Below are positions 1 through 64,000 of a DNA stretch of 64,000 nt, in pieces (positions within the stretch are counted from its first letter, which is position 1; every line of letters starts with the position of its first letter). This DNA comes from Nectonema munidae (Eukaryota > Nematomorpha > Nectonematoida > Nectonematidae). A program made the translations under genes and the position numbers. The DNA lies in assembly GCA_030549495.1 (NCBI GenBank), contig JAUIRK010000497.1, forward strand, positions 101,580 to 165,579, written 5' to 3'. The notes beneath the pieces were generated by a model. It worked only from the letters and a program-made list of their open reading frames with translations, did not search any database and was not told the origin of the DNA.

Positions 1-590
1 TCATTTGTGCTCTTGCCAGGCATAAAACCGAATTGGATTTTACTAATATGAATACTCTTTTTTAGTCTATTCAATAAAATTCTTTCTACTATTTTCATAT
101 CATGTTCTAGTAGTTTTATTGTTCCATAATTTGAACAATTTGTTATAGTTCCTTTGCCTTTATATAATGGTATTAATAAACTTTTATTTCCGGTTTTTGG
201 AATAGAAGCTCTGTCAAATATATTTTGAACTATGATTTTTAAAACTTCAGCGATTTCATATTTAAATAACTTTAACATTTCTAAACAACATCCGCTATAT
301 CCAGCTGATTTATTTTGTTTCATTTGGTCAAAAGCACTAATGACTTCATCAAGAGACACAGATTCGCAAGGTCCTTAAACCTTATCGACTGCATCTAGAT
401 TTCCTAACTTATTTTCATTATTAAAGATTACTTTAGAAAAAAAATTTTTTGTTTTTATACTTATCATTTCTATTAAAGAAGTATCATTCGGTTGTTCATG
501 ATTTTGTATCAAATGTTCAGCTTGATTTATTATACTGTCTCAAACTTTAAAATGTTCACATGTTATGGTATTTTCCTTATACACTATTAT
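1..590 (-). mobile_element. Non-LTR retrotransposon reverse-transcriptase fragment (decayed)
   Basis: Read on the minus strand, this encodes the N-terminal half of a LINE reverse transcriptase. It contains the run IPLYKGKGT, then a NYRGIKLLEH-like block (here NYGTIKLLEH), then QFGFMPGKST, the usual order in RTE/R1-type RTs. An in-frame stop (complement of 375-377) interrupts the region before the RT core, and the catalytic YxDD part would lie off the left edge. It is therefore a dead fragment truncated by the window. The family is clear; the clade is not. Confidence 0.8.
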
Positions 591-1084
591 TATTATTTAT
601 TATCAGAAACCATAGTTCTTATAAGCGACGTAGAGGGTGAACTTTAGCTGTTTTCAGTAATTACTTTCTTATAACCACCTCTCTAAATACATTTGTGCTC
701 CCAAAATATAACTCTCAAAGTTTTTGCGATTAAAAGGAAAATGAAAGAAGGTTTTTTATAAAAAATCTTTGCTTTTGCTTACTCGACGAAGAATCCATGT
801 TATGTCTTAGAATATGGAAATTTCTATTTAACCCTCTCAGGCATAATGGGTCATCATCAGTGACCTATAAAGTAAAAATTGCTTATATGAAAATTTATTT
901 TTAAAAACAAGTTCTTATTTTTTTTTGAGTTTCCTAACGATTATCAAGTTTTAAGAGAGAAGCTTGCTTTATATGTTTGTTGAAAGGAAACAAGACATCG
1001 AGAATACGCGCCAAATAGGGAAAATTTAATTGTGAAAATCATTCTACGACTGTTGATTTCAGTTTTTATGAAGATCAAGGCTAA

Positions 1085-1310
1085 TACAGTTTGGTCAAAC
1101 TGAAAGAATGGGAGATAAATGGGTAAAGAAGGTAATAAGTATGCGGATCGATGGAAAGGAAGAGTAAGACCAAGATGTCATGGCCAAGCTAAGTAGAGAC
1201 GATATGGGAGCATGTGATCTAATAGGAAAACGGTAAAAATATAAATCTTTGGAGATGAAAAATCATAGCAAAAGCTAACCTTATCTAAAGATGAGAAAAA
1301 ATAGCTTAAA
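1085..1310 (+). mobile_element. Non-LTR retrotransposon C-terminal tail remnant
   Basis: The plus strand reads RMGDKWVKKVISMRIDGK and then a broken continuation. This resembles the C-terminal tail of LINE RT proteins (W-KK---M-VDG-R-RGRP). Several stops and frame changes follow, so it is a remnant. It is in opposite orientation to the RT fragment at 1-590, so the two are probably separate insertions. Confidence 0.5.
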
Positions 1311-2230
1311 ACATTAATGAAAATGATTCTAATACTTTATGTTCGAACTTAACATCCTTTATGTTTTATTTAACATCCGGTGGTGCAGCGTTCAATGAGG
1401 ATGAAAGAGCTTTTATCATGCTAAAAAAGTATGCCCATATAACAAGAAACCTGCAAATGGGGTGTTAAAAACAACATAATGTGTACATAGAATGCATGTT
1501 TTTCTTTTCAGAACGGCAGTATATCTAGAAACATGCTTTAATGTAGGGGTCCCCACTCTTTTAAACGCTCTTACTCCTAAATGTTTTGCAATGCTTTCGC
1601 ACCCCTAAAAATATTTATTTATTCACAGTAAATTGGAGATTTTTTGGGAAAATAAGTCAGTCAAGATATGTTTACGGAAATAAGGGATTAATTCATTCGT
1701 AAATATCCCATCATCCAAAGAATTAGTTCGTTGACCTAAACTTTTGGAATTTTTGAAACATCTAGTTGCTATCACTATAATATTTATCATAATAATTTTC
1801 GTATAAATATCGTATTTACTAAATGAGGCTATCTCCTTTCCCCTTTGGAAAAAAACCCTTTTTTAAAAAAAATCAAAACAACAAAACAACAAAAAAAAAT
1901 AATAGTTTAAAATAATAAAAAAAATACTAACCCCCCTTTTTTTTATCTTCTTTCCTCCAAAAATATGTATTATTTAAAAAATGTTGTTTTTTTTTGTTTT
2001 TTTGTTTTTTTTTAATATAATTATAAAATTTAAAAAAAAAAAAATAAAAATTTGATGATTTTTTTTATTTTTTTTTGTGGTGGTGTTAGTTTTTATATAT
2101 TTTCTATTATAAATCTGGAGTTGATGATCATTGACTATGTGGATTCTCTTTTGTAAAAATGAAATCATATGTGTGCACTATCTTGATATTTTATTTTATG
2201 CGCATGCTGATAGAGATATTTATTTATTTA
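1311..2230. other. Gene-free stretch with hAT-like end and A/T homopolymer tract
   Basis: No coding signal was seen. At 1543-1556 there is a GGGGTCCCCA-type sequence resembling hAT terminal repeats, without a partner. From about 1850 to 2070 the DNA is mixed long A and T runs with small C runs, which produce meaningless short ORFs. The bases just before the WDR82 start (TTTATTTAG at 2223-2231) could be a splice acceptor for a 5' UTR intron. Confidence 0.5.
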
Positions 2231-2236
2231 GGTCAG

Positions 2237-3178
2237 ATGAAGTTGACAGAAAATATTATTTCGAGTTTCAAAGTGGCGAAAGTGTTCAAAGAGAACGTGC
2301 AGCGAATAAACTGCCTCAACTTTTCGCCGAATGGCGAGACAATCATTTCCAGTAGTGACGATGACTCCATCTTGATATACGATTGCAAAGTAGGAACTGT
2401 GAAGCGCATCTTGCACAGCAAAAAGTACGGAGTGGATCACATAACTTCAACACACCATCAGAACGCAGCATTGCATAGTTCCACCAAAGTTGATGATACA
2501 ATTCGATACCTTTCTCTCCATGATAACAAGTATATAAGATATTTCCAAGGACATACTAAAAAAGTTATTTGCTTGTCAATATCTCCGATTGATGACACTT
2601 TTTTATCGGGTTCGCTTGACAAAACACTGCGGTTATGGGATTTACGGTCTCCCTACTCCCAGGGGTTCATGACTCTGCCGGGAAAACCAGTAGCTTCGTT
2701 TGACCCAGAAGGCCTAATCTTTGCAGTAGGCACCAACTCAGAAACGATTAAATTATACGATCTACGTTCCTTCGACAAGGGGCCCTTCATCACATTCATG
2801 CTACAGCAAGAAGTAGACAGTGACTGGACCAACATTAAATTTAGCCCTGATGGCAGGTACATTTTGATATCTACAAGCGGAACAAATATTCGATTGATAG
2901 ACGCCTTCAAGGGCACTCCTCTCAAGACTCTCACCGGATACACAAACGCAAAAGGCCTAAACATAGAGGCCTCCTTTAGTCCTGATGCGGCCTTCATCCT
3001 ATCCGGTTCTACCGACGGAGTACTTCACATATGGAATCGCGAAAGCGGCGAAAAAGTGGCTGCTTTGAATGGAGAACACACGAATCCGATACAGTGCGTC
3101 CAATTCAATCCCAAATTCATGATGATCGCTTCAGCATGTCTCTCTATGAATTTTTGGATACCAACAAAGGATGAATAA
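2237..3178 (+). CDS. WDR82: WD repeat-containing protein 82 (Swd2 homologue), intact and intronless
   Basis: WDR82 is the WD40 subunit that recruits SET1/COMPASS histone H3K4 methyltransferase to Ser5-phosphorylated RNA polymerase II; it also works in the PNUTS-PP1 complex. The ORF gives 313 residues from the ATG at 2237, the same length as vertebrate WDR82. It keeps the diagnostic blocks [85 protein letters not shown] and QFNPKFM. An upstream in-frame ATG at 2159 would add 26 unrelated residues and is rejected, because the family starts MKLT. There is no intron in the CDS, although other genes here are split. A possible acceptor sits 5 bp before the ATG, so a 5' UTR intron is possible. The reading frame is undamaged, so the gene looks functional. 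Confidence 0.96.
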
Positions 3179-3188
3179 GAAATTTTAT

Positions 3189-3446
3189 TTAAACTAATTT
3201 TCTAGGCGGTGGCTTTATAGGAATCTTTCCAAATGTAAACTCTTTATTTTCAAACGCTGACAACTCCTCTCTTGTAAGTTTTTCCATTTCACTGTAGTTC
3301 CCACATTCAGCATTTACGTTCTCCGACTCTAAAGTTCCTTCACTTGCAGCCGCCATTTCAGCTCTCCACCTCTCGTTCAAAGGCAAAATTTGCATCAAAG
3401 AAGTTAGCATTTCTGGCCAAGATTCTTTACCATCTAAATTAACATT
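3189..3446 (-). CDS. Hypothetical charged protein, last exon, convergent with WDR82
   Basis: This is the terminal exon (85 codons plus stop) of a split gene on the minus strand. The acceptor ATTTATACAG lies just before AATGTTAAT at 3446. The product ends LTREELSAFENKEFTFGKIP and then a Pro-rich basic tail ending PPPRKLV. The stop codon overlaps an AATAAA polyadenylation signal (minus strand, near 3187-3192). Only 10 bp separate this stop from the WDR82 stop, so the 3' UTRs of the two genes must overlap. No family was recognised. The intact frame, good splice sites and poly(A) signal argue for a real gene. Confidence 0.65.
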   Translation of the reverse strand, partial: NVNLDGKESWPEMLTSLMQILPLNERWRAEMAAASEGTLESENVNAECGNYSEMEKLTREELSAFENKEFTFGKIPIKPPPRKLV

Positions 3447-3563
3447 CTGTATAAATATTATGGATAGGGGCTAGAAGATACCTGTGTCAAAGTAAGAATT
3501 GCGTTTGTTAGTCTAAATAAATTTAAAACGCATTTACATTTCTTATATAAATTAAAGGACTAC

Positions 3564-3727
3564 TAGTTTCTCCTGTAGTGATTTTTCTGGAAAGATGTAT
3601 GCCTTTATTCGTTTCTTTATTTTTTCCTCTTCTTTTGCTATAATTTCTATCAATTTTTCTCTTTCGTTCTTTTTGGCATAAATTTTCTCAAAATATAAAA
3701 ACTCTTCCATTGAAACATCATCGAAAT
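3564..3727 (-). CDS. Hypothetical charged protein, internal coiled-coil exon
   Basis: This is the exon upstream of 3189-3446. Its acceptor TGATTTTTACCAG precedes 3727 and its donor GTAGTC follows 3564. It enters in phase 1 and leaves in phase 0, so it joins in frame to the last exon over a ~117-bp intron. The product is Glu/Lys-rich and probably helical (FLYFEKIYAKKNEREKLIEI, then KEEEKIKKRIKAY). Earlier exons were not found; they may lie in 3.8-5.6 kb. Confidence 0.55.
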
Positions 3728-5690
3728 CTGGTAAAAATCAAAACATCAAAATATAATTCATTTTAAACATGGTAAATAAGTATACAATTTTTAAAAGATT
3801 GAATGATATCATTTTATTAAAGTAAACATCGTTAAACATTCAAATATAAATAACATGAAAAATAAAAATAATTAATATTATTAGTAGTGTAAGGTCTATT
3901 TGCTGAATCTAGGAAAAACGTTACTTCTACCATAATAATAGATTTTTCAATCAAACGACTTCTTAAGGATGTTATAATGCTATCGAGGTACTGCTGCTTT
4001 AGATTTTTAAACATCCTGTTTTAAGTTCTAGCGTTAGTTCCTTGCTAATAAAAGTTAGTAAGGTTGTCTAGATGCTTGAATGCTTAGATAACACATGATC
4101 TTGTGCTCGAATCCAGCATTAACCTTCTTACTCATAGATCGACAAAACGGTTTTTTAGGAGAAATTTTCTATAGCAGAAGTTCACAAAGTAATAGTTAAT
4201 CAAAGCTACATAAGCTATTTTTTATTTATGAAATTTATACAACAATATTTTCAGTTAACAAAACAAATACATTTTTTAAAACTTTTTGAAATAAGTTTCC
4301 TTATTGCAACTTGATATACTTAAAAACACAACAAAATATTTTCTATTCAGGACCGATTTGTCGTTTCTCCTAATACTTTCAAGGGAAAGAACAGCTAGTT
4401 GATATTTTAGCAAACTTTAAAATTTTAATTAAATTTAATGAAACGGAATTAACAAAGTTTTGGATTGTCTTTTTTTTTTAATTGTTGCTCTCGCAACAAG
4501 CCTAAAAAGTTATGAAAGTTGAAGGATATGTCTTCCTCAATCCTATTTTGCAATGATTTCTTTTTTATCTGTGAAGAAGGGCAGTGGTGGTGATTATGCA
4601 GATCAAACTAATTTGGAGCTAAAAGAGGAGCACGGGGAAGTCAATAAAATCATTTTTGTATAAAATTAATCTCTAAACTTTGAAAAAGTCGAAACAAAGA
4701 TTTACTTGATAAAGTGTGAATCAAGGAAAAATATAAAGCCAATTTTTCAAATTTAGGTCAATAAAGTGATTGGAACTTTGATACCTTAAATTCAAAATTT
4801 TATAAAGAAGAAAAAGTTTAAGTGAATAGGTTAATAAAATATGTAAGAGTAGAACTTCACTCACAATACACATTATTATGAATATGTCGATAACGGTTTT
4901 ATATTAATACTAAATGAGTATGAGTATACAGATTGGTAGAACATGGTATAAAAGTAGGTTAAAACAAGACGAAAAAAGTGATAAATTTCATTACTTTCAA
5001 AAAAATTATAAGTTTTGGAACGATCATTTTTGCCAAAGTCGTGTAAAATTTTGGATAAAACGGGACTTATTGCGCGTCTTTATTTGGTAGCATTTGTGTG
5101 CGTGTGGTGTATACAGTCCTGTCATAGAAATTTGTTTCTATCACATGGATAGTTGTGAATGAAGCACAAAAAGGGCCAGCTCAAAAAGAGGGTCTGTTAT
5201 CTAGGAACTCACGCTTTGTGGATAAGTGTGCTATTTACAAAGAATTTGTGGAATCGTCATATTATTGTGAGTGAGAAAGAGGAAGATAGGCCAACTATAG
5301 AGAGAAAGTTGCTCACGCACAATGCATGAAAACTTACTTCAGACTAGATTTTCGGAACGTGACTAGAACCCATTTGTGACATATGTTTTATCTCTTATAT
5401 GCCTGATGTGACTGAAAAAATGAGAAGCATAGAAGAAGTGAACATTTGACACATTTCTGCACTGACACCTTTTGTAATTTCAATATAAAGTCGAATAGAA
5501 TTTTTGTTTTTTAAAAATACTTATTTTTTCCCTTGCCTTTAAAAATTATACCAAAAACTGCGAAGTCTTATTCACAAAAAGTTAAAGAAATCAAATTTAA
5601 ACTTCCCACCACAAATATTTTTTGTTGAAGGTCATAGAAAGACTGAAAAACATTGAACTAAAATGATTCTGTTTGCCGTTCTACTTCAGT
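3728..5690. other. Gene-free stretch
   Basis: Only short ORFs without a recognisable family are present. A tRNA-like GCTCGAATCC box near 4108 might be a decayed SINE but has no clear partner box. The missing 5' exons of the 3189-3727 gene may lie here. Confidence 0.35.
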
Positions 5691-6359
5691 AAATAGTCAA
5701 AAAATTACTCAAATAGTTGATGACAAAATAAAAAAAAAAAGAGAAAATTTTGTGCTTCTCATTAGTGATGCAGCTGAAAAAACTGATTTTCATGACATGA
5801 AAAAAGCTGGAAAAACATTAAAAATTTTGTAGCCCTGTTTGTTTCATGTTTTTTGCTTAGCACATTTATTGCATAACTCTTGCTTGGATGTGAGACCAAA
5901 ATTTGAAAGTGTAGATAATTTGATAGCTAGTATCAAGATGTTGATAGTTAAGAACAAACAGAGACAATAGATTTTCAACGAAATAGGCTTACCACCTAAA
6001 CCTCTTGTAACTAGATGGGCATCCTGGTTAAAGTCATCGTTTTGGTATGTCGAAAAGTTTGTTGAAGTCAAAAGTCTCTGATGCTGGACTTATTATTTAG
6101 AGCAAAAAAAGACCTTGTTATTTCTTCTCTACCCGACGATTTGAAAGAAATTTTCAAGTACAAACCTTCACTGGATTTGGTTGAAAAATGTAAAGATGAA
6201 GGATCAAAGATGAATGGCAAAGATGATTTATCACAACTGAACATACCAAATGATGTGGGTGATTTAAATATATACATTCAGAAAATGAAGAAAACCAATT
6301 CTGAATTAAGCCCTTTCATATACTGTGTTTACTTGAAAATGGACAAGCCACATCAATAA
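5690..6359 (+). mobile_element. hAT-type transposase remnant
   Basis: The plus-strand reading gives VLLISDAAEKT, then FHVFCLAHLLHNSCLDVRP, then PPKPLVTRWASWLKS, then an intact 92-codon C-terminal piece at 6081-6359. The order SDAA, CLAH-LHN, PP-P--TRW--WL is typical of hAT-superfamily transposases with the RNase H-like fold. Stops at about 5829 and 5967 and a frame change near 6080 break the gene. It is a dead copy; no terminal repeats were identified. Confidence 0.75.
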
Positions 6360-7059
6360 AAGTAGAAAAGTTTTTCTGTGTTTAACAACATATTAAATAA
6401 AAATCGCAACTTTAATGGCGCGAATGTTTGTAAATACCTACTTATGAATTATAATTATGATATTTTACATGATATGAGCTGATCTTCGTAAAATAAAGTT
6501 TTTATTTTGTTAGATAAACGTTTTACAAATCTTTTTTGGTCAATTTTTTGTTTTTTTAAGTTAATAAAGTCAATATTATAAGGTCAATATTTTTCGCGCT
6601 CTATTATCTATCAGTTTAAGCGCTTACAATCTTTGCGAAGATGAGAGTTCCTTACTTGTCAAAGATTTAGGTTTTAGAATGGCAAGCTTTTAAATTCGAG
6701 CTTCAGCTGTTTTTCTCTAAAATGGTATCTTTCTATAATAAAAGTAGCAAGTCTTCATTGAAATGTTCTCGTGATGATAAACTTTTTTGGAATACATCCT
6801 CCCTTGTTTCGAAGTGTGTTTGTCGGTCTCAATTTAAGAATGTGTTTTCAGAAACTTTTGACATGCATTGCATACTACCATGTAGCATTTAAACGAATAC
6901 TTAATCAATGATAGAATATAGAAGAGTTATCAACCAAAATTTTTATTTATTATTTTATAATTGGGATCGCAAACATAGCCAGGAAAAGAAAGAACATCTC
7001 GCTCATCATAGCGTACTGCTTCTTCTCTTATACAATAATCAAATGTTGTGACAGCAATC
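6360..7059. other. Gene-free stretch
   Basis: AT-rich DNA downstream of the hAT remnant. No coding or structural signal was found that can be supported. Confidence 0.4.
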
Positions 7060-7433
7060 TATCTAGGTTCAGACTAAACACCACAAAATAATGAAAACAA
7101 TCTATCTGAGAGTTAAATTAAAAGTAATGAAAATGTTTAAATAAAGACTGAAACTCTAAATCACGGCAAAATACCATAAATAAATGCTGCAAAAAAGTGT
7201 TCTAATTAAAAATTTTTGAAATTTCAAAAAAAAGTTATTTTAAAGGTGTTCTAATAAAAAATTATGAAATTTCAAAAAAAGTCTACAACCCCAAAACACA
7301 CCAAATACGATATAATAGTGAAAATCATATATCAAACGGCTTATTAAGTATTGGCGATAAGTTGTTTGATAGATGATTTTCATTATTTTATTGTATTTTA
7401 GAGTGGTTTGTGGTGTTCAGTCTGACCGATCTA
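7060..7433. mobile_element. MITE with terminal inverted repeats
   Basis: The sequence GTTCAGACTAAACACCACAA at 7067-7086 is repeated, inverted with few mismatches, at 7409-7427. A second inverted pair lies inside: 7305-7345 against 7355-7395, around AAAATCATATATCAAAC. Between them a ~40-bp direct repeat (7198-7238 and 7246-7285, with AAATTTCAAAAAAA) occurs. There is no coding capacity. This fits a non-autonomous DNA transposon of undetermined superfamily. Confidence 0.65.
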
Positions 7434-7805
7434 TCTTTTAGTGATAGCAAGTGTGCTTTTCTATCTGGGTAAGCAATGTCTATTACTGGCATTAACGAGA
7501 CTATGCAATATCGAGTAAGCGACGTCTAAGAATGTCATAACGGCGCTTCTTAACATATCTTTCATCATTATTTGCCTTACATAATGTGGAACAAATAAAG
7601 AGATATCGCTTTTGTCAGGTATTTGAATTTGTCAATCTAAATGTCTATTTTCTTTTTTTCCACTTTTATTTAAAAATCTAATGACGTGTACTGACTGGTA
7701 AAATGCAAATTATTTGATCGCTTCAAATGTTTGTCTGCTCCAAGAGGGCTGAAGAACTAAGGATTTAAAAATATTGACTTCGACAATATGCAGAAAGTAA
7801 ATCGA

Positions 7806-7926
7806 CTAAACCATGATTATAATTACGATACCTTTGAGTAAGATTTTTCCATTATTATAGGACACAGATGAAAAGAGAAATGCTCTAGAATCAATCCATT
7901 CTTTCATTGTATTTGTGAGACCAATT
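7806..7926 (-). CDS. Putative secreted Tyr-rich protein, exon 2
   Basis: Candidate second exon for the gene starting at 8326. The acceptor TTTATTTTCTAG precedes 7926, and the phase-2 join to exon 1 gives an open frame to a TAG at 7806-7808. The product segment is moderately hydrophobic and has no recognised domain. It depends entirely on the exon 1 model. Confidence 0.3.
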
Positions 7927-7976
7927 CTAGAAAATAAAGTCATTTTAAGGATTTTGTATCATTTAGAAAAACTTAC

Positions 7977-8326
7977 AAAATATCTTTGCTGTCTTCTGTA
8001 CTTTTAGAGGAAGTTGCCTTGCTTGGGGTACTGTTATAAATTTTATCTTTTGCTCGGTAATGATATTGATGACTACTCCCCTTTGTATGTCGTTGATTGC
8101 TTGGATCAGTATTCCTATATTGCGTGTAATATTGTGGATATTCGTGTTTGTAATTGTTGCCATTTTCAACGGGATATCGATAATGTTCAGGTGAGTAGTC
8201 ATCGCTGAAACTATTTCTTCCTGAATTTCCATATCCAAAGCCATCATTAGGCCCTTTAGAAACAATGCGACAAGAGATTATTAGTAAAAGAACAGTGTTT
8301 GAATTTGTCATCATCGTTATAATCAA
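7977..8326 (-). CDS. Putative secreted Tyr/Ser/His-rich low-complexity protein, exon 1
   Basis: The ORF starts MIITMMTNSNTVLLLIISC, a plausible signal peptide, and continues into a hydrophilic region of about 95 residues. This region is rich in Tyr, Asn, Ser and His, with PEHYRYP, YPQYYTQYR and SHQYHYRAKD. A strong donor (TT|GTAAGT) ends the exon at 7977. Tyr-rich secreted proteins of this kind include eggshell and matrix proteins in invertebrates, but no homologue is recognised and the composition could be chance. The ATG at 8314 is an alternative start. Confidence 0.4.
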
Positions 8327-8885
8327 CTATCTACCTATTTTGAAAACAATATAAACGTCCCCTTTAAATTTATTGCCCTGAGAGCCTGTGATTTATAATA
8401 CTAACTGAAGAAGAAGAAGAAGATTTATTAATTGATAAAATAAAATTGGAATACACCACTAAACATATAAAAAAAGAATTTAATAAAGAATATAAAAAGA
8501 AAGACATTGCATATTTATAATTGGGAAAAAATTCAAGAGGCCTGCAAGCTGCTGAATCTGAATCCCTTAATAATTAATATGATAGTTATCAGTTTCCTTT
8601 TCTAAGCAAACGTATAAACCTCACTATCATCACATACCTCCCATTCATTTAATGTGGAACCACCTTACATTTAAACATTTTACATACAATAAATCAAAAG
8701 ATAACCATGAATCAAAATAAGCGATAACTCATAACATCAATCAGCTGTTTTACATATCTATGAATTCGGTATAATCTTGCGGATAAGACTTTTAAATCGT
8801 CTCTCGTTAAAGGTCCAGTATACAACTTTTTGTTAACAAACTTATTTTTTGTTGTGATTGTCTTATTTTACTTTTCTTCATTTAA
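8327..8885. other. Gene-free stretch
   Basis: AT-rich DNA, with a short GAAGAA run near 8407. No supported feature. Confidence 0.35.
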
Positions 8886-9149
8886 ATGTTCGCAACAACC
8901 AAATCTACAAAATGTAATTATGTTTTAATATTAGATGGCCATAAATATTTAATTCGAAAAACCTATAATAATGATATGAAGCTTTGGAGATGTAGAGAAA
9001 AAAAATGTATTACCTATGAGTGTTCTAATACAACCCTTTCCATATGGTCTTTAGAAGACAAAGACATTTTTAACCTCCGAACACCAAATATAAAAGTGAC
9101 TCAATCACAAATTCTGTTCCTGAAGATTTACAAAAGAGATGATTTTTAG
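8886..9149 (+). CDS. FLYWCH-type zinc-finger ORF, truncated, transposon-associated
   Basis: The 87-residue ORF contains YVLILDGHKYLIRKT, then LWRCREKKCITYEC. This matches the first half of a FLYWCH zinc finger: an aromatic strand followed by WrC----C. The final His-x-His part of the domain is not recognisable, so the finger is incomplete or diverged. FLYWCH domains often precede MULE-type transposases, and this ORF lies among transposon remnants, so a mobile origin is likely. No transposase follows in the same orientation. Confidence 0.5.
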   Translation: MFATTKSTKCNYVLILDGHKYLIRKTYNNDMKLWRCREKKCITYECSNTTLSIWSLEDKDIFNLRTPNIKVTQSQILFLKIYKRDDF

Positions 9150-9346
9150 AGTCATGGTATAAAACCCTCACTTGGTTAGAGCATAGCATATCTAGCGATA
9201 GATCTATCATATATGAATCATTTTATTCTTTTGTTGAGCTTGAAGAGTATTCTCACAATTTTTTTTTAAATTTTCGATGTGACGGTCTCCCTATAAATTT
9301 TTAATAGCTAGGGATCTCATTTAAAAAAAATATATCAGTATAAAAA

Positions 9347-11000
9347 CTATTGTACTAAAAAAATGTACACAAAAAATTGTGTAAATAATCTAATCAATGT
9401 CAATGGGATGGATACATCTGTTTTGGTCAATGCAACTCCAATATCATTACTCGCTTCCGATCTGTTTCGGGATTTGGTTTCAATGGCGAGTAGCATGGAA
9501 AACCCTTGTTCACGCTCATATGTAGTGGCAAATCGAATCAAAACTTTCAGAGCCATCTTTACAACACCAGCAAAGACTGTCGTCCCATTTCTCGAAAAAT
9601 CGCTATGAGACATTTCAAAAAACATGTTTTGCACCTTCTCAATCATTAATCAAGTCAATAAACCGTTCTTGAATTAGGTCTTTTCAGGCCAGATTACTAA
9701 TCGAGATTATAAACAGAGTTTTGATAAATTGATAGTATTTTTCAAATTTTTATAGGTTAGAAAAATATGGAGAAATTATTTTCATCAATGAATATATTCG
9801 AAAATAAGGCAAAATTTTTCTTGTCTAAGAATGCGATGATTCCAGCTTCAATTATTTTTTTATCACAATGGAGTACTGTGATTTTTTTTCCTTGCAACAC
9901 GAGGTTAAGGGAATTCATAGATTCAAATAGGTTCACTAAAAATGATAGGAATATACGAAAATGGACATCAGAAAATTTTACATGCATATCTGCTATGCTT
10001 TGCAGAAATTGCTGGATTTCCTTCCATAGTTATCGCTTCGAAACATTTCTTTTGAAAAGCCACCTCACGCTTGATTGCGACAGGAATTTTTCAAATTCGA
10101 AATCATTTTCTTTGCATACCTCTAAATACGATCAAGAGTTGAAGGTATTTGTTTCAATTAAATACGATGTTTAATGATTTCATTGATAACATTTTTCAAC
10201 CAAATAGGTATGGTTTTCATTATTAAGGCCTGACGATGAATAGCGTACTGGGCACCAATTACAACCAGATATTTTTGCTTAATTAGAGTCCAAAAAGTAG
10301 AACAAGAAATTGCTAGAACATGGTCAGTATACACTCAAAGTCGATGTTCTGGCTTAATAACATATGCTGTAAAAATTGCAAATAATTCTCTTGAAATGGT
10401 TCTACTGCTAAGAATTTCGCATAACAGAAAATTGTCTACCACGTGCTTGTCATATACATATTGTACGTAAGGCTGAGCTAAGTTTGAAGCGTCCACCTTT
10501 TCATCAAGCTGAATTGTAAAAAAGTTGAAAATCGAATTCCGAATAAATAAAACAACCTCTGATATGTGATCAGGAATATCTCCTATTATTTTTCTAACGG
10601 TACCGTTTGACAGGAAGATAGGTTTACAAGTTCAGAACTTCTTAGCACATTCAATATGATATCTTTGAAATAAGGTAATATCAACTGTTCTCCTATGTTG
10701 CGGGACTTTTTAAAAATAGATATTTTTTGAAACTTTATAGAAGGCTTTCAATAAACACTTAATATTTTGCAAAAACATTCCTATGTTATCAAACCTGGAT
10801 TTGTGCAATCGTCCAGCTTGACGTTTAAAATAGTCAATAGTTTTGTTTACTGAACTCAAGTGCTTCACCTCCAGTGCAACAATGGAAATATGGAACGCTT
10901 CACTTGACGGGCTTTAAAAAAGTGGATGCCAACACTTCATAACACAAAGGACACTTATGTGCCTCTTCCATCAGACGTTAATGCAGTAAAACTAAATGGC
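9347..11000 (-). mobile_element. ZBED5/FAM200-like hAT transposase pseudogene
   Basis: Minus-strand reading in broken frames gives, in order: a CPLCYEVLA zinc-binding start (about 10955), IQLDEKVDASNLAQPYV (about 10510), YAIHRQALIMKTIP (about 10240), SLNLVLQGKKITVLHCDK (about 9900), and RFATTYEREQGFSMLL plus TKSRNRSEASNDIGVALTKT (about 9540-9400). This is the order found in ZBED5/FAM200/SCAND3-type hAT transposases. Several frameshifts and stops show it is dead. A CAGTGGTTTTCAAACTG-type hAT end lies 5' of it at 11257-11273. Confidence 0.85.
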
Positions 11001-11214
11001 AAGTATGAGTCGTCATATTTCATTTTGTAAGCCATTAAGAAAAAAGCACATTTACAAATTAGGTCTGAAAAGCAATAATAAAAATAAAAATTGTACTCAC
11101 TTCAAAGACTAAATTATTTACTCTTTTAAATGTTACTTATTGGCAAAAATTGCAAATGTCCCAATATAGGTGCAATATGTTACGCAAAACAATCACTCAG
11201 TGTTCCCTTTTCGT

Positions 11215-11273
11215 TTCCCATGGAACTGCTTAGCAATTGTCTAGAGACCCGCGAACTACAGTTTGAAAACCAC
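11215..11273 (-). repeat. hAT-type terminal sequence
   Basis: The minus strand from 11273 reads CAGTGGTTTTCAAACTG followed by a region with GCGGGTCTCTAG. This is the characteristic end of hAT elements and lies upstream of the transposase relic at 9347-11000, in the correct orientation. The matching left end was not found near 9.1-9.3 kb. Confidence 0.6.
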
Positions 11274-11309
11274 TGAGCTAGAAGGAAATGATGCAATCAG
11301 AATTACAAA

Positions 11310-11385
11310 CAAGGTAATTCGGGTATAACGAACTAAAATTGAGTCTCCATGGTAGTTCGTTGTAACCAGATTTTACTGCACTTAA
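11310..11385. repeat. Tc1/pogo-type MITE end
   Basis: TATAACGAACT and AGTTCGTTGTAACCAG form an inverted pair around CCATGG, ending in ATTTTACTG. This resembles pogo/Tigger terminal repeats (CAGTAAAA--- GTTATAACGAAC). It is a short fragment only. Confidence 0.5.
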
Positions 11386-11914
11386 AAAAACCCGAGTCTG
11401 ACTCCTAAATTTTATTAGATAGCGACTCCTATCCTTTAAAATGCAATATTTCCCCAACTCAAAACTCTGTTAATTAATTAACATTTAAACTGTTAATTAA
11501 CGACTCTGCTAATTAATACTGCTGAATTTTTGAAGGAAAAATACTTATAAAATTCGATGAATTTTTGCATGATTTTTCAATATTATTTCAAATAGAGATG
11601 AAGTTATTTGATTATAGAATGCAACAGATATACTAGATTTTCATATAGCTGGTAAAATACAGGGGTTTTCCATTTATTACATTGTATTTGTTTTGTTTTT
11701 TTGCTACTAACTTTCAAAAATAAGTAAACTTGATTTAAATGCTATTTTACATCATTTCTAAAGTGGCGCTGAAATTTTGTGAACAAATATGTAAATAAAT
11801 TCTGTATTTTATTTTACTCATTTAATTTATATATAAAAAATTAAAATTAATATTAATTATTGCAGTTAACATAGTTTATAGTTTCAATAACACAGAAACA
11901 TTTTTTTAATTCAA

Positions 11915-12060
11915 CAAGTCCAAACTCGTATCTTGTCAATTTCTCGGTTTTCACCGAGAAGGCACAATTGCGCCGCTAGTAACGAACTATGAGGAAAGTG
12001 GGCTTGATATGGGATCGAACCCAAGACGTTGACTTTCTGTCGTATCTTGGTAGATCGAAA
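11915..12060 (-). repeat. Candidate tRNA-derived SINE
   Basis: The minus strand contains CTTGGGTTCGATCCCATA, a good RNA polymerase III box B (GGTTCGATCC), preceded by a tRNA anticodon-arm-like stretch (CAAGATACGACAGAAAGTC). It is then followed by ~80 bp of unrelated, relatively GC-rich sequence. No convincing box A and no target duplication were identified, so this is tentative. Confidence 0.35.
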
Positions 12061-12317
12061 CTTTTTATATAATGCTAAATGTTCGGCTAATTTTTTTTTC
12101 ACTATATTTTTCTTATTAGGTCAAATATTTTCTTTGACTGATGTGGTCAAAGTGTCACAATTTACAAGTCTGAATTCATTTAAGTTTAGTATTAATACCA
12201 ATTTAAATTTGCCCAGTGCAAATTTGAGTTTAAAATGATTTAAAATTTGAGGATGTGTATAACGTTCATGAATGTGGAAATATGAAATAGTAAGAAAGGT
12301 AAATAGCAAGGCATTAC

Positions 12318-12387
12318 TTTCGTGTATATAATGGCAAATCTCTCCAAATCTGCAACAACCTTGTAAATAGTATTTGCAAAGAGTCAT
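12318..12387 (-). CDS. CCCH zinc-finger first exon, NUP42-like
   Basis: The ORF begins at the ATG at 12387 and reads MTLCKYYLQGCCRFGEICHY then IHE. This is a C-x8-C-x5-C-x3-H finger placed at the very N-terminus, as in NUP42 (NUPL2/hCG1), the nucleoporin that docks mRNA export factors such as GLE1. A good donor (A|GTAATG) ends the exon after 70 bp. The following exons, which should encode FG repeats, were not found downstream, so the rest of the gene is missing, distant, or this is a relic. Other single-CCCH proteins such as makorins are an alternative. Confidence 0.45.
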
Positions 12388-13971
12388 GCAATCATCCGCT
12401 AGATTACTACAAAGGAAAAAGAGGAAGGCACATGGGGGAGCAGGTTAATTGTAAGGAATTTTGATATAATCTGAAATTAGATGAAAAACATAAATATTGT
12501 ATCGATATATGATATTTGAGTGTATTAACCACGGTGGTGGAGTCGGAAAATATTTTGAAACTCCGATTCCTACTCCAAATTTTGCGAGTGTAACTGTAAA
12601 AAATTTTTTAACACTGATGATCCCACCTATTTATATTTATGCAACTTTGACTTTAAACATTTATAATTATGAAATATCAACTTTTCTTTAAATATTATAA
12701 GTCTCCAACTGTCCTGTATCCTACACGTTTCTGCTTTATGCTGCAACGCAAAATGTTTGATCTATATTTCTGAATATAATCTATTGACTGTTGTTTAATT
12801 GGTTTGTATTTGTAGTTTAGTGTCTTTTTTACATCGTCATCAAAAGATTTTCAAATAATTGTCTATAACCTTTTTATCTGTCAAAACCATCTACCAGGCT
12901 AAGACTTCGCAAGCTAAATATATTTATCGAAAATTATTTTCCAAAAGTATTTGATTTATATTTTTTTCTAAAAAAGCTGAGCATTGCTCCTTTACAAGAT
13001 ATATGTTTTAGATAAAAAAGTTCATTCTTTAAATTTATTTAATTTTTCTGCCTTTTTCTGTGAGTTGCCTAAAGAAAATAATCATCTCAAGAAATGAGAA
13101 ATTCTTGAGACTCAAGTAAAAGATACATGAAAAGTAGAACTAATCTTTATTAAATTTTTTTTCAAAAGTCTAAGATATTTAATGACTCGTTTTTTGGATT
13201 TACTTTTTTGAGATAAAATCTAATATACAATTGAAAAATTTGTCTCTCATTCACAAAATTTAGATTGTATAGATGGAAAAGTATTCTTTAATAGTTGCAA
13301 GAAATTCTCATAGAAACCAAGGTTTCTTAACGGTAGGCCAATCGCTCACTTTTCGGCGAAAATTGAATTCATGTGGGCAATTTTTTAAAAAATAGTTTAT
13401 ATATTTATTTTGAAAAACTCATTTTTACACAAGAATATAATGTAATAAAAATCAATCAAATAAAATTTTTTTTCCAATCTTATAAATCTGAGCTAAAAGA
13501 TCTTCATGATTAAAGACAAACTTAAAATAGAAGAATGAAATAATCAATCCTTAGGGAATCTGTAGCAGAAAATTTTGAGAAAGTGTTTATTAAACTAAAA
13601 TGGAATGAAGAATTCAAGTTTATGTTTGAAAAGATGAAAGATTTTCTCTATTTTTTATTTCATAGTGAGCGATTTTAAGATTTTTTAGAATCTGAGTGGG
13701 CGATTTAAATAAAAACATTGAGAAATCCTGGTTCCGAAGTTACAATTTTAAGATTCCTTTATTTTCGAGTGAATAAGAAACAAAGGCAATCATTTTCTCG
13801 AGTCTCGTGTGTATTTTCTCGAGAATCGAATGATAAAGATTCTAACAATTATGAATAGTATAACCATTTTTAAAATCGCAGTCGTAGTCACAAGAATTAA
13901 TACGACCGGCTCTTCCTCAAAACGTTCGACTCACACAACCGTGATATTAACACGTGTAAACTTGTATCTGC
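12388..13971. other. Gene-free stretch
   Basis: AT-rich DNA. A small inverted pair GGAGTCGGAA / TTCCTACTCC at 12539-12577 looks like a transposon scrap. No supported gene. Confidence 0.35.
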
Positions 13972-14893
13972 TTAACCCATTAATGACATCCTAACTTAAA
14001 AGTTATGTTTTTTTACTATAAAATTTCTTAACACAAAAACGTTTTTTCATATATTTTTTAATCTAAAGACCTTAATGACAGTTTTGTTAAATAAACCTGT
14101 TGATTTATTGGGGCACATATCTTCAAAATAGAAATAATGAGCTCCAGTATGAAAACCAGTTACAAAATAATTACTATTTTACCAGTACCAAAACTATGGC
14201 ACGATAAAGCAGACATTAAGCCTCGATGCAATCTTTATAACTAAATTAGAGTGTAATAAGGAGAACCTAAAACTCAGAATTAAAAAAAAAATATTTTTGG
14301 AGTTCTTTGAATCAACAAAATAAAATATAACTTTTAAGTTATATTGTCACAAAAGACTACATAATCAAGGTCAATTATGTAATTTCCGAAAAAATCTCTG
14401 TGTTCACTTTTATCTGGCCAATCGACAATAAAACTCGTTACAACAAGATCCTAATATACCATTTTTAAGTGCAGGCTTCATTACCGTATAAATTTACGCA
14501 GTAACTATGTGACCTTGATTGCACATAATCAATGTAAACAATAATGTAATGGAGTTTTTCTAGAAGAAAAGTTTATCGTTTGTTTATCATTTGTTCTTTG
14601 TACAGAATATTGTTTAAATTTTTATTTTGAAGTTCCAAATGCGACAGTAATATTGATGTGATACAAAACGTAAAGTATCTTTCAAGGCCAAAATTACTGC
14701 ACTGCCTTTTGATCCGTATTCGATTACGACTACCTCGATCTTTTTCAATTTTCTTTATTTCTTTTTACTTTTCTGAAACATTCACTGAATTTCTGAATCT
14801 AAATTTTCTTTTTAATTTCTTTTTTCGTAAGTATACCAATTTTTTGCTCGTCTATATGTATGTGTGTGTATTTATGTAAAAGAGAATAGAATG

Positions 14894-15346
<453 letters not shown>

Positions 15347-15390
15347 GTCCGTGTGTAGTAAGGTTATAACGAGAGTTTTTATACTAATAA

Positions 15391-17164
15391 ATGTTTCAGA
15401 ATATGAATGTGAATGAAGCCATATCATTTTTGACTGATAGTGAATTTTCTTCTGCTCAAATTTACATTTGTCCTCCAGAAAATTCATACATAAGCGATGT
15501 TGACAGTGGTGATGAAGATTATGAACTTTCAATCGATAACCTTTCGGGAAAACAATTGAATGCTAGTGCAAGTTTGGTTTTAAATAATATCGATGGTTCG
15601 AAGGAGTTATGCGGCGATGAAGATGATACTATGATAGATAAAAGAACTCCAGACTCAAGAAAATGGAAAAAATTGACATAAAAAGTATATTGTGTAATAA
15701 CGATTCCCGCATTCAAGCCTCTCTAGATGATATAAACTCATTTTCCCCAGTAAAATATTTTGAGCTTTTTTTGATGATGAAATTATGGAATTTATTCTAC
15801 AACAGACAATCTTGTATGCTAAAAGGGATAAGGGAGATTTAAATTTTAGTATGGATAAATCTGAGTTGAAGCTTTTTTAAGTGTTCTTATGATAAGTGGT
15901 TACAGCCCAGTTTGCAGAACTAGAATGTTTTGGGAGCAAAAAGACGATATACATAACATAGCGATAGCTAAAGCATTTAGTCGTAATCGCTTTGAGAAAA
16001 TTCTTAGCTATATTCATTTAGCTGATAACCAGTGCCTAGAATGCGGTAATAAGTTGGCAAAAATAAAGCCTTTTTATGACAAAATAAACCTTCGTTTTTT
16101 ACGTTATATGCCTGAATCGAAAAATATTAGTATTGATGAATCCATGATTGAATATTACGCAAGCATCCTTCTAAACAATTTATGAAAGGAAAGCCTATTA
16201 GATTCGGGTATAAGACGTGGACAATGTGCACTTCAGATGGCTACATTATTTCTATTTCACCATATGCGGGTAAATCTGAAGTATATAACAAAGAATTAGG
16301 AATAGGAGGTAGTGTGGTAATGAAATTCGCTAATCTTTTACCACAAAGTAATTACCACCTGATAATGGATAATTACTTCTGCTCCTTGCATTTGTTCGAA
16401 CTTCTAAGAAAGAAGGGATTTCACGCCACAGGTGTAATAAGAAGTGATAGGTTGCAGAAATGTCCAATTCTTAATAAAAAATGCTTACTTAAAAAAAAAG
16501 AGGTAATTTTGATTATCGCTATGACGCAAGTTCTAAAATAATTGTTATAACCTGGAGGGATAATAACGTAGTGAATCTTGCATCCACCTGCCTAGGAGTA
16601 AAGCCAATAAAAAAAATTAAAAGATGGTGCTCTTCAACAAAAAAAATTATATACATACAACAACCAAATGGTATAGCAGAATATAACAAATTGATGGGTG
16701 GAGTGGACAGATCAAATCAAAATGTTACACAATACCAAATGAGCATACGTTTAAAGAAGTGGTGGTGGCCTTTCTTCCGATTTTTATTTCACGCATCGCT
16801 ACAAAATTCTTGGTTTTTGTACAAAAAAAGTTGTCTGTATAAAGATAAACCTCTGGATCAACTTGGGTTCATACGTGAAATTGTTAAAACATATCTTCTG
16901 CAAAATTCTGCAAACAAAATTCAAATTCCTTTTTTTACAAATAAAGTTAGCAATGACATTAGACTTGATCAAAAAGACCATGACTTTGGCAATCTTCCTA
17001 CTCAAAAAATATGTGTGTTTTGTAAAAAAGGTACTAAAAAAGATGCACCAAGTGTAACGTGGCTCTACATATGCATTGCTTCACAGCTTTTCATTCAAAA
17101 TAAAGTTTTTAATAAATTTGTTGAATCTTTTTTCATCTTGTTTCTTGCTACAATAAAAAAATAG
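15391..17164 (+). pseudogene. piggyBac transposase, broken by frameshifts
   Basis: The PGBD-type transposase is readable in pieces: an acidic N-terminus (15391-15681), the core from 15889, then 16182, then 16571. All three catalytic aspartates survive: SIDES (GAT 16135), IMDNYF (GAT 16368) and GGVDRSNQ (GAC 16706). The C-terminal Cys-rich domain begins CVFCKK (about 17008) and continues in another frame as CTKCNVALHMHC. Breaks occur near 15681 (stop), 15880 (stop), about 16180, about 16500-16560 and about 17040. It cuts and pastes DNA at TTAA when intact; this copy cannot make a full protein. Confidence 0.93.
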
Positions 17165-17560
17165 ACACTCTTCTTTTTTCAAACTGACAATACTCCATCT
17201 TTAGTTTTAAGGTTCGGAGGTTGGTATTTGCTCTCTTCATTATTTCCAATCTCAGCTTTCAGTTTCACTGAGTCCACTTTTTCAGGTTCATAAACATGTG
17301 TATATTTTACTTTTTTAAGTTTCCCCTTGAGTTTCTTTTCAATTTACTTTTATATATTATATATGGAGCACATCATCAATAAAATGATATGCTCCCTTTA
17401 ACGACAATATAACTTTTTGGTTATGATTTATTTTTTTGCTCTAAAAAATTATATATACGTTCTAGAATGTTATGAATAGTGTAATTGAGTTCTGTTTACA
17501 TAAAACTATCATAAATTAGCTCAAAACTCATATGCTAGAGGTTGGTCATTAATGGGTTAA

Positions 17561-19413
17561 GGGGTATCGAGAATCTAGTTCGAAATTATAGTAAAAAAGG
17601 TTTAGTTTATAGCCTACAATTTAGTAAGCCCATCGCTTATCATCGGAAAAATTAAATATATAGTAATTGAAAATAACTTTTATTTACTAAAGAAATAGAT
17701 ATATCTACAAGATTTTAATTTTGAAAAAAATAGTCCTCTAAATCAGTGTTTCTCAACCTAATTCCGTCACCCACTTTTATTAAATGCAATATCGTATCGC
17801 CGCCATACCGATTTAAGTCTAAAATCTCTCTTCTCTCTCACTCTGCCCTTAAACTTGACACACCAAAAGAAATAGAAATAAATATTAAAAGTAGTAAAAA
17901 TTTGAATTTAAATAAGTAATTGGAGTGAGACTAGATATTTTCTCTGTCTCCACAACTCTACTTTTGTAGACCAACATGATACCGGAGAAGTAATGAAAAT
18001 CTTTTTTTAATTAATCTCCATGAAAGGAAAGCTTTCATTTGCAAGGAAAGCCCTCAAATTGCAAACACGGGTCCATGAGACCAGGTTAATTTCATTTTTG
18101 TTATGAATATTCAAAATAAATTTCCCAAATTTTTGAAATGCTTCCTTCCACCTCTGTAACTTTTACTATATATGACGAGTAAAATAACTTTTACCGTTGT
18201 AGTTGAAGAAAAGATGTCAACACTGCGTTATTGGCAAACATGGGTCCAAAATACCCAATAATTATATTTACACTTCTCATAACAAATAATCAAGTTAAAT
18301 TGAATAAGAAATGTTTGCAGCGAAGATTGACAAAAAAGAATTGTATGCAATAATGCTTCAACAATTAAAGATACACAAATATTTCTCATTCTGAAAAAAT
18401 ACTATAGCATTAAAATTCTCAGTACCAAAAAAATTAATCTCCATCTCTATAAGTAGACATAAAGGATAGGAAAAATATATAGCTTGTTTCTTTATTGTAA
18501 AAAATGGAGCTTAAAAGAATAAAGATAGAGTTATACTATTCTTATGCATTATGAAAAAATTCCTGAGTATGTAAAATAATGGGAACTTTTTTTGAAAATG
18601 AAAAAAAAAATTGTCTCGCATCATTAGAGCATTCATTCAGAGGGTAAAAAGCCTAAATAAATCATTTTAGTCATGCTCGATTAGGTTATTACTAGGTTAA
18701 AATTAAAAATGATTAGTCATTTTTTCAAACTTTTTTGATAAACTATTCTACCTTTTTTAATTTATACGCTGTTTATTATTTTTTAAGTTAATTATATATA
18801 AGCATTTTAAAAAGTAAAATTAGAATAGGTATTGCTATCGGAATCGGTAATTGTAAAAAAGAAGATTCAGAATCGGCCAAAATTTCGGTCCATCCCTAGT
18901 TATCACCTTTCAATTTTTTTCCCAAAATTTTGATACTTTCATAAATAACATCTTTACTTGGATCGATTTTATGATAAAAAAAAGGACTTAGAAATTAGAA
19001 AATTCTTTTCGGACCGTAACGCAGACCATCACTGATTAAGACAAAAAAATTACGCATAAGTTTTTTTTATCTAATCAGATGTTAGAGCCTCATACATCAC
19101 CCTTGACAAAAAGACCACAACTTTTTAAATACAGTAAAATAGCGTTATTGCAAACTCGCGTAATATGAACACTTCAATAATATGCACCAATGTGTCCTAA
19201 TTCATAATCCAGTCTACAAAATTAACACGTAAATTAGAAATCTCGCTTATAATGTTGTAATAGCTCACTATATATAAGCTATATGTATTACTCTTTAGTA
19301 ATAAATTTTCCTTATACAAAGGATAAAATTGTGAAGCATATGGTTTACATGTACAATAAAAGCCAAGAAAGCATGTTTCCCATACTTTTGTATACGCTTG
19401 AGTAGATAGGAAG
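17561..19413. other. Gene-free stretch with transposon scraps
   Basis: An isolated hAT-like end CAGTGTTTCTCAACCT occurs at 17744-17759. A pogo-like CAGTAAAATAGCGTTATTGC occurs at 19132-19151. No partner ends and no coding sequence were found. Confidence 0.5.
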
Positions 19414-19715
19414 CAGGGGCGCACATTCGGGGGGGGGGGGGGCGAAAAGCCAATTCGCCCCCTAATAATTTTAGATTTTTTTAAACTAGTGTAAATGCGT
19501 TATGTAATTAAAATATTTTCGCTAGAAGTATAGTTTTTAAATTTCATCAATTTTGTAAAAAAATATATAGTAGTCTTATAAATTTACGTGAGATGTATAC
19601 ACTCTATTTTAAAGGATTGCTTGAATATTTGGTCTTCCGTGGTATTTCCAGACCAGTAATTTTAAAAATTGCAAAAAAAAAATAGCCCCAATAATTATGA
19701 GGATGTGCGCCTCTA
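19414..19715. mobile_element. hAT MITE with perfect 8-bp target duplication
   Basis: The element starts CAGGGGCGCACATTC and ends GATGTGCGCCTCTA, imperfect inverted repeats. The direct repeat ATAGGAAG flanks it on both sides (19406-19413 and 19716-19723). An 8-bp duplication and CAGGGG ends define a hAT non-autonomous element. It carries a G14 run just inside the left end and has no coding capacity. The exact duplication suggests a fairly recent insertion. Confidence 0.88.
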
Positions 19716-19723
19716 ATAGGAAG

Positions 19724-20555
19724 ACACTTTCATAAAACAATAAATCATGTTACATATTCTTTTTTATTAGTATTCTTGCTTAGATGAATTGACATTTTAT
19801 TTATAAGACTAACTTTTATTACTAATACACCAGCATAGATAAAAGGAAACATTTTATTCAAATATACTCTTTATTGTTCATTTTTGACTGCTCAATTTTT
19901 CTCCTATTAAAACAAATTTTTATATTGGCACAAAATAGTGTGCTATTACTTCGGTTGAACTAAATGTAAAATCAAAATCAGCATTAGGTGATAATTTTAA
20001 GGTACCGCTTAATTCACTACTAACTTGGCAAAAATCTTCTGATAAAATTAATGATTCTTACGAGAAAAGTGGAACGAAGATTAAAAGAATAAGAGTCTTT
20101 ACCCCGATGTTGAAGAGACTCTTTTACGAAATATTACGAGGAAAATGATTCTTTTTGAAAATAAAGTCAATATATTTTAGTGTATTCTTTTTATCTTTAG
20201 AGGTCGCTCAGAAATGATGTCAACAAAAACAGGGAGGAGAATGAGATCAACAATTTGACAAATGGCAATTTTGTTGAGTAGACAACTTGTTAAAAACTAA
20301 TAAAGAGGATTAGAAAGTGAACAAAAATAATTAACTCATTGAAAGAGATAATAAAACTAAGTAAAAAATAAAATTAAAGTCTTTTTATTGTACTCCTTGG
20401 TTATAATGAAACTCGCTTTGTACGAACTAAACAACAGTTCCCCGTCAAATTTTGTTATATCGATAATCTCAAATTCGCTTAAATTTTATCATCTTCACTA
20501 CAAGAAAACTATAATGAACCGATTAGCCTATTGAAGGCTTGTCAATCTCACTAAA
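19724..20555. other. Gene-free stretch
   Basis: AT-rich DNA without supported features. Confidence 0.35.
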
Positions 20556-20650
20556 CCCATTTAAGACCAAGCAAAGCAGACGACTTTAGTAATTCCATTT
20601 AAAGTAAGAATTCGTTTGTGTTCCCTTTGAGAACATTGGTCGTAAATGGG
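20556..20650. mobile_element. piggyBac MITE, copy 1
   Basis: It starts CCCATTTAAGACCAAGCAAA and ends ACATTGGTCGTAAATGGG, inverted repeats related to those of the piggyBac element at 13976. TTAA follows on the right; the left flank reads TAAA. It is 95 bp long. Confidence 0.82.
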
Positions 20651-23642
20651 TTAAACAGATTAAAAGTTAAAATATAATAATTTTCACTCAGAATTTTATA
20701 AATACGGAAAAATTTAAAACTTTAATTATTTCGAAACCATTAATGCCTGTCATTAATTCATGTTAAAAAAAAATTATTTTAAAAAGAAAAATATTTGAAA
20801 ATTACATTGAAAAACATTAGATTGAAACTATTGTTGTGTTGTATACATTAAAAAAACGAATGAGTGAAATATTATCTAATTTTACTAAATGTTTAAGATT
20901 TTACTTTAGAAATTTATGACTTTTGCGTTCAACTTTTTAATATGCTTACCATATACTATTTTCATAAGAATGATCATTAAAATAGTTTATTATTTTGGGG
21001 AATACTTGAATTCAGAGTTTCTTTAAAATGGCAAACTAAATGATTTCTCACTGTATAATTAATAATTTGTTCCTACCTAATTTTATTCAGAGAATACAAC
21101 CTTAATTGTTATTTATTAAATTAAAAATAAGAATTAAAAATTCCTAGGAAAAATCAGACAGAGTTTTTAAAAGTCAATAACATTGCACTTCTAAATCATC
21201 AAAATTACACATTTTAAAAATTTTTTATTTATTGGTATCGCATACAGAGAGATTAATCGAATCCAGACCATCAGGATCAAAAATATTTAATGGTGTCAAT
21301 TTTTTCGACCATAAGGTCCAGTTATTTCATTTTATCTAATTATGCATAAGATTATAAGTATTAAATTACAAACCAAAATAAAAATGTTAAGTTATTAAAT
21401 TGAAAAAAATAAGTGAGATATTCCTCTAAATGGAGTAGCAATACATTTCTCTATAAAATAGTGGTAGTCAAAATTTTATTATCTAAGAATAATTGTTTGA
21501 CATTAGGTTACAATGGATATTTTTCATGGATTGTCCTAACCTTATTGGATATTCATTGAAAATTACAGGAGGTTAAGGAAAATGAAGTTTTGAAAGTTCA
21601 TATATTATTTTTTCACGGTTTTAGAACATTTTTGTCGCTGTAGTCTTTTTTGAAACTTTAATTTTAAAATAAAATATTTATTTTTTTTAATAACCATCTA
21701 TGATAGATCATTTTGCAAGTTTTGTTTAAAGAAAAACAATTTCATAAGTTGGAAATAAAAAGATATATATATCACCATCGATCAAAGATAAGTTTATAAA
21801 CATAGTAAAGAAAAAATAAGTTTTATAATTAAAAATAATATATTTTTTTTCTTCTCTATTCTAAACATCCTTTAAAATGGTTCCTAGAGTCAAAAAAAGA
21901 TTTATTTATTATAAATGTCTTAAATTTTTTGTTTTTTCTATAAACTTTTTATTATGGGTAAGTATGAAATAATTTCAATACTTTAACATATTTTTCAAAA
22001 AAATTATGTATACTTTCGCACGAAATAATTTATTGATGGGCTAAAATAAAAAAAATAAAAATAATATAACGGTTGTATATAAAAAAAGTATTGAAAAGTC
22101 ATTATCTTCTCTTTTATATTAGTCAGGGATCGGCATCTTCAGAATTTTCTTGGTGGTGCGAAAATTTTCATTAAAATTATTTTTCTAAAGATTAAAATAG
22201 ACTTTTAAATGCTTAAAAAACAAGTTCACATTTTTGAAATTTACCGATTAGATCTCAAGGAAAGTAGGCTAATTAAGCTATAGAAGATAACCTTGGATAT
22301 TTTTACTTTACTCAAATTAGTACAGTACCGCCTAATTAATTTAAAACCATTCCTATTTAAGGAAAACTTAAGATTTTGCTTTATTCACAATATCATATGC
22401 ATTACATTTAAAAATCAATGACATGAATAAAATTTGAATTCCTTACTTATAAAGTTGGAATTTTTTTAAGAAATGTAAAATATTGCTTTCTATTCAAGAC
22501 AATCTTAATAGAAAACTATATCATTAAATAAAATTAATATGTTTGAATTCTGTAATGAAAGCTCTGATTGTTTAAATTATATTTATTATATCATCCAGGC
22601 ATTTTATTTTGCAGATTAAATTTTCGTTTATTGTAATCATTAGGGGTCAATTTTAAGGCTTTAAATTATAGCGAATACTTTCTGGCCCTCAAGAAATAGT
22701 ATCTTACATAATTATTTGCTATACTTGAAAGTTTTTAGGGCCTTTATTCAAATTCCTCTCTAAGTTATTGCCTCTGATCAACGATGTCTCAAATTCGTAT
22801 TCATTATTATATCAGATAAACCCGAAATTAATAAAAATAATTAAATTTCAAATATCCATTTAAAGTCTCTGCTTAAAAGAAGAAAAGTAATATCTAAAAT
22901 CTACTTACAAGCGAAACAAGTGTTTTAATTAGTTAAAGATATCATTAATTCTACAATTAAAGATAACAAAAATTAGATTTATTTAGAAATTCAAACACTC
23001 ACCAATGTCGGATTTAATTGAAAACGCACCCGTCCTACCCTTCTCTCTGAATTAGTGAGTATATTAGTATAGAATTCAATAAATTTTTTGATTGGGTAAA
23101 AGGTTTTGTATTTTGTAGCTCAAATCTGTAAGATGATATTGTTATTCTTTCCATAATAGAAGCATATTGCTTTATATAGACATTCATTTGCAATTCTTTA
23201 TGATTTTAAGGATTTGGCAATATACTAGGCGTTGATATCGCAATGTCTTATTCTAGAGCTAGGATCTAAGTTTCACTATTTATAAAGCTATACAAGCGAT
23301 GCAATTGCTCATTCTCTATGAAAATGATCCAAGACTTTTATCTCATTTTTATAAAATCTTACAGGGGTAAATTTTCTTTTATTTTCTCCTTTGAGACATG
23401 TATACACCAAATGTAAACGTAGGCAGAAGTAAAAGTATTGATAAAAGTGCTTTTTTAAGAAACTGGTATTAGAGGGCTAATACAATTTTAGGGCAGAATA
23501 GCCATCAATTTAAATAGGGAGAGTCTAAAAATTTTCGTATGGTATCGCCCAAATATTTTTCTACCACCTAATTGTTCAAAATCTTTCCTACAAATTATAT
23601 TTTTATTGAAAATATTTTATCCAGCATCTAAAAAATTTTTAA
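20651..23642. other. 3-kb gene-free stretch
   Basis: Very AT-rich with no long ORF. One isolated hAT-like end (CAGGGATCGGCATC, about 22126) was seen. No exon with convincing splice sites and family match was found. Confidence 0.45.
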
Positions 23643-23748
23643 CACATTTATGACCAATGTTCCCAAAGGGAACGCAGACAAAATCCTACTTTGAATGGAA
23701 TTAAATAGGAATTACTAAAGTCGCCTGCTTTGCTTTGTCTTAAATGGG
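23643..23748. mobile_element. piggyBac MITE, copy 2
   Basis: It lies in the opposite orientation to copy 1: it starts CACATTTATGACCAATGTTC and ends TTGTCTTAAATGGG, with TTAA at 23639-23642 and 23749-23752. The interior CAATGTTCCCAAAGGGAACG matches the other copies. Confidence 0.82.
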
Positions 23749-23752
23749 TTAA

Positions 23753-24588
23753 AAAACTCAATTTTTTTGTTTCAAAAATTGTAATGAGGTACACATCTTA
23801 CTGTTTAGTTGGGTAGATAATTATCTAGCTAGTTATTTGGTTAGTATTTGTTTGATCAAGAGTAACACCGAATATTTTATAATTAAAAATAAATTTTTCA
23901 TAGCACTTAGAAATAATGAAGCTAAATCAATGTTGTAAAAAAATCTACCGTCTAGAAGAAAAAGAAAGAAACAATAAATCGTATGCTTAACACCTCTGAG
24001 CAAGGCACACTATCAAATTTCGAAAATCAATACAGTTTTATCAAATATGAATACGGGTCTTTTGATTCTTTAAATCCTGATGATAAGTTGTTTCTAATCT
24101 TATGGAGTTCTAAGAAAACTATTCTGGTAGTGATATAATCATTCAGACTGCTCTAACAATATATACATTTCTGCACCATGGTTTATTTAAATATAAATTT
24201 ATCTTCCATATTTCACTAAAAAGAAGGACATTATTTTCACAAGATGTCTGAGTGATGGTTTTTTTTACCGTGACGTATGATCATCGTCTATCTTGTTCAA
24301 TTCTATTGCATAGAGGATGTTGATGAGTGATAAGTTGATCTTAAAAAATGATATGTCTATTAGAAAGGGGTAGACTACTTGCTGCTTACAGGCCACGTGT
24401 GTCATGTGAATTCTTTTTATGTGGGCCTGGCTGAATACAATAGGTATCATTTTTGTATGGACTGTCTCATCTTTAGTCGAAGTAGAAAGCGAATAATTGC
24501 GTTAAAATATTTTACGTTTTAAAGTAGTTCGGGAGTTTCCCTCCCGTTCCCTAATTCTGGTGCTGCTAAGCCTTACTAGACCTCAATC
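23753..24588. other. Gene-free stretch
   Basis: A 61-codon minus ORF at 24265-24450 has no family match and is probably chance. Nothing else was supported. Confidence 0.35.
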
Positions 24589-25068
24589 TGGCCCGTAGCT
24601 TAATTCGTTGTTCATCCATGGTATAAAGGAAAAACTTGTCATGCTAAGTTTTTGGGCGGGATGCTGATTTGCCAACCTATTGTATTTTAATTAGGAGGAT
24701 GATTAAGATTATGCAAAATATAATTTTGATAGATCTTCATAGCGTTACAAATCATTTGCTATTCATATTGTAAGGCAAATGATGAAAGCGATTTGCATAA
24801 AAATCTTTCCAGATAAAATAAGCTAAATATTTTCACAAAAATTTTTTTGCTACTTATAGGTTATCTCTCCCCCATTCAAAAAATTTTTTTTAGTAAATTA
24901 CTGAAAAAAATTTTAAAGTGGGAGGCAGATAACTAATAAGTACCAAATTTTTATATATAGACTAAAAATAAACCATTTTTTGAACCCTTTATTGATATCG
25001 AAATATATTAAGTTGGGTGGGGGGGGGGGGCTTAGCCCCCTCCTGCCCTCGCTGGCTACGGGCCTGAC
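24589..25068. mobile_element. Candidate MITE with CGGGCC-type ends
   Basis: TGGCCCGTAGCTTAATTCG near 24591 and GGCTACGGGCCTG at 25056-25068 form an imperfect inverted pair. The right end follows a G12 run and CTTAGCCCCCTCC. Between them, TTATCTCTCCCCCATTC (24858) pairs with GTGGGAGGCAGATAA (24917) as a hairpin. No target duplication was seen. Confidence 0.45.
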
Positions 25069-25139
25069 ACCATGATAATTTTCAAAAGTATACTAGCCTC
25101 TAGTTATGCTCTTTTTAAGTCCGAACATATACAGATGCA

Positions 25140-26157
25140 TTTCTCGACATGAATTCTGCCAGCGTTAACAAGCCAATTGTGATTAGAAAAGACAAGTTCA
25201 CATCCGTTAGGAAGATATCCAGAGATGAGCTACTTAAGGGGAAAGATATTCCAATACATAATTATTCTTTTGGGGCTAACGCACTGTAGCTAATGTTGAC
25301 AGTCGAATTTTTGCAAGGATTTGTCCCATTAAAACCAGCTGTTGTAAGAGATGGTGAGTATCTTGAATTCAAATGCTCACCGATTTATCAAGAGGGGATA
25401 TAAGTATTGAGAGTGTATTCGAAGTATACAAAGCATCACATTAAACTGATGAGCTTAATGAGTTTCAGACTTTTGATGTTCTCAGAAAGTTCCTTATTAA
25501 TCATGGTGAATGAAAGACATGACTCAAATTACTACATCCAATTTCAACATTGTAGCTCACTTTTTGAGCAAATGGTACCGTCCTTGGTGCAGACAGAAAT
25601 CGAAACCCATTCTATTTCAAAGGAGAAAATCAAAGAATTACTAGCAGTTTGGAAAGTTGGTGAGAATTTGGTATGTTGGAATATTCCAACAGGTATGCTT
25701 AATTGAAATGCTCTGATAGACTACGTTGTTGTTCTTATGCTATTAGTGGGGAGTGTTCTCATGCACATGAGGCGACATATTGTGACAAATTCTCCAGGTA
25801 CATGACTTTCTTTGATGACAAATTTTTAATGAAATCAAGGAACTTACACCAACTGGAAAATCTGAAATCGTAAAAGAAGTGGAGTCAATGTTCAAAGCTA
25901 TACCCATATTGAATAATGTCATAAGAATGTACATGGGTCATCGATTGAAAGCTTTTATTAAACTCAAAGCCATTACCGATATCAGAGAGGTGTTGAAATC
26001 CAAAAGCACAAAGATAATACTCGTAGTGGATCACAAGCAGAAGATTCTTCAAATGAAATATGGTAAAGGTCTACTGGAATCGAAAATAAGGAAGAAAAAA
26101 TTTGTCGCAAACGTAGTGCAATGGACTATTACACAGGATACATTTTTTGTCATATAA
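25140..26157 (+). pseudogene. Degenerate unidentified ORF, probably mobile-element derived
   Basis: Plus-strand readings continue over about 1 kb in changing frames. Open stretches include KPIVIRKDKFTSVRKISRD, VRDGEYLEFKCSPIYQEGI, a 99-codon piece at 25407-25706 and a 92-codon piece at 25879-26157 with KSTKIILVVDHKQKI. Frequent stops between them indicate decay. I do not recognise the protein; location and decay pattern suggest a transposon ORF. Similar broken reading may continue to about 27.2 kb. Confidence 0.35.
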
Positions 26158-29100
26158 GTTTATTAATAGATTGTTTTTATTTAAAAGATACGATGGTTAA
26201 GATAATATCCATGTTGGTGCATCTATTGGAATGTTTGTTCAACATGTCCACAATGCTAATCTTGGTGTGAATGTCATAATTATTTAAAAAGTGATAATAC
26301 CACATGTTTTGTATCCCAATTCCTTACACCAATCATTTTCCATTTAACTCAAAAGCAAGATCCAATTATTATTGGAAAATGGATATTCACTGAAGTCCAA
26401 ATTGGTCGAGGAATACTTCTTGTGTGCCAATGTAGCTATGAATGCTTTGTAATGATATTGTACTGAAAGAATGTACTTGCAATTATTTTTGCTTCAAGAT
26501 AGGAATTGCTGGGACGTCTACCACACTATTTCATTGCTCTTCTAACCATCTTCTTGTATGGATAAACTCTTTCAATTATCTCAACTTCGTTCTCGAATCT
26601 AAACAATGGGTTTATCATTGAGTCATCTGGACTGACTATGCCTAAGTCTAGACTGACTGCTGAATAGCGAATTAGGTCGATTCCAACTTAATCGTATTTT
26701 CTCTTTGTGTCAGCGAAAAATAACTGTTTGAAGAACAATGTAGCTGAGATCCAACTAAGTCTCAAAAGTGCTGCAAATTTTACAATGAACTTCTTTTGGA
26801 ATTTCCCCTTCCTTGTCATCCCAATCGATTGATAATGAAACTATTGACACAATTTCTGTTTTGGAATCATGCTGTTCTAAATATCCTGGAAGCACTTCAT
26901 ATTATTTTCCAAAAGACTACATGAAGAGAAACTAGTTTATCTGTATGATGTTGGAAAAGAATGTAAGAAGAGAAAAATCAGTGCTGAAAGAACTGAACAA
27001 ATCGTGGGATCATTTATACTATGTTTCTCATTTGCACTGGCATAAAATTTAAAAAGCTATTGACAAAGCTCTATTGGAAGAAGAGGATGTTGATGATGAG
27101 GCATTGACAATTCTCCATAATCTACGTGCTCTTTTGGATGAAGAGATAAAAAGAAAAGTTGCGTGTATTTTATTTATCGCAAAAGCCAGACTTGTAACAA
27201 AAACTGTTGTGCGAACTTTTTTGAACTCCTGTTTTTCACAGGGGAGTCTTTAAATTATATTTAAGATGATTATTTGATGACTTGAATTTTCATTATGATA
27301 TTGAATTTCTTTTCGACAAAAACTTGTGAAGACTCTCTAGATTAATATGTTTCCAAGATTTTAATTATAGAGAGAAAGCCGAACTGTGTTTGAAACGTGA
27401 TGCATAAATATATAAATTATAAAAATTACCTTCAAAATACGTCCTTTTTTTATTAAACTCACTTGGTGTCCTCAATTTCCATAATCTTTACTTATTCAAG
27501 TAGAGCATATATCTAAGCTATGCATGCATATTGAATATAAAACGCATATCTTTTTAAACTATGTTTTTCATGCGTATAAAATGTTATGTTTTTTGGAATA
27601 TACTATTTCCCTTGTAAAGTTAAAGCTAAAAATAATTTTTAAAAGGGGTTAGACGTGAAAGTTTAAATTGCTACAAAGTTAAAACTACTTCAAATGAAAT
27701 TCATTTTTCCTCTTTAACGAATAACTTGAAAACCGTTTTGGGGTAAGCCCATCATCATACTTGTGCAAATCTAATGTTTTATACACGTGTGTTTATTTAT
27801 ACGGGAAAATGCAAGGAGGAGTGGAATGAATATTTAGTCTTAGCTTATTTTCTAAATCTTGACAGAAGTGCATTCACGTTGTTTCGCAATATTTTAAATT
27901 GATAGTATGCGTGCATGTATTCATATAAAGTATGGAATTTACCTTATTTACTCCTTGACATAGTTTTATGTTTGTTGAATGAAGTTAATTAGATATTGTC
28001 ATGATAGCGCCATTATTATATATTTACCTCATTAAAACGCACTGTTATATATTTACTAGTGGTAATACAATGATGAGATCGCCTGATTTATAAAAAGTCT
28101 CCTTATCTTATAGTTTATGAGTATTATGGAGCAAATAGAAGATAAAACTGTTATTTAAAATTGATGCAACAAAAGCACAGTAGATTCCAGAGACATAGAT
28201 GTGTTGCCTTTTCTTGCTCTCTTTTTCCCTCCCATGCAATGTTAAAAATTTTTTGACTGATAATAGCTATTTCTGAATTTCCGATTCTCACTATATTTTG
28301 AACTTTTAAAAATAATATTTAGAAAAGGAATATTTTTATGGATTCAGACTGAGATTATTTAAATGATATAAAAATGAAGGTTTCGAATTTTTTATTTATA
28401 AAATGATTCATGTTTTGATACGATTTTTTTTGTGTAATTTTTTTATTTTTAGTTCTTTTTTATATCATATTGTTGATATTAAACCCTAATATAATAACAG
28501 TGATATATATTAATGATATGAATCTTAATAAATTTTAGAAATTTTATTTGTTTTTTCAATATTAATCATGAAATTTATATTTATTAAATATAATTAAGTC
28601 ATTCTTTTTTATCGTATTTCAAATAAATGTGATTTTATTGAAATAAAAAGAAAAATTAAAATTTTAAATGAGATAGAAAGGGATAAAAAAAAATCCAAAA
28701 CCGGATGACATTTCAAGTTATGAATTTTTAAAACTTCTTTCTTATGAAGAGTGTTTTTGGGTATTTCTTTTGCAATCATTGCAAATGCTCTTTCGTATAC
28801 ATTGTAAATTTAATTAATTTTCATGACAAACAGTTTTGATAAATTTGGGAGCAAATTTTAGAGGTGCTTATTTATTCGCTGGAAGTTAGGACAAATTCGA
28901 CGAAGACCGTAACCCAAAACTAAGTAACCAACAATCAGCATATCCTTACGCATGTACGGATTCTAATTCTTAAGTGAAAAGTTTTAAATTTCTCCAGACA
29001 CTTTTACGAAGCCTAAACCATTTTATCAGAGCATTCATTTGTCTTAATTTTACAAAATATTTCCATAATTTTTATATATTCACCATATGATAAGTCATAC

Positions 29101-29721
29101 GCATACAATTACGAAGAAGCGAATTCGGAAAAAACCGACGTTGTTTCTTTTAGAAACAAAACTACAAAAATTGATCATAAATACATTGAAGGGTGCTAAA
29201 GAGGAAGAGAATTAATTCCACGGAGAAAACTTTCACGCATGAAGATTGCATCCATGAGAGCTTCTGTTATGGAATAAGTGTATCAGTAGAATAATGATAT
29301 CACTAGAGGGGGTAAACAAAGACGCTCCACTTTTTATGTATCTATCTCTTAAGAGTCAGATTTAAGTTTTTTATATGAATTTTTTATGACATTATTCATC
29401 TACCATGTATAAAATTGAAAATCACTGAGGCACTAAATTCCACCCAATTGCTTTTTGAAACTTTATTCGTGAAATTTTGTTCTTGCGAAATGAAAGTACT
29501 TTGCAGTCAGTATAAGGAAATATTTTGTTCTTTAATGGCTGAGATGCTTTAGATGTCATAAAAATTAATAAAGAATCAAAATGCTAAATGATATTTTTTT
29601 AGCTGGTCCGCTTTTACTTGGAGATCTATGTTGTAAATTTAATTTGTTTAACGTTGACTCTAACCGGATAAGAGCTTATGAGTAATTGCTATATATAAAT
29701 TGTTTCATTCATTTTCAATAG
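26158..29721. other. Largely gene-free stretch before the tetraspanin exons
   Basis: No domain or exon could be supported. The first tetraspanin exon (start codon and membrane segment 1) should lie in this stretch but was not identified. Confidence 0.4.
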
Positions 29722-29922
29722 GTTATGGGCTTAGCTTTTCTAGTTTCTGGAATATGGCTCAGATTTGATCCGCAAACAACGTCGATAATTGGAACTGATC
29801 ACTTTTTTCAGAAGTACTATTTCGGCATTTATGTCCTAATTGCATTAGGAGTGTTGATGAGTACAATTGGCTTCATCGGTTGTTGTGGTGCGTTTAAAGA
29901 AAGACAAGGCTTCCTCCTTTGC
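29722..29922 (+). CDS. Tetraspanin, exon with end of TM1, small loop and TM2
   Basis: Acceptor TTTTCAATAG precedes 29722 and donor TGC|GTAAGT follows 29922; the exon is 67 codons in phase 0. It encodes MGLAFLVSGIWLRFDP (end of TM1 and start of the small loop), then FGIYVLIALGVLMSTIGFIG (TM2), then CCGAFKERQGFLLC. The last matches the tetraspanin intracellular loop signature (GCCGA--E---LL). Tetraspanins are four-pass membrane organisers of signalling and adhesion partners. The product needs an upstream exon supplying the start and most of TM1. Confidence 0.9.
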
Positions 29923-29982
29923 GTAAGTCAACACTGAACTCTCTCGTCTTCGTATCATGTGCTTGTTTGCATTCACATTTAG

Positions 29983-30057
29983 TTCTTTTCCTTTCTCTTC
30001 TTGATTGTTGTGGTGGAAATTGGCTCTGCTTCATGGACTTACTCTAATAAACTCCAA
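29983..30057 (+). CDS. Tetraspanin, TM3 exon
   Basis: 25 codons in phase 0, 60 bp downstream of the preceding exon, bounded by ATTCACATTTAG and CAA|GTAATA. The product FFSFLFLIVVVEIG is TM3 with the conserved Glu near its end, followed by the start of the large extracellular loop. Confidence 0.88.
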
Positions 30058-30481
30058 GTAATACCTTTCCTATTCTATCATACGAATATATGTGTGTATG
30101 AAGATGAAGCAGCCTATTGAACAGATAATATATATGCTCTGCTGTTTCTCGAAGCAAACAATAAGAGTGCTAAAGAATGCTGTAAAATCTTTCCTAGTAT
30201 TAATCTATTATCCAATGTTCTAATACTATATGTGAGTTTTAGAAGCTAACTAAAATTTGATTCCGATACAATGCCTACGTAATTAGACATGCGTGTACGA
30301 GTTAGTAGACCGTTATTTATTCTAAAGCAATAGCTATTCTCTTTTTACTTTCCCAGAAATGATGTATGTTTAGCTTTTGAGAATTAAATATATGACTTCT
30401 TTATTTTGAACCAATGGCTGATAGAATTGAGTTGATTAGTGATAATACAAACTCATATTTTCATTTTTTCCTTTACTACAG

Positions 30482-30799
30482 TTGAAAGAATACATAGAAA
30501 AGTGTCTTAGGGATACAGTTCAGCACCATTATGCCAAAGACCGTGCAAAGTCAAGAGCATTAGATTTTCTTCAAGAAACCTTTCAATGTTGTGGAGCGGA
30601 CAGTTACCTGGACTGGCGATTTTCGTATTATTCAACAGGTTCCATTGTTCCAGAGATAGGAATGGGAGATTCTTCTGTCAAATTGCCGGCCAGTTGTTGT
30701 ACATCTATGGCTAAAAAACTTTTTGGAGATAACTGCGGCAATGAAAAACATACTTCTATTTCCAAACTTCAAAACAATGCCTCTTTAGTTTACACTTCG
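30482..30799 (+). CDS. Tetraspanin, large extracellular loop exon
   Basis: 106 codons in phase 0, bounded by CCTTTACTACAG and TCG|GTAAGG. It carries the diagnostic CCG motif (FQCCGADSYLDW), a second PASCC motif and a further Cys (DNCGNE). These supply the disulphides of the large loop. Two potential N-glycosylation sites can be seen (NNAS at the end and one across the next junction). The preceding intron is 424 bp, larger than most here. Confidence 0.92.
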
Positions 30800-30852
30800 G
30801 TAAGGTTCTTCTTTCCCTCTTGCCTGTAATCACGTTCTTTCTCTGAATTTAG

Positions 30853-30936
30853 GGCTGTAATGAAAGTTTGATAAAGTATTTCCATAAAAATTCTCAAGTT
30901 TTCATCATTTTTGGTGTTATCGTTTTTTTGGTTGAG
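30853..30936 (+). CDS. Tetraspanin, TM4 exon
   Basis: 28 codons in phase 0, 53 bp after the loop exon, bounded by TCTGAATTTAG and GAG|GTAGAT. The sequence GCNESLIKYFHKN gives the last loop Cys; VFIIFGVIVFLVE is TM4 up to its conserved Glu. The final exon for the end of TM4 and the C-terminal tail is not settled. A MITE begins 38 bp downstream, so it either lies in the last intron or has cut the gene. Confidence 0.85.
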
Positions 30937-30974
30937 GTAGATTTCATTTTATTTTCACAAGAATAATATATATA

Positions 30975-31481
30975 CATTGAAACCTGTCCATTGCGCTCAC
31001 CTAGGCGAATGAATGTAAACAATGTCCGTTATTACCAAACCCAATAATATCTATAAGCTCATGAAAACATAGATTGCACAACGGACGATATAAGGGATTA
31101 CATTCATTTACAGAAAGAGAGAAAAAAATTACCTTGATTAAATCCAAATTATTTAGAGAGTATATAACATCTATTCACAGGGGTTGTCTTCAAGACTTCA
31201 AGTCTCTATGTTTCAAGCGAAGCAAGAAACGAATTTCAGGGTGTTAGTATATTGACTCAGCAGTTAATTATAAATAGAGTGGTGTCTCTGAGATCTTTCA
31301 ATAAAGATAATCTGTCCGTAATAGACAAGTTAAAATAGATAATAAAAAAATCACATATTGTTACAAAGCCTGTGCTTTGTTCGATTACACACTAGTAGTT
31401 TCTATTATTTTGTTTGAAAGTGAAACTGGAGTTGAAATAATGTCCGTAATTAGTAGGTGTTCCTTAGAAGAGGCTTTACTG
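30975..31481. mobile_element. pogo/Tigger-type MITE inside or after the tetraspanin gene
   Basis: It starts CATTGAAACCTGTCC and ends AAGAGGCTTTACTG, inverted repeats with a few mismatches, and is flanked by TA on both sides (30973-30974 and 31482-31483). The motif AATGTCCGTTATTACC near the left has a related AATGTCCGTAATTAG near the right. It is 507 bp with no coding capacity. The TA duplication and CAGTNAAACCT-type ends fit the Tc1/mariner superfamily, pogo group. Confidence 0.75.
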
Positions 31482-34029
31482 TATTATATAAATAGGAAAA
31501 GATGGAGATAGTATTTTTCAATATAAATTTTGCCTGACGCTCTGCCTTTTCAAACAACATGGAATAAACGAAGTTCAGGAGAGTAGAGATAATAGTAGCG
31601 TGAGGCGCAGGAAATAGATAACCGTTGTGTATAAAACCGTTTACTTTTCACACCAGTGTTATTCCATTTTCACAAATTTCCAGGGCACCGCTTGAAAAAC
31701 CCATCATATCAAATTTTGCAAGGAGTGAAATTCTTCACTGCCGTTCCCCATATCCACAGAACATTAATGCTCCATTTTCTACACGCTTTATTCCCAAGAG
31801 TTCACTAGCTCCACATTTAGCCATGATGCAAAAATCCAAACGAAAAGTAGGTAGTCGGGCGATCTAAAATTTCCCTTCCTGAGCCGGTTATTTGACCCCA
31901 GATTTCGTCGATAAGTATAAAATGATAATTATATATTAATTTTTTTTTGAATAAATTCTTTGTCGACCAAATCGCGTAAAATTTTAATATTTATTTTTGA
32001 TAAATTATTCTGCATTTTAATTTAACTTCATTTGACTGCCATATGGCGAGCTAAAAGGGTATTTCAAAGCGTATTACTGCTGATACAAAATTGTTCTCAC
32101 CCATCATCTTTAGGGAGGAGAAACCTAGATATTCGCTTTTATTATGTTACACCTTTTTTATCTCATCATTAAAGTATTCAATCACCAGTACCAATAGCTA
32201 CTCTCTTTTAAAATGTATGTTGTTATGTTACACATATTATCTTTTTTTGATAATTGATAATTTAAAAATCGACAAATCCTATTATTATACTTCAAAATGG
32301 CGCATTATATATTTAAGGGCTCTATAATTACACACTTGGTCGCAAAAATAAATTCTTATTATTTGGATATAAAAGTAGAAAAGGGGTTAATAAACCGAGT
32401 CCGAAGCAAAAGCGTCCCTACTCTTCACAAAAAGCAACATTTTTGAAAATTTATGCTTTCAAAAATCTAAAAATAGTTTTTAATTATTTTGTTATTTATT
32501 TAAACATCTTATTTCTCTCTATACTTTCAAATATAGCTTGATAGGGCGGAATTAGTTTCACCACTAGAGCGAGTTGTTAGACTAACTTTGGCTAGTTGGG
32601 TAAACCATTTTCCCTTGAAAATACCTGAACTCTATTTATTCATCTGTTTTGTTTTTTTGATAGATTTTAGGTCTGCTGACAACTCTTCTTCTTTCTTGTT
32701 TGATAAAGAGGCACGAAGCTGCTTTTTACTAAATCTCCTAATCAACCCAAACATTTTCTTTGTGAGGCCCTTACTCCTCAAAGAAGCAATTTTAGTGCAT
32801 TTAACTTTTATTTATCAAATATTTATTTTTCAATGCATTTTAAGTGTAAAATCTTCGTTATCTGTTTTTACTTTTTTTTTTTATCAATTTTAATTTAGTA
32901 TTTTTTTTACTTCACAATGTTGTCAAATACATTTATTTGCTGAAACTACATTTACAAATAAATACGATCTCAAAACTTTTTAGTGTTCATTTTCACAAAA
33001 AATATAACCCTGATTTTGTGCTCTTTTTAACAAATCTTACAACAATGAATGCACTCATTCTTTCTTACCTGAATAAATTTTTGAATTTTATTTATTTTTC
33101 GAATTTGATAAATATAATTATTAAGTATAATAAAGTTATTTTTTTCAAAATGTAATAAGAGGCAGAGCTGATCAAATATTAAAATTTAATTTTTGAAATA
33201 AAGCTGGTACTGAAAAAACGGACGGTCATTTTGATTTAAACAGAATATGTCATTTTACTGTTAATTTTTATGCCTCATGTGGCTATTTAATTTACCACTT
33301 GTTCAACCTTGAAAGAATTAGTTAACAATGAATCCTTAATTTCATACATACTCAAAATTAAAAAAAGAGTTACAATTTGAAATTTGCGCAGGAGATGTTT
33401 TCTATTTATCATTTCAACTACTGCATCAAAAAGCCCCTCCACTCTTTATTACCCACTTTAATATGACATCCTACTTATTCATTTATCATACAGATTTTCC
33501 ACATATTTCAAGAAGTTTGAACTTTGAATCAAAAATGAAGTCTAAAGTGCTAAGATTGAAGAAATTTTATCAAGTGCTGTTATGTTCAAGCATTTATACA
33601 AAAACAACACTGACAAAGCTATAACAAATAGAACACTTAATATTTTGAATGCCAAAGTCATGTCGCATTTCCGAAAAAAAGATTCAACAAAGAAAGAGAC
33701 AAACTACTCCGCATCTTCTTTTTTGGCTACACCTTGTACCCAAGTTGGTCGGTGGTTTTGATCCTCTATCTTCACTTTTCACTATATCGAAACAAAAGTT
33801 GGGAGAGATCTGATCTAGACAAACAAAATAGTAAAAAAATTAAAGTTGCTTGAATTTGTAAACTCTTATTTTAAAGAATCTAAAAATGAGAATGGACAAT
33901 TGATAGTTGGCAGCCAACTGTTTGGCTTTATGAAAGCATATGGAATGCTTGAAGCTTGCTATAAAGAGAAGCCCGTGTATTTAACAGGGAAGCAAGCCTG
34001 TACTTTAAATGAGAGATGTTAAGCAATGA
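31482..34029. other. Mostly gene-free; possible tetraspanin last exon and short relics
   Basis: ORF 31625-31867 follows a good acceptor (CACAAATTTCCAG at 31671-31683) but is in a different phase from the TM4 exon, so it was not attached. An open stretch at 33830-34020 (QLIVGSQLFGFMKAYGMLEA) has no match and no ATG. The DNA is otherwise AT-rich. Confidence 0.35.
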
Positions 34030-34035
34030 TTTATT
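34030..34035 (-). terminator. Polyadenylation signal AATAAA
   Basis: Plus-strand TTTATT (AATAAA on the minus strand) 19 bp downstream of the stop codon at 34054 supports this as the 3' end of the multi-ACD gene. Confidence 0.65.
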
Positions 34036-34053
34036 TTTAAAACAAGCTGAAAA

Positions 34054-34279
34054 TTAAATGGATATTTTAATGACTAGAACACTATTTGTGAATTTTTTCT
34101 CGATATTAGTGAGATTGAATCCTTTTGGCAGTTCGTATTCTTTGTTGAACTGCTTGAAGGACTTCTTTCCACCCACCACCTCTTCGTGCATCGCATGAAT
34201 CTTGAGCCAGTTATTTTTTAGCACCTTAACTTGGATCTCTTCTTCTTTGTAGTCAGGTAGTTCGAATGTGTACAAGATA
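34054..34279 (-). CDS. Multi-ACD gene: ACD 13 and stop
   Basis: 75 codons including TAA at 34054-34056; acceptor TTTTTACTTTTCAG, entering in phase 2. Motifs: ILYTFELPDYKEEEIQVKV, WLKIHAMHEEV, FNKEYELPKGFNLTNIE, NSVLVIKISI. An AATAAA signal follows at 34030-34035. An unspliced reading from ATG 34332 would begin with a hydrophobic run that is only the intron's pyrimidine tract. Confidence 0.87.
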
Positions 34280-37200
34280 CTGAAAAGTAAAAATAAAGCA
34301 AGTGTCTTTACTCCTTTGAGAACAAGTTCCATTGAAAAAAAGCAAACGATCATTGTGATACATTGTTGGCCCACATTACGTTTCGAAAAGAAATTTCGCT
34401 TTTTTTCTTACGTTTAAAAAAAGTATCGGACTTGTGAAAAAAGCCAAACGTAATCAAGAGGATTTGTTTGATGTTTTCTACCTCGCCAATAGATGCATCT
34501 AATATTTCCACAATCCTTGCATAATATTTTTTAATTTTTATCATTTAACACTATCAGTGACGGGGCATTTTAGCCCCCCTCCCTCAACTAAAATTTCTAT
34601 TGTACAAAATTGGCTTCAAACTTTGTTACTTTTCCTAAAATCGTTAGATGCATCTTTTGATACTATTTTACGATAGTTGAATGACCCCTCATGCCAAAAA
34701 CTGTCAATCAAAATCAAAAATTCATTTTTTCAACAAAATGTTTAAATTATGTCTATAACTTATAACTTAGTGTTTATATTAGATACACTCTTGAATATAT
34801 TGGAACATATAACACGTATGCATTCATATTTTTCCAATAAACATGGCAACTTTGTAGCAAATATCAACCAAATTTTGATTTATGACAAAATTGCTTACGA
34901 AAATATTCATTCAAAATTTAAAAAAAATTAATTTTTTTATACTATCATGCTGATTTCATTTCTCAGTTCAGTTTTAGCAACTATGATTTGAAAATTTTAA
35001 AAAAGTATTTACAGTTTAAGTCTGAAAAAGTGTTTCCAAAAACATTTATACATATTTTAAATAAAATATATTTTTTTAATAAAGAGAACTTGCAGATCAT
35101 ATTTCTCGACTCATTTTTTGCACTTAGAGTGTGAAAATTCCAATCATATTTGTTGTTGACGGTAAAAATTATTTCCTAGAATATTATTTATATTCTCAAT
35201 AAAATATATTTTTTATACTAGATGATCTCCATGCTGATTTCATTTTTGGACACAGTTTTCGTAATTAGAATGTGAAAATGTCAATCAAATATGTTAGTTT
35301 CGCATGAAAATTTTGTCGGAAAACGTTTCTTCACATTTTAAGTAAAATATTTTTTAAACTAAAGTGACCATGCGGATGCCATTTTTAGGCTAAGTTTTTA
35401 CCATTACTGTGAAAAAATGTGTCAAAGTACAAATATAATTGGTATGTATGCCTGAAAATTATCTCATAAACATACTTACATATAAAATATATTTTTTATT
35501 ACGATCCTCACTTCATTTCAGGACTTCGTTTCCCAAATTAGCGTGTAAGAATGCGTGGATTATGGATCAAGTTTGACATTTCAGAAAAAAAACAAATTCT
35601 GAAAAAGAACTCTATTTTCTCAAAAAACTCAAATCAAACAAATTGATTTTTGGTTGAAAATCACTATTAAAATTTTGATTGAGGATAAAATTCTGACTAA
35701 AAATATCCCTCAAATTTAAAATAATTTTTTAATACAATATTGTCCATGTTTTTCATTTGTGTACTTCTTTTCGGTGATTATCACTGTAAAAATGAGTGAA
35801 AGTATCAATCGAATTGGAAAAATTAGTTTTTTCCAAAAAATCATTTGTCAAGTTTGTTCTCACAATAGTTATTTATTATAGTACAAAAATTTAAGTATGG
35901 GAATTGAAGGCACATTGAAATGAGTAGAAAAATGAAATAGTAACTCCTTTGATAAAGTGATTTTATATCCTCGATATAGTAATCCTTTGAGGAGCTATAT
36001 AGTTTTAAGAAACACGTATGTAACTGTTCTCCACGGAAGGAAGATATGCCTTTTTCAAATGAAATAGGAGTCTGTGTAAAAATCTTCCATTGAGATTTTC
36101 AAAAAACATCTTGAATGTGAAGAAGAAGCTCCTACATTAAGAATCAAAAATCTTTAAACCTTTATCTTAGTTAATATTGTAATCATCGATTGACTAAAAA
36201 AGTGATCTAAAAATTTTGAAACAATTAGAGTTACCGTAAATATGACAGACATCAATATGTAAAGATATAGCTACTCTCAAAAATTTTTTATAAATGTAAA
36301 TTAAATTAGAAACATTTTTTCCTTCGGTGTGTGTTAATGAGCGAATATTCCAGAGGTGGAAAAGTTTTTTAAAAAAAGAGGATTATAAATTGATTCACCA
36401 AGAACAGAAATTTTGAAAAAGAATTGGTTAGAAAATATTGTTCATAACCACTGAAATACAACACATGATATTGATAAAAAAAAAAAGACTGGGTCAACAA
36501 AGGGATTCAATAGAAAAGTTTAAAATCGCTTAAATTCTGAGCTAAATAAATCTTTAAAAAGGTTTTTTCGAACATAAATTGCACAAAATGAATTTATGAT
36601 GAAAGTAGAGCTATACCAAGATAGGATCAGTTTAGAATTAACAGCAAAATTAGATACCATATTTTCCACCATGTAATTTTACAACAATTTTTATAAAAAT
36701 TTTATTGCTGAATTTATTATTTATCATTAAAAATATTATAAAATATAAATACCCCATTTTATAGGTTTATTATTGAAAATTTTTATGAGAATTAAAAATT
36801 ATGCCCTTTTATCTAAGACGATCTCAGGTCGCTTTGATTAAAATTTGGTCCCATTCCTATTTATGAGATGGATAAAATCATTATTATTATATCCTAGATT
36901 GTGCTTAAATATATAAAAGTCAAAGTAGTGTTGGACTAAGTAAATATATACCCATTTTAACTACATTGAAATGAAGTATTCACAATGACAAAAACAATGT
37001 CATGATGAAATAGAGAAAGGTCGATTTGCTAAATGGGACAAAAATTGTTCCAAAATAATCGAAAAATATCTGACCACAAATTAACGAAAGTTAAACAGTA
37101 ACCGCAATTTAAATCTAGAGAGAAAAAAGTATTTGGAAAATCAAATTGAGCATATTTGATTTGCTGTGTATGGATAATTATTTTAATATAATGAGAAGTG

Positions 37201-40200
37201 TTTACCATTAAGTCACCTGTGAAAGCCAATTTACTGACAGGTAAAATATTTTGGGTGAATTAATCATCAAAAGTTGGTTTATTAAATAAATTAAGACAAT
37301 ATCAACCCAAAAAATGTTGAATATATAATATATTTTCAAGTTTATATATTAGGCATTGATTGATTTTCATGAAAAATAAATGACACCATCAGATTCACAA
37401 TAAATTATGGAGTGGGTTCGTGCGAGATTTGGTAAAAATATTCAATACTTTAAGGAAAAAGAAGCGCAAGCCTAAGCCTCCCCATCACTGAGGAAATGAA
37501 AATAGCCTGTAACGAAGGGACGATTTAGGGAAGTTAATTTGAAATAATATATACCGTTAAATAACAAATTCATTTGCTAATCAATCATTTGTATAATTAG
37601 ATGTTATATCACTGATATATATATATATACCATTTTCTTATTGAATTCGTCCTTTTTCACTTAGTATGTTAATTTAAAATACTTTTTGTAAAAAAACAAA
37701 ATTAAAAATTAAAATGATTAATATTTTTTTATGTTATTTATCGAATATATTAAATGTGTTTGGAGTGAAAAAAAATGACAAAACCTTATTGACAAGAATA
37801 TGTTATCAATCAAATAACGGGTTGGAACTTGATAGAAAAAACGTAGCAAAGATTGAAAGCGTAGCGAACTTGGATATTAATCAAAATTGTTTTACTGTAA
37901 GTAATTTTGCCATCGTATCATGCCGCAATTTCGAAACGTGTATGCGACGACCGGCGTGACATGGGTGTACCAATAAATGAAATTACTCTGGTCATAAGAG
38001 GGCTAGTCTTTTGAATCTTATAAACATTAAATGTATAATTCTCGAATGAAAATCCTCAAAAATGGAGTTGAAACAAAATATTGAAATAATTTTGTTATTT
38101 TAGGATTTTTTGCGTTAATTGACAAAATTTAAACTATAAAAGTTTTTGATAATTTTGGTATTTTTTCACTTAATTTTTCATTAAATTATTATTAAAAGAG
38201 AACATTGGATTACTTTCCATCCTTATCTTTGGAAACATTTTTTGCAACACTTGTATACATGCTGGGATCAAAAGTGAAATTGCTACTCAATACGCTCTTT
38301 CTGCAAAGTAAAAAGGATGAAAAATATAAATTAAAAGTTTAAAAAGTACTCCTTCTCGACGCTAAACTCGCCTTCATTCGGAATAGAGACGATTAAGAAT
38401 CCCTTGTCATCGAAGGCTTTCACCATCTGCTCTATGATCGCAGCCTTGCTCAGCGAGTACTCTTTGTTGAACTTACTTGATTGGTCTGAGTAGAGAGAAG
38501 TTGAGAGGTGCTCTGCGCTAACTTTAAGCGTTCTTTCTTCCGTTATCTCTACCTTCACTTCTTCGCGTTTGAAACTGGAGACATCGAAAGTGTAAACGCT
38601 CCTAAAATACTCCAAAATCGAATCCCTTTTCACGCCACCGCGTCTCCCTCTTACCTTCCTTGTTCATCAATAACACAATTTTTTTCGTAGTCAGGGGTAT
38701 CGCTTGATCGCAGTCTAAATAAAATTCGTTTATTCCATTATCGCACAAACGGATTCAATTTATCTCGATCCGAAACTACTAAGAAATTCATCGCTAAACA
38801 CTCTATCGCTGATTTTGCCTACCCAAATGTCTTCCTTAGGTTGCATAAAAGTTGACAAGTGTCCAACCCATTCTTCATTGGCATAATACATCTCAAAAAC
38901 TAGCGAAAAATTGATAGCTTTCCATAAGAAACATCATATCGATCACATACGTCATCAAATATATAGGATCTCAAGGCTTACGCAAAAAACTGTTTACAAA
39001 TGCGCTGTTTTATGAAAATGAGTAAATCATATTTAATAGAAGATTTTTAGACGCGACCTATTTTTAGTACCATTTTCCAATTCTATGCGCTTATTGAACA
39101 TTGCTTGATTTGTTTGGCTTTAAAAGATGTATAAAACAAGAGTTCCTTGAGGCACAAAATGCTTCATAAATTTTTTTCCACGCTCTTTATGGAGAACATT
39201 CACATTCGGGAAACTAACTTTAATGTTTGCCTTGAAATTGATCTTTCAAAATCAGTAATTGAAAGAAAGGAATTTTTCCTTTCTTAGACTTTAAACAGTT
39301 TTCATATATTTCATTCAAATGGTCATTATTCTTTATATCAGACATCAACAGGAGCTAATACTTGATTCCAACAAAATCTTTATCAGTTAATTCTTGCGCT
39401 TCTTTGGGCTCGTTGTACACATCGCAATCTAGATTTAAATCTAGATTTAATTTGAAATTTTATTCAAATTTATTTTTATTTTTGAAAATTTTCAGTAAAA
39501 AATAACAAAAAGTGAAAATAATTTCTTAAAATAAAAATTAGTTGTTTTTGAAAAATTGATAAAACAGATCATAAAAAATTATATGAATTTAATAAGTGAT
39601 AAAATAGTGAGTTTGATGTACATGCACAGTTTCCTTTAGACATTAAAAATTTTTTCGATTCAATGCAAAAATTACAATTTTGTTCTTTTAAAAACTAAGA
39701 TTTTAGCTATATTTTTTTTGAAAAAATGATTTTGTCTCAAATTGACAAAAAAAAAAGTGTGTACTTATGGGTTAAACAGGAGTCGGTTCCTAAATTTAAA
39801 AGCTTTAAGATATATCATCGTCAAAACGAATGTTTTATTCCATATGCACGAACTGTGATGTCAGGAAAATTCTCCGAAAAGACAATTGACCGCAAACTTT
39901 TTTTTCTTTGGATAAAATTTACAAAAATTAAAATTAGCTAGTTGGTAAATTACTCAGTTATAATTAGTAACCAAAATACTGGGTGTGCAGACAAAATGTC
40001 TAAAGACAAAATCTCAACAGACAAAATATATATACAAAATATACACACGAAAGTGTATATATTGTCTTTTTTTGTCTTATATGCAAAGAATTGAAAACAA
40101 ATCATATTTATATTTGTTAAAAAAATTTTATTCTTTGAAAATTTGCATGCATACCTCATTTCATAGGGGTAATCTGAAAAGCTGGAAAAACTGCCTGAAA

Positions 40201-43200
40201 TTGAGTTCGATGACCCTAACTTGAAAATGAAATCTACGCGATTTTAAATTTGAATTTTTTTTGAGAAAAAATAAGATCAATAACAGTCAACCCGCGTTTT
40301 TCGGTCACAATCTCTTTTTGAAAAAAATGACAGATCTAAGAGACTGGAGGAAAATTGAAACAATATCTACCATAATAAACTTTTTATTCTGTAATAAAAG
40401 AAGTTATTCTTTATGAAAAAGCTAGATGTTATCTTTCCTTTGTTATCTTTTGAACTGCAGATATGATATTATTTATTAGAAAAAATTGAAAATTAGATTT
40501 AATGCAAAGAATGAAGCTGTATAATTTGGTTGATATACTCCTTTCATTAAGAGTAATGCGTATGTTTATGATTATCCGTATAGTGTCTATTTTTATGGCT
40601 ATGGATCTTTAGAATTTATTAGATATCTTTGAACAGCTTGAAACCATTAAGTAGTCGTAATTATTTTTTTACATGTACTTCAGTTCAAAAATCATTTAAT
40701 ATAAATTTAATCACGATATTTATCTTAAAAGTTATCTTTTTTTGTGATCATCTTTAATAATGAATAATTCTTTCCTTTATGTTTTTTCGCAAATAAATGT
40801 CCTCGTTCTTCTCCGTCATTAACGACGACTTGAGAACTATTTCCGTTTTTTGATACTTTTTCATTTAATTTGCTTAAACCTGGAAAGAATTGGACTCAAC
40901 ATTTTGAACTTATGACACTTTGATAAGATTTTTTAGAATTGTATACTTCGAGGGGTGTTTTTGTTTTATAGTGATGAAAAAACGCTACCTGTTGAAAGTC
41001 GGCATCGCTTGATTTTTCGCACTTGCATTTCTTTTGAACTTGACGAGTAAGCGGCTGTTTTTCATTTCACACGCCATGCTTTCGATTATGAGATTTGGAA
41101 GCAAGGGATATTCTTTGCAGAAGTTTTCTGTTTGGTTGTTCACATTTGTTCTTTTTGCCGTTACTTTGATCGTGCCTTCAAAAGTAACTTGAGAATCAAT
41201 GCTTTGTGTTGGATATCCTTGTGTATCAAACTCATAAACAACTCTAAATCATTTAATGCAAGTTCATTAAGTATACAGGAAAATAAGCAATACAATTAGG
41301 ATCAAGAATTACCTATCCTCACTATCGATGTAATAAAATTGTTCATTTGTATCTTTGCCTTTTTGTTCCTGGATATTTCTTAATCGTGTGAAAGAGTGAA
41401 TTAACGACAAAGCACACGTATATATTTATATATATTAATGCATTAGAAACCTTGTGTTATCTTTTTGGAAATCCGTGATTGCAATTTTTACAACGAGTTG
41501 ATTTTGCGAGAAAGAAGGCTCCACTTTTTTGGTATCCACGAAGTCGGGGATGGCGAACATTTTTATGGTGTTATCTCCTCCTTTCATCTTATTTGAAATA
41601 AGTAGCTTTTTATCTGAAGTGACTTTGATGCTCACGTCTTCAGGCTTGGTGTCGAACAGGTCTACTTTATACACTATGCTGAAATATAGAAAGATTTTTT
41701 TATAACTTTTAGGTATATAAGTGCCAAAAGATTACCATTTATTAACTTCATCAATTTCGAAATCTTTTGAAAAAGCAACTTCCTTTTTGTTAGTTGCACT
41801 GAAAAAAGAAAAATAATACAACCTCTTTAATGAAACTCTGATTGAAAAAAGATACGTGTCAATGTTTTGAAGTATAACTTTTTGTTCTTTTGAAGAAGAC
41901 TTTTTGAAATCAATGATCAAGTACTCCTTTTCCAAGGAAGTCTTTAGGATCTTTTCAATGAAAAGATTTTTAGGAAGAAGAGTCTCTTTTTCAAATCTCT
42001 TCACGACTCTTTTGTTATTAATAACTTTGTCTTCAACAGAAAAAATTTTGATCGAATTATTTTGAGTTACTTCAACTTTACAATCGTTGATAGCATTAAA
42101 GTCAGAAATGTTGATTTTTATTTGAAACCTTGACAATAACAGAATAAAACAATAAAAAGGAGAAAAATAGGGCAGAATTTGTAAAATAGTAGTAAAATAA
42201 AAAAATATTTTATTAAAATTGAAACTTTGCAATAAAAAATTGAATTCTTGACATTTTAGTATTAATGCTGCGCTTGAATTATGATGAAACCAATATATCA
42301 TTTGCTATTATATGAAAGATTTTATGATTTTATTAAAGACAGAGCTATTTATCATTCAATTCTTTTATGCAAAGCACTTCCTTCAACAATAATTTAATAT
42401 TTTTCATTTAAAAATAATAGATATAAAAGTAATCACGTGTCATCATCATCATCAGTTTCACTATTTTTGGTGATATTTTCGTGATTATCAAGGCACACAT
42501 CTTCAGGCTTATTTGTTGCCTTATCAGGGCTAAAATTATGAAAGATCTGTTGTAAAAGTTCAAAATAAAAGTGAGTGTCGAATATTACCTTGAAACTCGG
42601 CTTTCATATTCTAAGACGAGTGTTTCTTCGTTAACTCTCGCATTTTTTATGCTTTGAACGATGGTGTTTTTTGGTAAAGAAATTTCCGAATGAAACACCC
42701 TCTTGCATTTGGAGCCATCATCGGCGATAGAATCTTCATCTTCAATTTCAATTTTAACAATCTTTTCTTTCTCGAGTACTTTGAAAGTAAGATTTTCGGA
42801 TTTTGTTGTAGGCGTTTTGACCACAAATCTTTCTCTGAATAAAAAAAATGAAAAACATTTTGAAATAAATGAAATATGAAATTACTTCTGAATTGTTTCT
42901 GTTTTATTGGTTGCGCTGTCATAAACACTATCATCCCTTGTTAGCACTTCAATGATTAGTTCTTCGCTTTCAGATATGAATCGCTTTTTAATGCTTCTTG
43001 CATCAACATCTTCAGGAATTTGGAACTCCCTTCTACTTACAACTCTTTCCACCTTTTCGTTGATAATTTCATCTCGCACCAATTTAACTAAAATAGTCTT
43101 TCTCTCTGTTAGTTCTACTTCAACATCCTTTGGTTTATAGCCAGTTATTTTTACGCAAGTTTCGATACTTAAAGAGAAAGCTTTATTCCATAAAGGATAC

Positions 43201-46200
43201 GTATGATTTAAAAAAGAAAAAATACTTTCCCGTGACATTTTTGTCAAATTTAGCTTCTTCAATGACTGATTCCTGTTCTTTGGGCATATTTAAAGGCTTT
43301 CCTACTCTACTTTCGGGTGCATTCGTCTGTAGGGGCGTGAAATGGACGAATAGTTGGCCATCTAAGCACTTGGTCGTCATGCTTTCCACGTTAGCATCTT
43401 CAGGAATTTCGTATTCTTTTTCCACATTTAGCTCATTGCTCCCTTCTTTTTTACTCATGACTCGAATTGTTTTGCGCTCTGTTACTTCAACATGAACATC
43501 TTTTGGTTCGATCCCTGAAACCTCTATCTTTGTTTCCAAGCTTTAAATAAATCGTTTAAGTAGATGTGTTATAGTTATGCAACAAGCAACACAACAGCAA
43601 CTAACGGCATATCGCAAACAAATTTTTTTACAAAGCTCTTAAATTCCTCATCACTCATCTACTTGAGATAAATATCTTCAATAGAAATAAAACAGTTCTT
43701 CATTTTGTGCTAAATGAAGACTTTGTGTCTTTTAATAAAAAAATTACTGCTCCTTCAAATGTAAACTCTTCCAGGCAATTAATATCTACTTTTCGAAGAT
43801 TAAGAAGAAAAAAGAAAATACCTTCCCTCCGTGTTTTTCGAGTACTCCGTTTTTTCGATTTTGGTCTCTTTTTCACATGTTTGAGTTTTGGTAGTTGTTT
43901 TAGTTACGTCATCCGTTCTTGTAACTCTTAAGAATAATAAGACTTTGTAGGCATTTTACTTGATGAATTTTAGATAATATCAAAATTTTTGATATAAAAT
44001 ACGTATGTCATATAACAATGGATAAAATTATATTAAGTAAATGAATGACGCTTCAAACAACCCACACACTAAGTAAATGAATGAAATTAAACAAAGTAAA
44101 TCTCCAATCACATTTTGAAAAATAAAAATTTACGTATTTTAGTTTTAATATTTTTTGATAATAGTTGTTTAAAGAGAACTCTTTACTGCCAAAGTGAATC
44201 TAAGCGTGTTTAATGAGAATGCTAATAGGAATCTTCTTCTTCTTATTTGACTACAGTCCCCAAGTTGGGGGTTGGTGGCTACAATTCGCTCTCTCCATTT
44301 TTTCGTGTCGTAAGCATCCTCTTTGTTGAGACCAAGATCTTGGAGTCACTCTGCTAGTCTATCTTTCCATCTTTTGCGTTGTCTTCCCCTGCTTCTCTTT
44401 CCATCCACTTTTTTATCCATCGCTTGTCTCACTATGTCGACCCACGTAATTAGCTGCATTTGGCTACTGCCAATACACTTATTCCAACTCCTGGCTTTTC
44501 TCTCACTTCTTCAGTTCTCTTTTGGTCTTTTGGTGTTACTCTCATAATTTTTCTAAGTATCTTCTTCTCAGTTGCTGCTAATTTCCTTTCGTCTTTTTTT
44601 CTTAAGCTCCAGCGTCCACATCCATATGTCATTACTGGTCTTACGCTTGTTGTTTCAATCTTCGCCTTCAGTTTCATCGGCATTCTTTTGTCATCCATAT
44701 AACTGTTTTTACTTCTCTCCATTTCAACCAGCTGGCATTGATCCTTGCTTGCGCCTTTTTCTCAGAACTTCCTTTCTCCGAAATATGTGTATCCAAATAC
44801 TTGAAGTTTTTTTTATTTGTTTCAACTTTTCTCCATGTCTAACCATCAATTTGCAATTGACAAACAAACAAATTAAATAAAAATTAAAACTAACTATTAT
44901 AACTAAAATATTTCTTCTTTTTCTAAAAAAAATCATAAAACATCAATTTAAAAACAAAAAATACCTAAATTATTTTTACACGTGAGCTGGAAAAAACCAC
45001 AAATGGCCTAAAAAAATTTTCTTAACAAAATTTGTTTCAATAATAATGAGAGTTCTAAGATTCGCTGTATTTTGATTAGTTGATTTTCACTATTGTTGAT
45101 TCCTGATTGAAATATGGTTAATATTTTTATATAAAAATCACATATGATACTTGGATGCTGCATTGACATGGGAGGAGCTGAAAAACAAAAGATAATAATT
45201 TTTATTTATGAAATTCAACACATTACGGATCCGTATATTCATCACATATTCAATGAAATGATCAGACTTTCAATTTTAACAAAATTCTTAAGATATAAAA
45301 GTTTTTGAGAAAATGTAGATGTATGTATCTCATATGAAAATAGCGCTCGTCACGACCGAAATATTTTTATATGCACAAATAGAATAAAGAAATACCTTCT
45401 TTTGTAAATAATGATTGATCTTTTGAGTTATTTACACGAATAGGTGTGGTTAGTCTCGAATCAAACTTTAGGGAATGAACAGTACTGGAAATTAAAATAT
45501 TGCGAAACAAAAAACAGAAAACCAAAGTACCGATCATCAAAAATGAGAACTATCGAAATAACATCTACGGTATTTTTCTGATTCTATATTTGTTTGGATT
45601 TCCATGTAAGTAAAAATTTTACTAAATCAATGCCTTTCATATTACCTGGTATACAAATATTATCATTTTAAATATAAACAATTTTTAAAGTGTTTTGAAT
45701 TGATACGAAGTCGTTTTGTTTGCATTTAAAAGACGGGCATGGTCTTTCAAAAAGATGTGATTGGATGAAAAATTCTGCATAGCAACAATTTCATATATTC
45801 TTCAAAGTAGAATAAAAGATGTCTTTAAGCTTGTTAGTTAATTTGGCGTATTAAGACTTTCTTATAATATAATGTATTTTATCTTTCAGGCATTAGTTTT
45901 CACACCGTATCTCCTACTTTTCCTTCCACACTTAAAGGAAATGGTAATTTTCGTGTGTTACTGGTCACACATTCTGTAGAAAAGGGTTAAAAGTACATTG
46001 TTTGAATAATGAAATACGTTGGAAACGATAAAATTTAATTAATTATTATTAAATAATATTATTGGATTAATATTTTCTAATTGAATTTCAAAAAAGGCAC
46101 AATTTTTGATAAAATTAATTAATTAAGGATAACGACCTGAGTTGACAATCCTACGATTTTACAAGAATAAAATTCCTTGTCTTAATAAATTTATCTTGAT

Positions 46201-49200
46201 TTATAATTAGGATTTTTAAGATTTAAATAAAGCTTCTGATTTCATTAAATATCATCTAATTGTTCTGCAAGTTAAGCGAATTAATCTGAAAGAATCCTTA
46301 AAAAGGATATGGCAGTTGAAAGAAGAATAAAAAAGTAAAGTAGACGATGAGTACTTGTTTTGATCAAAGCGTATGATTAGCTCATCATTAGAGATAGTAA
46401 CATCTTCTAGATTGTCATAAGTCAAATTGGTAGGGAGAGTGTATATTTTGCTCCACTGCTCATCAACTCCATTCACTTCATCCAATGAAACCACTTTGAT
46501 AACGCTGTCACTTATCTTTTCCACTTTTACATTTTCTGGTTTGCAGCGGTCGCGAGGTACTTTTAACTTGAAAATCGTTCTTGAAGCGAAAGTAAACACA
46601 AATATTGATTGGTATGAGAAAAGTTAAAAATACTTATTTGTTGAAATCTTTGTAAACGTTTCTTCGAGTATTTGAGAGCTAGTGTCTGAAGGTTCGCTTA
46701 TTTCAAAAGGACTTGAAAGAGTTGTGTTGGGTGTCGATGTTATGATTTCTTTAGCACTTTTTTCCATTTCACTAATGAAAATACAGCTTTAGATTTTTAA
46801 CTATTCCAACAAAGACATGAAAGTTGTTCAAAATACAAATTATGCTAAATTAACTTGAATAAATTTTATGGTTAAACGCAACAGTTACAAGAATTTTTAT
46901 ATTATATTGGATAGCAAAAGAAGAACGCGTTAATATGATTGATTGAAAGACTAATGTTTACTTTAAGATTTTAAACTGTAAATGTCTGAACACAAAGTCA
47001 TATAGGTAGATAAACGATGATACCTTTGTTAAGGCATGAAAATTTATTTTACACAAAAGTTATACTCATTTGTCTAAAATATTCAATTAATCTCGCTCAC
47101 TAAGATTTTTTTATAACTTTTCCAATTTTACCCATTGAAATATTGAAATAAAATCTTACCTAAAAATACCAAAAGATCAAATTGACCATAGAACATTACA
47201 AACATGTACTTCTAAGTATTCAATTATTATATCACTGTTCAATAAATAAAGTTCAATTAATAAATTAAGTAACGACAAATAAAATTTATTACATTTTTAT
47301 AAGGTCATTTTGACGGCACACTAAAGTAAGGTACTTTTTAATTTTTTTTCTTTTCTGTTAAAAAGTTCAGTACCAAAATAGTAATATTGATCAAGTTTAT
47401 GAAAAAAGTGACAAATTCATTCTACCAAGAGAAACCTGACTTGACCAAAAAAGACTTAGCGATCAATTTAAGGGGTGAGTAATTCTAGTGGGAAAAGAAC
47501 ATTTTACCTGTTTTAGAAATAGGAGAAGAGAATAATTGAGAAAATTAATGCCTTTACATAAAGCAATCTTTTCACCTGACTTTGTGCATGAAAGTGAAAC
47601 CCCTCTTGTTCATATTATTTTGAAGAGGGATGCACGAGACATGGAAAGGTAAAATGAAATAAAAAGGAAAAATTATATACGCACTTTGTGATAGAAATTT
47701 CTGGCAAATCTTCTCTTTCTTTGGAAGTTGGCGTCATTGGAGTGTTTACATGATCTTCGCTTTCGTGTATTCTTAAGGTGTTAGATGATTACAAGTTTAT
47801 GCAATGGATATGTATAGTGAATTAACTTTCATCCTTACTTAATTGGAGTTAAATCTGGGCTAGAGCTTTCGGGTTTGATCGGTATTTTAATCAAAAGTTC
47901 ATCTTTAGCAAAAGATGTTTCAATTTTTTCCAAGACACAATTTTTTGGAATAGAAATGTCCTTTCTGAATTGACTTTTTTTTTGCTTGCCCTGAATGAGT
48001 TCTTCGCGATCAGCTGTAACTCTCAAAGTGTTGTTGTCAATAATGACGACTTTAATGTTTTTCACTGCAAAATCAGGCATACTAACTTTAGCGATTACAC
48101 TGAAAAGGATGAAACGGAATTGATAAAAAAAATGTTTTAGAGAAGTATAAAAGTAATGAACTGTTTGTTATCGGCTAATGTGAATGGTGTTGCAGTTAAT
48201 GGCAAGAAGCTATATGTCTCTTGCATGTTCGAATCTTGGGTGCTCTTTTCTTGTACAGAAGATGTTTGAAAAGAAGATCTAGAATTTGTCGTTGTTTTAA
48301 TGAAGCTACTCTTTTCCATCATATTTGTATTAGAAAGAAAATCATCTACTTTTCTTAAAATATAGACAAAATACAGGGCGACAGAATTTTTGCTTACCGA
48401 ACAATTTCTCGAACAACCAATTTATAAACTTCGTCAAAAGATATAAAGTTTATTAAAATATTTTTAAAAAATCCCAAATTAACATGTTTTCGATGACTTC
48501 CTATTGCTCCCCTATATCGAAAGGCAGATGGGATGCATCAACGGAGAATGGAACAATGATATAGGGACAAATAATACGTTCGCTAAGTAATGCATTAACT
48601 CAGTCTCGAGCAGAAAGAAGTCAAGGAAATTTATTTGCCAAATTCAATTTTGGCGCGATCTCAAGAGTAATCAAAAGTATAAAGCATTTGCTGTCTGCGT
48701 TTTCCATCAATGTATCCAAATTTATGAAAAATGCTTCCATCTTAATATTGAATTCTGTTAAGGCACAGTTAAACCCTTGGAAAGACTGGTAAAGTTGTTG
48801 AAAACTCTAAAAGATCAGATAGGTAAATGAACCTCGAAATAAAGTCCTCCTTCGGATTGTTTTAAAAATCGTGAATCAAAAAAAAAAGATTTTCATCCCA
48901 CGTTTCAAAGATACGCTTCGCTGTATTCACCCGATAAAGACAGCGCACCTGTGTAGTTGATCAGAGCCAAAATTTTCACAAAGCAGTTGAAAAGTTGAGT
49001 ATTCAGGGCTGGTGTTGATAACAGATCAGAATTTAAATAATTTTTTTCAGAGGAAGTACTTAGAGCTAATTTGTGTATGAAATAATGGACAGTCGTAGCG
49101 TTATGTGACGCATTTTTCAAATGAGCTTGAATGTAATACGAATTTCCTTTTAACCCATTTAAGGCCAAGCAAAGCAGACGATATCTAAAAAAAATGCAGA

Positions 49201-50878
49201 CGATTTATATTCAAAGTTATTGAAAAAAGCAGACGAAGATGAAATTACTTATGTTCCAAAATAGGAACATTGGCCGTAAATGGGTTAATATAACCACCTA
49301 GTTATGATGATGATTCATTTAAACCCCCACCCTTCTTGTAGAATGATTTTCTGAATATGGCATTGGTGGATAGGGTCCAATCTTCGTACATCAGACTAAC
49401 TTTTCCAATCCAGTTCATTCTCTTTGAAAAATTGTAGATGGAGAAAATATCGAGGTCAGCCAGATTTTTAGTTATGAAAATTTTTTATGGTTTCATTTTA
49501 AATAGGTTAGATATTTTAAAGGGATGACAATTTTTGTCATGAAGAAACAAACTAAAAGTGGCACATGACCCTGTAAGAGATGGCGTACCACGTGTGCTAT
49601 GCTTTTCATAACTTGGATAATTCGGTGTAAAGGAATTGAGGTTAGGTGACGAATATATCCCTTTACTTCTCGCTTCATTCTCATAAATTCATTTCTGCGT
49701 ATTGTGTTAAAAATAATTGGAAAAAGTCATAGTTAGCGGTGATGAACCCTAGAAAACATCTTGACTCATTTGAAGCAAGGTTATTCAAAATAAAAATAAA
49801 AAAATGGTGTAGTTAAATTGTACTCAAAGACATCAGGAATATCAAAATCCTTTTCAAAATCCTTCGTGCCAAAGTTTGTAGATTTTCTAAAGACTTTGAC
49901 ATAAGTACTATCTTTTCGAGTTTCCAGCACATCCGGTTGCAGGAATGATGAACTCAAATCCTGTTGAATCCTTTAAAAATATGTTTCTGTTTCAATGAAC
50001 TATCATACATGAAAAGGAATGGAAGAAGCGTTACCTGCGTGTGCTTGTAGAAATAGGAATCTTTAGAATCAACTCATTGACAGAGTAAAAAGACTTTATT
50101 TTATCTTTCATGGCATCGTTAGGAAGAGATATTTCTTTTTCCATTTTCTTCGAGTTTGTTCCATCCTTGTGCTCAGCGCAAAGCAAAATCGTATTTTTGT
50201 TTGTCACTTTCAAACTTATTTCACTTGGCTTAAATCCTTTGACATCAATTTTAATAATCTTCCTAAATATATCAAATTTATTCTTACTTTAGTTTTCAAC
50301 AATTTTTGTAAAATAATTCTATTCTATTCTCTCAGTACTTTTTATATAAATAATTAGGGTGTTTTTCATTTTAGACATTTTTAGAATTTTATTACTCAAA
50401 ACCCTTTAAATTAGTTAAGAATTTTTTATATGAAAATTAGTGCTTTTCCATTTTTCACGCATTCAAACAAAAGCTACAAAAAAATTAAAAATTTTCAAAG
50501 TTATAAGAGAATATAAAAACTCTCAAGAATATACCATTCATAACATTATATATATATATTATAAAAACTTTCAAGAATAGACCATTCATAACGGACTAAA
50601 ATTACATTTAAAATCAAGTTACTAACTTTGAGTCACTTCAAAATAAAAGATAAAATAAAGTTGAGTTACTTCAAGCAAGTGTTAAAAACAATATTCCAAT
50701 TAGTTTTTCCTCTTTAAGGTTTTTTTTTTTTCCCCCGGAAAAGAGGACCTCTAATTTTTTAAATTTCCCGGGGGTTCCTGGGAAGAAAAAAAAAATTTTT
50801 TTTTTTAAAAAAATTTAAAAAAAAAATTAATATTACATTTAAAATTTTTTTTTTAAAAAAAAAAATTTAATTAAAAAA

Positions 50879-50910
<32 letters not shown>

Positions 50911-51032
50911 GTGTTTTTTTTTTTCCTTTTTTTTTTTTTTTTTTTTAAAAAAAAAACAAAAACCCTTCCAAGTTGTTTTTTTTTTTTTTTTTTTTTTTAT
51001 TATTTTCTTTTTTTTTTTAAAAAAAAATTTTT

Positions 51033-51065
<33 letters not shown>

Positions 51066-54000
51066 ATCCTCCCCCCTTCTTTTCTCTTTTTTTTTTTATT
51101 ATTGTTTTTTTTTTCTCCTTTTTTTAAAAAAAAAATTAAAAAAAAAAAAAGGGGGGGGGGGGATTCCAATGGAGTAATGAAACTAAGTTATAGGAATGCC
51201 TTTGAATTATGTGAAAACTCAAGAATATCAGTATAAATTTATAAGTGATTGTTTTTATTAAAAAAAATTCAAGGGATAAAAAGGTGGGTTATTGGGGGAA
51301 AAAATATGTTAATATGTTTCATGAGTATAGGGACAATTTAAAAGTTTAGACCTTTTATTTGAGCTCTTAAATTCTACCTTTTTGTCTTCTATAAACATCG
51401 ATGATAAGTATCTTAATAATAAGGTAAATAAAATCTCCTAACTTTTTACAGACTCCTATAACTCATTATTTAACATAAAAATATTTGAATAAATCTTTTA
51501 AGACACAAATTTCAGACGTAAACCACAAATTTGGTTCACGCTGTCTTACATTTCCACACTCTAAGGTCTACCCTGGGGAACCCTACCACGTTACCCCTGG
51601 GTAAATCATAGAAAATGTCACTCCGTACTCCAGCACAAAATTAGTAGATACCCCTGGATACATATAATTATGAGTTCTTTTTATAAGTAAGTTATTTAAA
51701 TTTTTTATTTTGTTATAAAATGCAACATTGTGTGTAAGTAAAATGTATTTACGTTCGACTATCACTAATTTGGAATGCTTGGGATTCGGCCTTTCCAAAT
51801 TTGTGATTTTCTTGATTAATAAAAAAAATCATACTTTGCTTACTCGATTTCTCTCACTATAAACTTGACGCCAATTAAAATTCAATGTCAGTCTATACCC
51901 AAAATTACAACAAAAAATTATTTTGTAAGTTCATTATCAGATGTACTGATTCTACTGGGTGTAGACAATTTTTTGAACATTTTTTTAATCTTATTCTTTT
52001 AGAAATAACACAATCTTCAGCACCAAAAGTAAAGAAAAATCGCTTTGATTGATGAAGGTGCACTAGTTGAAAATGAGTGACAAGTTGCAAATACTTTCAA
52101 CAAGTACTTTACTTCTTGTTATTGCATCTAGGAGTGATTCAATTAATGAGATATACAATTGGGAAGATAATCAAGATAATTCCTTTAAATTTCATCAAAT
52201 TTCAATGAATGATATTCTGAATGCTACAAATGATATGAAAAGTAGCGATGCAAGTGACGATAACGGAATCTCTGTAAATCATTTGAAACTTATAAAAAAT
52301 TCCATCTGTAAAGTGTTGTTTATAGGTTTCAACAAGTTTTTTAACCTTTCTTATTTCATTAGTCCATTTAATAAACCAAAGTTATTCCAGTATATAAAAA
52401 AGGAAATGGACGAGATGTAAAAAGCTATCGCCCCATATCAATGACAAAATTCTATACGCTCAGATTACTAACTATTTAGATTCTACAAATTTTCTAAACA
52501 GCTTTCCATTTGGTTTCAGGAAAGGATATTCTACTGAATTATTGAACTCTCTTTATGTTAATAAAATCATTAATCATCTTGAGAGCAAGAAAGATGTTCT
52601 ATCTTTATTTCTTGATTTGAGTCGTGCATTTGACTCCGTCTCCCGTCAAATTATACTACAAAAATCCAAAATATGTGGATTTGAGAGCAAAACTTTGAGA
52701 TTCCGTTTTTACTATTTTCACAATAGATCCCAATTAGTTTCCATTAAATAATTTTAGATCAACTGAGTCATCTGTCACTTGAGGTGTAACGCAAGGATGA
52801 ATCTTTGGTCCGTTACTCTTTTCAATATTAAATATATGGAATATTTAACGAAAACACAAATATTGATGTATTTTTATTTGTTGACGACATCTCAATTAGT
52901 TTCCCTTGATCGTGATTTGGATTATAAATCAGCTCAAATATCCTTGAATGTTAATCTCCAAAAAGTATATGATTGGATCACTTTGAATCAGTTATTGGTG
53001 AATAAAACAAAAACAAAGGGTATGCATTTTACGACATTGAGGCCCACGTTTTCACATATTTAAAGATACTGATATTGAAGGTGGTGAACATTTTAACTTC
53101 TTAAGTTTGTAAATAAATTTCTTCTCCTCCTTCTTCTTAGGTGCTTTTGTCTTTCTCTAATTAGTAGTTGTTAATTGAATCAATCATTAAATAATTTTAC
53201 TAAATTAAAGATTCCTGAAAAATCAAGGTGCAGGATTAACGAAGGTCGGAATTAGTGAATTTCGGTTAGAGATGATAGTCAACTGACTGTATTTCAAGAA
53301 CCAAGAGAAAAATATAATTTTTAAAGATTTAACTTGGAATGAAGGATATAGCAAACTGGGTATTGTGACATGCAAGAGACGAACAAAGGGTAGTAGTGAT
53401 AACTGGCACCGAGATGCTCTGTCTCCGAAGTAAAGTAACCAATATAAGGTAAAATTGGATGGAAATAAAATACATAAATAATTATAAAAAATGAAAATAA
53501 CAGAAACTTAGAAAGAGTACAATAGATATATATATCTGTTGCCGAAGAAAGAATATAAAAATATTTCATGTTTTTTATATTTTTAGAGAATTAAAAAAAT
53601 ATATAGAAGTGCAAGTTAAAAAAAAGAGAGAGAAAGGAAAAAATGATTCAGATATGACGATACTTAGAAGTTAATGCAGATATTTCATAGTAATATCGAC
53701 TTAAAAGAACGTAAAATAAGTAAATATTTTATGAAGCGATAATACGAAACTTACATTAGCACTACAACCCGGAAATACTGTAAAGTACTTTTATTTTGCG
53801 AAACAAATTTTAGAAGGTTGAAAAACAAGTTCGCTAAAATTTTAGATATTTAAGCAAAAAAATGTTTTTTTACTTCATGAACACTTAAAATCGAAATTAC
53901 ATGGCTTTTTAATTTTATATATAAAAAATTGTGAATGGTATAAAAAATTTTATATACAAAAACTTGAAACTCCAGAAATTTTTCACGAAAATTTCTTATT

Positions 54001-56683
54001 TACAATTTGGAAGTGTGAAAAAGGCCCCTAATTAGGATACATGGTAGCATATCGATTCCGTGCTGAGAACATCGGTCGTTTGTGGTTATTTTTAAGAAAA
54101 TCAATACTCTTCGTCTAGAGAATCTTTCATTCGGGAAACATCGCTAAATCTTTGCTCAGTTTTATTTTCTTGCGACAAATTCCTCACCGTTGTGTACTCC
54201 TTCTCGCCCACATTCTTAATGGTCCTGCAAAAAAGAGAAAAAGTGAGAAAAGAAAAGAGATATGAAATAATTCAACGAGGTGGAAGAAGTTTCAGAAGCA
54301 GTTCTGCTTTCGCTAGTCCCTTGGGCGCCAGGAATAATCAAGGTTAGCTCGCCATTTTTCGATAAGAAAGTTTGGATTTCGTTATCCTTCACTTCGTAAG
54401 GGATGGTGATTTCCTTGCTAAACTTCTTACTACTTTTACTATTTCCCGTTTCTTGGATATGAGACGCAAATATCTTCAATCGATTTTTCTTCAGTTCGAC
54501 ATTTATGTCTTCAAGGGAGAAGCCATTTAAATCAAACTGGTAAACTAGGCTAAAAAAACAACAAAAATATGTTAATCAACTTATCAGTAAAATAAATGTA
54601 ACATGACTACGAATGAATAGTTAGTTCACTGCACCAGTTGAGATTTGAGACCAATTAATTGATATTTAGAGTTAAGGTTTAATGTGGCTTTTATACTTAA
54701 AGAGATCATCAACGACTAGTATGATAGGTATTTGGGATAATTCCGTTTATGCCTAATAATAATAATATAAAAGCAAGATAAATATATTTTTTAAGTTTTT
54801 TTATTCCATATCGTTCTTCTTATTTACTTCTTATGATGTTTCTAGTATTAAAATTTATTAAACTGATATATCTACACATTAAAATGTTATATTATTAATT
54901 TTGTCTTATCTTGTTAATTTTATTGGAATACAAACAAAAACCGATAATTCAGGAGTAGGCCTTAAAATCAACGTCTCAAAATACCCAATCGATATTTATA
55001 AAACTAATCACATAGATTACCTTAGCAATCTAAATATCTTTAAATTAGAAACTATTTGAAAATACCAATTTAGATTTTTACTTTTAATGATAGCAGTATT
55101 GAGAAAACGAGAAGGCTGTGAAATTATACTTAGCTTAGGATTTTTTTTCAAAATTTCAGTGAACTGTTCACCCCTTCCACCATAAAGTATTGCTTTAATT
55201 AAAAATATAACCTTGAAATCTGGAGGTTTACGAACATTTTTGTGAAATGTAATCATATTGCAATCAATCCATTATATACCAAATATTATTTTCCCTCAAA
55301 CAAATCATTTCAGCATGATGTAGGACCGCGTGGACTCATTATATGAAAAATTATTAGGTAAAATATTGCATTACTTGCTTATTTTTATATAAAGCCAAAA
55401 TATTTTCTAAAAAATTGCCGACCTGAATTCCATTTCGGCCAAAAGTGCACGGTTAAGAAACCATGGCCTATGAGTAGAGAATGTGCATGTAGTTCACAAA
55501 GACATCGTTAAACGAAAGATCCTCACTTTCATTATTGTATTAATGCCCTCGTCCACACAGGTATTGGAAAATTCGTATCATGTGTTGTGTTTATCATTTA
55601 TTAACCCATTTAGTACCAATGTTTTCAAAGGAAAAGCAGGGGAACTCTTGTTTTGAATTATTAATGAAGTTGTCTGCGTTCCCTTTGGGAACATTGGAAT
55701 TAAATGGATTAAGGGCCAAAAATAATTAATCATAAGTCATTTAAAAATATTAATAGCAATTTATATTATATTATTATAGTATTATTTTATTATTAATATT
55801 AATCAATATATATAATCAATATTGATAATCAATATATGTAATTATAATTGTAAATTTTAATATTTCAAAAAATTTAATTTATTTGCATAACTTAGGTATA
55901 AAGACTAGGCAAAACTGTTTTTATTAGCCTTAGGTTTTCTCCGAATAAAAGACATCAAACAAAGAATGGAGTAATTTTTAGCATAGCAAGTAATTAATGC
56001 CCCATTTCGAATTATACAATGTGCCGCTTTTGGAGCGCGTGGTATGGGTTGACCACCCCTGGATTAGATGATAAGAACTATCTCATTAGTATGAGCAGAA
56101 AAAGGATTACTTATTTTCATTTTGCATCAAATTGGGAATATCAAGATCACTACTTCTTCTGAATTTGCTTTCTTTAGAAGAACTAAGATGCTTGGTCGTC
56201 TCTTTTTCAAGAAAATCTTTCTCGCTAGCACTATTTGAAGGGGAAAGTGTGTAAGAAAGGAATGTTGAAAGAATAAGTGCCTTACTTTGTATTCTGTGCC
56301 AAGTTCGTGTGCACTTGAATATTCAAAATACCAGTGGTCGAGAGGACGGAACTGATGTTGTTGACAATGCAGCCACCTGGCAATTTATACTCTTCGTAGA
56401 ACTTGTTCAGAACAGCGCCGTCACCGCCCACGTGTTCTGCCATCACGATTAAGTTCGCGTTGCTTTTCACTTTCACAAAAATTTCTTCGATTTTGAAAGG
56501 ACTCATGTCCAATTTCAGCTTGATCCTGTTAACCATCAGAAACAACTCAAATGCTGCAAAATGTGTACAAAATCTTACTTTCCATCTGGTTCAGGGTGTA
56601 ATGTTGCCAACTGTGATTTACCTTCTGATACGTTTACTTTTCTTTCATCTAAATTCACTTTAATCATCTTTTCGCCTTTGAAA
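34054..56683 (-). CDS. Giant multi-domain small heat-shock-like gene, 13 tandem ACD exons (whole model)
   Basis: Candidate joined model, minus strand, exons in transcription order: 56683-56579, 56525-56286, 56230-56111, 54549-54277, 54224-54108, 50262-50035, 49970-49824, 48353-48162, 48099-47839, 47771-47685, 46771-46634, 46579-46355, 45484-45396, 45177-45151, 43924-43822, 43540-43226, 43167-42886, 42834-42589, 42529-42437, 42128-41856, 41798-41736, 41678-41451, 41378-41313, 41243-40989, 38714-38655, 38601-38350, 38300-38214, 34279-34054. That is about 4.8 kb of coding sequence. Thirteen exons each carry one alpha-crystallin/HSP20-like domain of 75-105 residues; the others are charged or Ser/Thr-rich linkers. 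Small heat-shock proteins are ATP-independent holdases that assemble through ACD dimers; a 13-ACD chain could act as a preassembled oligomer or scaffold (inference). Nearly every junction is phase 2 and no internal exon has an in-frame stop. The true first exon was not found upstream of 56683. Splitting into two genes near 40.7-38.7 kb is the best alternative. Confidence 0.6.
34920..35860. repeat. Diverged tandem repeat, unit about 140 bp, 6-7 copies
   Basis: The motif TAAAATATATTTTTT recurs near 34930, 35065, 35200, 35346, 35485 and 35712. Each is followed by a CATGCTGATTTCATTTTTGG-like block, then GTGAAAATGTCAATCAAATA-like and AAAATTTTGTCGGAAAACG-like blocks. Spacing is 135-147 bp, except the last (227 bp). 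The copies are strongly diverged, so the array is old. It lies in the gap between ACD 12 and ACD 13. Confidence 0.65.
35861..38213. other. Gene-free part of the ACD 12-13 gap
   Basis: AT-rich without supported exons. At 37613-37660, an (AT)n run with CCATTTTCTTATTGAATTCG then TCCTTTTTCAC matches the array at 60576. Confidence 0.4.
38214..38300 (-). CDS. Multi-ACD gene: linker after ACD 12
   Basis: 29 codons, phase 2 in; acceptor TTTTTACTTTGCAG. The product SVLSSNFTFDPSMYTSVAKN is followed by VSKDKDGK. The end AA|GTAATC reads Lys-stop if unspliced, so it is either a donor to ACD 13, 3.9 kb away, or a terminal exon. Confidence 0.6.
38350..38601 (-). CDS. Multi-ACD gene: ACD 12
   Basis: 84 codons, phase 2 to 2. 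It is among the most canonical copies: SVYTFDVSSFKREEVKVEI, TLKVSAEHLST, FNKEYSLSKAAIIEQM and DDKGFLIVSIPNEG. The Pro of the LP motif is replaced (YSLS). Ends at GA|GTACTT. Confidence 0.9.
38655..38714 (-). CDS. Multi-ACD gene: linker before ACD 12
   Basis: 20 codons, phase 2 to 2; acceptor TATTTAG, donor AG|GTAAGA. The product is RSSDTPDYEKNCVIDEQG. It joins in frame to ACD 12 across a 53-bp intron. Confidence 0.65.
38750..39440 (-). pseudogene. Unidentified decayed coding stretch in the ACD 11-12 gap
   Basis: Minus-strand readings keep protein-like pieces in changing frames: EPKEAQELTDKDFVGIKY, IKNNDHLNEIYENCLKSKKG, ERGKKFMKHFVPQGTLVLYI and ANEEWVGHLSTFMQPKED then VFSDEFLSSFGSR. Stops separate them. 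The family is not recognised. It could be a dead gene copy inserted here. Confidence 0.3.
40725..40872 (-). CDS. Possible alternative terminal exon of the multi-ACD gene
   Basis: Open frame from an acceptor (TTTAAG before 40872) in phase 2, ending in TAA at 40725-40727. The product is Lys-rich (KLNEKVSKNGNSSQVVVNDG, then HLFAKKHKGKNYS). It has no phase-compatible donor, and a possible ATTAAA poly(A) signal lies at 40705-40710. It could be the true 3' end of the ACD 1-11 gene or an alternative last exon skipped in the long form. Confidence 0.45.
40989..41243 (-). CDS. Multi-ACD gene: ACD 11
   Basis: 85 codons, phase 2 to 2; acceptor AAATGATTTAG, donor AG|GTAGCG. The domain is VVYEFDTQGYPTQSIDSQV, IKVTAKRTNVN, FCKEYPLLPNLIIESM, KNSRLLVKFKRN. 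It has no usable ATG near its start, so a simple ORF search misses it. Confidence 0.84.
41313..41378 (-). CDS. Multi-ACD gene: short linker after ACD 10
   Basis: 22 codons, phase 2 to 2. Polar product (NIQEQKGKDTNEQFYYIDSE). Acceptor CACACGATTAAG, donor AG|GTAATT. Confidence 0.62.
41451..41678 (-). CDS. Multi-ACD gene: ACD 10
   Basis: 76 codons, phase 2 to 2; acceptor TCTATATTTCAG. Motifs: IVYKVDLFDTKPEDVSIKV, LLISNKMKGG, KMFAIPDFVDTKKVE, FSQNQLVVKIAI. The donor AG|GTTTCT is unusual. Confidence 0.86.
41736..41798 (-). CDS. Multi-ACD gene: short linker after ACD 9
   Basis: 21 codons, phase 2 to 2, 57 bp after ACD 9; acceptor TTCTTTTTTCAG. The product is ATNKKEVAFSKDFEIDEVNK. Good splice sites on both sides. 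Confidence 0.65.
41856..42128 (-). CDS. Multi-ACD gene: ACD 9
   Basis: 91 codons, phase 2 to 2; acceptor TGTTATTGTCAAG, donor AC|GTATCT. Motifs: FQIKINISDFNAINDCKVEV, SIKIFSVED, FEKETLLPKNLFIEKILK and EKEYLIIDFKK. Confidence 0.82.
42437..42529 (-). CDS. Multi-ACD gene: acidic linker after ACD 8
   Basis: 31 codons, phase 2 in. The product starts PDKATNKPEDVCLDNHENIT and ends in an Asp run. If spliced at AC|GTGATT it joins ACD 9 in frame; otherwise TGA at 42434-42436 ends the protein, with a possible ATTAAA poly(A) signal near 42391. This is one of the positions where a gene boundary could lie. Confidence 0.55.
42589..42834 (-). CDS. Multi-ACD gene: ACD 8
   Basis: 82 codons, phase 2 to 2; 51 bp after ACD 7. 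The first strands are diverged (RFVVKTPTTKSENLTFKV), but FHSEISLPKNTIVQSIKNA and NEETLVLEYESR are typical. It has a Glu/Asp-rich loop. Confidence 0.83.
42886..43167 (-). CDS. Multi-ACD gene: ACD 7
   Basis: 94 codons, phase 2 to 2; 58 bp after ACD 6 with no separate linker exon. Motifs: IETCVKITGYKPKDVEVEL, TILVKLVRDE, SRREFQIPEDVDARS and SEELIIEVL. It is the only copy that keeps Arg at the FxRxxxLP position. High similarity to ACD 6 suggests a recent duplication. Confidence 0.88.
43226..43540 (-). CDS. Multi-ACD gene: ACD 6
   Basis: 105 codons, phase 2 to 2; acceptor TTTATTTAAAG. Motifs: LETKIEVSGIEPKDVHVEV, TIRVMSKKEGS, VEKEYEIPEDANVES, CLDGQLFVHFTP. The tail after the domain is rich in Pro, Glu and Lys. 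Confidence 0.88.
43822..43924 (-). CDS. Multi-ACD gene: Thr/Lys/Glu-rich linker before ACD 6
   Basis: Open frame with TRTDDVTKTTTKTQTCEKET, then KIEKTEYSKNTEGR. The donor AG|GTATTT is in phase 2. Two acceptors are possible: 43926 (phase 2, joins directly to ACD 5-type exons) or 43924 (phase 1, joins the micro-exon). Confidence 0.65.
44225..44900 (-). mobile_element. LINE C-terminal fragment inserted in an intron of the multi-ACD model
   Basis: Minus-strand reading contains TTSVRPVMTYGCGRWSL, then EKKILRKIMR, and in another frame LITWVDIVRQAMDKKVDGKR, then GRQRKRWKDRLAE. This is the end of a non-LTR RT protein (PV-TYG---W, then RGRP--RW-D). It ends at a GAAGAAGAAGA-type tail near 44236. The frame break near 44460 and an internal stop show it is a truncated, decayed copy, in sense orientation with the host gene. 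Confidence 0.88.
45151..45177 (-). CDS. Multi-ACD gene: candidate micro-exon
   Basis: 27 bp between GTTTTTCAG and A|GTATCA, phase 1 to 1, encoding PPMSMQHP with split codons at each end. It restores the phase needed at 43924 but rests on short signals only. Confidence 0.3.
45396..45484 (-). CDS. Multi-ACD gene: linker exon after ACD 5
   Basis: Enters in phase 2 and leaves in phase 1 (89 bp); acceptor TTTTAATTTCCAG, donor G|GTATTT. The product TVHSLKFDSRLTTPIRVNNS is followed by KDQSLFTKE. Reasonable splice sites but no domain. Confidence 0.5.
46355..46579 (-). CDS. Multi-ACD gene: ACD 5
   Basis: 75 codons, phase 2 to 2; acceptor TTTCGCTTCAAG, donor AA|GTACTC. Motifs: TIFKLKVPRDRCKPENVKVE, VIKVVSLDE, WSKIYTLPTNL and ISNDELIIRFDQ. 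It is more diverged in the first loop than the others. Confidence 0.82.
46634..46771 (-). CDS. Multi-ACD gene: Ser/Thr-rich linker exon before ACD 5
   Basis: 46 codons, phase 2 to 2; acceptor GTATTTTCATTAG. The product EMEKSAKEIITSTPNTTLSS is followed by SEPSDTSSQILEETFTKI. The ATG in MEKS is an alternative gene start, which would make ACD 5 the first domain of a second gene. Confidence 0.6.
47685..47771 (-). CDS. Multi-ACD gene: linker exon after ACD 4
   Basis: 29 codons, phase 2 to 2, 67 bp after ACD 4. The product is acidic and polar (IHESEDHVNTPMTPTSKERE). The donor AA|GTGCGT is weaker than most. Confidence 0.6.
47839..48099 (-). CDS. Multi-ACD gene: ACD 4
   Basis: 87 codons, phase 2 to 2; acceptor CATCCTTTTCAG. 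Motifs: VIAKVSMPDFAVKNIKVVI, TLRVTADREEL, FRKDISIPKN, FAKDELLIKIPIKP. It ends in a Ser/Pro tail. Confidence 0.87.
48162..48353 (-). CDS. Multi-ACD gene: Ser/Thr-rich linker exon before ACD 4
   Basis: 64 codons, phase 2 to 2; acceptor TATATTTTAAG, donor CA|GTTCAT. The product reads FLSNTNMMEKSSFIKTTTNS and then a Ser/Gln/Thr-rich stretch. The internal MMEKS could be taken for a start codon, but the exon has a good acceptor and open frame upstream. It resembles the linker at 46634-46771 (EMEKSAKE). Confidence 0.65.
49154..49284. mobile_element. piggyBac MITE, copy 3 (in an intron of the multi-ACD model)
   Basis: It starts CCCATTTAAGGCCAAGCAAA and ends TTGGCCGTAAATGGG, with TTAA on both sides (49150-49153 and 49285-49288). 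At 131 bp it is the longest copy; the GCAGACGA motif occurs three times inside. Confidence 0.9.
49824..49970 (-). CDS. Multi-ACD gene: linker exon after ACD 3
   Basis: 49 codons, phase 2 to 2. The product starts IQQDLSSSFLQPDVLETRK and ends KDFEKDFDIPDVFE. The second half (YVKVFRK---NFGTKDFEKDFDIP) looks like the middle of an ACD, so it may be a degraded domain. Confidence 0.6.
50035..50262 (-). CDS. Multi-ACD gene: ACD 3
   Basis: 76 codons, phase 2 to 2; acceptor GATATATTTAG, donor AG|GTAACG. Motifs: KIIKIDVKGFKPSEISLKV, TILLCAEHKDG, MEKEISLPND and YSVNELILKIP. The FxRxxxLP Arg is Lys. Confidence 0.87.
50719..51162. other. Homopolymer-rich block, possible assembly artefact
   Basis: About 440 bp made almost only of long T, A, C and G runs (for example C5GG, G12, T20+). 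No biological repeat unit can be seen. The texture differs from all surrounding DNA and resembles low-quality consensus. The 88-codon Phe-rich ORF here is meaningless. Confidence 0.7.
52067..53120 (+). mobile_element. Jockey/CR1-like LINE reverse-transcriptase relic
   Basis: Plus-strand pieces in shifting frames include DASDDNGISVNHLKLIK, KSYRPISMTK, FLDLSRAFDSVSRQI (the SKAFDTV motif), and FVDDIS near 52876 in place of FADDTS. The order is that of an RT palm domain. Stops and frameshifts at 52420, about 52500, 52751 and 52860 show it is dead. It lies antisense within a large intron of the multi-ACD model. Confidence 0.88.
54108..54224 (-). CDS. Multi-ACD gene: linker exon after ACD 2
   Basis: 39 codons after TCTTTTTTGCAG, 52 bp downstream of ACD 2. 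Charged product (TIKNVGEKEYTTVRNLSQEN, then RMKDSLDEE). Unspliced reading stops at 54101; the phase-2 donor GA|GTATTG lies just before that stop. Confidence 0.6.
54277..54549 (-). CDS. Multi-ACD gene: ACD 2
   Basis: 91 codons, phase 2 to 2; acceptor GTTTTTTTAG. Motifs: LVYQFDLNGFSLEDINVEL, KIFASHIQE, FSKEITIPYEV and SKNGELTLIIPGA, then a Ser/Thr tail. The donor TC|GTTGAA is weak but the only phase-compatible choice seen. Confidence 0.85.
54550..56110 (-). other. Intron between linker 1 and ACD 2
   Basis: A 1.56-kb gap with one piggyBac MITE (55605-55708). No exon with both phase-2 splice sites and protein-like content was found; the ORF at 55017-55256 has no match. Confidence 0.4.
55605..55708. 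mobile_element. piggyBac MITE, copy 4
   Basis: It starts CCCATTTAGTACCAATG and ends ACATTGGAATTAAATGGA, flanked by TTAA (55601-55604 and 55709-55712). The orientation is that of copy 2. The interior CGTTCCCTTTGGGAACATTG is shared with the other copies. Confidence 0.83.
56111..56230 (-). CDS. Multi-ACD gene: linker exon after ACD 1
   Basis: 40 codons, phase 2 to 2. Hydrophilic product (SEKDFLEKETTKHLSSSKES, then FRRSSDLDIPN). The donor AA|GTAATC reads as Lys-stop if not spliced, so a terminal exon is the alternative reading. Confidence 0.6.
56286..56525 (-). CDS. Multi-ACD gene: ACD 1
   Basis: 80 codons, phase 2 to 2 (acceptor ATGGTTAACAG, donor AA|GTAAGG). It shows the ACD pattern: KLKLDMSPFKIEEIFVKV (first strands), LIVMAEHVGG, FYEEYKLPGG (the F---Y-LP motif) and STTGILNIQV (the G-L strand). 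The residue normally Arg in FxRxxxLP is Glu here. Confidence 0.85.
56579..56683 (-). CDS. Multi-ACD gene: first recognised exon (linker or truncated domain)
   Basis: 35 codons between TTATTTTAG and AA|GTAAGA, phase 2 to 2. The product KMIKVNLDERKVNVSEGK resembles the first strands of an ACD and then breaks off into LATLHPEPDGK, so it is either a shortened ACD or a linker. It has an internal ATG (56667-56669) that could be a start, but the phase-2 acceptor suggests a further upstream exon. Confidence 0.55.
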
Positions 56684-58100
56684 CTAAAATAAATATTTTA
56701 GAAGTGAATTACTTTCTTGAATTACGAGTCATTAAGGCATCGAGGGCAACGATTTTTAAGACAAATCGTCTGTTTTCTTTTACTTTCAAAAATTGTGCAT
56801 TTTTGCTTTCTCCCCTAAATTATATATACTGGCTTCTAAGAAGTAATAAAACTTGATTTAAGATATATTTTATACTTTTTAATTTTCTTAACTAACATTT
56901 TAACTAACCAGCTAACTAACTTCAGGATTTCTCTGATGTTCTATTTTTAACTGTTTGGGGTTTTATCCGTTGGACAACTTATTAAATTTGTTTACTTATT
57001 TTTAGAAATTGAAATAATCTTTATAGATATAGTTTAAAAGAAATAATGTAATGTTACTCGACCCTTATCAACTGATCATTTAACTTTAATCTCGAAAAAG
57101 TAAAAGAGAGACTCAGAGTAAAAAGACTGTTGTTTTTAAGGTCTAAATACAACGTAACTAAATAAATTTTGACAATTAAAATAAAGCCTTCCTAAATTTT
57201 CGCAATTTAGCGTTTTCTGCAATGCGCTCCCATATTTCACTTTGTTTCATTTCGCCTTTATACTCCACCTTTTAACTCATCTACTCCCATTTTCGCTTCT
57301 TAACAACTTCTTCCTCGTTCTAGGGCGCATATTTTGGGGGCAAGGGAGGGGATGGCGGACTGAATCCAGTATTCTGGATCTTTTGAGTCTTTTTAGTTTG
57401 GTGCCGACTTTTCGCTCTTAATATTGTGTTTTCATTTTTTACTTCACCATTGTAGCTTTCATTTAAGGAATTATTTCTTACATAACTGATGACGGTATAC
57501 AAATTCGTTATCTCAACCCCCAAAATTTTGTATTATGAAAAAGGTAAATTTAAATATCACTAGAAAATTGTTATTATGAAAAAGATGCAAAAAAAATTGG
57601 TACTTATTGGCAAATTATCAAAATTATTGGCAAATTACCTTCCTCTAGTCCTAAAATTACTAGATCACTAACTAACTCTTTATTTATGTTCAATTTAGCT
57701 GACTAATCAAATAAACTAAATAACTTTTTTATTTATCTTTTTCATAATAAAAATTTTTTTTAGTGATATTTCAATTTTCGCAATAAAAATAGGCGGAGAG
57801 AAGGGGGAACCAAATGAATACATTCATGGGAAATTTTTCACAATTAAAAATAAATTCGCCATCCCTCCAAATTTCAACTTTGTTTCTATGCACTCCAATT
57901 TATGCCTGTTTCATGCTTTTCAATTTTTCTACAATCTGCTATAAAAGCTATAAAATTGGTTTATTGTGAAAATTAAAAAAATATATTCTTTGACAAAGTT
58001 AGGCTCATCAGAAGCAAGGATTTTGAAAGGTACTGTACATCTTTTTTGAGCTAATCTTTATAACAAACCTCCAGCTTTTTTATCACAGGTTATATACCAT
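56684..58100. other. No recognised gene; includes an inverted repeat
   Basis: The first exon of the multi-ACD gene was expected here but not found. AATATCACTAGAAAATTGTT (57553 onward) through TTATTATGAAAAAGAT is repeated inverted at 57735-57770, with few mismatches across about 33 bp, which fits a small MITE. Minus ORF 57320-57523 has no match. Confidence 0.45.
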
Positions 58101-58103
58101 ATT

Positions 58104-58815
58104 CAGTTCTGTTACGCTCTTTTGCAATTCCCTTACACCCGTTTGCAATTTTGTTTAATTTTTTTGCATTTTTCAGAATTTACCAATTATATATTTAAAA
58201 GAAATATTAGTTATTCAAAATGACATTTTAATTAAAACAGATTTATTGGAAAATTAAGTCGGTTTAAGTAAAAAATTTCTCAGACATTGTCTAATTTTGT
58301 TGGTAACTAATGGAATAAACACAATTAAAATAAATCTGAAAAAGGTGTGAATTTAAAATAGCTAAAGTAACTATTCAAAAAATACAATTACAATTTTAAA
58401 TAGAAAATTTAGAATTGAAAAGAGTACACATTTTTCATTATATTTTTTAAATAAATAAAGTAAATCTTTGTTTATCATTGGGAAATAATATACATTCATT
58501 GGAGCAATGAATTTTGAAAAACATTTAAAGTTCAATGCAATTGAATACGCGTTAAAAATAACGACCAAAATTTTTAAGCAAAAAGATGTAAAAAAACATT
58601 TACCTCAAATTATTTTTCTCACGTGCGAAGGAACACCACAAACATTCGAAAGATTGAAATTTCTTCATATGCAAAAATAATGGTCAAATTTTAAAATGTA
58701 CAAGAAAAATTGCAAAAGAGTGTAATGGAATTGGAAAAAGATGTAACGGAATTGGAAACGGGAGTAAGGGGGATTGCAAAGCGGTGTAACCAAATCGCAA
58801 AAGAGGTGTAATTGA
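58104..58815. mobile_element. MITE-like element with inverted arrays of 21-22-bp motifs
   Basis: The right arm (58704-58815) has five tandem units of the type ATTGCAAAAGAGTGTAATGG. The left arm (58104-58150) has two units in inverse orientation (GTTACGCTCTTTTGCAATTC, CTTACACCCGTTTGCAAT). Between them is 550 bp without genes. The layout suggests sub-terminal protein-binding repeats of a non-autonomous DNA transposon. Confidence 0.55.
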
Positions 58816-59231
58816 ATAATATAATAAAATCTGCAGTTGTTTTAGTATTTATAAAATTAATCAGGAATCTAACAAGTTGTATTCTTAATCTTAAACTAAC
58901 TCTTATTGCATAAAATTTGCTTCATCAGATAAATATGCTTATAGCATATTTAACACAAAATTTCATAAAAAAGTTTTTTGGTATATTTTTTATACGCATG
59001 CTGAAAATAAGTTATATATGCTATATAAAAGTTTGTTTAAATTTACATTCGACTAAACTTTGCTTCGAAATTTGACGTTTCTTCGCAATTGTTATAAAAT
59101 GTCCAGTTTTTATCACAATAAAATATGGCAAGCGTAGCCTAAATGGGACATGAGTAATTGCAATTTACTAATGTTCTTTTAAAAATGTCATAGAACTGAA
59201 CTTCATTGTGGTCCACTAAACCCTATAGAAT
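58816..59231. other. Gene-free stretch
   Basis: AT-rich DNA without supported features. Confidence 0.35.
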
Positions 59232-59232
59232 C

Positions 59233-59262
59233 AGGGATCGCAAACCTTTTCTTTTGCGAGCA
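59233..59262 (+). repeat. hAT-type terminal sequence
   Basis: CAGGGATCGCAAACCTTTTC resembles a hAT left end. It may belong with the transposase relic at 60920-61363, which faces it, but no right-hand partner was found. Confidence 0.45.
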
Positions 59263-60575
59263 TTTCTTTGAAAATCTGTTAAGGGTGTGACCAATTGTCT
59301 TGTGGGCAAATCTCAGTCCACCAAATATCGACAGTAATGCAAACGAACGCACTACTAACACATAGAATCAAAAAACATTCCAATTGATCACAAAGACAAT
59401 TGTCTATGAGAAGACGTGGAAAAACTATTCTTTAAAAATATTTTGTATAAAATAGCCTTATTTATATACTTTGTAGAATATGCAAGAAAACTAATTGTTT
59501 GTCTGTGCCAGGAAACTACACAAATTTCGATTGAATTGTAAGTTAAGGAACCCATTATGCAAACAAGACATGATAAGCCCTTACATGTCTTGAGAAGAGA
59601 TCTCACTCCCTCCCTAAATTTGCTTCTGTTTGGCGACCTCAAAGAATAAGATTAATATGCATTGGCATTCTTACCCGAGAATCTTTTATGTCGTCAGAGT
59701 AAGTACTTTCAAAGATAAAATATGGAAGTTTACTTTTTAGGAATTGTTAAAAGCTTAATAGCGTGATTAGCTACGCACAATGACGTCACTAACAGAGTGA
59801 GAGATAATATCCCATTATCATAAATAGTTTACTAGGAACATGTGTTAGAGATTTATTATCTTGCAATGTGCATTAGACGAAATGCAAATAACATGTATAT
59901 TGTATATATATTTCAATGAAAAAAAAGAAGCCATCTTGACAAAAGGGCTGATATAATATCATTAATTTTATTGATTGATTTTTTTCAAAAGTTGGGACTT
60001 ATATTTTGAGTTTTCAAAGTGAAGTTTGTCGTCACTCCATTGGCCACTTCACAGACGATGCCTATTTCTAGTACGTTGTCTTTTTCAACTCAACATTCCT
60101 TCAGACGTCTTCTAACAATCGTTTTTTTGAACTGACACTTTTATCATAATTTGCGAGTTTGATCCCAATTCCTTTACAACAGATTGTTAAAAATTTTGAC
60201 CAAGGAGCCTAATTTCGTTGTGGCCATAGTTCATGGGGCCCAGATTAAATAAAAGGCAAACATAATTGCTTAGCCAGACTTTTTCAGTCGATATTCTTTT
60301 TGGATCAGCTTTGTCCGATAGTGATATATCTTATGGTCCACAACAATAGTGGACTTGTTTAGTACATCAGTATAAATATTTTTCTTATTTATAATTTTCA
60401 TTCAAAAAAGATTTTCACTCGAACCTGATAGTAGGTTAGTCTTTTGAAAGAGTTCAATAAAGTTTTCAAAAGTTATTTTTTGAATTTTAAAAATGATTTA
60501 GCAGGTCAATGCGTCTACAATCCTTCATCCGATATTTTTAAAGTCTTTTTTGACGAATATATATATATATATATA

Positions 60576-60694
60576 CCATTTTCATTTTAAATTCGTACTT
60601 TTCCATTTTTAAATTGTTCCTTTTCCATTTTAAATACGTCTTTTTCATTTTAAATGCGTCCTTTTTCATTTTGAATTCGTCTTTTTTTATTTTA
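60576..60694. repeat. Tandem repeat, unit about 20 bp
   Basis: About six copies of a unit close to CGTCCTTTTTCATTTTAAAT, preceded by an (AT)n run at 60558-60575. A single related copy, also after an (AT)n run, occurs at 37613-37660. Confidence 0.7.
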
Positions 60695-60919
60695 TTCCAA
60701 GTTTTTATTTTTTGTTATGGTTTTTTATTGCTAAAGAATTAATATTATGGGACGCATACACGTGTAAAAATTGTTTTTTAAATATTTGATCTTGAAAAAC
60801 CGAAGTTTTGAGGATATGTTGACCGTATAAGAAATTAAGTGGACCGCAGTGTAGTGTGAGGTTTAGTTCTTGATATTTTCACAAGTGTTCTTTGATTTCT
60901 TGTCCCAGCTCTTTTGATT

Positions 60920-61363
60920 CTACTTCGTGAGCAGAGTTACGGATCCTGACTTTGAGCCGAGCATGCTAAGAGCTCCGTTTGTGCAGGCATAAGCTAACTC
61001 TGCCCAAAAAAGTTTATCTTCTTGAAAAAAGTTGGAAACCTTCATCGGATTTTCCGAGATGAACCGAACGTAAACCAAAAACTTTGGAAGCTGTGCGATC
61101 TCTGTGAATTCTTCAAGTTGGATGAAAAAGAAGGGAGAGACCTGAAGTTTAATATCCGGCGACAAGTCATGGAAGCTTTGATTAGTTGGTGAAGAGACTT
61201 TCCTATTTAGCTTATTGGCATGCTTCTGATCCACGAGAAGACGATCAGCCTCTATCATGCAAAGTTTAACTAGCGTTTTTCCAATTGTGTGTGGCTTATA
61301 CTGTGCTTCGGAATAAAAAAGGAAATCGAACATTTTACTGCCTGAAAGAGAACAATTATACAA
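60920..61363 (-). mobile_element. ZBED5/FAM200-like hAT transposase fragment
   Basis: An open frame of 147 codons. It reads PHTIGKTLVKLCMIEADRLL, then FFIQLEEFTEIAQLPKFLVY, then KLFWAELAYACTNGALSMLG. This matches the middle of ZBED5/FAM200/SCAND3-type hAT transposases (TIG--LV-PC, IQLDESTD---L-QLLVYVR, CTDGAP-MLG). Key positions differ (LEEFTE for LDESTD, TNGALS for TDGAPS), so the catalytic Asp residues appear lost. It is a fragment without the N-terminal BED finger or C-terminal dimerisation region. Confidence 0.88.
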
Positions 61364-62208
61364 AGATCCAATGTCGGTCGGTTGAATTGTTGTTATTTTA
61401 TAGGCTATTGAGTTTTCAATGATCTTTCAGGGAAATCGTCGAATTCAGATGAAAATTTTGAACATAGTCAGAAATTTTTATTTAGAGGTGCCAAATGGCG
61501 AAATACTGTATGCTTACGCACAAACTTTTTCTCAAATTAAGTAACAAATACTGCTTGTAACAACTCTACGCTTTGTACTTATGAGCTCCTTATCTGTTTG
61601 TCTCTTTCTACTTTTTTTTGTTTGTCACACCAACGAGTAATTTTTCATTATAATTAGGTTTCATAGAAGCCTTTAATTTAACAAAATTAAACGATTCGAT
61701 CGTCTTTTCCAATGATATCAATAATTTTTCAATATTTTTATTTGATTTGTTTGTTATTGCTATGTTGAAACTCATGTTGTCAAAAAATAAAACCATTATT
61801 TCATTTTTTTTATTTGTAAATTTCTATTTTTGGATGGTTGTGCACATAATTTAGATGCATGTGCCATATTTGTCAAAATTTGAAGTCTTGGATCTTTTAC
61901 CCTTTATAGCAGCTTACATGTCTAAAAATTGGTTTCCATGGCTTTGAACATTAAATGCAAAACGATTGCAGTAGAAAGTGAGTTACGATTTACTTTATCA
62001 AGTTTCATCCTAATATTGAAAAATGTAATTTTGAAAAATGTTTATAATTAATTTTTGAACAAATTGCCAAATTCTCTACACTTCTATTTAATAGTTATAA
62101 TTTTTTCCATAATGCAAATGTTTTAGAAATAAAATCTTTTTATACAATAAAAAGTGCTTTATTTTTTCCTAACTCATTTCATGTTATTTAGGATCCTAAT
62201 TCTATTAA
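61364..62208. other. Gene-free stretch
   Basis: AT-rich; the ORF at 61608-61796 has no match. Confidence 0.35.
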
Positions 62209-62284
62209 CCCATTTAAGGCCAAGCAAATCAGACGAAGATGAAATTACTTATGTTCCCAAATGGGAGCATTGGCCGTAAATGGG
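62209..62284. mobile_element. piggyBac MITE, copy 5 (shortest)
   Basis: 76 bp from CCATTTAAGGCCAAGCAAAT to CATTGGCCGTAAATGGG, flanked by TTAA (62205-62208 and 62285-62288). It is nearly identical to copy 3 with the middle removed (shared CAGACGAAGATGAAATTACT). Confidence 0.9.
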
Positions 62285-62288
62285 TTAA

Positions 62289-64000
62289 TTGCATTTAACA
62301 CTGAATTTTTTGAGAAGAAAAATATGCTTGTTTTTCTTGAATTTGTCTTTAGATTTTGAAGGTGTCTTAGTAGATGCTGTACATAAAAGGTCGTGTAGAT
62401 TTTTGATATGACTAAATTGAGCACTATCTAGTTCTAGCCAATGAAGGAAGAAAGTTAGCTATAGAATATATGATATATTTTTTAACTCAATTTTTTGCAA
62501 ACAGTAAAGCTTATTAAAAAAACAACAAACCTTTACTTTCAGATCAAACTACGAATTTTTGAGGAAAATCATGGCTTATGAATCACTACTCACTTTGCAA
62601 ATGTTCTAGAAATAAAATCATTTTACTTCCTTTGCCACATACTGGCGCAAACCTCACGGAAAGCTTGAAAATCTTTCCTTCACACCACCAATCTGCACAC
62701 TTGGACAAAAGATGGTGGAATATATTTTGCTGCACAAAGGATAACATTCGACAAAATAAAATTTTCTTCACTACTATCAATAAAAGTAAATAAATCCTAT
62801 TTTTTTATTATTGCAGTGACAATCAACTGACATTGTTTTGCGAACAAGTTAGAAGGATGCCATCCATTTGGAAGAAGAATTTTGTCAGAAGCGTTCAAAA
62901 TTAAACTCGTAAGTCTTCATTTAAAAACGGTTCTTGTTCTTGTTCTTGTTAACAAAACTTTCTTAACTAGGCGATTAACCTAATTCGGAAAGATACCAGA
63001 AGAGATTTAACGCATTTGGTAGCTAAATTCGTATAGGTATCTAGTCTAAAGATCCCAAATTCCTTGTTTATTAAAGATTCAAAATTAATGTGAAAACAAA
63101 ATTTAATGATTCCATCAATATCATTGAAAATAGTTTTGCACTATTTTTCAGAAAAAAAAGGTATTTTTTGGTTTGCACATGTTTTTAGGTGATCTGTTTA
63201 TTCCAGCAAACTGAAAAAAAAATCTAGTAATTTTACTAGTTATTTGAATCAAAAACTAGTAAAATTACAATTTACTAGATTTCTAGTAATTATTATAACG
63301 ATTCTAATATGTTCAGTAGAGTGTACAGCAAAAAGCACATCTCAACATGGAAATAATTATGTGCCTAAACAAGAAACTTCAAAACAAAAATATTATCATT
63401 ATTGCTACATGTACATTGTTTTATGCGTGTAACACATATATCGCACTAGATAACAATATAGAAAAGAAAATATAGAAGAAGACAGATTGAGTCTGTTGAA
63501 ACATTTGCTACAATACTACTCCTTTTAGTACCAAATAAAAGTTAAAAACTTTGATTTTTACATTATTCCTATTTTATACATGACTTGTTCGTGTCTGAGC
63601 TCAGGGTAGTTAAAGTTACAGATAATCCTATTATTGTTGTGCTGTTTTTCTCAAGGTGTTCGCCATATAGACGTTTTGCAAGAAGCTCGAGAAAATAAAT
63701 AAGGAAATTATCCTCATTAATTACATATATTCTACAATTTACATTCGTCCTATTCTTTCTCAACTCAGATCATTCTTTCTTCTGTAACTTTTCACTTCTT
63801 CAATTTATAAAGGGTATTTTTTAATGCTTTTCAGTAATTTCTTGAAACTATTTTAATTGTATTTGAGTGTTTTTTTGAACTTGAAGTGCGCTTTTCAATT
63901 TTTTTAACGTAGCTTTTTTTTAATAAATTTCTATGCTCCTTTGAAACTTTTATTTTAATTTTATATTTTTATGTTTTGATTAATTGATTAAGTGACAAAA
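62289..64000. other. No supported gene; small palindrome
   Basis: AATCTAGTAATTTTACTAGT at 63222 pairs with AACTAGTAAAATTAC (63254) as a hairpin. ORF 63244-63432 starts with a hydrophobic signal-like segment, but it begins inside this palindrome and has no match. Confidence 0.35.

What the first reader, a model, noticed from the sequence alone, without database searches (positions are those of the whole stretch)
34054..56683. A possible 13-domain alpha-crystallin protein: a concatenated small heat-shock chaperone
Thirteen minus-strand exons each encode an ACD/HSP20-like domain with the same landmarks (I/V-x-V-D first strand, K/R-x-x-E loop, F---Y-LP, G/N-L-I/V-I). Linker exons lie between them, and the whole set can be joined in one frame. 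Typical small heat-shock proteins have one ACD and rely on oligomerisation, and flatworm p40-type proteins have two. A 13-ACD chain of about 1,600 residues would be a covalent oligomer, which to my knowledge is not a described architecture.
Basis: partly seen in the sequence, partly recalled or inferred. Interest (0 to 1): 0.93.

Follow-up and report, generated by a model that had tools for sequence, protein, structure and literature searches.

The report
Thirteen-exon alpha-crystallin chaperone domain array
A probable animal genome carries thirteen intact alpha-crystallin (small heat-shock chaperone) domain exons in a row that can be spliced in one frame; at least six probably sit in one protein, but whether all thirteen do needs a transcript.

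Summary

With 13 proposed linker exons they join into a 1,555-aa frame; 25 of 25 junctions are phase 2 and 16 of 25 introns are 49-72 bp. One 13-ACD protein is possible but not shown: single ACD exons elsewhere in the genome have the same apparent phase-2 acceptor, so phase shows common origin, not one transcript.

Best supported is a compact six-ACD core (A6-A11, 43.5-41.0 kb) that is hard to split into genes. At most outer places a split costs 9 bits or less, or none (10-16 at A11|A12). Four linker exons are no better than background.

Two-, three- and seven-ACD proteins are in print, so this is a longer variant of a known kind. Probable function: ATP-independent holdase with tethered ACDs. 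No transcript, homologue or heat-shock-element evidence was found.

The parts
56579..56683 (-). L0: candidate first exon, ATG at 56667, acceptor at 56683, donor phase 2; also open in phase 2 upstream, so it could be internal
   Evidence: 2-2 exon score 17.3; coding signal weak, 13% of flank windows as high; not among the top 25 initial exons
56286..56525 (-). A1 ACD exon
   Evidence: Pfam HSP20 32.4 bits; leave-one-out E 1.6e-9
56111..56230 (-). L1 linker exon
   Evidence: score 17.5
54277..54549 (-). A2 ACD exon; very weak donor (CTC|GTTGAA, -2.5)
   Evidence: Pfam HSP20 40.3 bits; donor
54102..54224 (-). L2: linker exon (donor after 54108, weak) or terminal exon ending in TGA at about 54.1 kb
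   Evidence: acceptor 16.5; coding 18.1, 0 of 2885 flank windows as high; donor 1.0
50035..50262 (-). A3 ACD exon
   Evidence: Pfam HSP20 27.8 bits
49824..49970 (-). L3 linker exon (uncertain)
   Evidence: score 12.5, background level
48162..48353 (-). L5 linker exon (uncertain)
   Evidence: score 11.0, background level
47839..48099 (-). A4 ACD exon
   Evidence: Pfam HSP20 26.1 bits
47685..47771 (-). L6 linker exon (in-frame ATG at 47737, so a first exon is not excluded)
   Evidence: score 18.1; initial-exon score 14.2
46634..46771 (-). L7 linker exon (uncertain; in-frame ATG near its start, could be a first exon)
   Evidence: score 13.3
46355..46579 (-). A5 ACD exon
   Evidence: leave-one-out E 5.8e-7; not listed for Pfam HSP20
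43822..43926 (-). L9 linker exon
   Evidence: score 20.9
43226..43540 (-). A6 ACD exon (core)
   Evidence: Pfam HSP20 22.4 bits
42886..43167 (-). A7 ACD exon (core); groups with A6
   Evidence: leave-one-out E 1.3e-11; bootstrap 96 with A6
42589..42834 (-). A8 ACD exon (core), weakest by profile
42437..42529 (-). L10 linker exon; its in-frame TGA is the donor GTGA
   Evidence: score 28.6; coding above all 4723 open flank windows
41856..42128 (-). A9 ACD exon (core)
   Evidence: leave-one-out E 6.2e-11
41736..41798 (-). L11 linker exon (or part of a longer A9 exon)
   Evidence: acceptor 11.5, donor 5.6; 2-2 score 24.2
41451..41678 (-). A10 ACD exon (core)
   Evidence: leave-one-out E 1.9e-8
41313..41378 (-). 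L12 linker exon (uncertain)
   Evidence: score 14.7
40989..41243 (-). A11 ACD exon (core); alternative phase-1 donor after 41023
   Evidence: leave-one-out E 1.9e-9; donor 6.2
40725..40879 (-). L13: possible alternative terminal exon ending in TAA, without coding signal
   Evidence: acceptor 10.0, coding -0.1
38655..38714 (-). L14 linker exon
   Evidence: donor 10.1 but acceptor only 0.2; score 17.6
38350..38601 (-). A12 ACD exon
   Evidence: Pfam HSP20 29.3 bits
38214..38300 (-). L15 linker exon
   Evidence: acceptor 11.7; score 24.0
34054..34279 (-). A13 ACD exon with natural stop TAA and AATAAA from 34035: terminal exon
   Evidence: Pfam HSP20 32.4 bits; AATAAA

Best explanation
A multi-domain small heat-shock protein locus grown by repeated duplication of one phase-2/phase-2 ACD exon. 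At least the six consecutive ACDs A6-A11, and possibly up to all thirteen, are translated as one chain of beta-sandwich ACDs separated by polar, probably flexible linkers. It would work as an ATP-independent holdase: ACDs pair inside the chain or with other chains and bind unfolding proteins, so that the protein is partly a covalent oligomer. Shown: ACD identity, intact frames, compatible splice phases, short introns in the core. Inferred: the transcript structure, pairing between domains, and holdase activity. The confidence given is for at least six ACDs in one protein; a single 13-ACD chain I put at about 0.3.
For: All 13 exons are ACDs by leave-one-out profiles, 7 of 13 by Pfam's cut-off. 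A6-A11 lie within 2.6 kb; the introns between them are 51-72 bp except one of 308 bp. In an exon model that charges nothing for a new gene, splitting the core costs 13-75 bits, and no split was found inside the 58-bp A6|A7 intron. L0 offers an ATG 16 bases after an acceptor; A13 has a natural stop with AATAAA about 20 bases on. Linkers are polar: 70% S/T/E/K/D/N/Q/P/G against 57% in the ACDs. The same genome has an uninterrupted frame with three ACDs on contig C664.
Against: No transcript, protein or orthologue was available. A split at A5|A6 costs -5 to +2 bits and at A1|A2, A2|A3, A3|A4, A4|A5 and A12|A13 3-9 bits, within the error of a hand-made model. With a low exon cost the same model gave two genes, split at A5|A6; with higher costs it gave one chain of 1,587 or 1,360 aa that leaves out several of my linkers, adds others and does not start at the L0 ATG. 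L3, L5, L7 and L12 score no better than flank. A reverse-transcriptase fragment lies in the A2-A3 interval.
Confidence: 0.7

Rival explanations
1. A cluster of neighbouring genes: a two-ACD gene at 56.7-54.1 kb (L0-A1-L1-A2-L2, 281 aa), one or more middle genes that include the six-ACD core, and a two-ACD gene at 38.7-34.05 kb. They work as several separate sHSPs, two of them of the two-ACD kind reported from flatworms and annelids.
For: L2 has the highest-scoring acceptor among those listed and reads to a TGA two codons after a weak donor. A two-ACD 281-aa model reads cleanly. The four largest intervals (2.3-3.9 kb) lie at A2|A3, A5|A6, A11|A12 and A12|A13. The low-cost run of the exon model splits at A5|A6. 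L6 and L7 hold in-frame ATGs.
Against: No high-scoring start exon outside the ACD exons was found: the best phase-2 one listed is the ATG in L6, 14.2. The initial exon preferred at A5|A6 (44722) reads like a retroelement (recalled; no Pfam match). The L13 end has no coding signal. ACDs do not alternate in type as copies of a two-ACD gene would: A2 groups with A3 (support 39), A11 with A12 (83), A6 with A7 (96). Intervals of 1.6 and 3.9 kb are introns even in this model.
Confidence: 0.5
2. One 13-ACD gene in which the uniform phase-2 exons are skipped or included and alternative last exons (L2, L13, A13) are used, giving chains with different numbers of ACDs.
For: All 25 junctions of the chain are phase 2, so subsets can join in frame; two possible last exons besides A13.
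Against: Uniform phase is also expected from exon duplication: ACD frames on C719 and C681 have the same apparent acceptor phase (by eye). No isoform data.
Confidence: 0.15
3. A decaying array of pseudo-exons.
For: Low identity between copies, mean 23%.
Against: 13 of 13 frames intact with splice sites at the same place of the domain, and coding signal in linkers, which were not used for training: 12 of 13 chain linkers lie in the top 10% of open flank windows, though they were chosen for looking good.
Confidence: 0.05

Closest known systems
Two-ACD small heat-shock proteins (Tsp36, PDB 2bol; flatworm and annelid dimeric sHsps, PMC9075518, passages read)
   Different: Two ACDs; here probably at least six and up to thirteen, one exon per ACD
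Three-ACD EfsHSP68 of the earthworm Eisenia fetida (PMC13226371, passages read)
   Same: More than two ACDs in one chain
   Different: Three ACDs that group together; here the copies are more numerous and on average 23% identical
Three- and seven-ACD genes of penaeid shrimp (Zhang et al. 2023, Sci Total Environ 880:163239; seen only as cited in PMC13226371)
   Same: Multi-ACD architecture, the nearest in number that I saw
   Different: Seven at most in the passages I saw; exon structure not known to me
Three-ACD frame on contig C664 of the same genome (L002/L023)
   Same: Several ACDs in one reading frame, same genome
   Different: The three ACDs lie in one uninterrupted 455-codon frame and are 41-43% identical to each other

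Membership tests
Small heat-shock protein / HSP20 (PF00011) | Alpha-crystallin domain | tested here: met
Small heat-shock protein / HSP20 (PF00011) | C-terminal I-x-I/V motif outside the ACD (common, not universal; recalled) | tested here: inconclusive
   Two [IV]P[IV] in the 1,555-aa chain, residues 348 and 541, both at the end of the last ACD strand of A3 and A4 rather than in a tail
Small heat-shock protein / HSP20 (PF00011) | Heat-inducible, heat-shock elements | tested here: inconclusive
   HSE trimer with up to 1 mismatch: 37 sites in the window, 39.6 expected (one search used the reverse complement and is the same test)
Small heat-shock protein / HSP20 (PF00011) | Holdase activity and oligomerisation | not testable with these tools
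   Needs protein
Vertebrate HSPB-type sHSP (considered, not claimed) | Arginine of strand beta-7 (alphaB R120; numbering recalled) | tested here: not met
   By eye: Lys in 10, Arg in 1, Glu in 1, Ser in 1 of 13
Two-ACD sHSP (Sm-p40/Tsp36 type) | Exactly two ACDs per chain | tested here: inconclusive
   Core A6-A11 is hard to split into pairs; A1-A2 and A12-A13 could be two-ACD genes
Two-ACD sHSP (annelid type) | First ACDs cluster apart from second ACDs (PMC9075518, passages) | tested here: not met
   Tree of 19 ACDs, low support at most nodes: no alternation along the array

The most novel reading that the evidence does not exclude
All thirteen ACD exons, and perhaps more beyond the contig end, form one gene for a chain of about 1,555 residues: a covalent sHSP oligomer. 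Because the exons are phase 2 at both ends, alternative splicing and alternative last exons could tune the number and identity of ACDs per molecule.
Probability: 0.3. Interest if true: 0.72.

Novelty: new variant of a known kind. Interest (0 to 1): 0.52.

Why it matters
sHSPs usually work as polydisperse assemblies of single-ACD chains, which makes stoichiometry and domain pairing hard to study. A chain with six to thirteen different ACDs would fix order and number by covalent linkage, and would show how far the two-, three- and seven-ACD designs already in print can go. The uniform exon phase offers a testable route for how such chains grow.

Tried and rejected
Gene ends at 42.4 and 38.2 kb: rejected, the stops are what a phase-2 GTGA or GTAA donor always gives. 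End at 40.7 kb (L13): acceptor 10.0, but coding score -0.1, reached by 28% of open flank windows; kept only as a possible alternative end. 54.1 kb: undecided.

Homologue search in the 5.8-billion-protein set: nothing at E 0.001 for the 281-aa two-ACD model (758 candidates) or the 1,555-aa chain (7,995 candidates scored). The set may hold few animals, so this says little about novelty.

Other poly-ACD arrays in this genome: my ACD profile (E up to 0.3) finds one ACD frame in the 49.5 kb of contig C719 read (L019, L025, L026, L029, L030) and one in the 21 kb of C681 read, which reaches the contig end (L020, L027, L028). ACD-like frames also on C592, C649 and C623. Own-genome searches score only the best candidates, so other loci may be missed.

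Heat-shock elements: no excess (one test, the patterns are reverse complements). TATAWAAG: 19 found, 15.1 expected. Rfam at gathering threshold: 0 matches; ARAGORN: 0.

Organism: not identified; that it is an animal is inferred from a tetraspanin exon, LINE-type sequence and the mitochondrial code. COX1 on contig C107 reads with AGR as Ser at conserved positions and ATA at one conserved Met. A guess at hairworms was tested by inverted repeats in the COX1 locus (3 short pairs) and is not supported; the test is weak, because COX1 was free of them in one species of PMC10380579 (passages).

Literature: 8 searches of an open-licence library, 7 on ACD proteins and 1 on hairworms. More than seven ACDs was not seen in these listings (25 rows shown at most). 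Seen: outline and passages of PMC9075518; passages of PMC13226371, PMC2850924 and PMC10380579; the rest as listings only; Zhang et al. 2023 only as cited.

Limits of the exon model: the splice-site matrices are generic animal ones written from memory, and the codon table was trained on the 13 ACD domains plus the C664 frame, so scores of the ACD exons are partly circular; linkers were not in the training. Below a score of 17 the control loses force: at 14 or more there are 9 linkers, 1 other array exon and 5 flank exons; at 10 or more 12, 4 and 11.

The AF2 model of A8 used the 12 other ACDs as its alignment, so it is not independent of the homology claim; A8 alone finds no sHSP in the PDB by sequence. 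A second model (A5) was never run.

Full report

Joining. With 13 proposed linker exons the ACD exons form a chain of 26 exons and 1,555 residues without a stop; 25 of 25 junctions are phase 2. Of the 25 introns, 16 are 49-72 bp and 9 are 281-3,934 bp. Phase-2 donors of the type GTAA or GTGA always leave a stop in frame (xxG TAA, xxG TGA), which explains the apparent stops at 42.4 and 38.2 kb. As a control I scored phase-2/phase-2 exons of 55 bp or more: 8 of the 12 linkers listed in the 23-kb array reach 17 or more, against 2 such exons in 33 kb of flank; L12, L7, L3 and L5 (11.0-14.7) do not stand out, and L11 was merged with A9 there. Uniform phase is not proof of one gene: ACD frames on C719 and C681 carry what looks like the same phase-2 acceptor (by eye), so the exon type is inherited.

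One gene or several. With no charge for starting a new gene, a hand-made exon model gives these changes in bits for the best split found (two settings): A1|A2 -3.7/-7.8, A2|A3 -6.4/-6.9, A3|A4 -8.1/-9.2, A4|A5 -3.2/-6.2, A5|A6 +5.0/-2.0, A6|A7 none found within the 58-bp intron, A7|A8 -74.6/-74.6, A8|A9 -19.6/-24.2, A9|A10 -27.3/-30.3, A10|A11 -13.2/-13.5, A11|A12 -9.9/-15.9, A12|A13 -3.4/-5.4. The core A6-A11 is therefore hard to break; the rest is not decided by sequence alone. Free runs of the model gave two genes split at A5|A6 with a low exon cost and one chain of 1,587 or 1,360 aa with higher costs; those chains are not identical to mine, shorten A2, and start at a spurious upstream ATG rather than in L0. 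The initial exon preferred at A5|A6 (44722) looks to me like a retroelement fragment (recalled likeness; Pfam gives no match). L0 holds an ATG at 56667 shortly after an acceptor at 56683, but did not rank among the top 25 initial exons. A13 ends in TAA with AATAAA starting at 34035, although AATAAA occurs 167 times on this strand of the window. L2 could be a last exon: its TGA lies two codons after a weak donor, and the nearest AATAAA is about 300 bp on.

History. The 13 ACDs are on average 23% identical; adjacent ones 25%. In a tree of 19 ACDs with mostly low support, A6-A7 (96) and A11-A12 (83) group, A2-A3 weakly (39); there is no alternation that would show copying of a two-ACD gene. This fits exon-by-exon duplication long ago (inference).

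Function. From the family, an ATP-independent holdase is the likeliest role (established knowledge of HSP20; not tested here). The beta-7 arginine of vertebrate sHSPs is Lys in 10 of 13 (by eye; position recalled). Linkers are 70% S/T/E/K/D/N/Q/P/G, consistent with flexible spacers. No excess of heat-shock elements was found, so heat induction is not supported.

What is known. Two-ACD sHSPs are the majority in an annelid survey and are reported in flatworms (PMC9075518, outline and passages). A three-ACD protein is described in Eisenia fetida, and three- and seven-ACD genes of whiteleg shrimp are cited there (PMC13226371, passages). The same genome as the window carries a 455-codon open frame with three ACDs.

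Verdict. A real, probably old multi-ACD sHSP locus. At least six ACDs in one protein is likely (0.7); thirteen in one protein is possible (0.3). A long-read cDNA would settle it.

Noticed in passing
window 20552-20654, 23639-23752, 49150-49288, 55601-55712, 62205-62288: Five short elements with TTAACCC-like and GGGTTAA-like ends in opposite orientation; they look like piggyBac-type MITEs (recalled likeness). 13 matches to the end motif (up to 3 mismatches) against 0.55 expected.
   Followed up: partly
window 52398-52748 (+): Reverse-transcriptase fragment in the A2-A3 interval; RVT_1 E 4e-6, below Pfam's cut-off. Neighbouring frames 52067-52417 and 52770-53060 have no Pfam match.
   Followed up: partly
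window 44453-44761 (-): Open frame in the A5-A6 interval that resembles the end of a non-LTR retroelement (recalled; no Pfam match at E 0.1).
   Followed up: partly
window 60923-61336 (-): 138-codon open stretch upstream of the array that contains the best-scoring flank exon (22.1); resembles a hAT/ZBED transposase (recalled), no Pfam match.
   Followed up: partly
window 30446-30826 (+): Tetraspanin exon downstream of the array, Pfam PF00335 47.1 bits.
   Followed up: no
window 50843-51177: Long A/T homopolymer tracts, possibly assembly noise, inside the A2-A3 interval.
   Followed up: no
L023 3921-5285 (contig C664): Uninterrupted 455-codon frame with three ACDs, first ATG at codon 35, followed by TGA.
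   Followed up: partly
L024 (contig C107): Mitochondrial COX1 in the assembly; AGR reads as Ser at conserved positions.
   Followed up: partly
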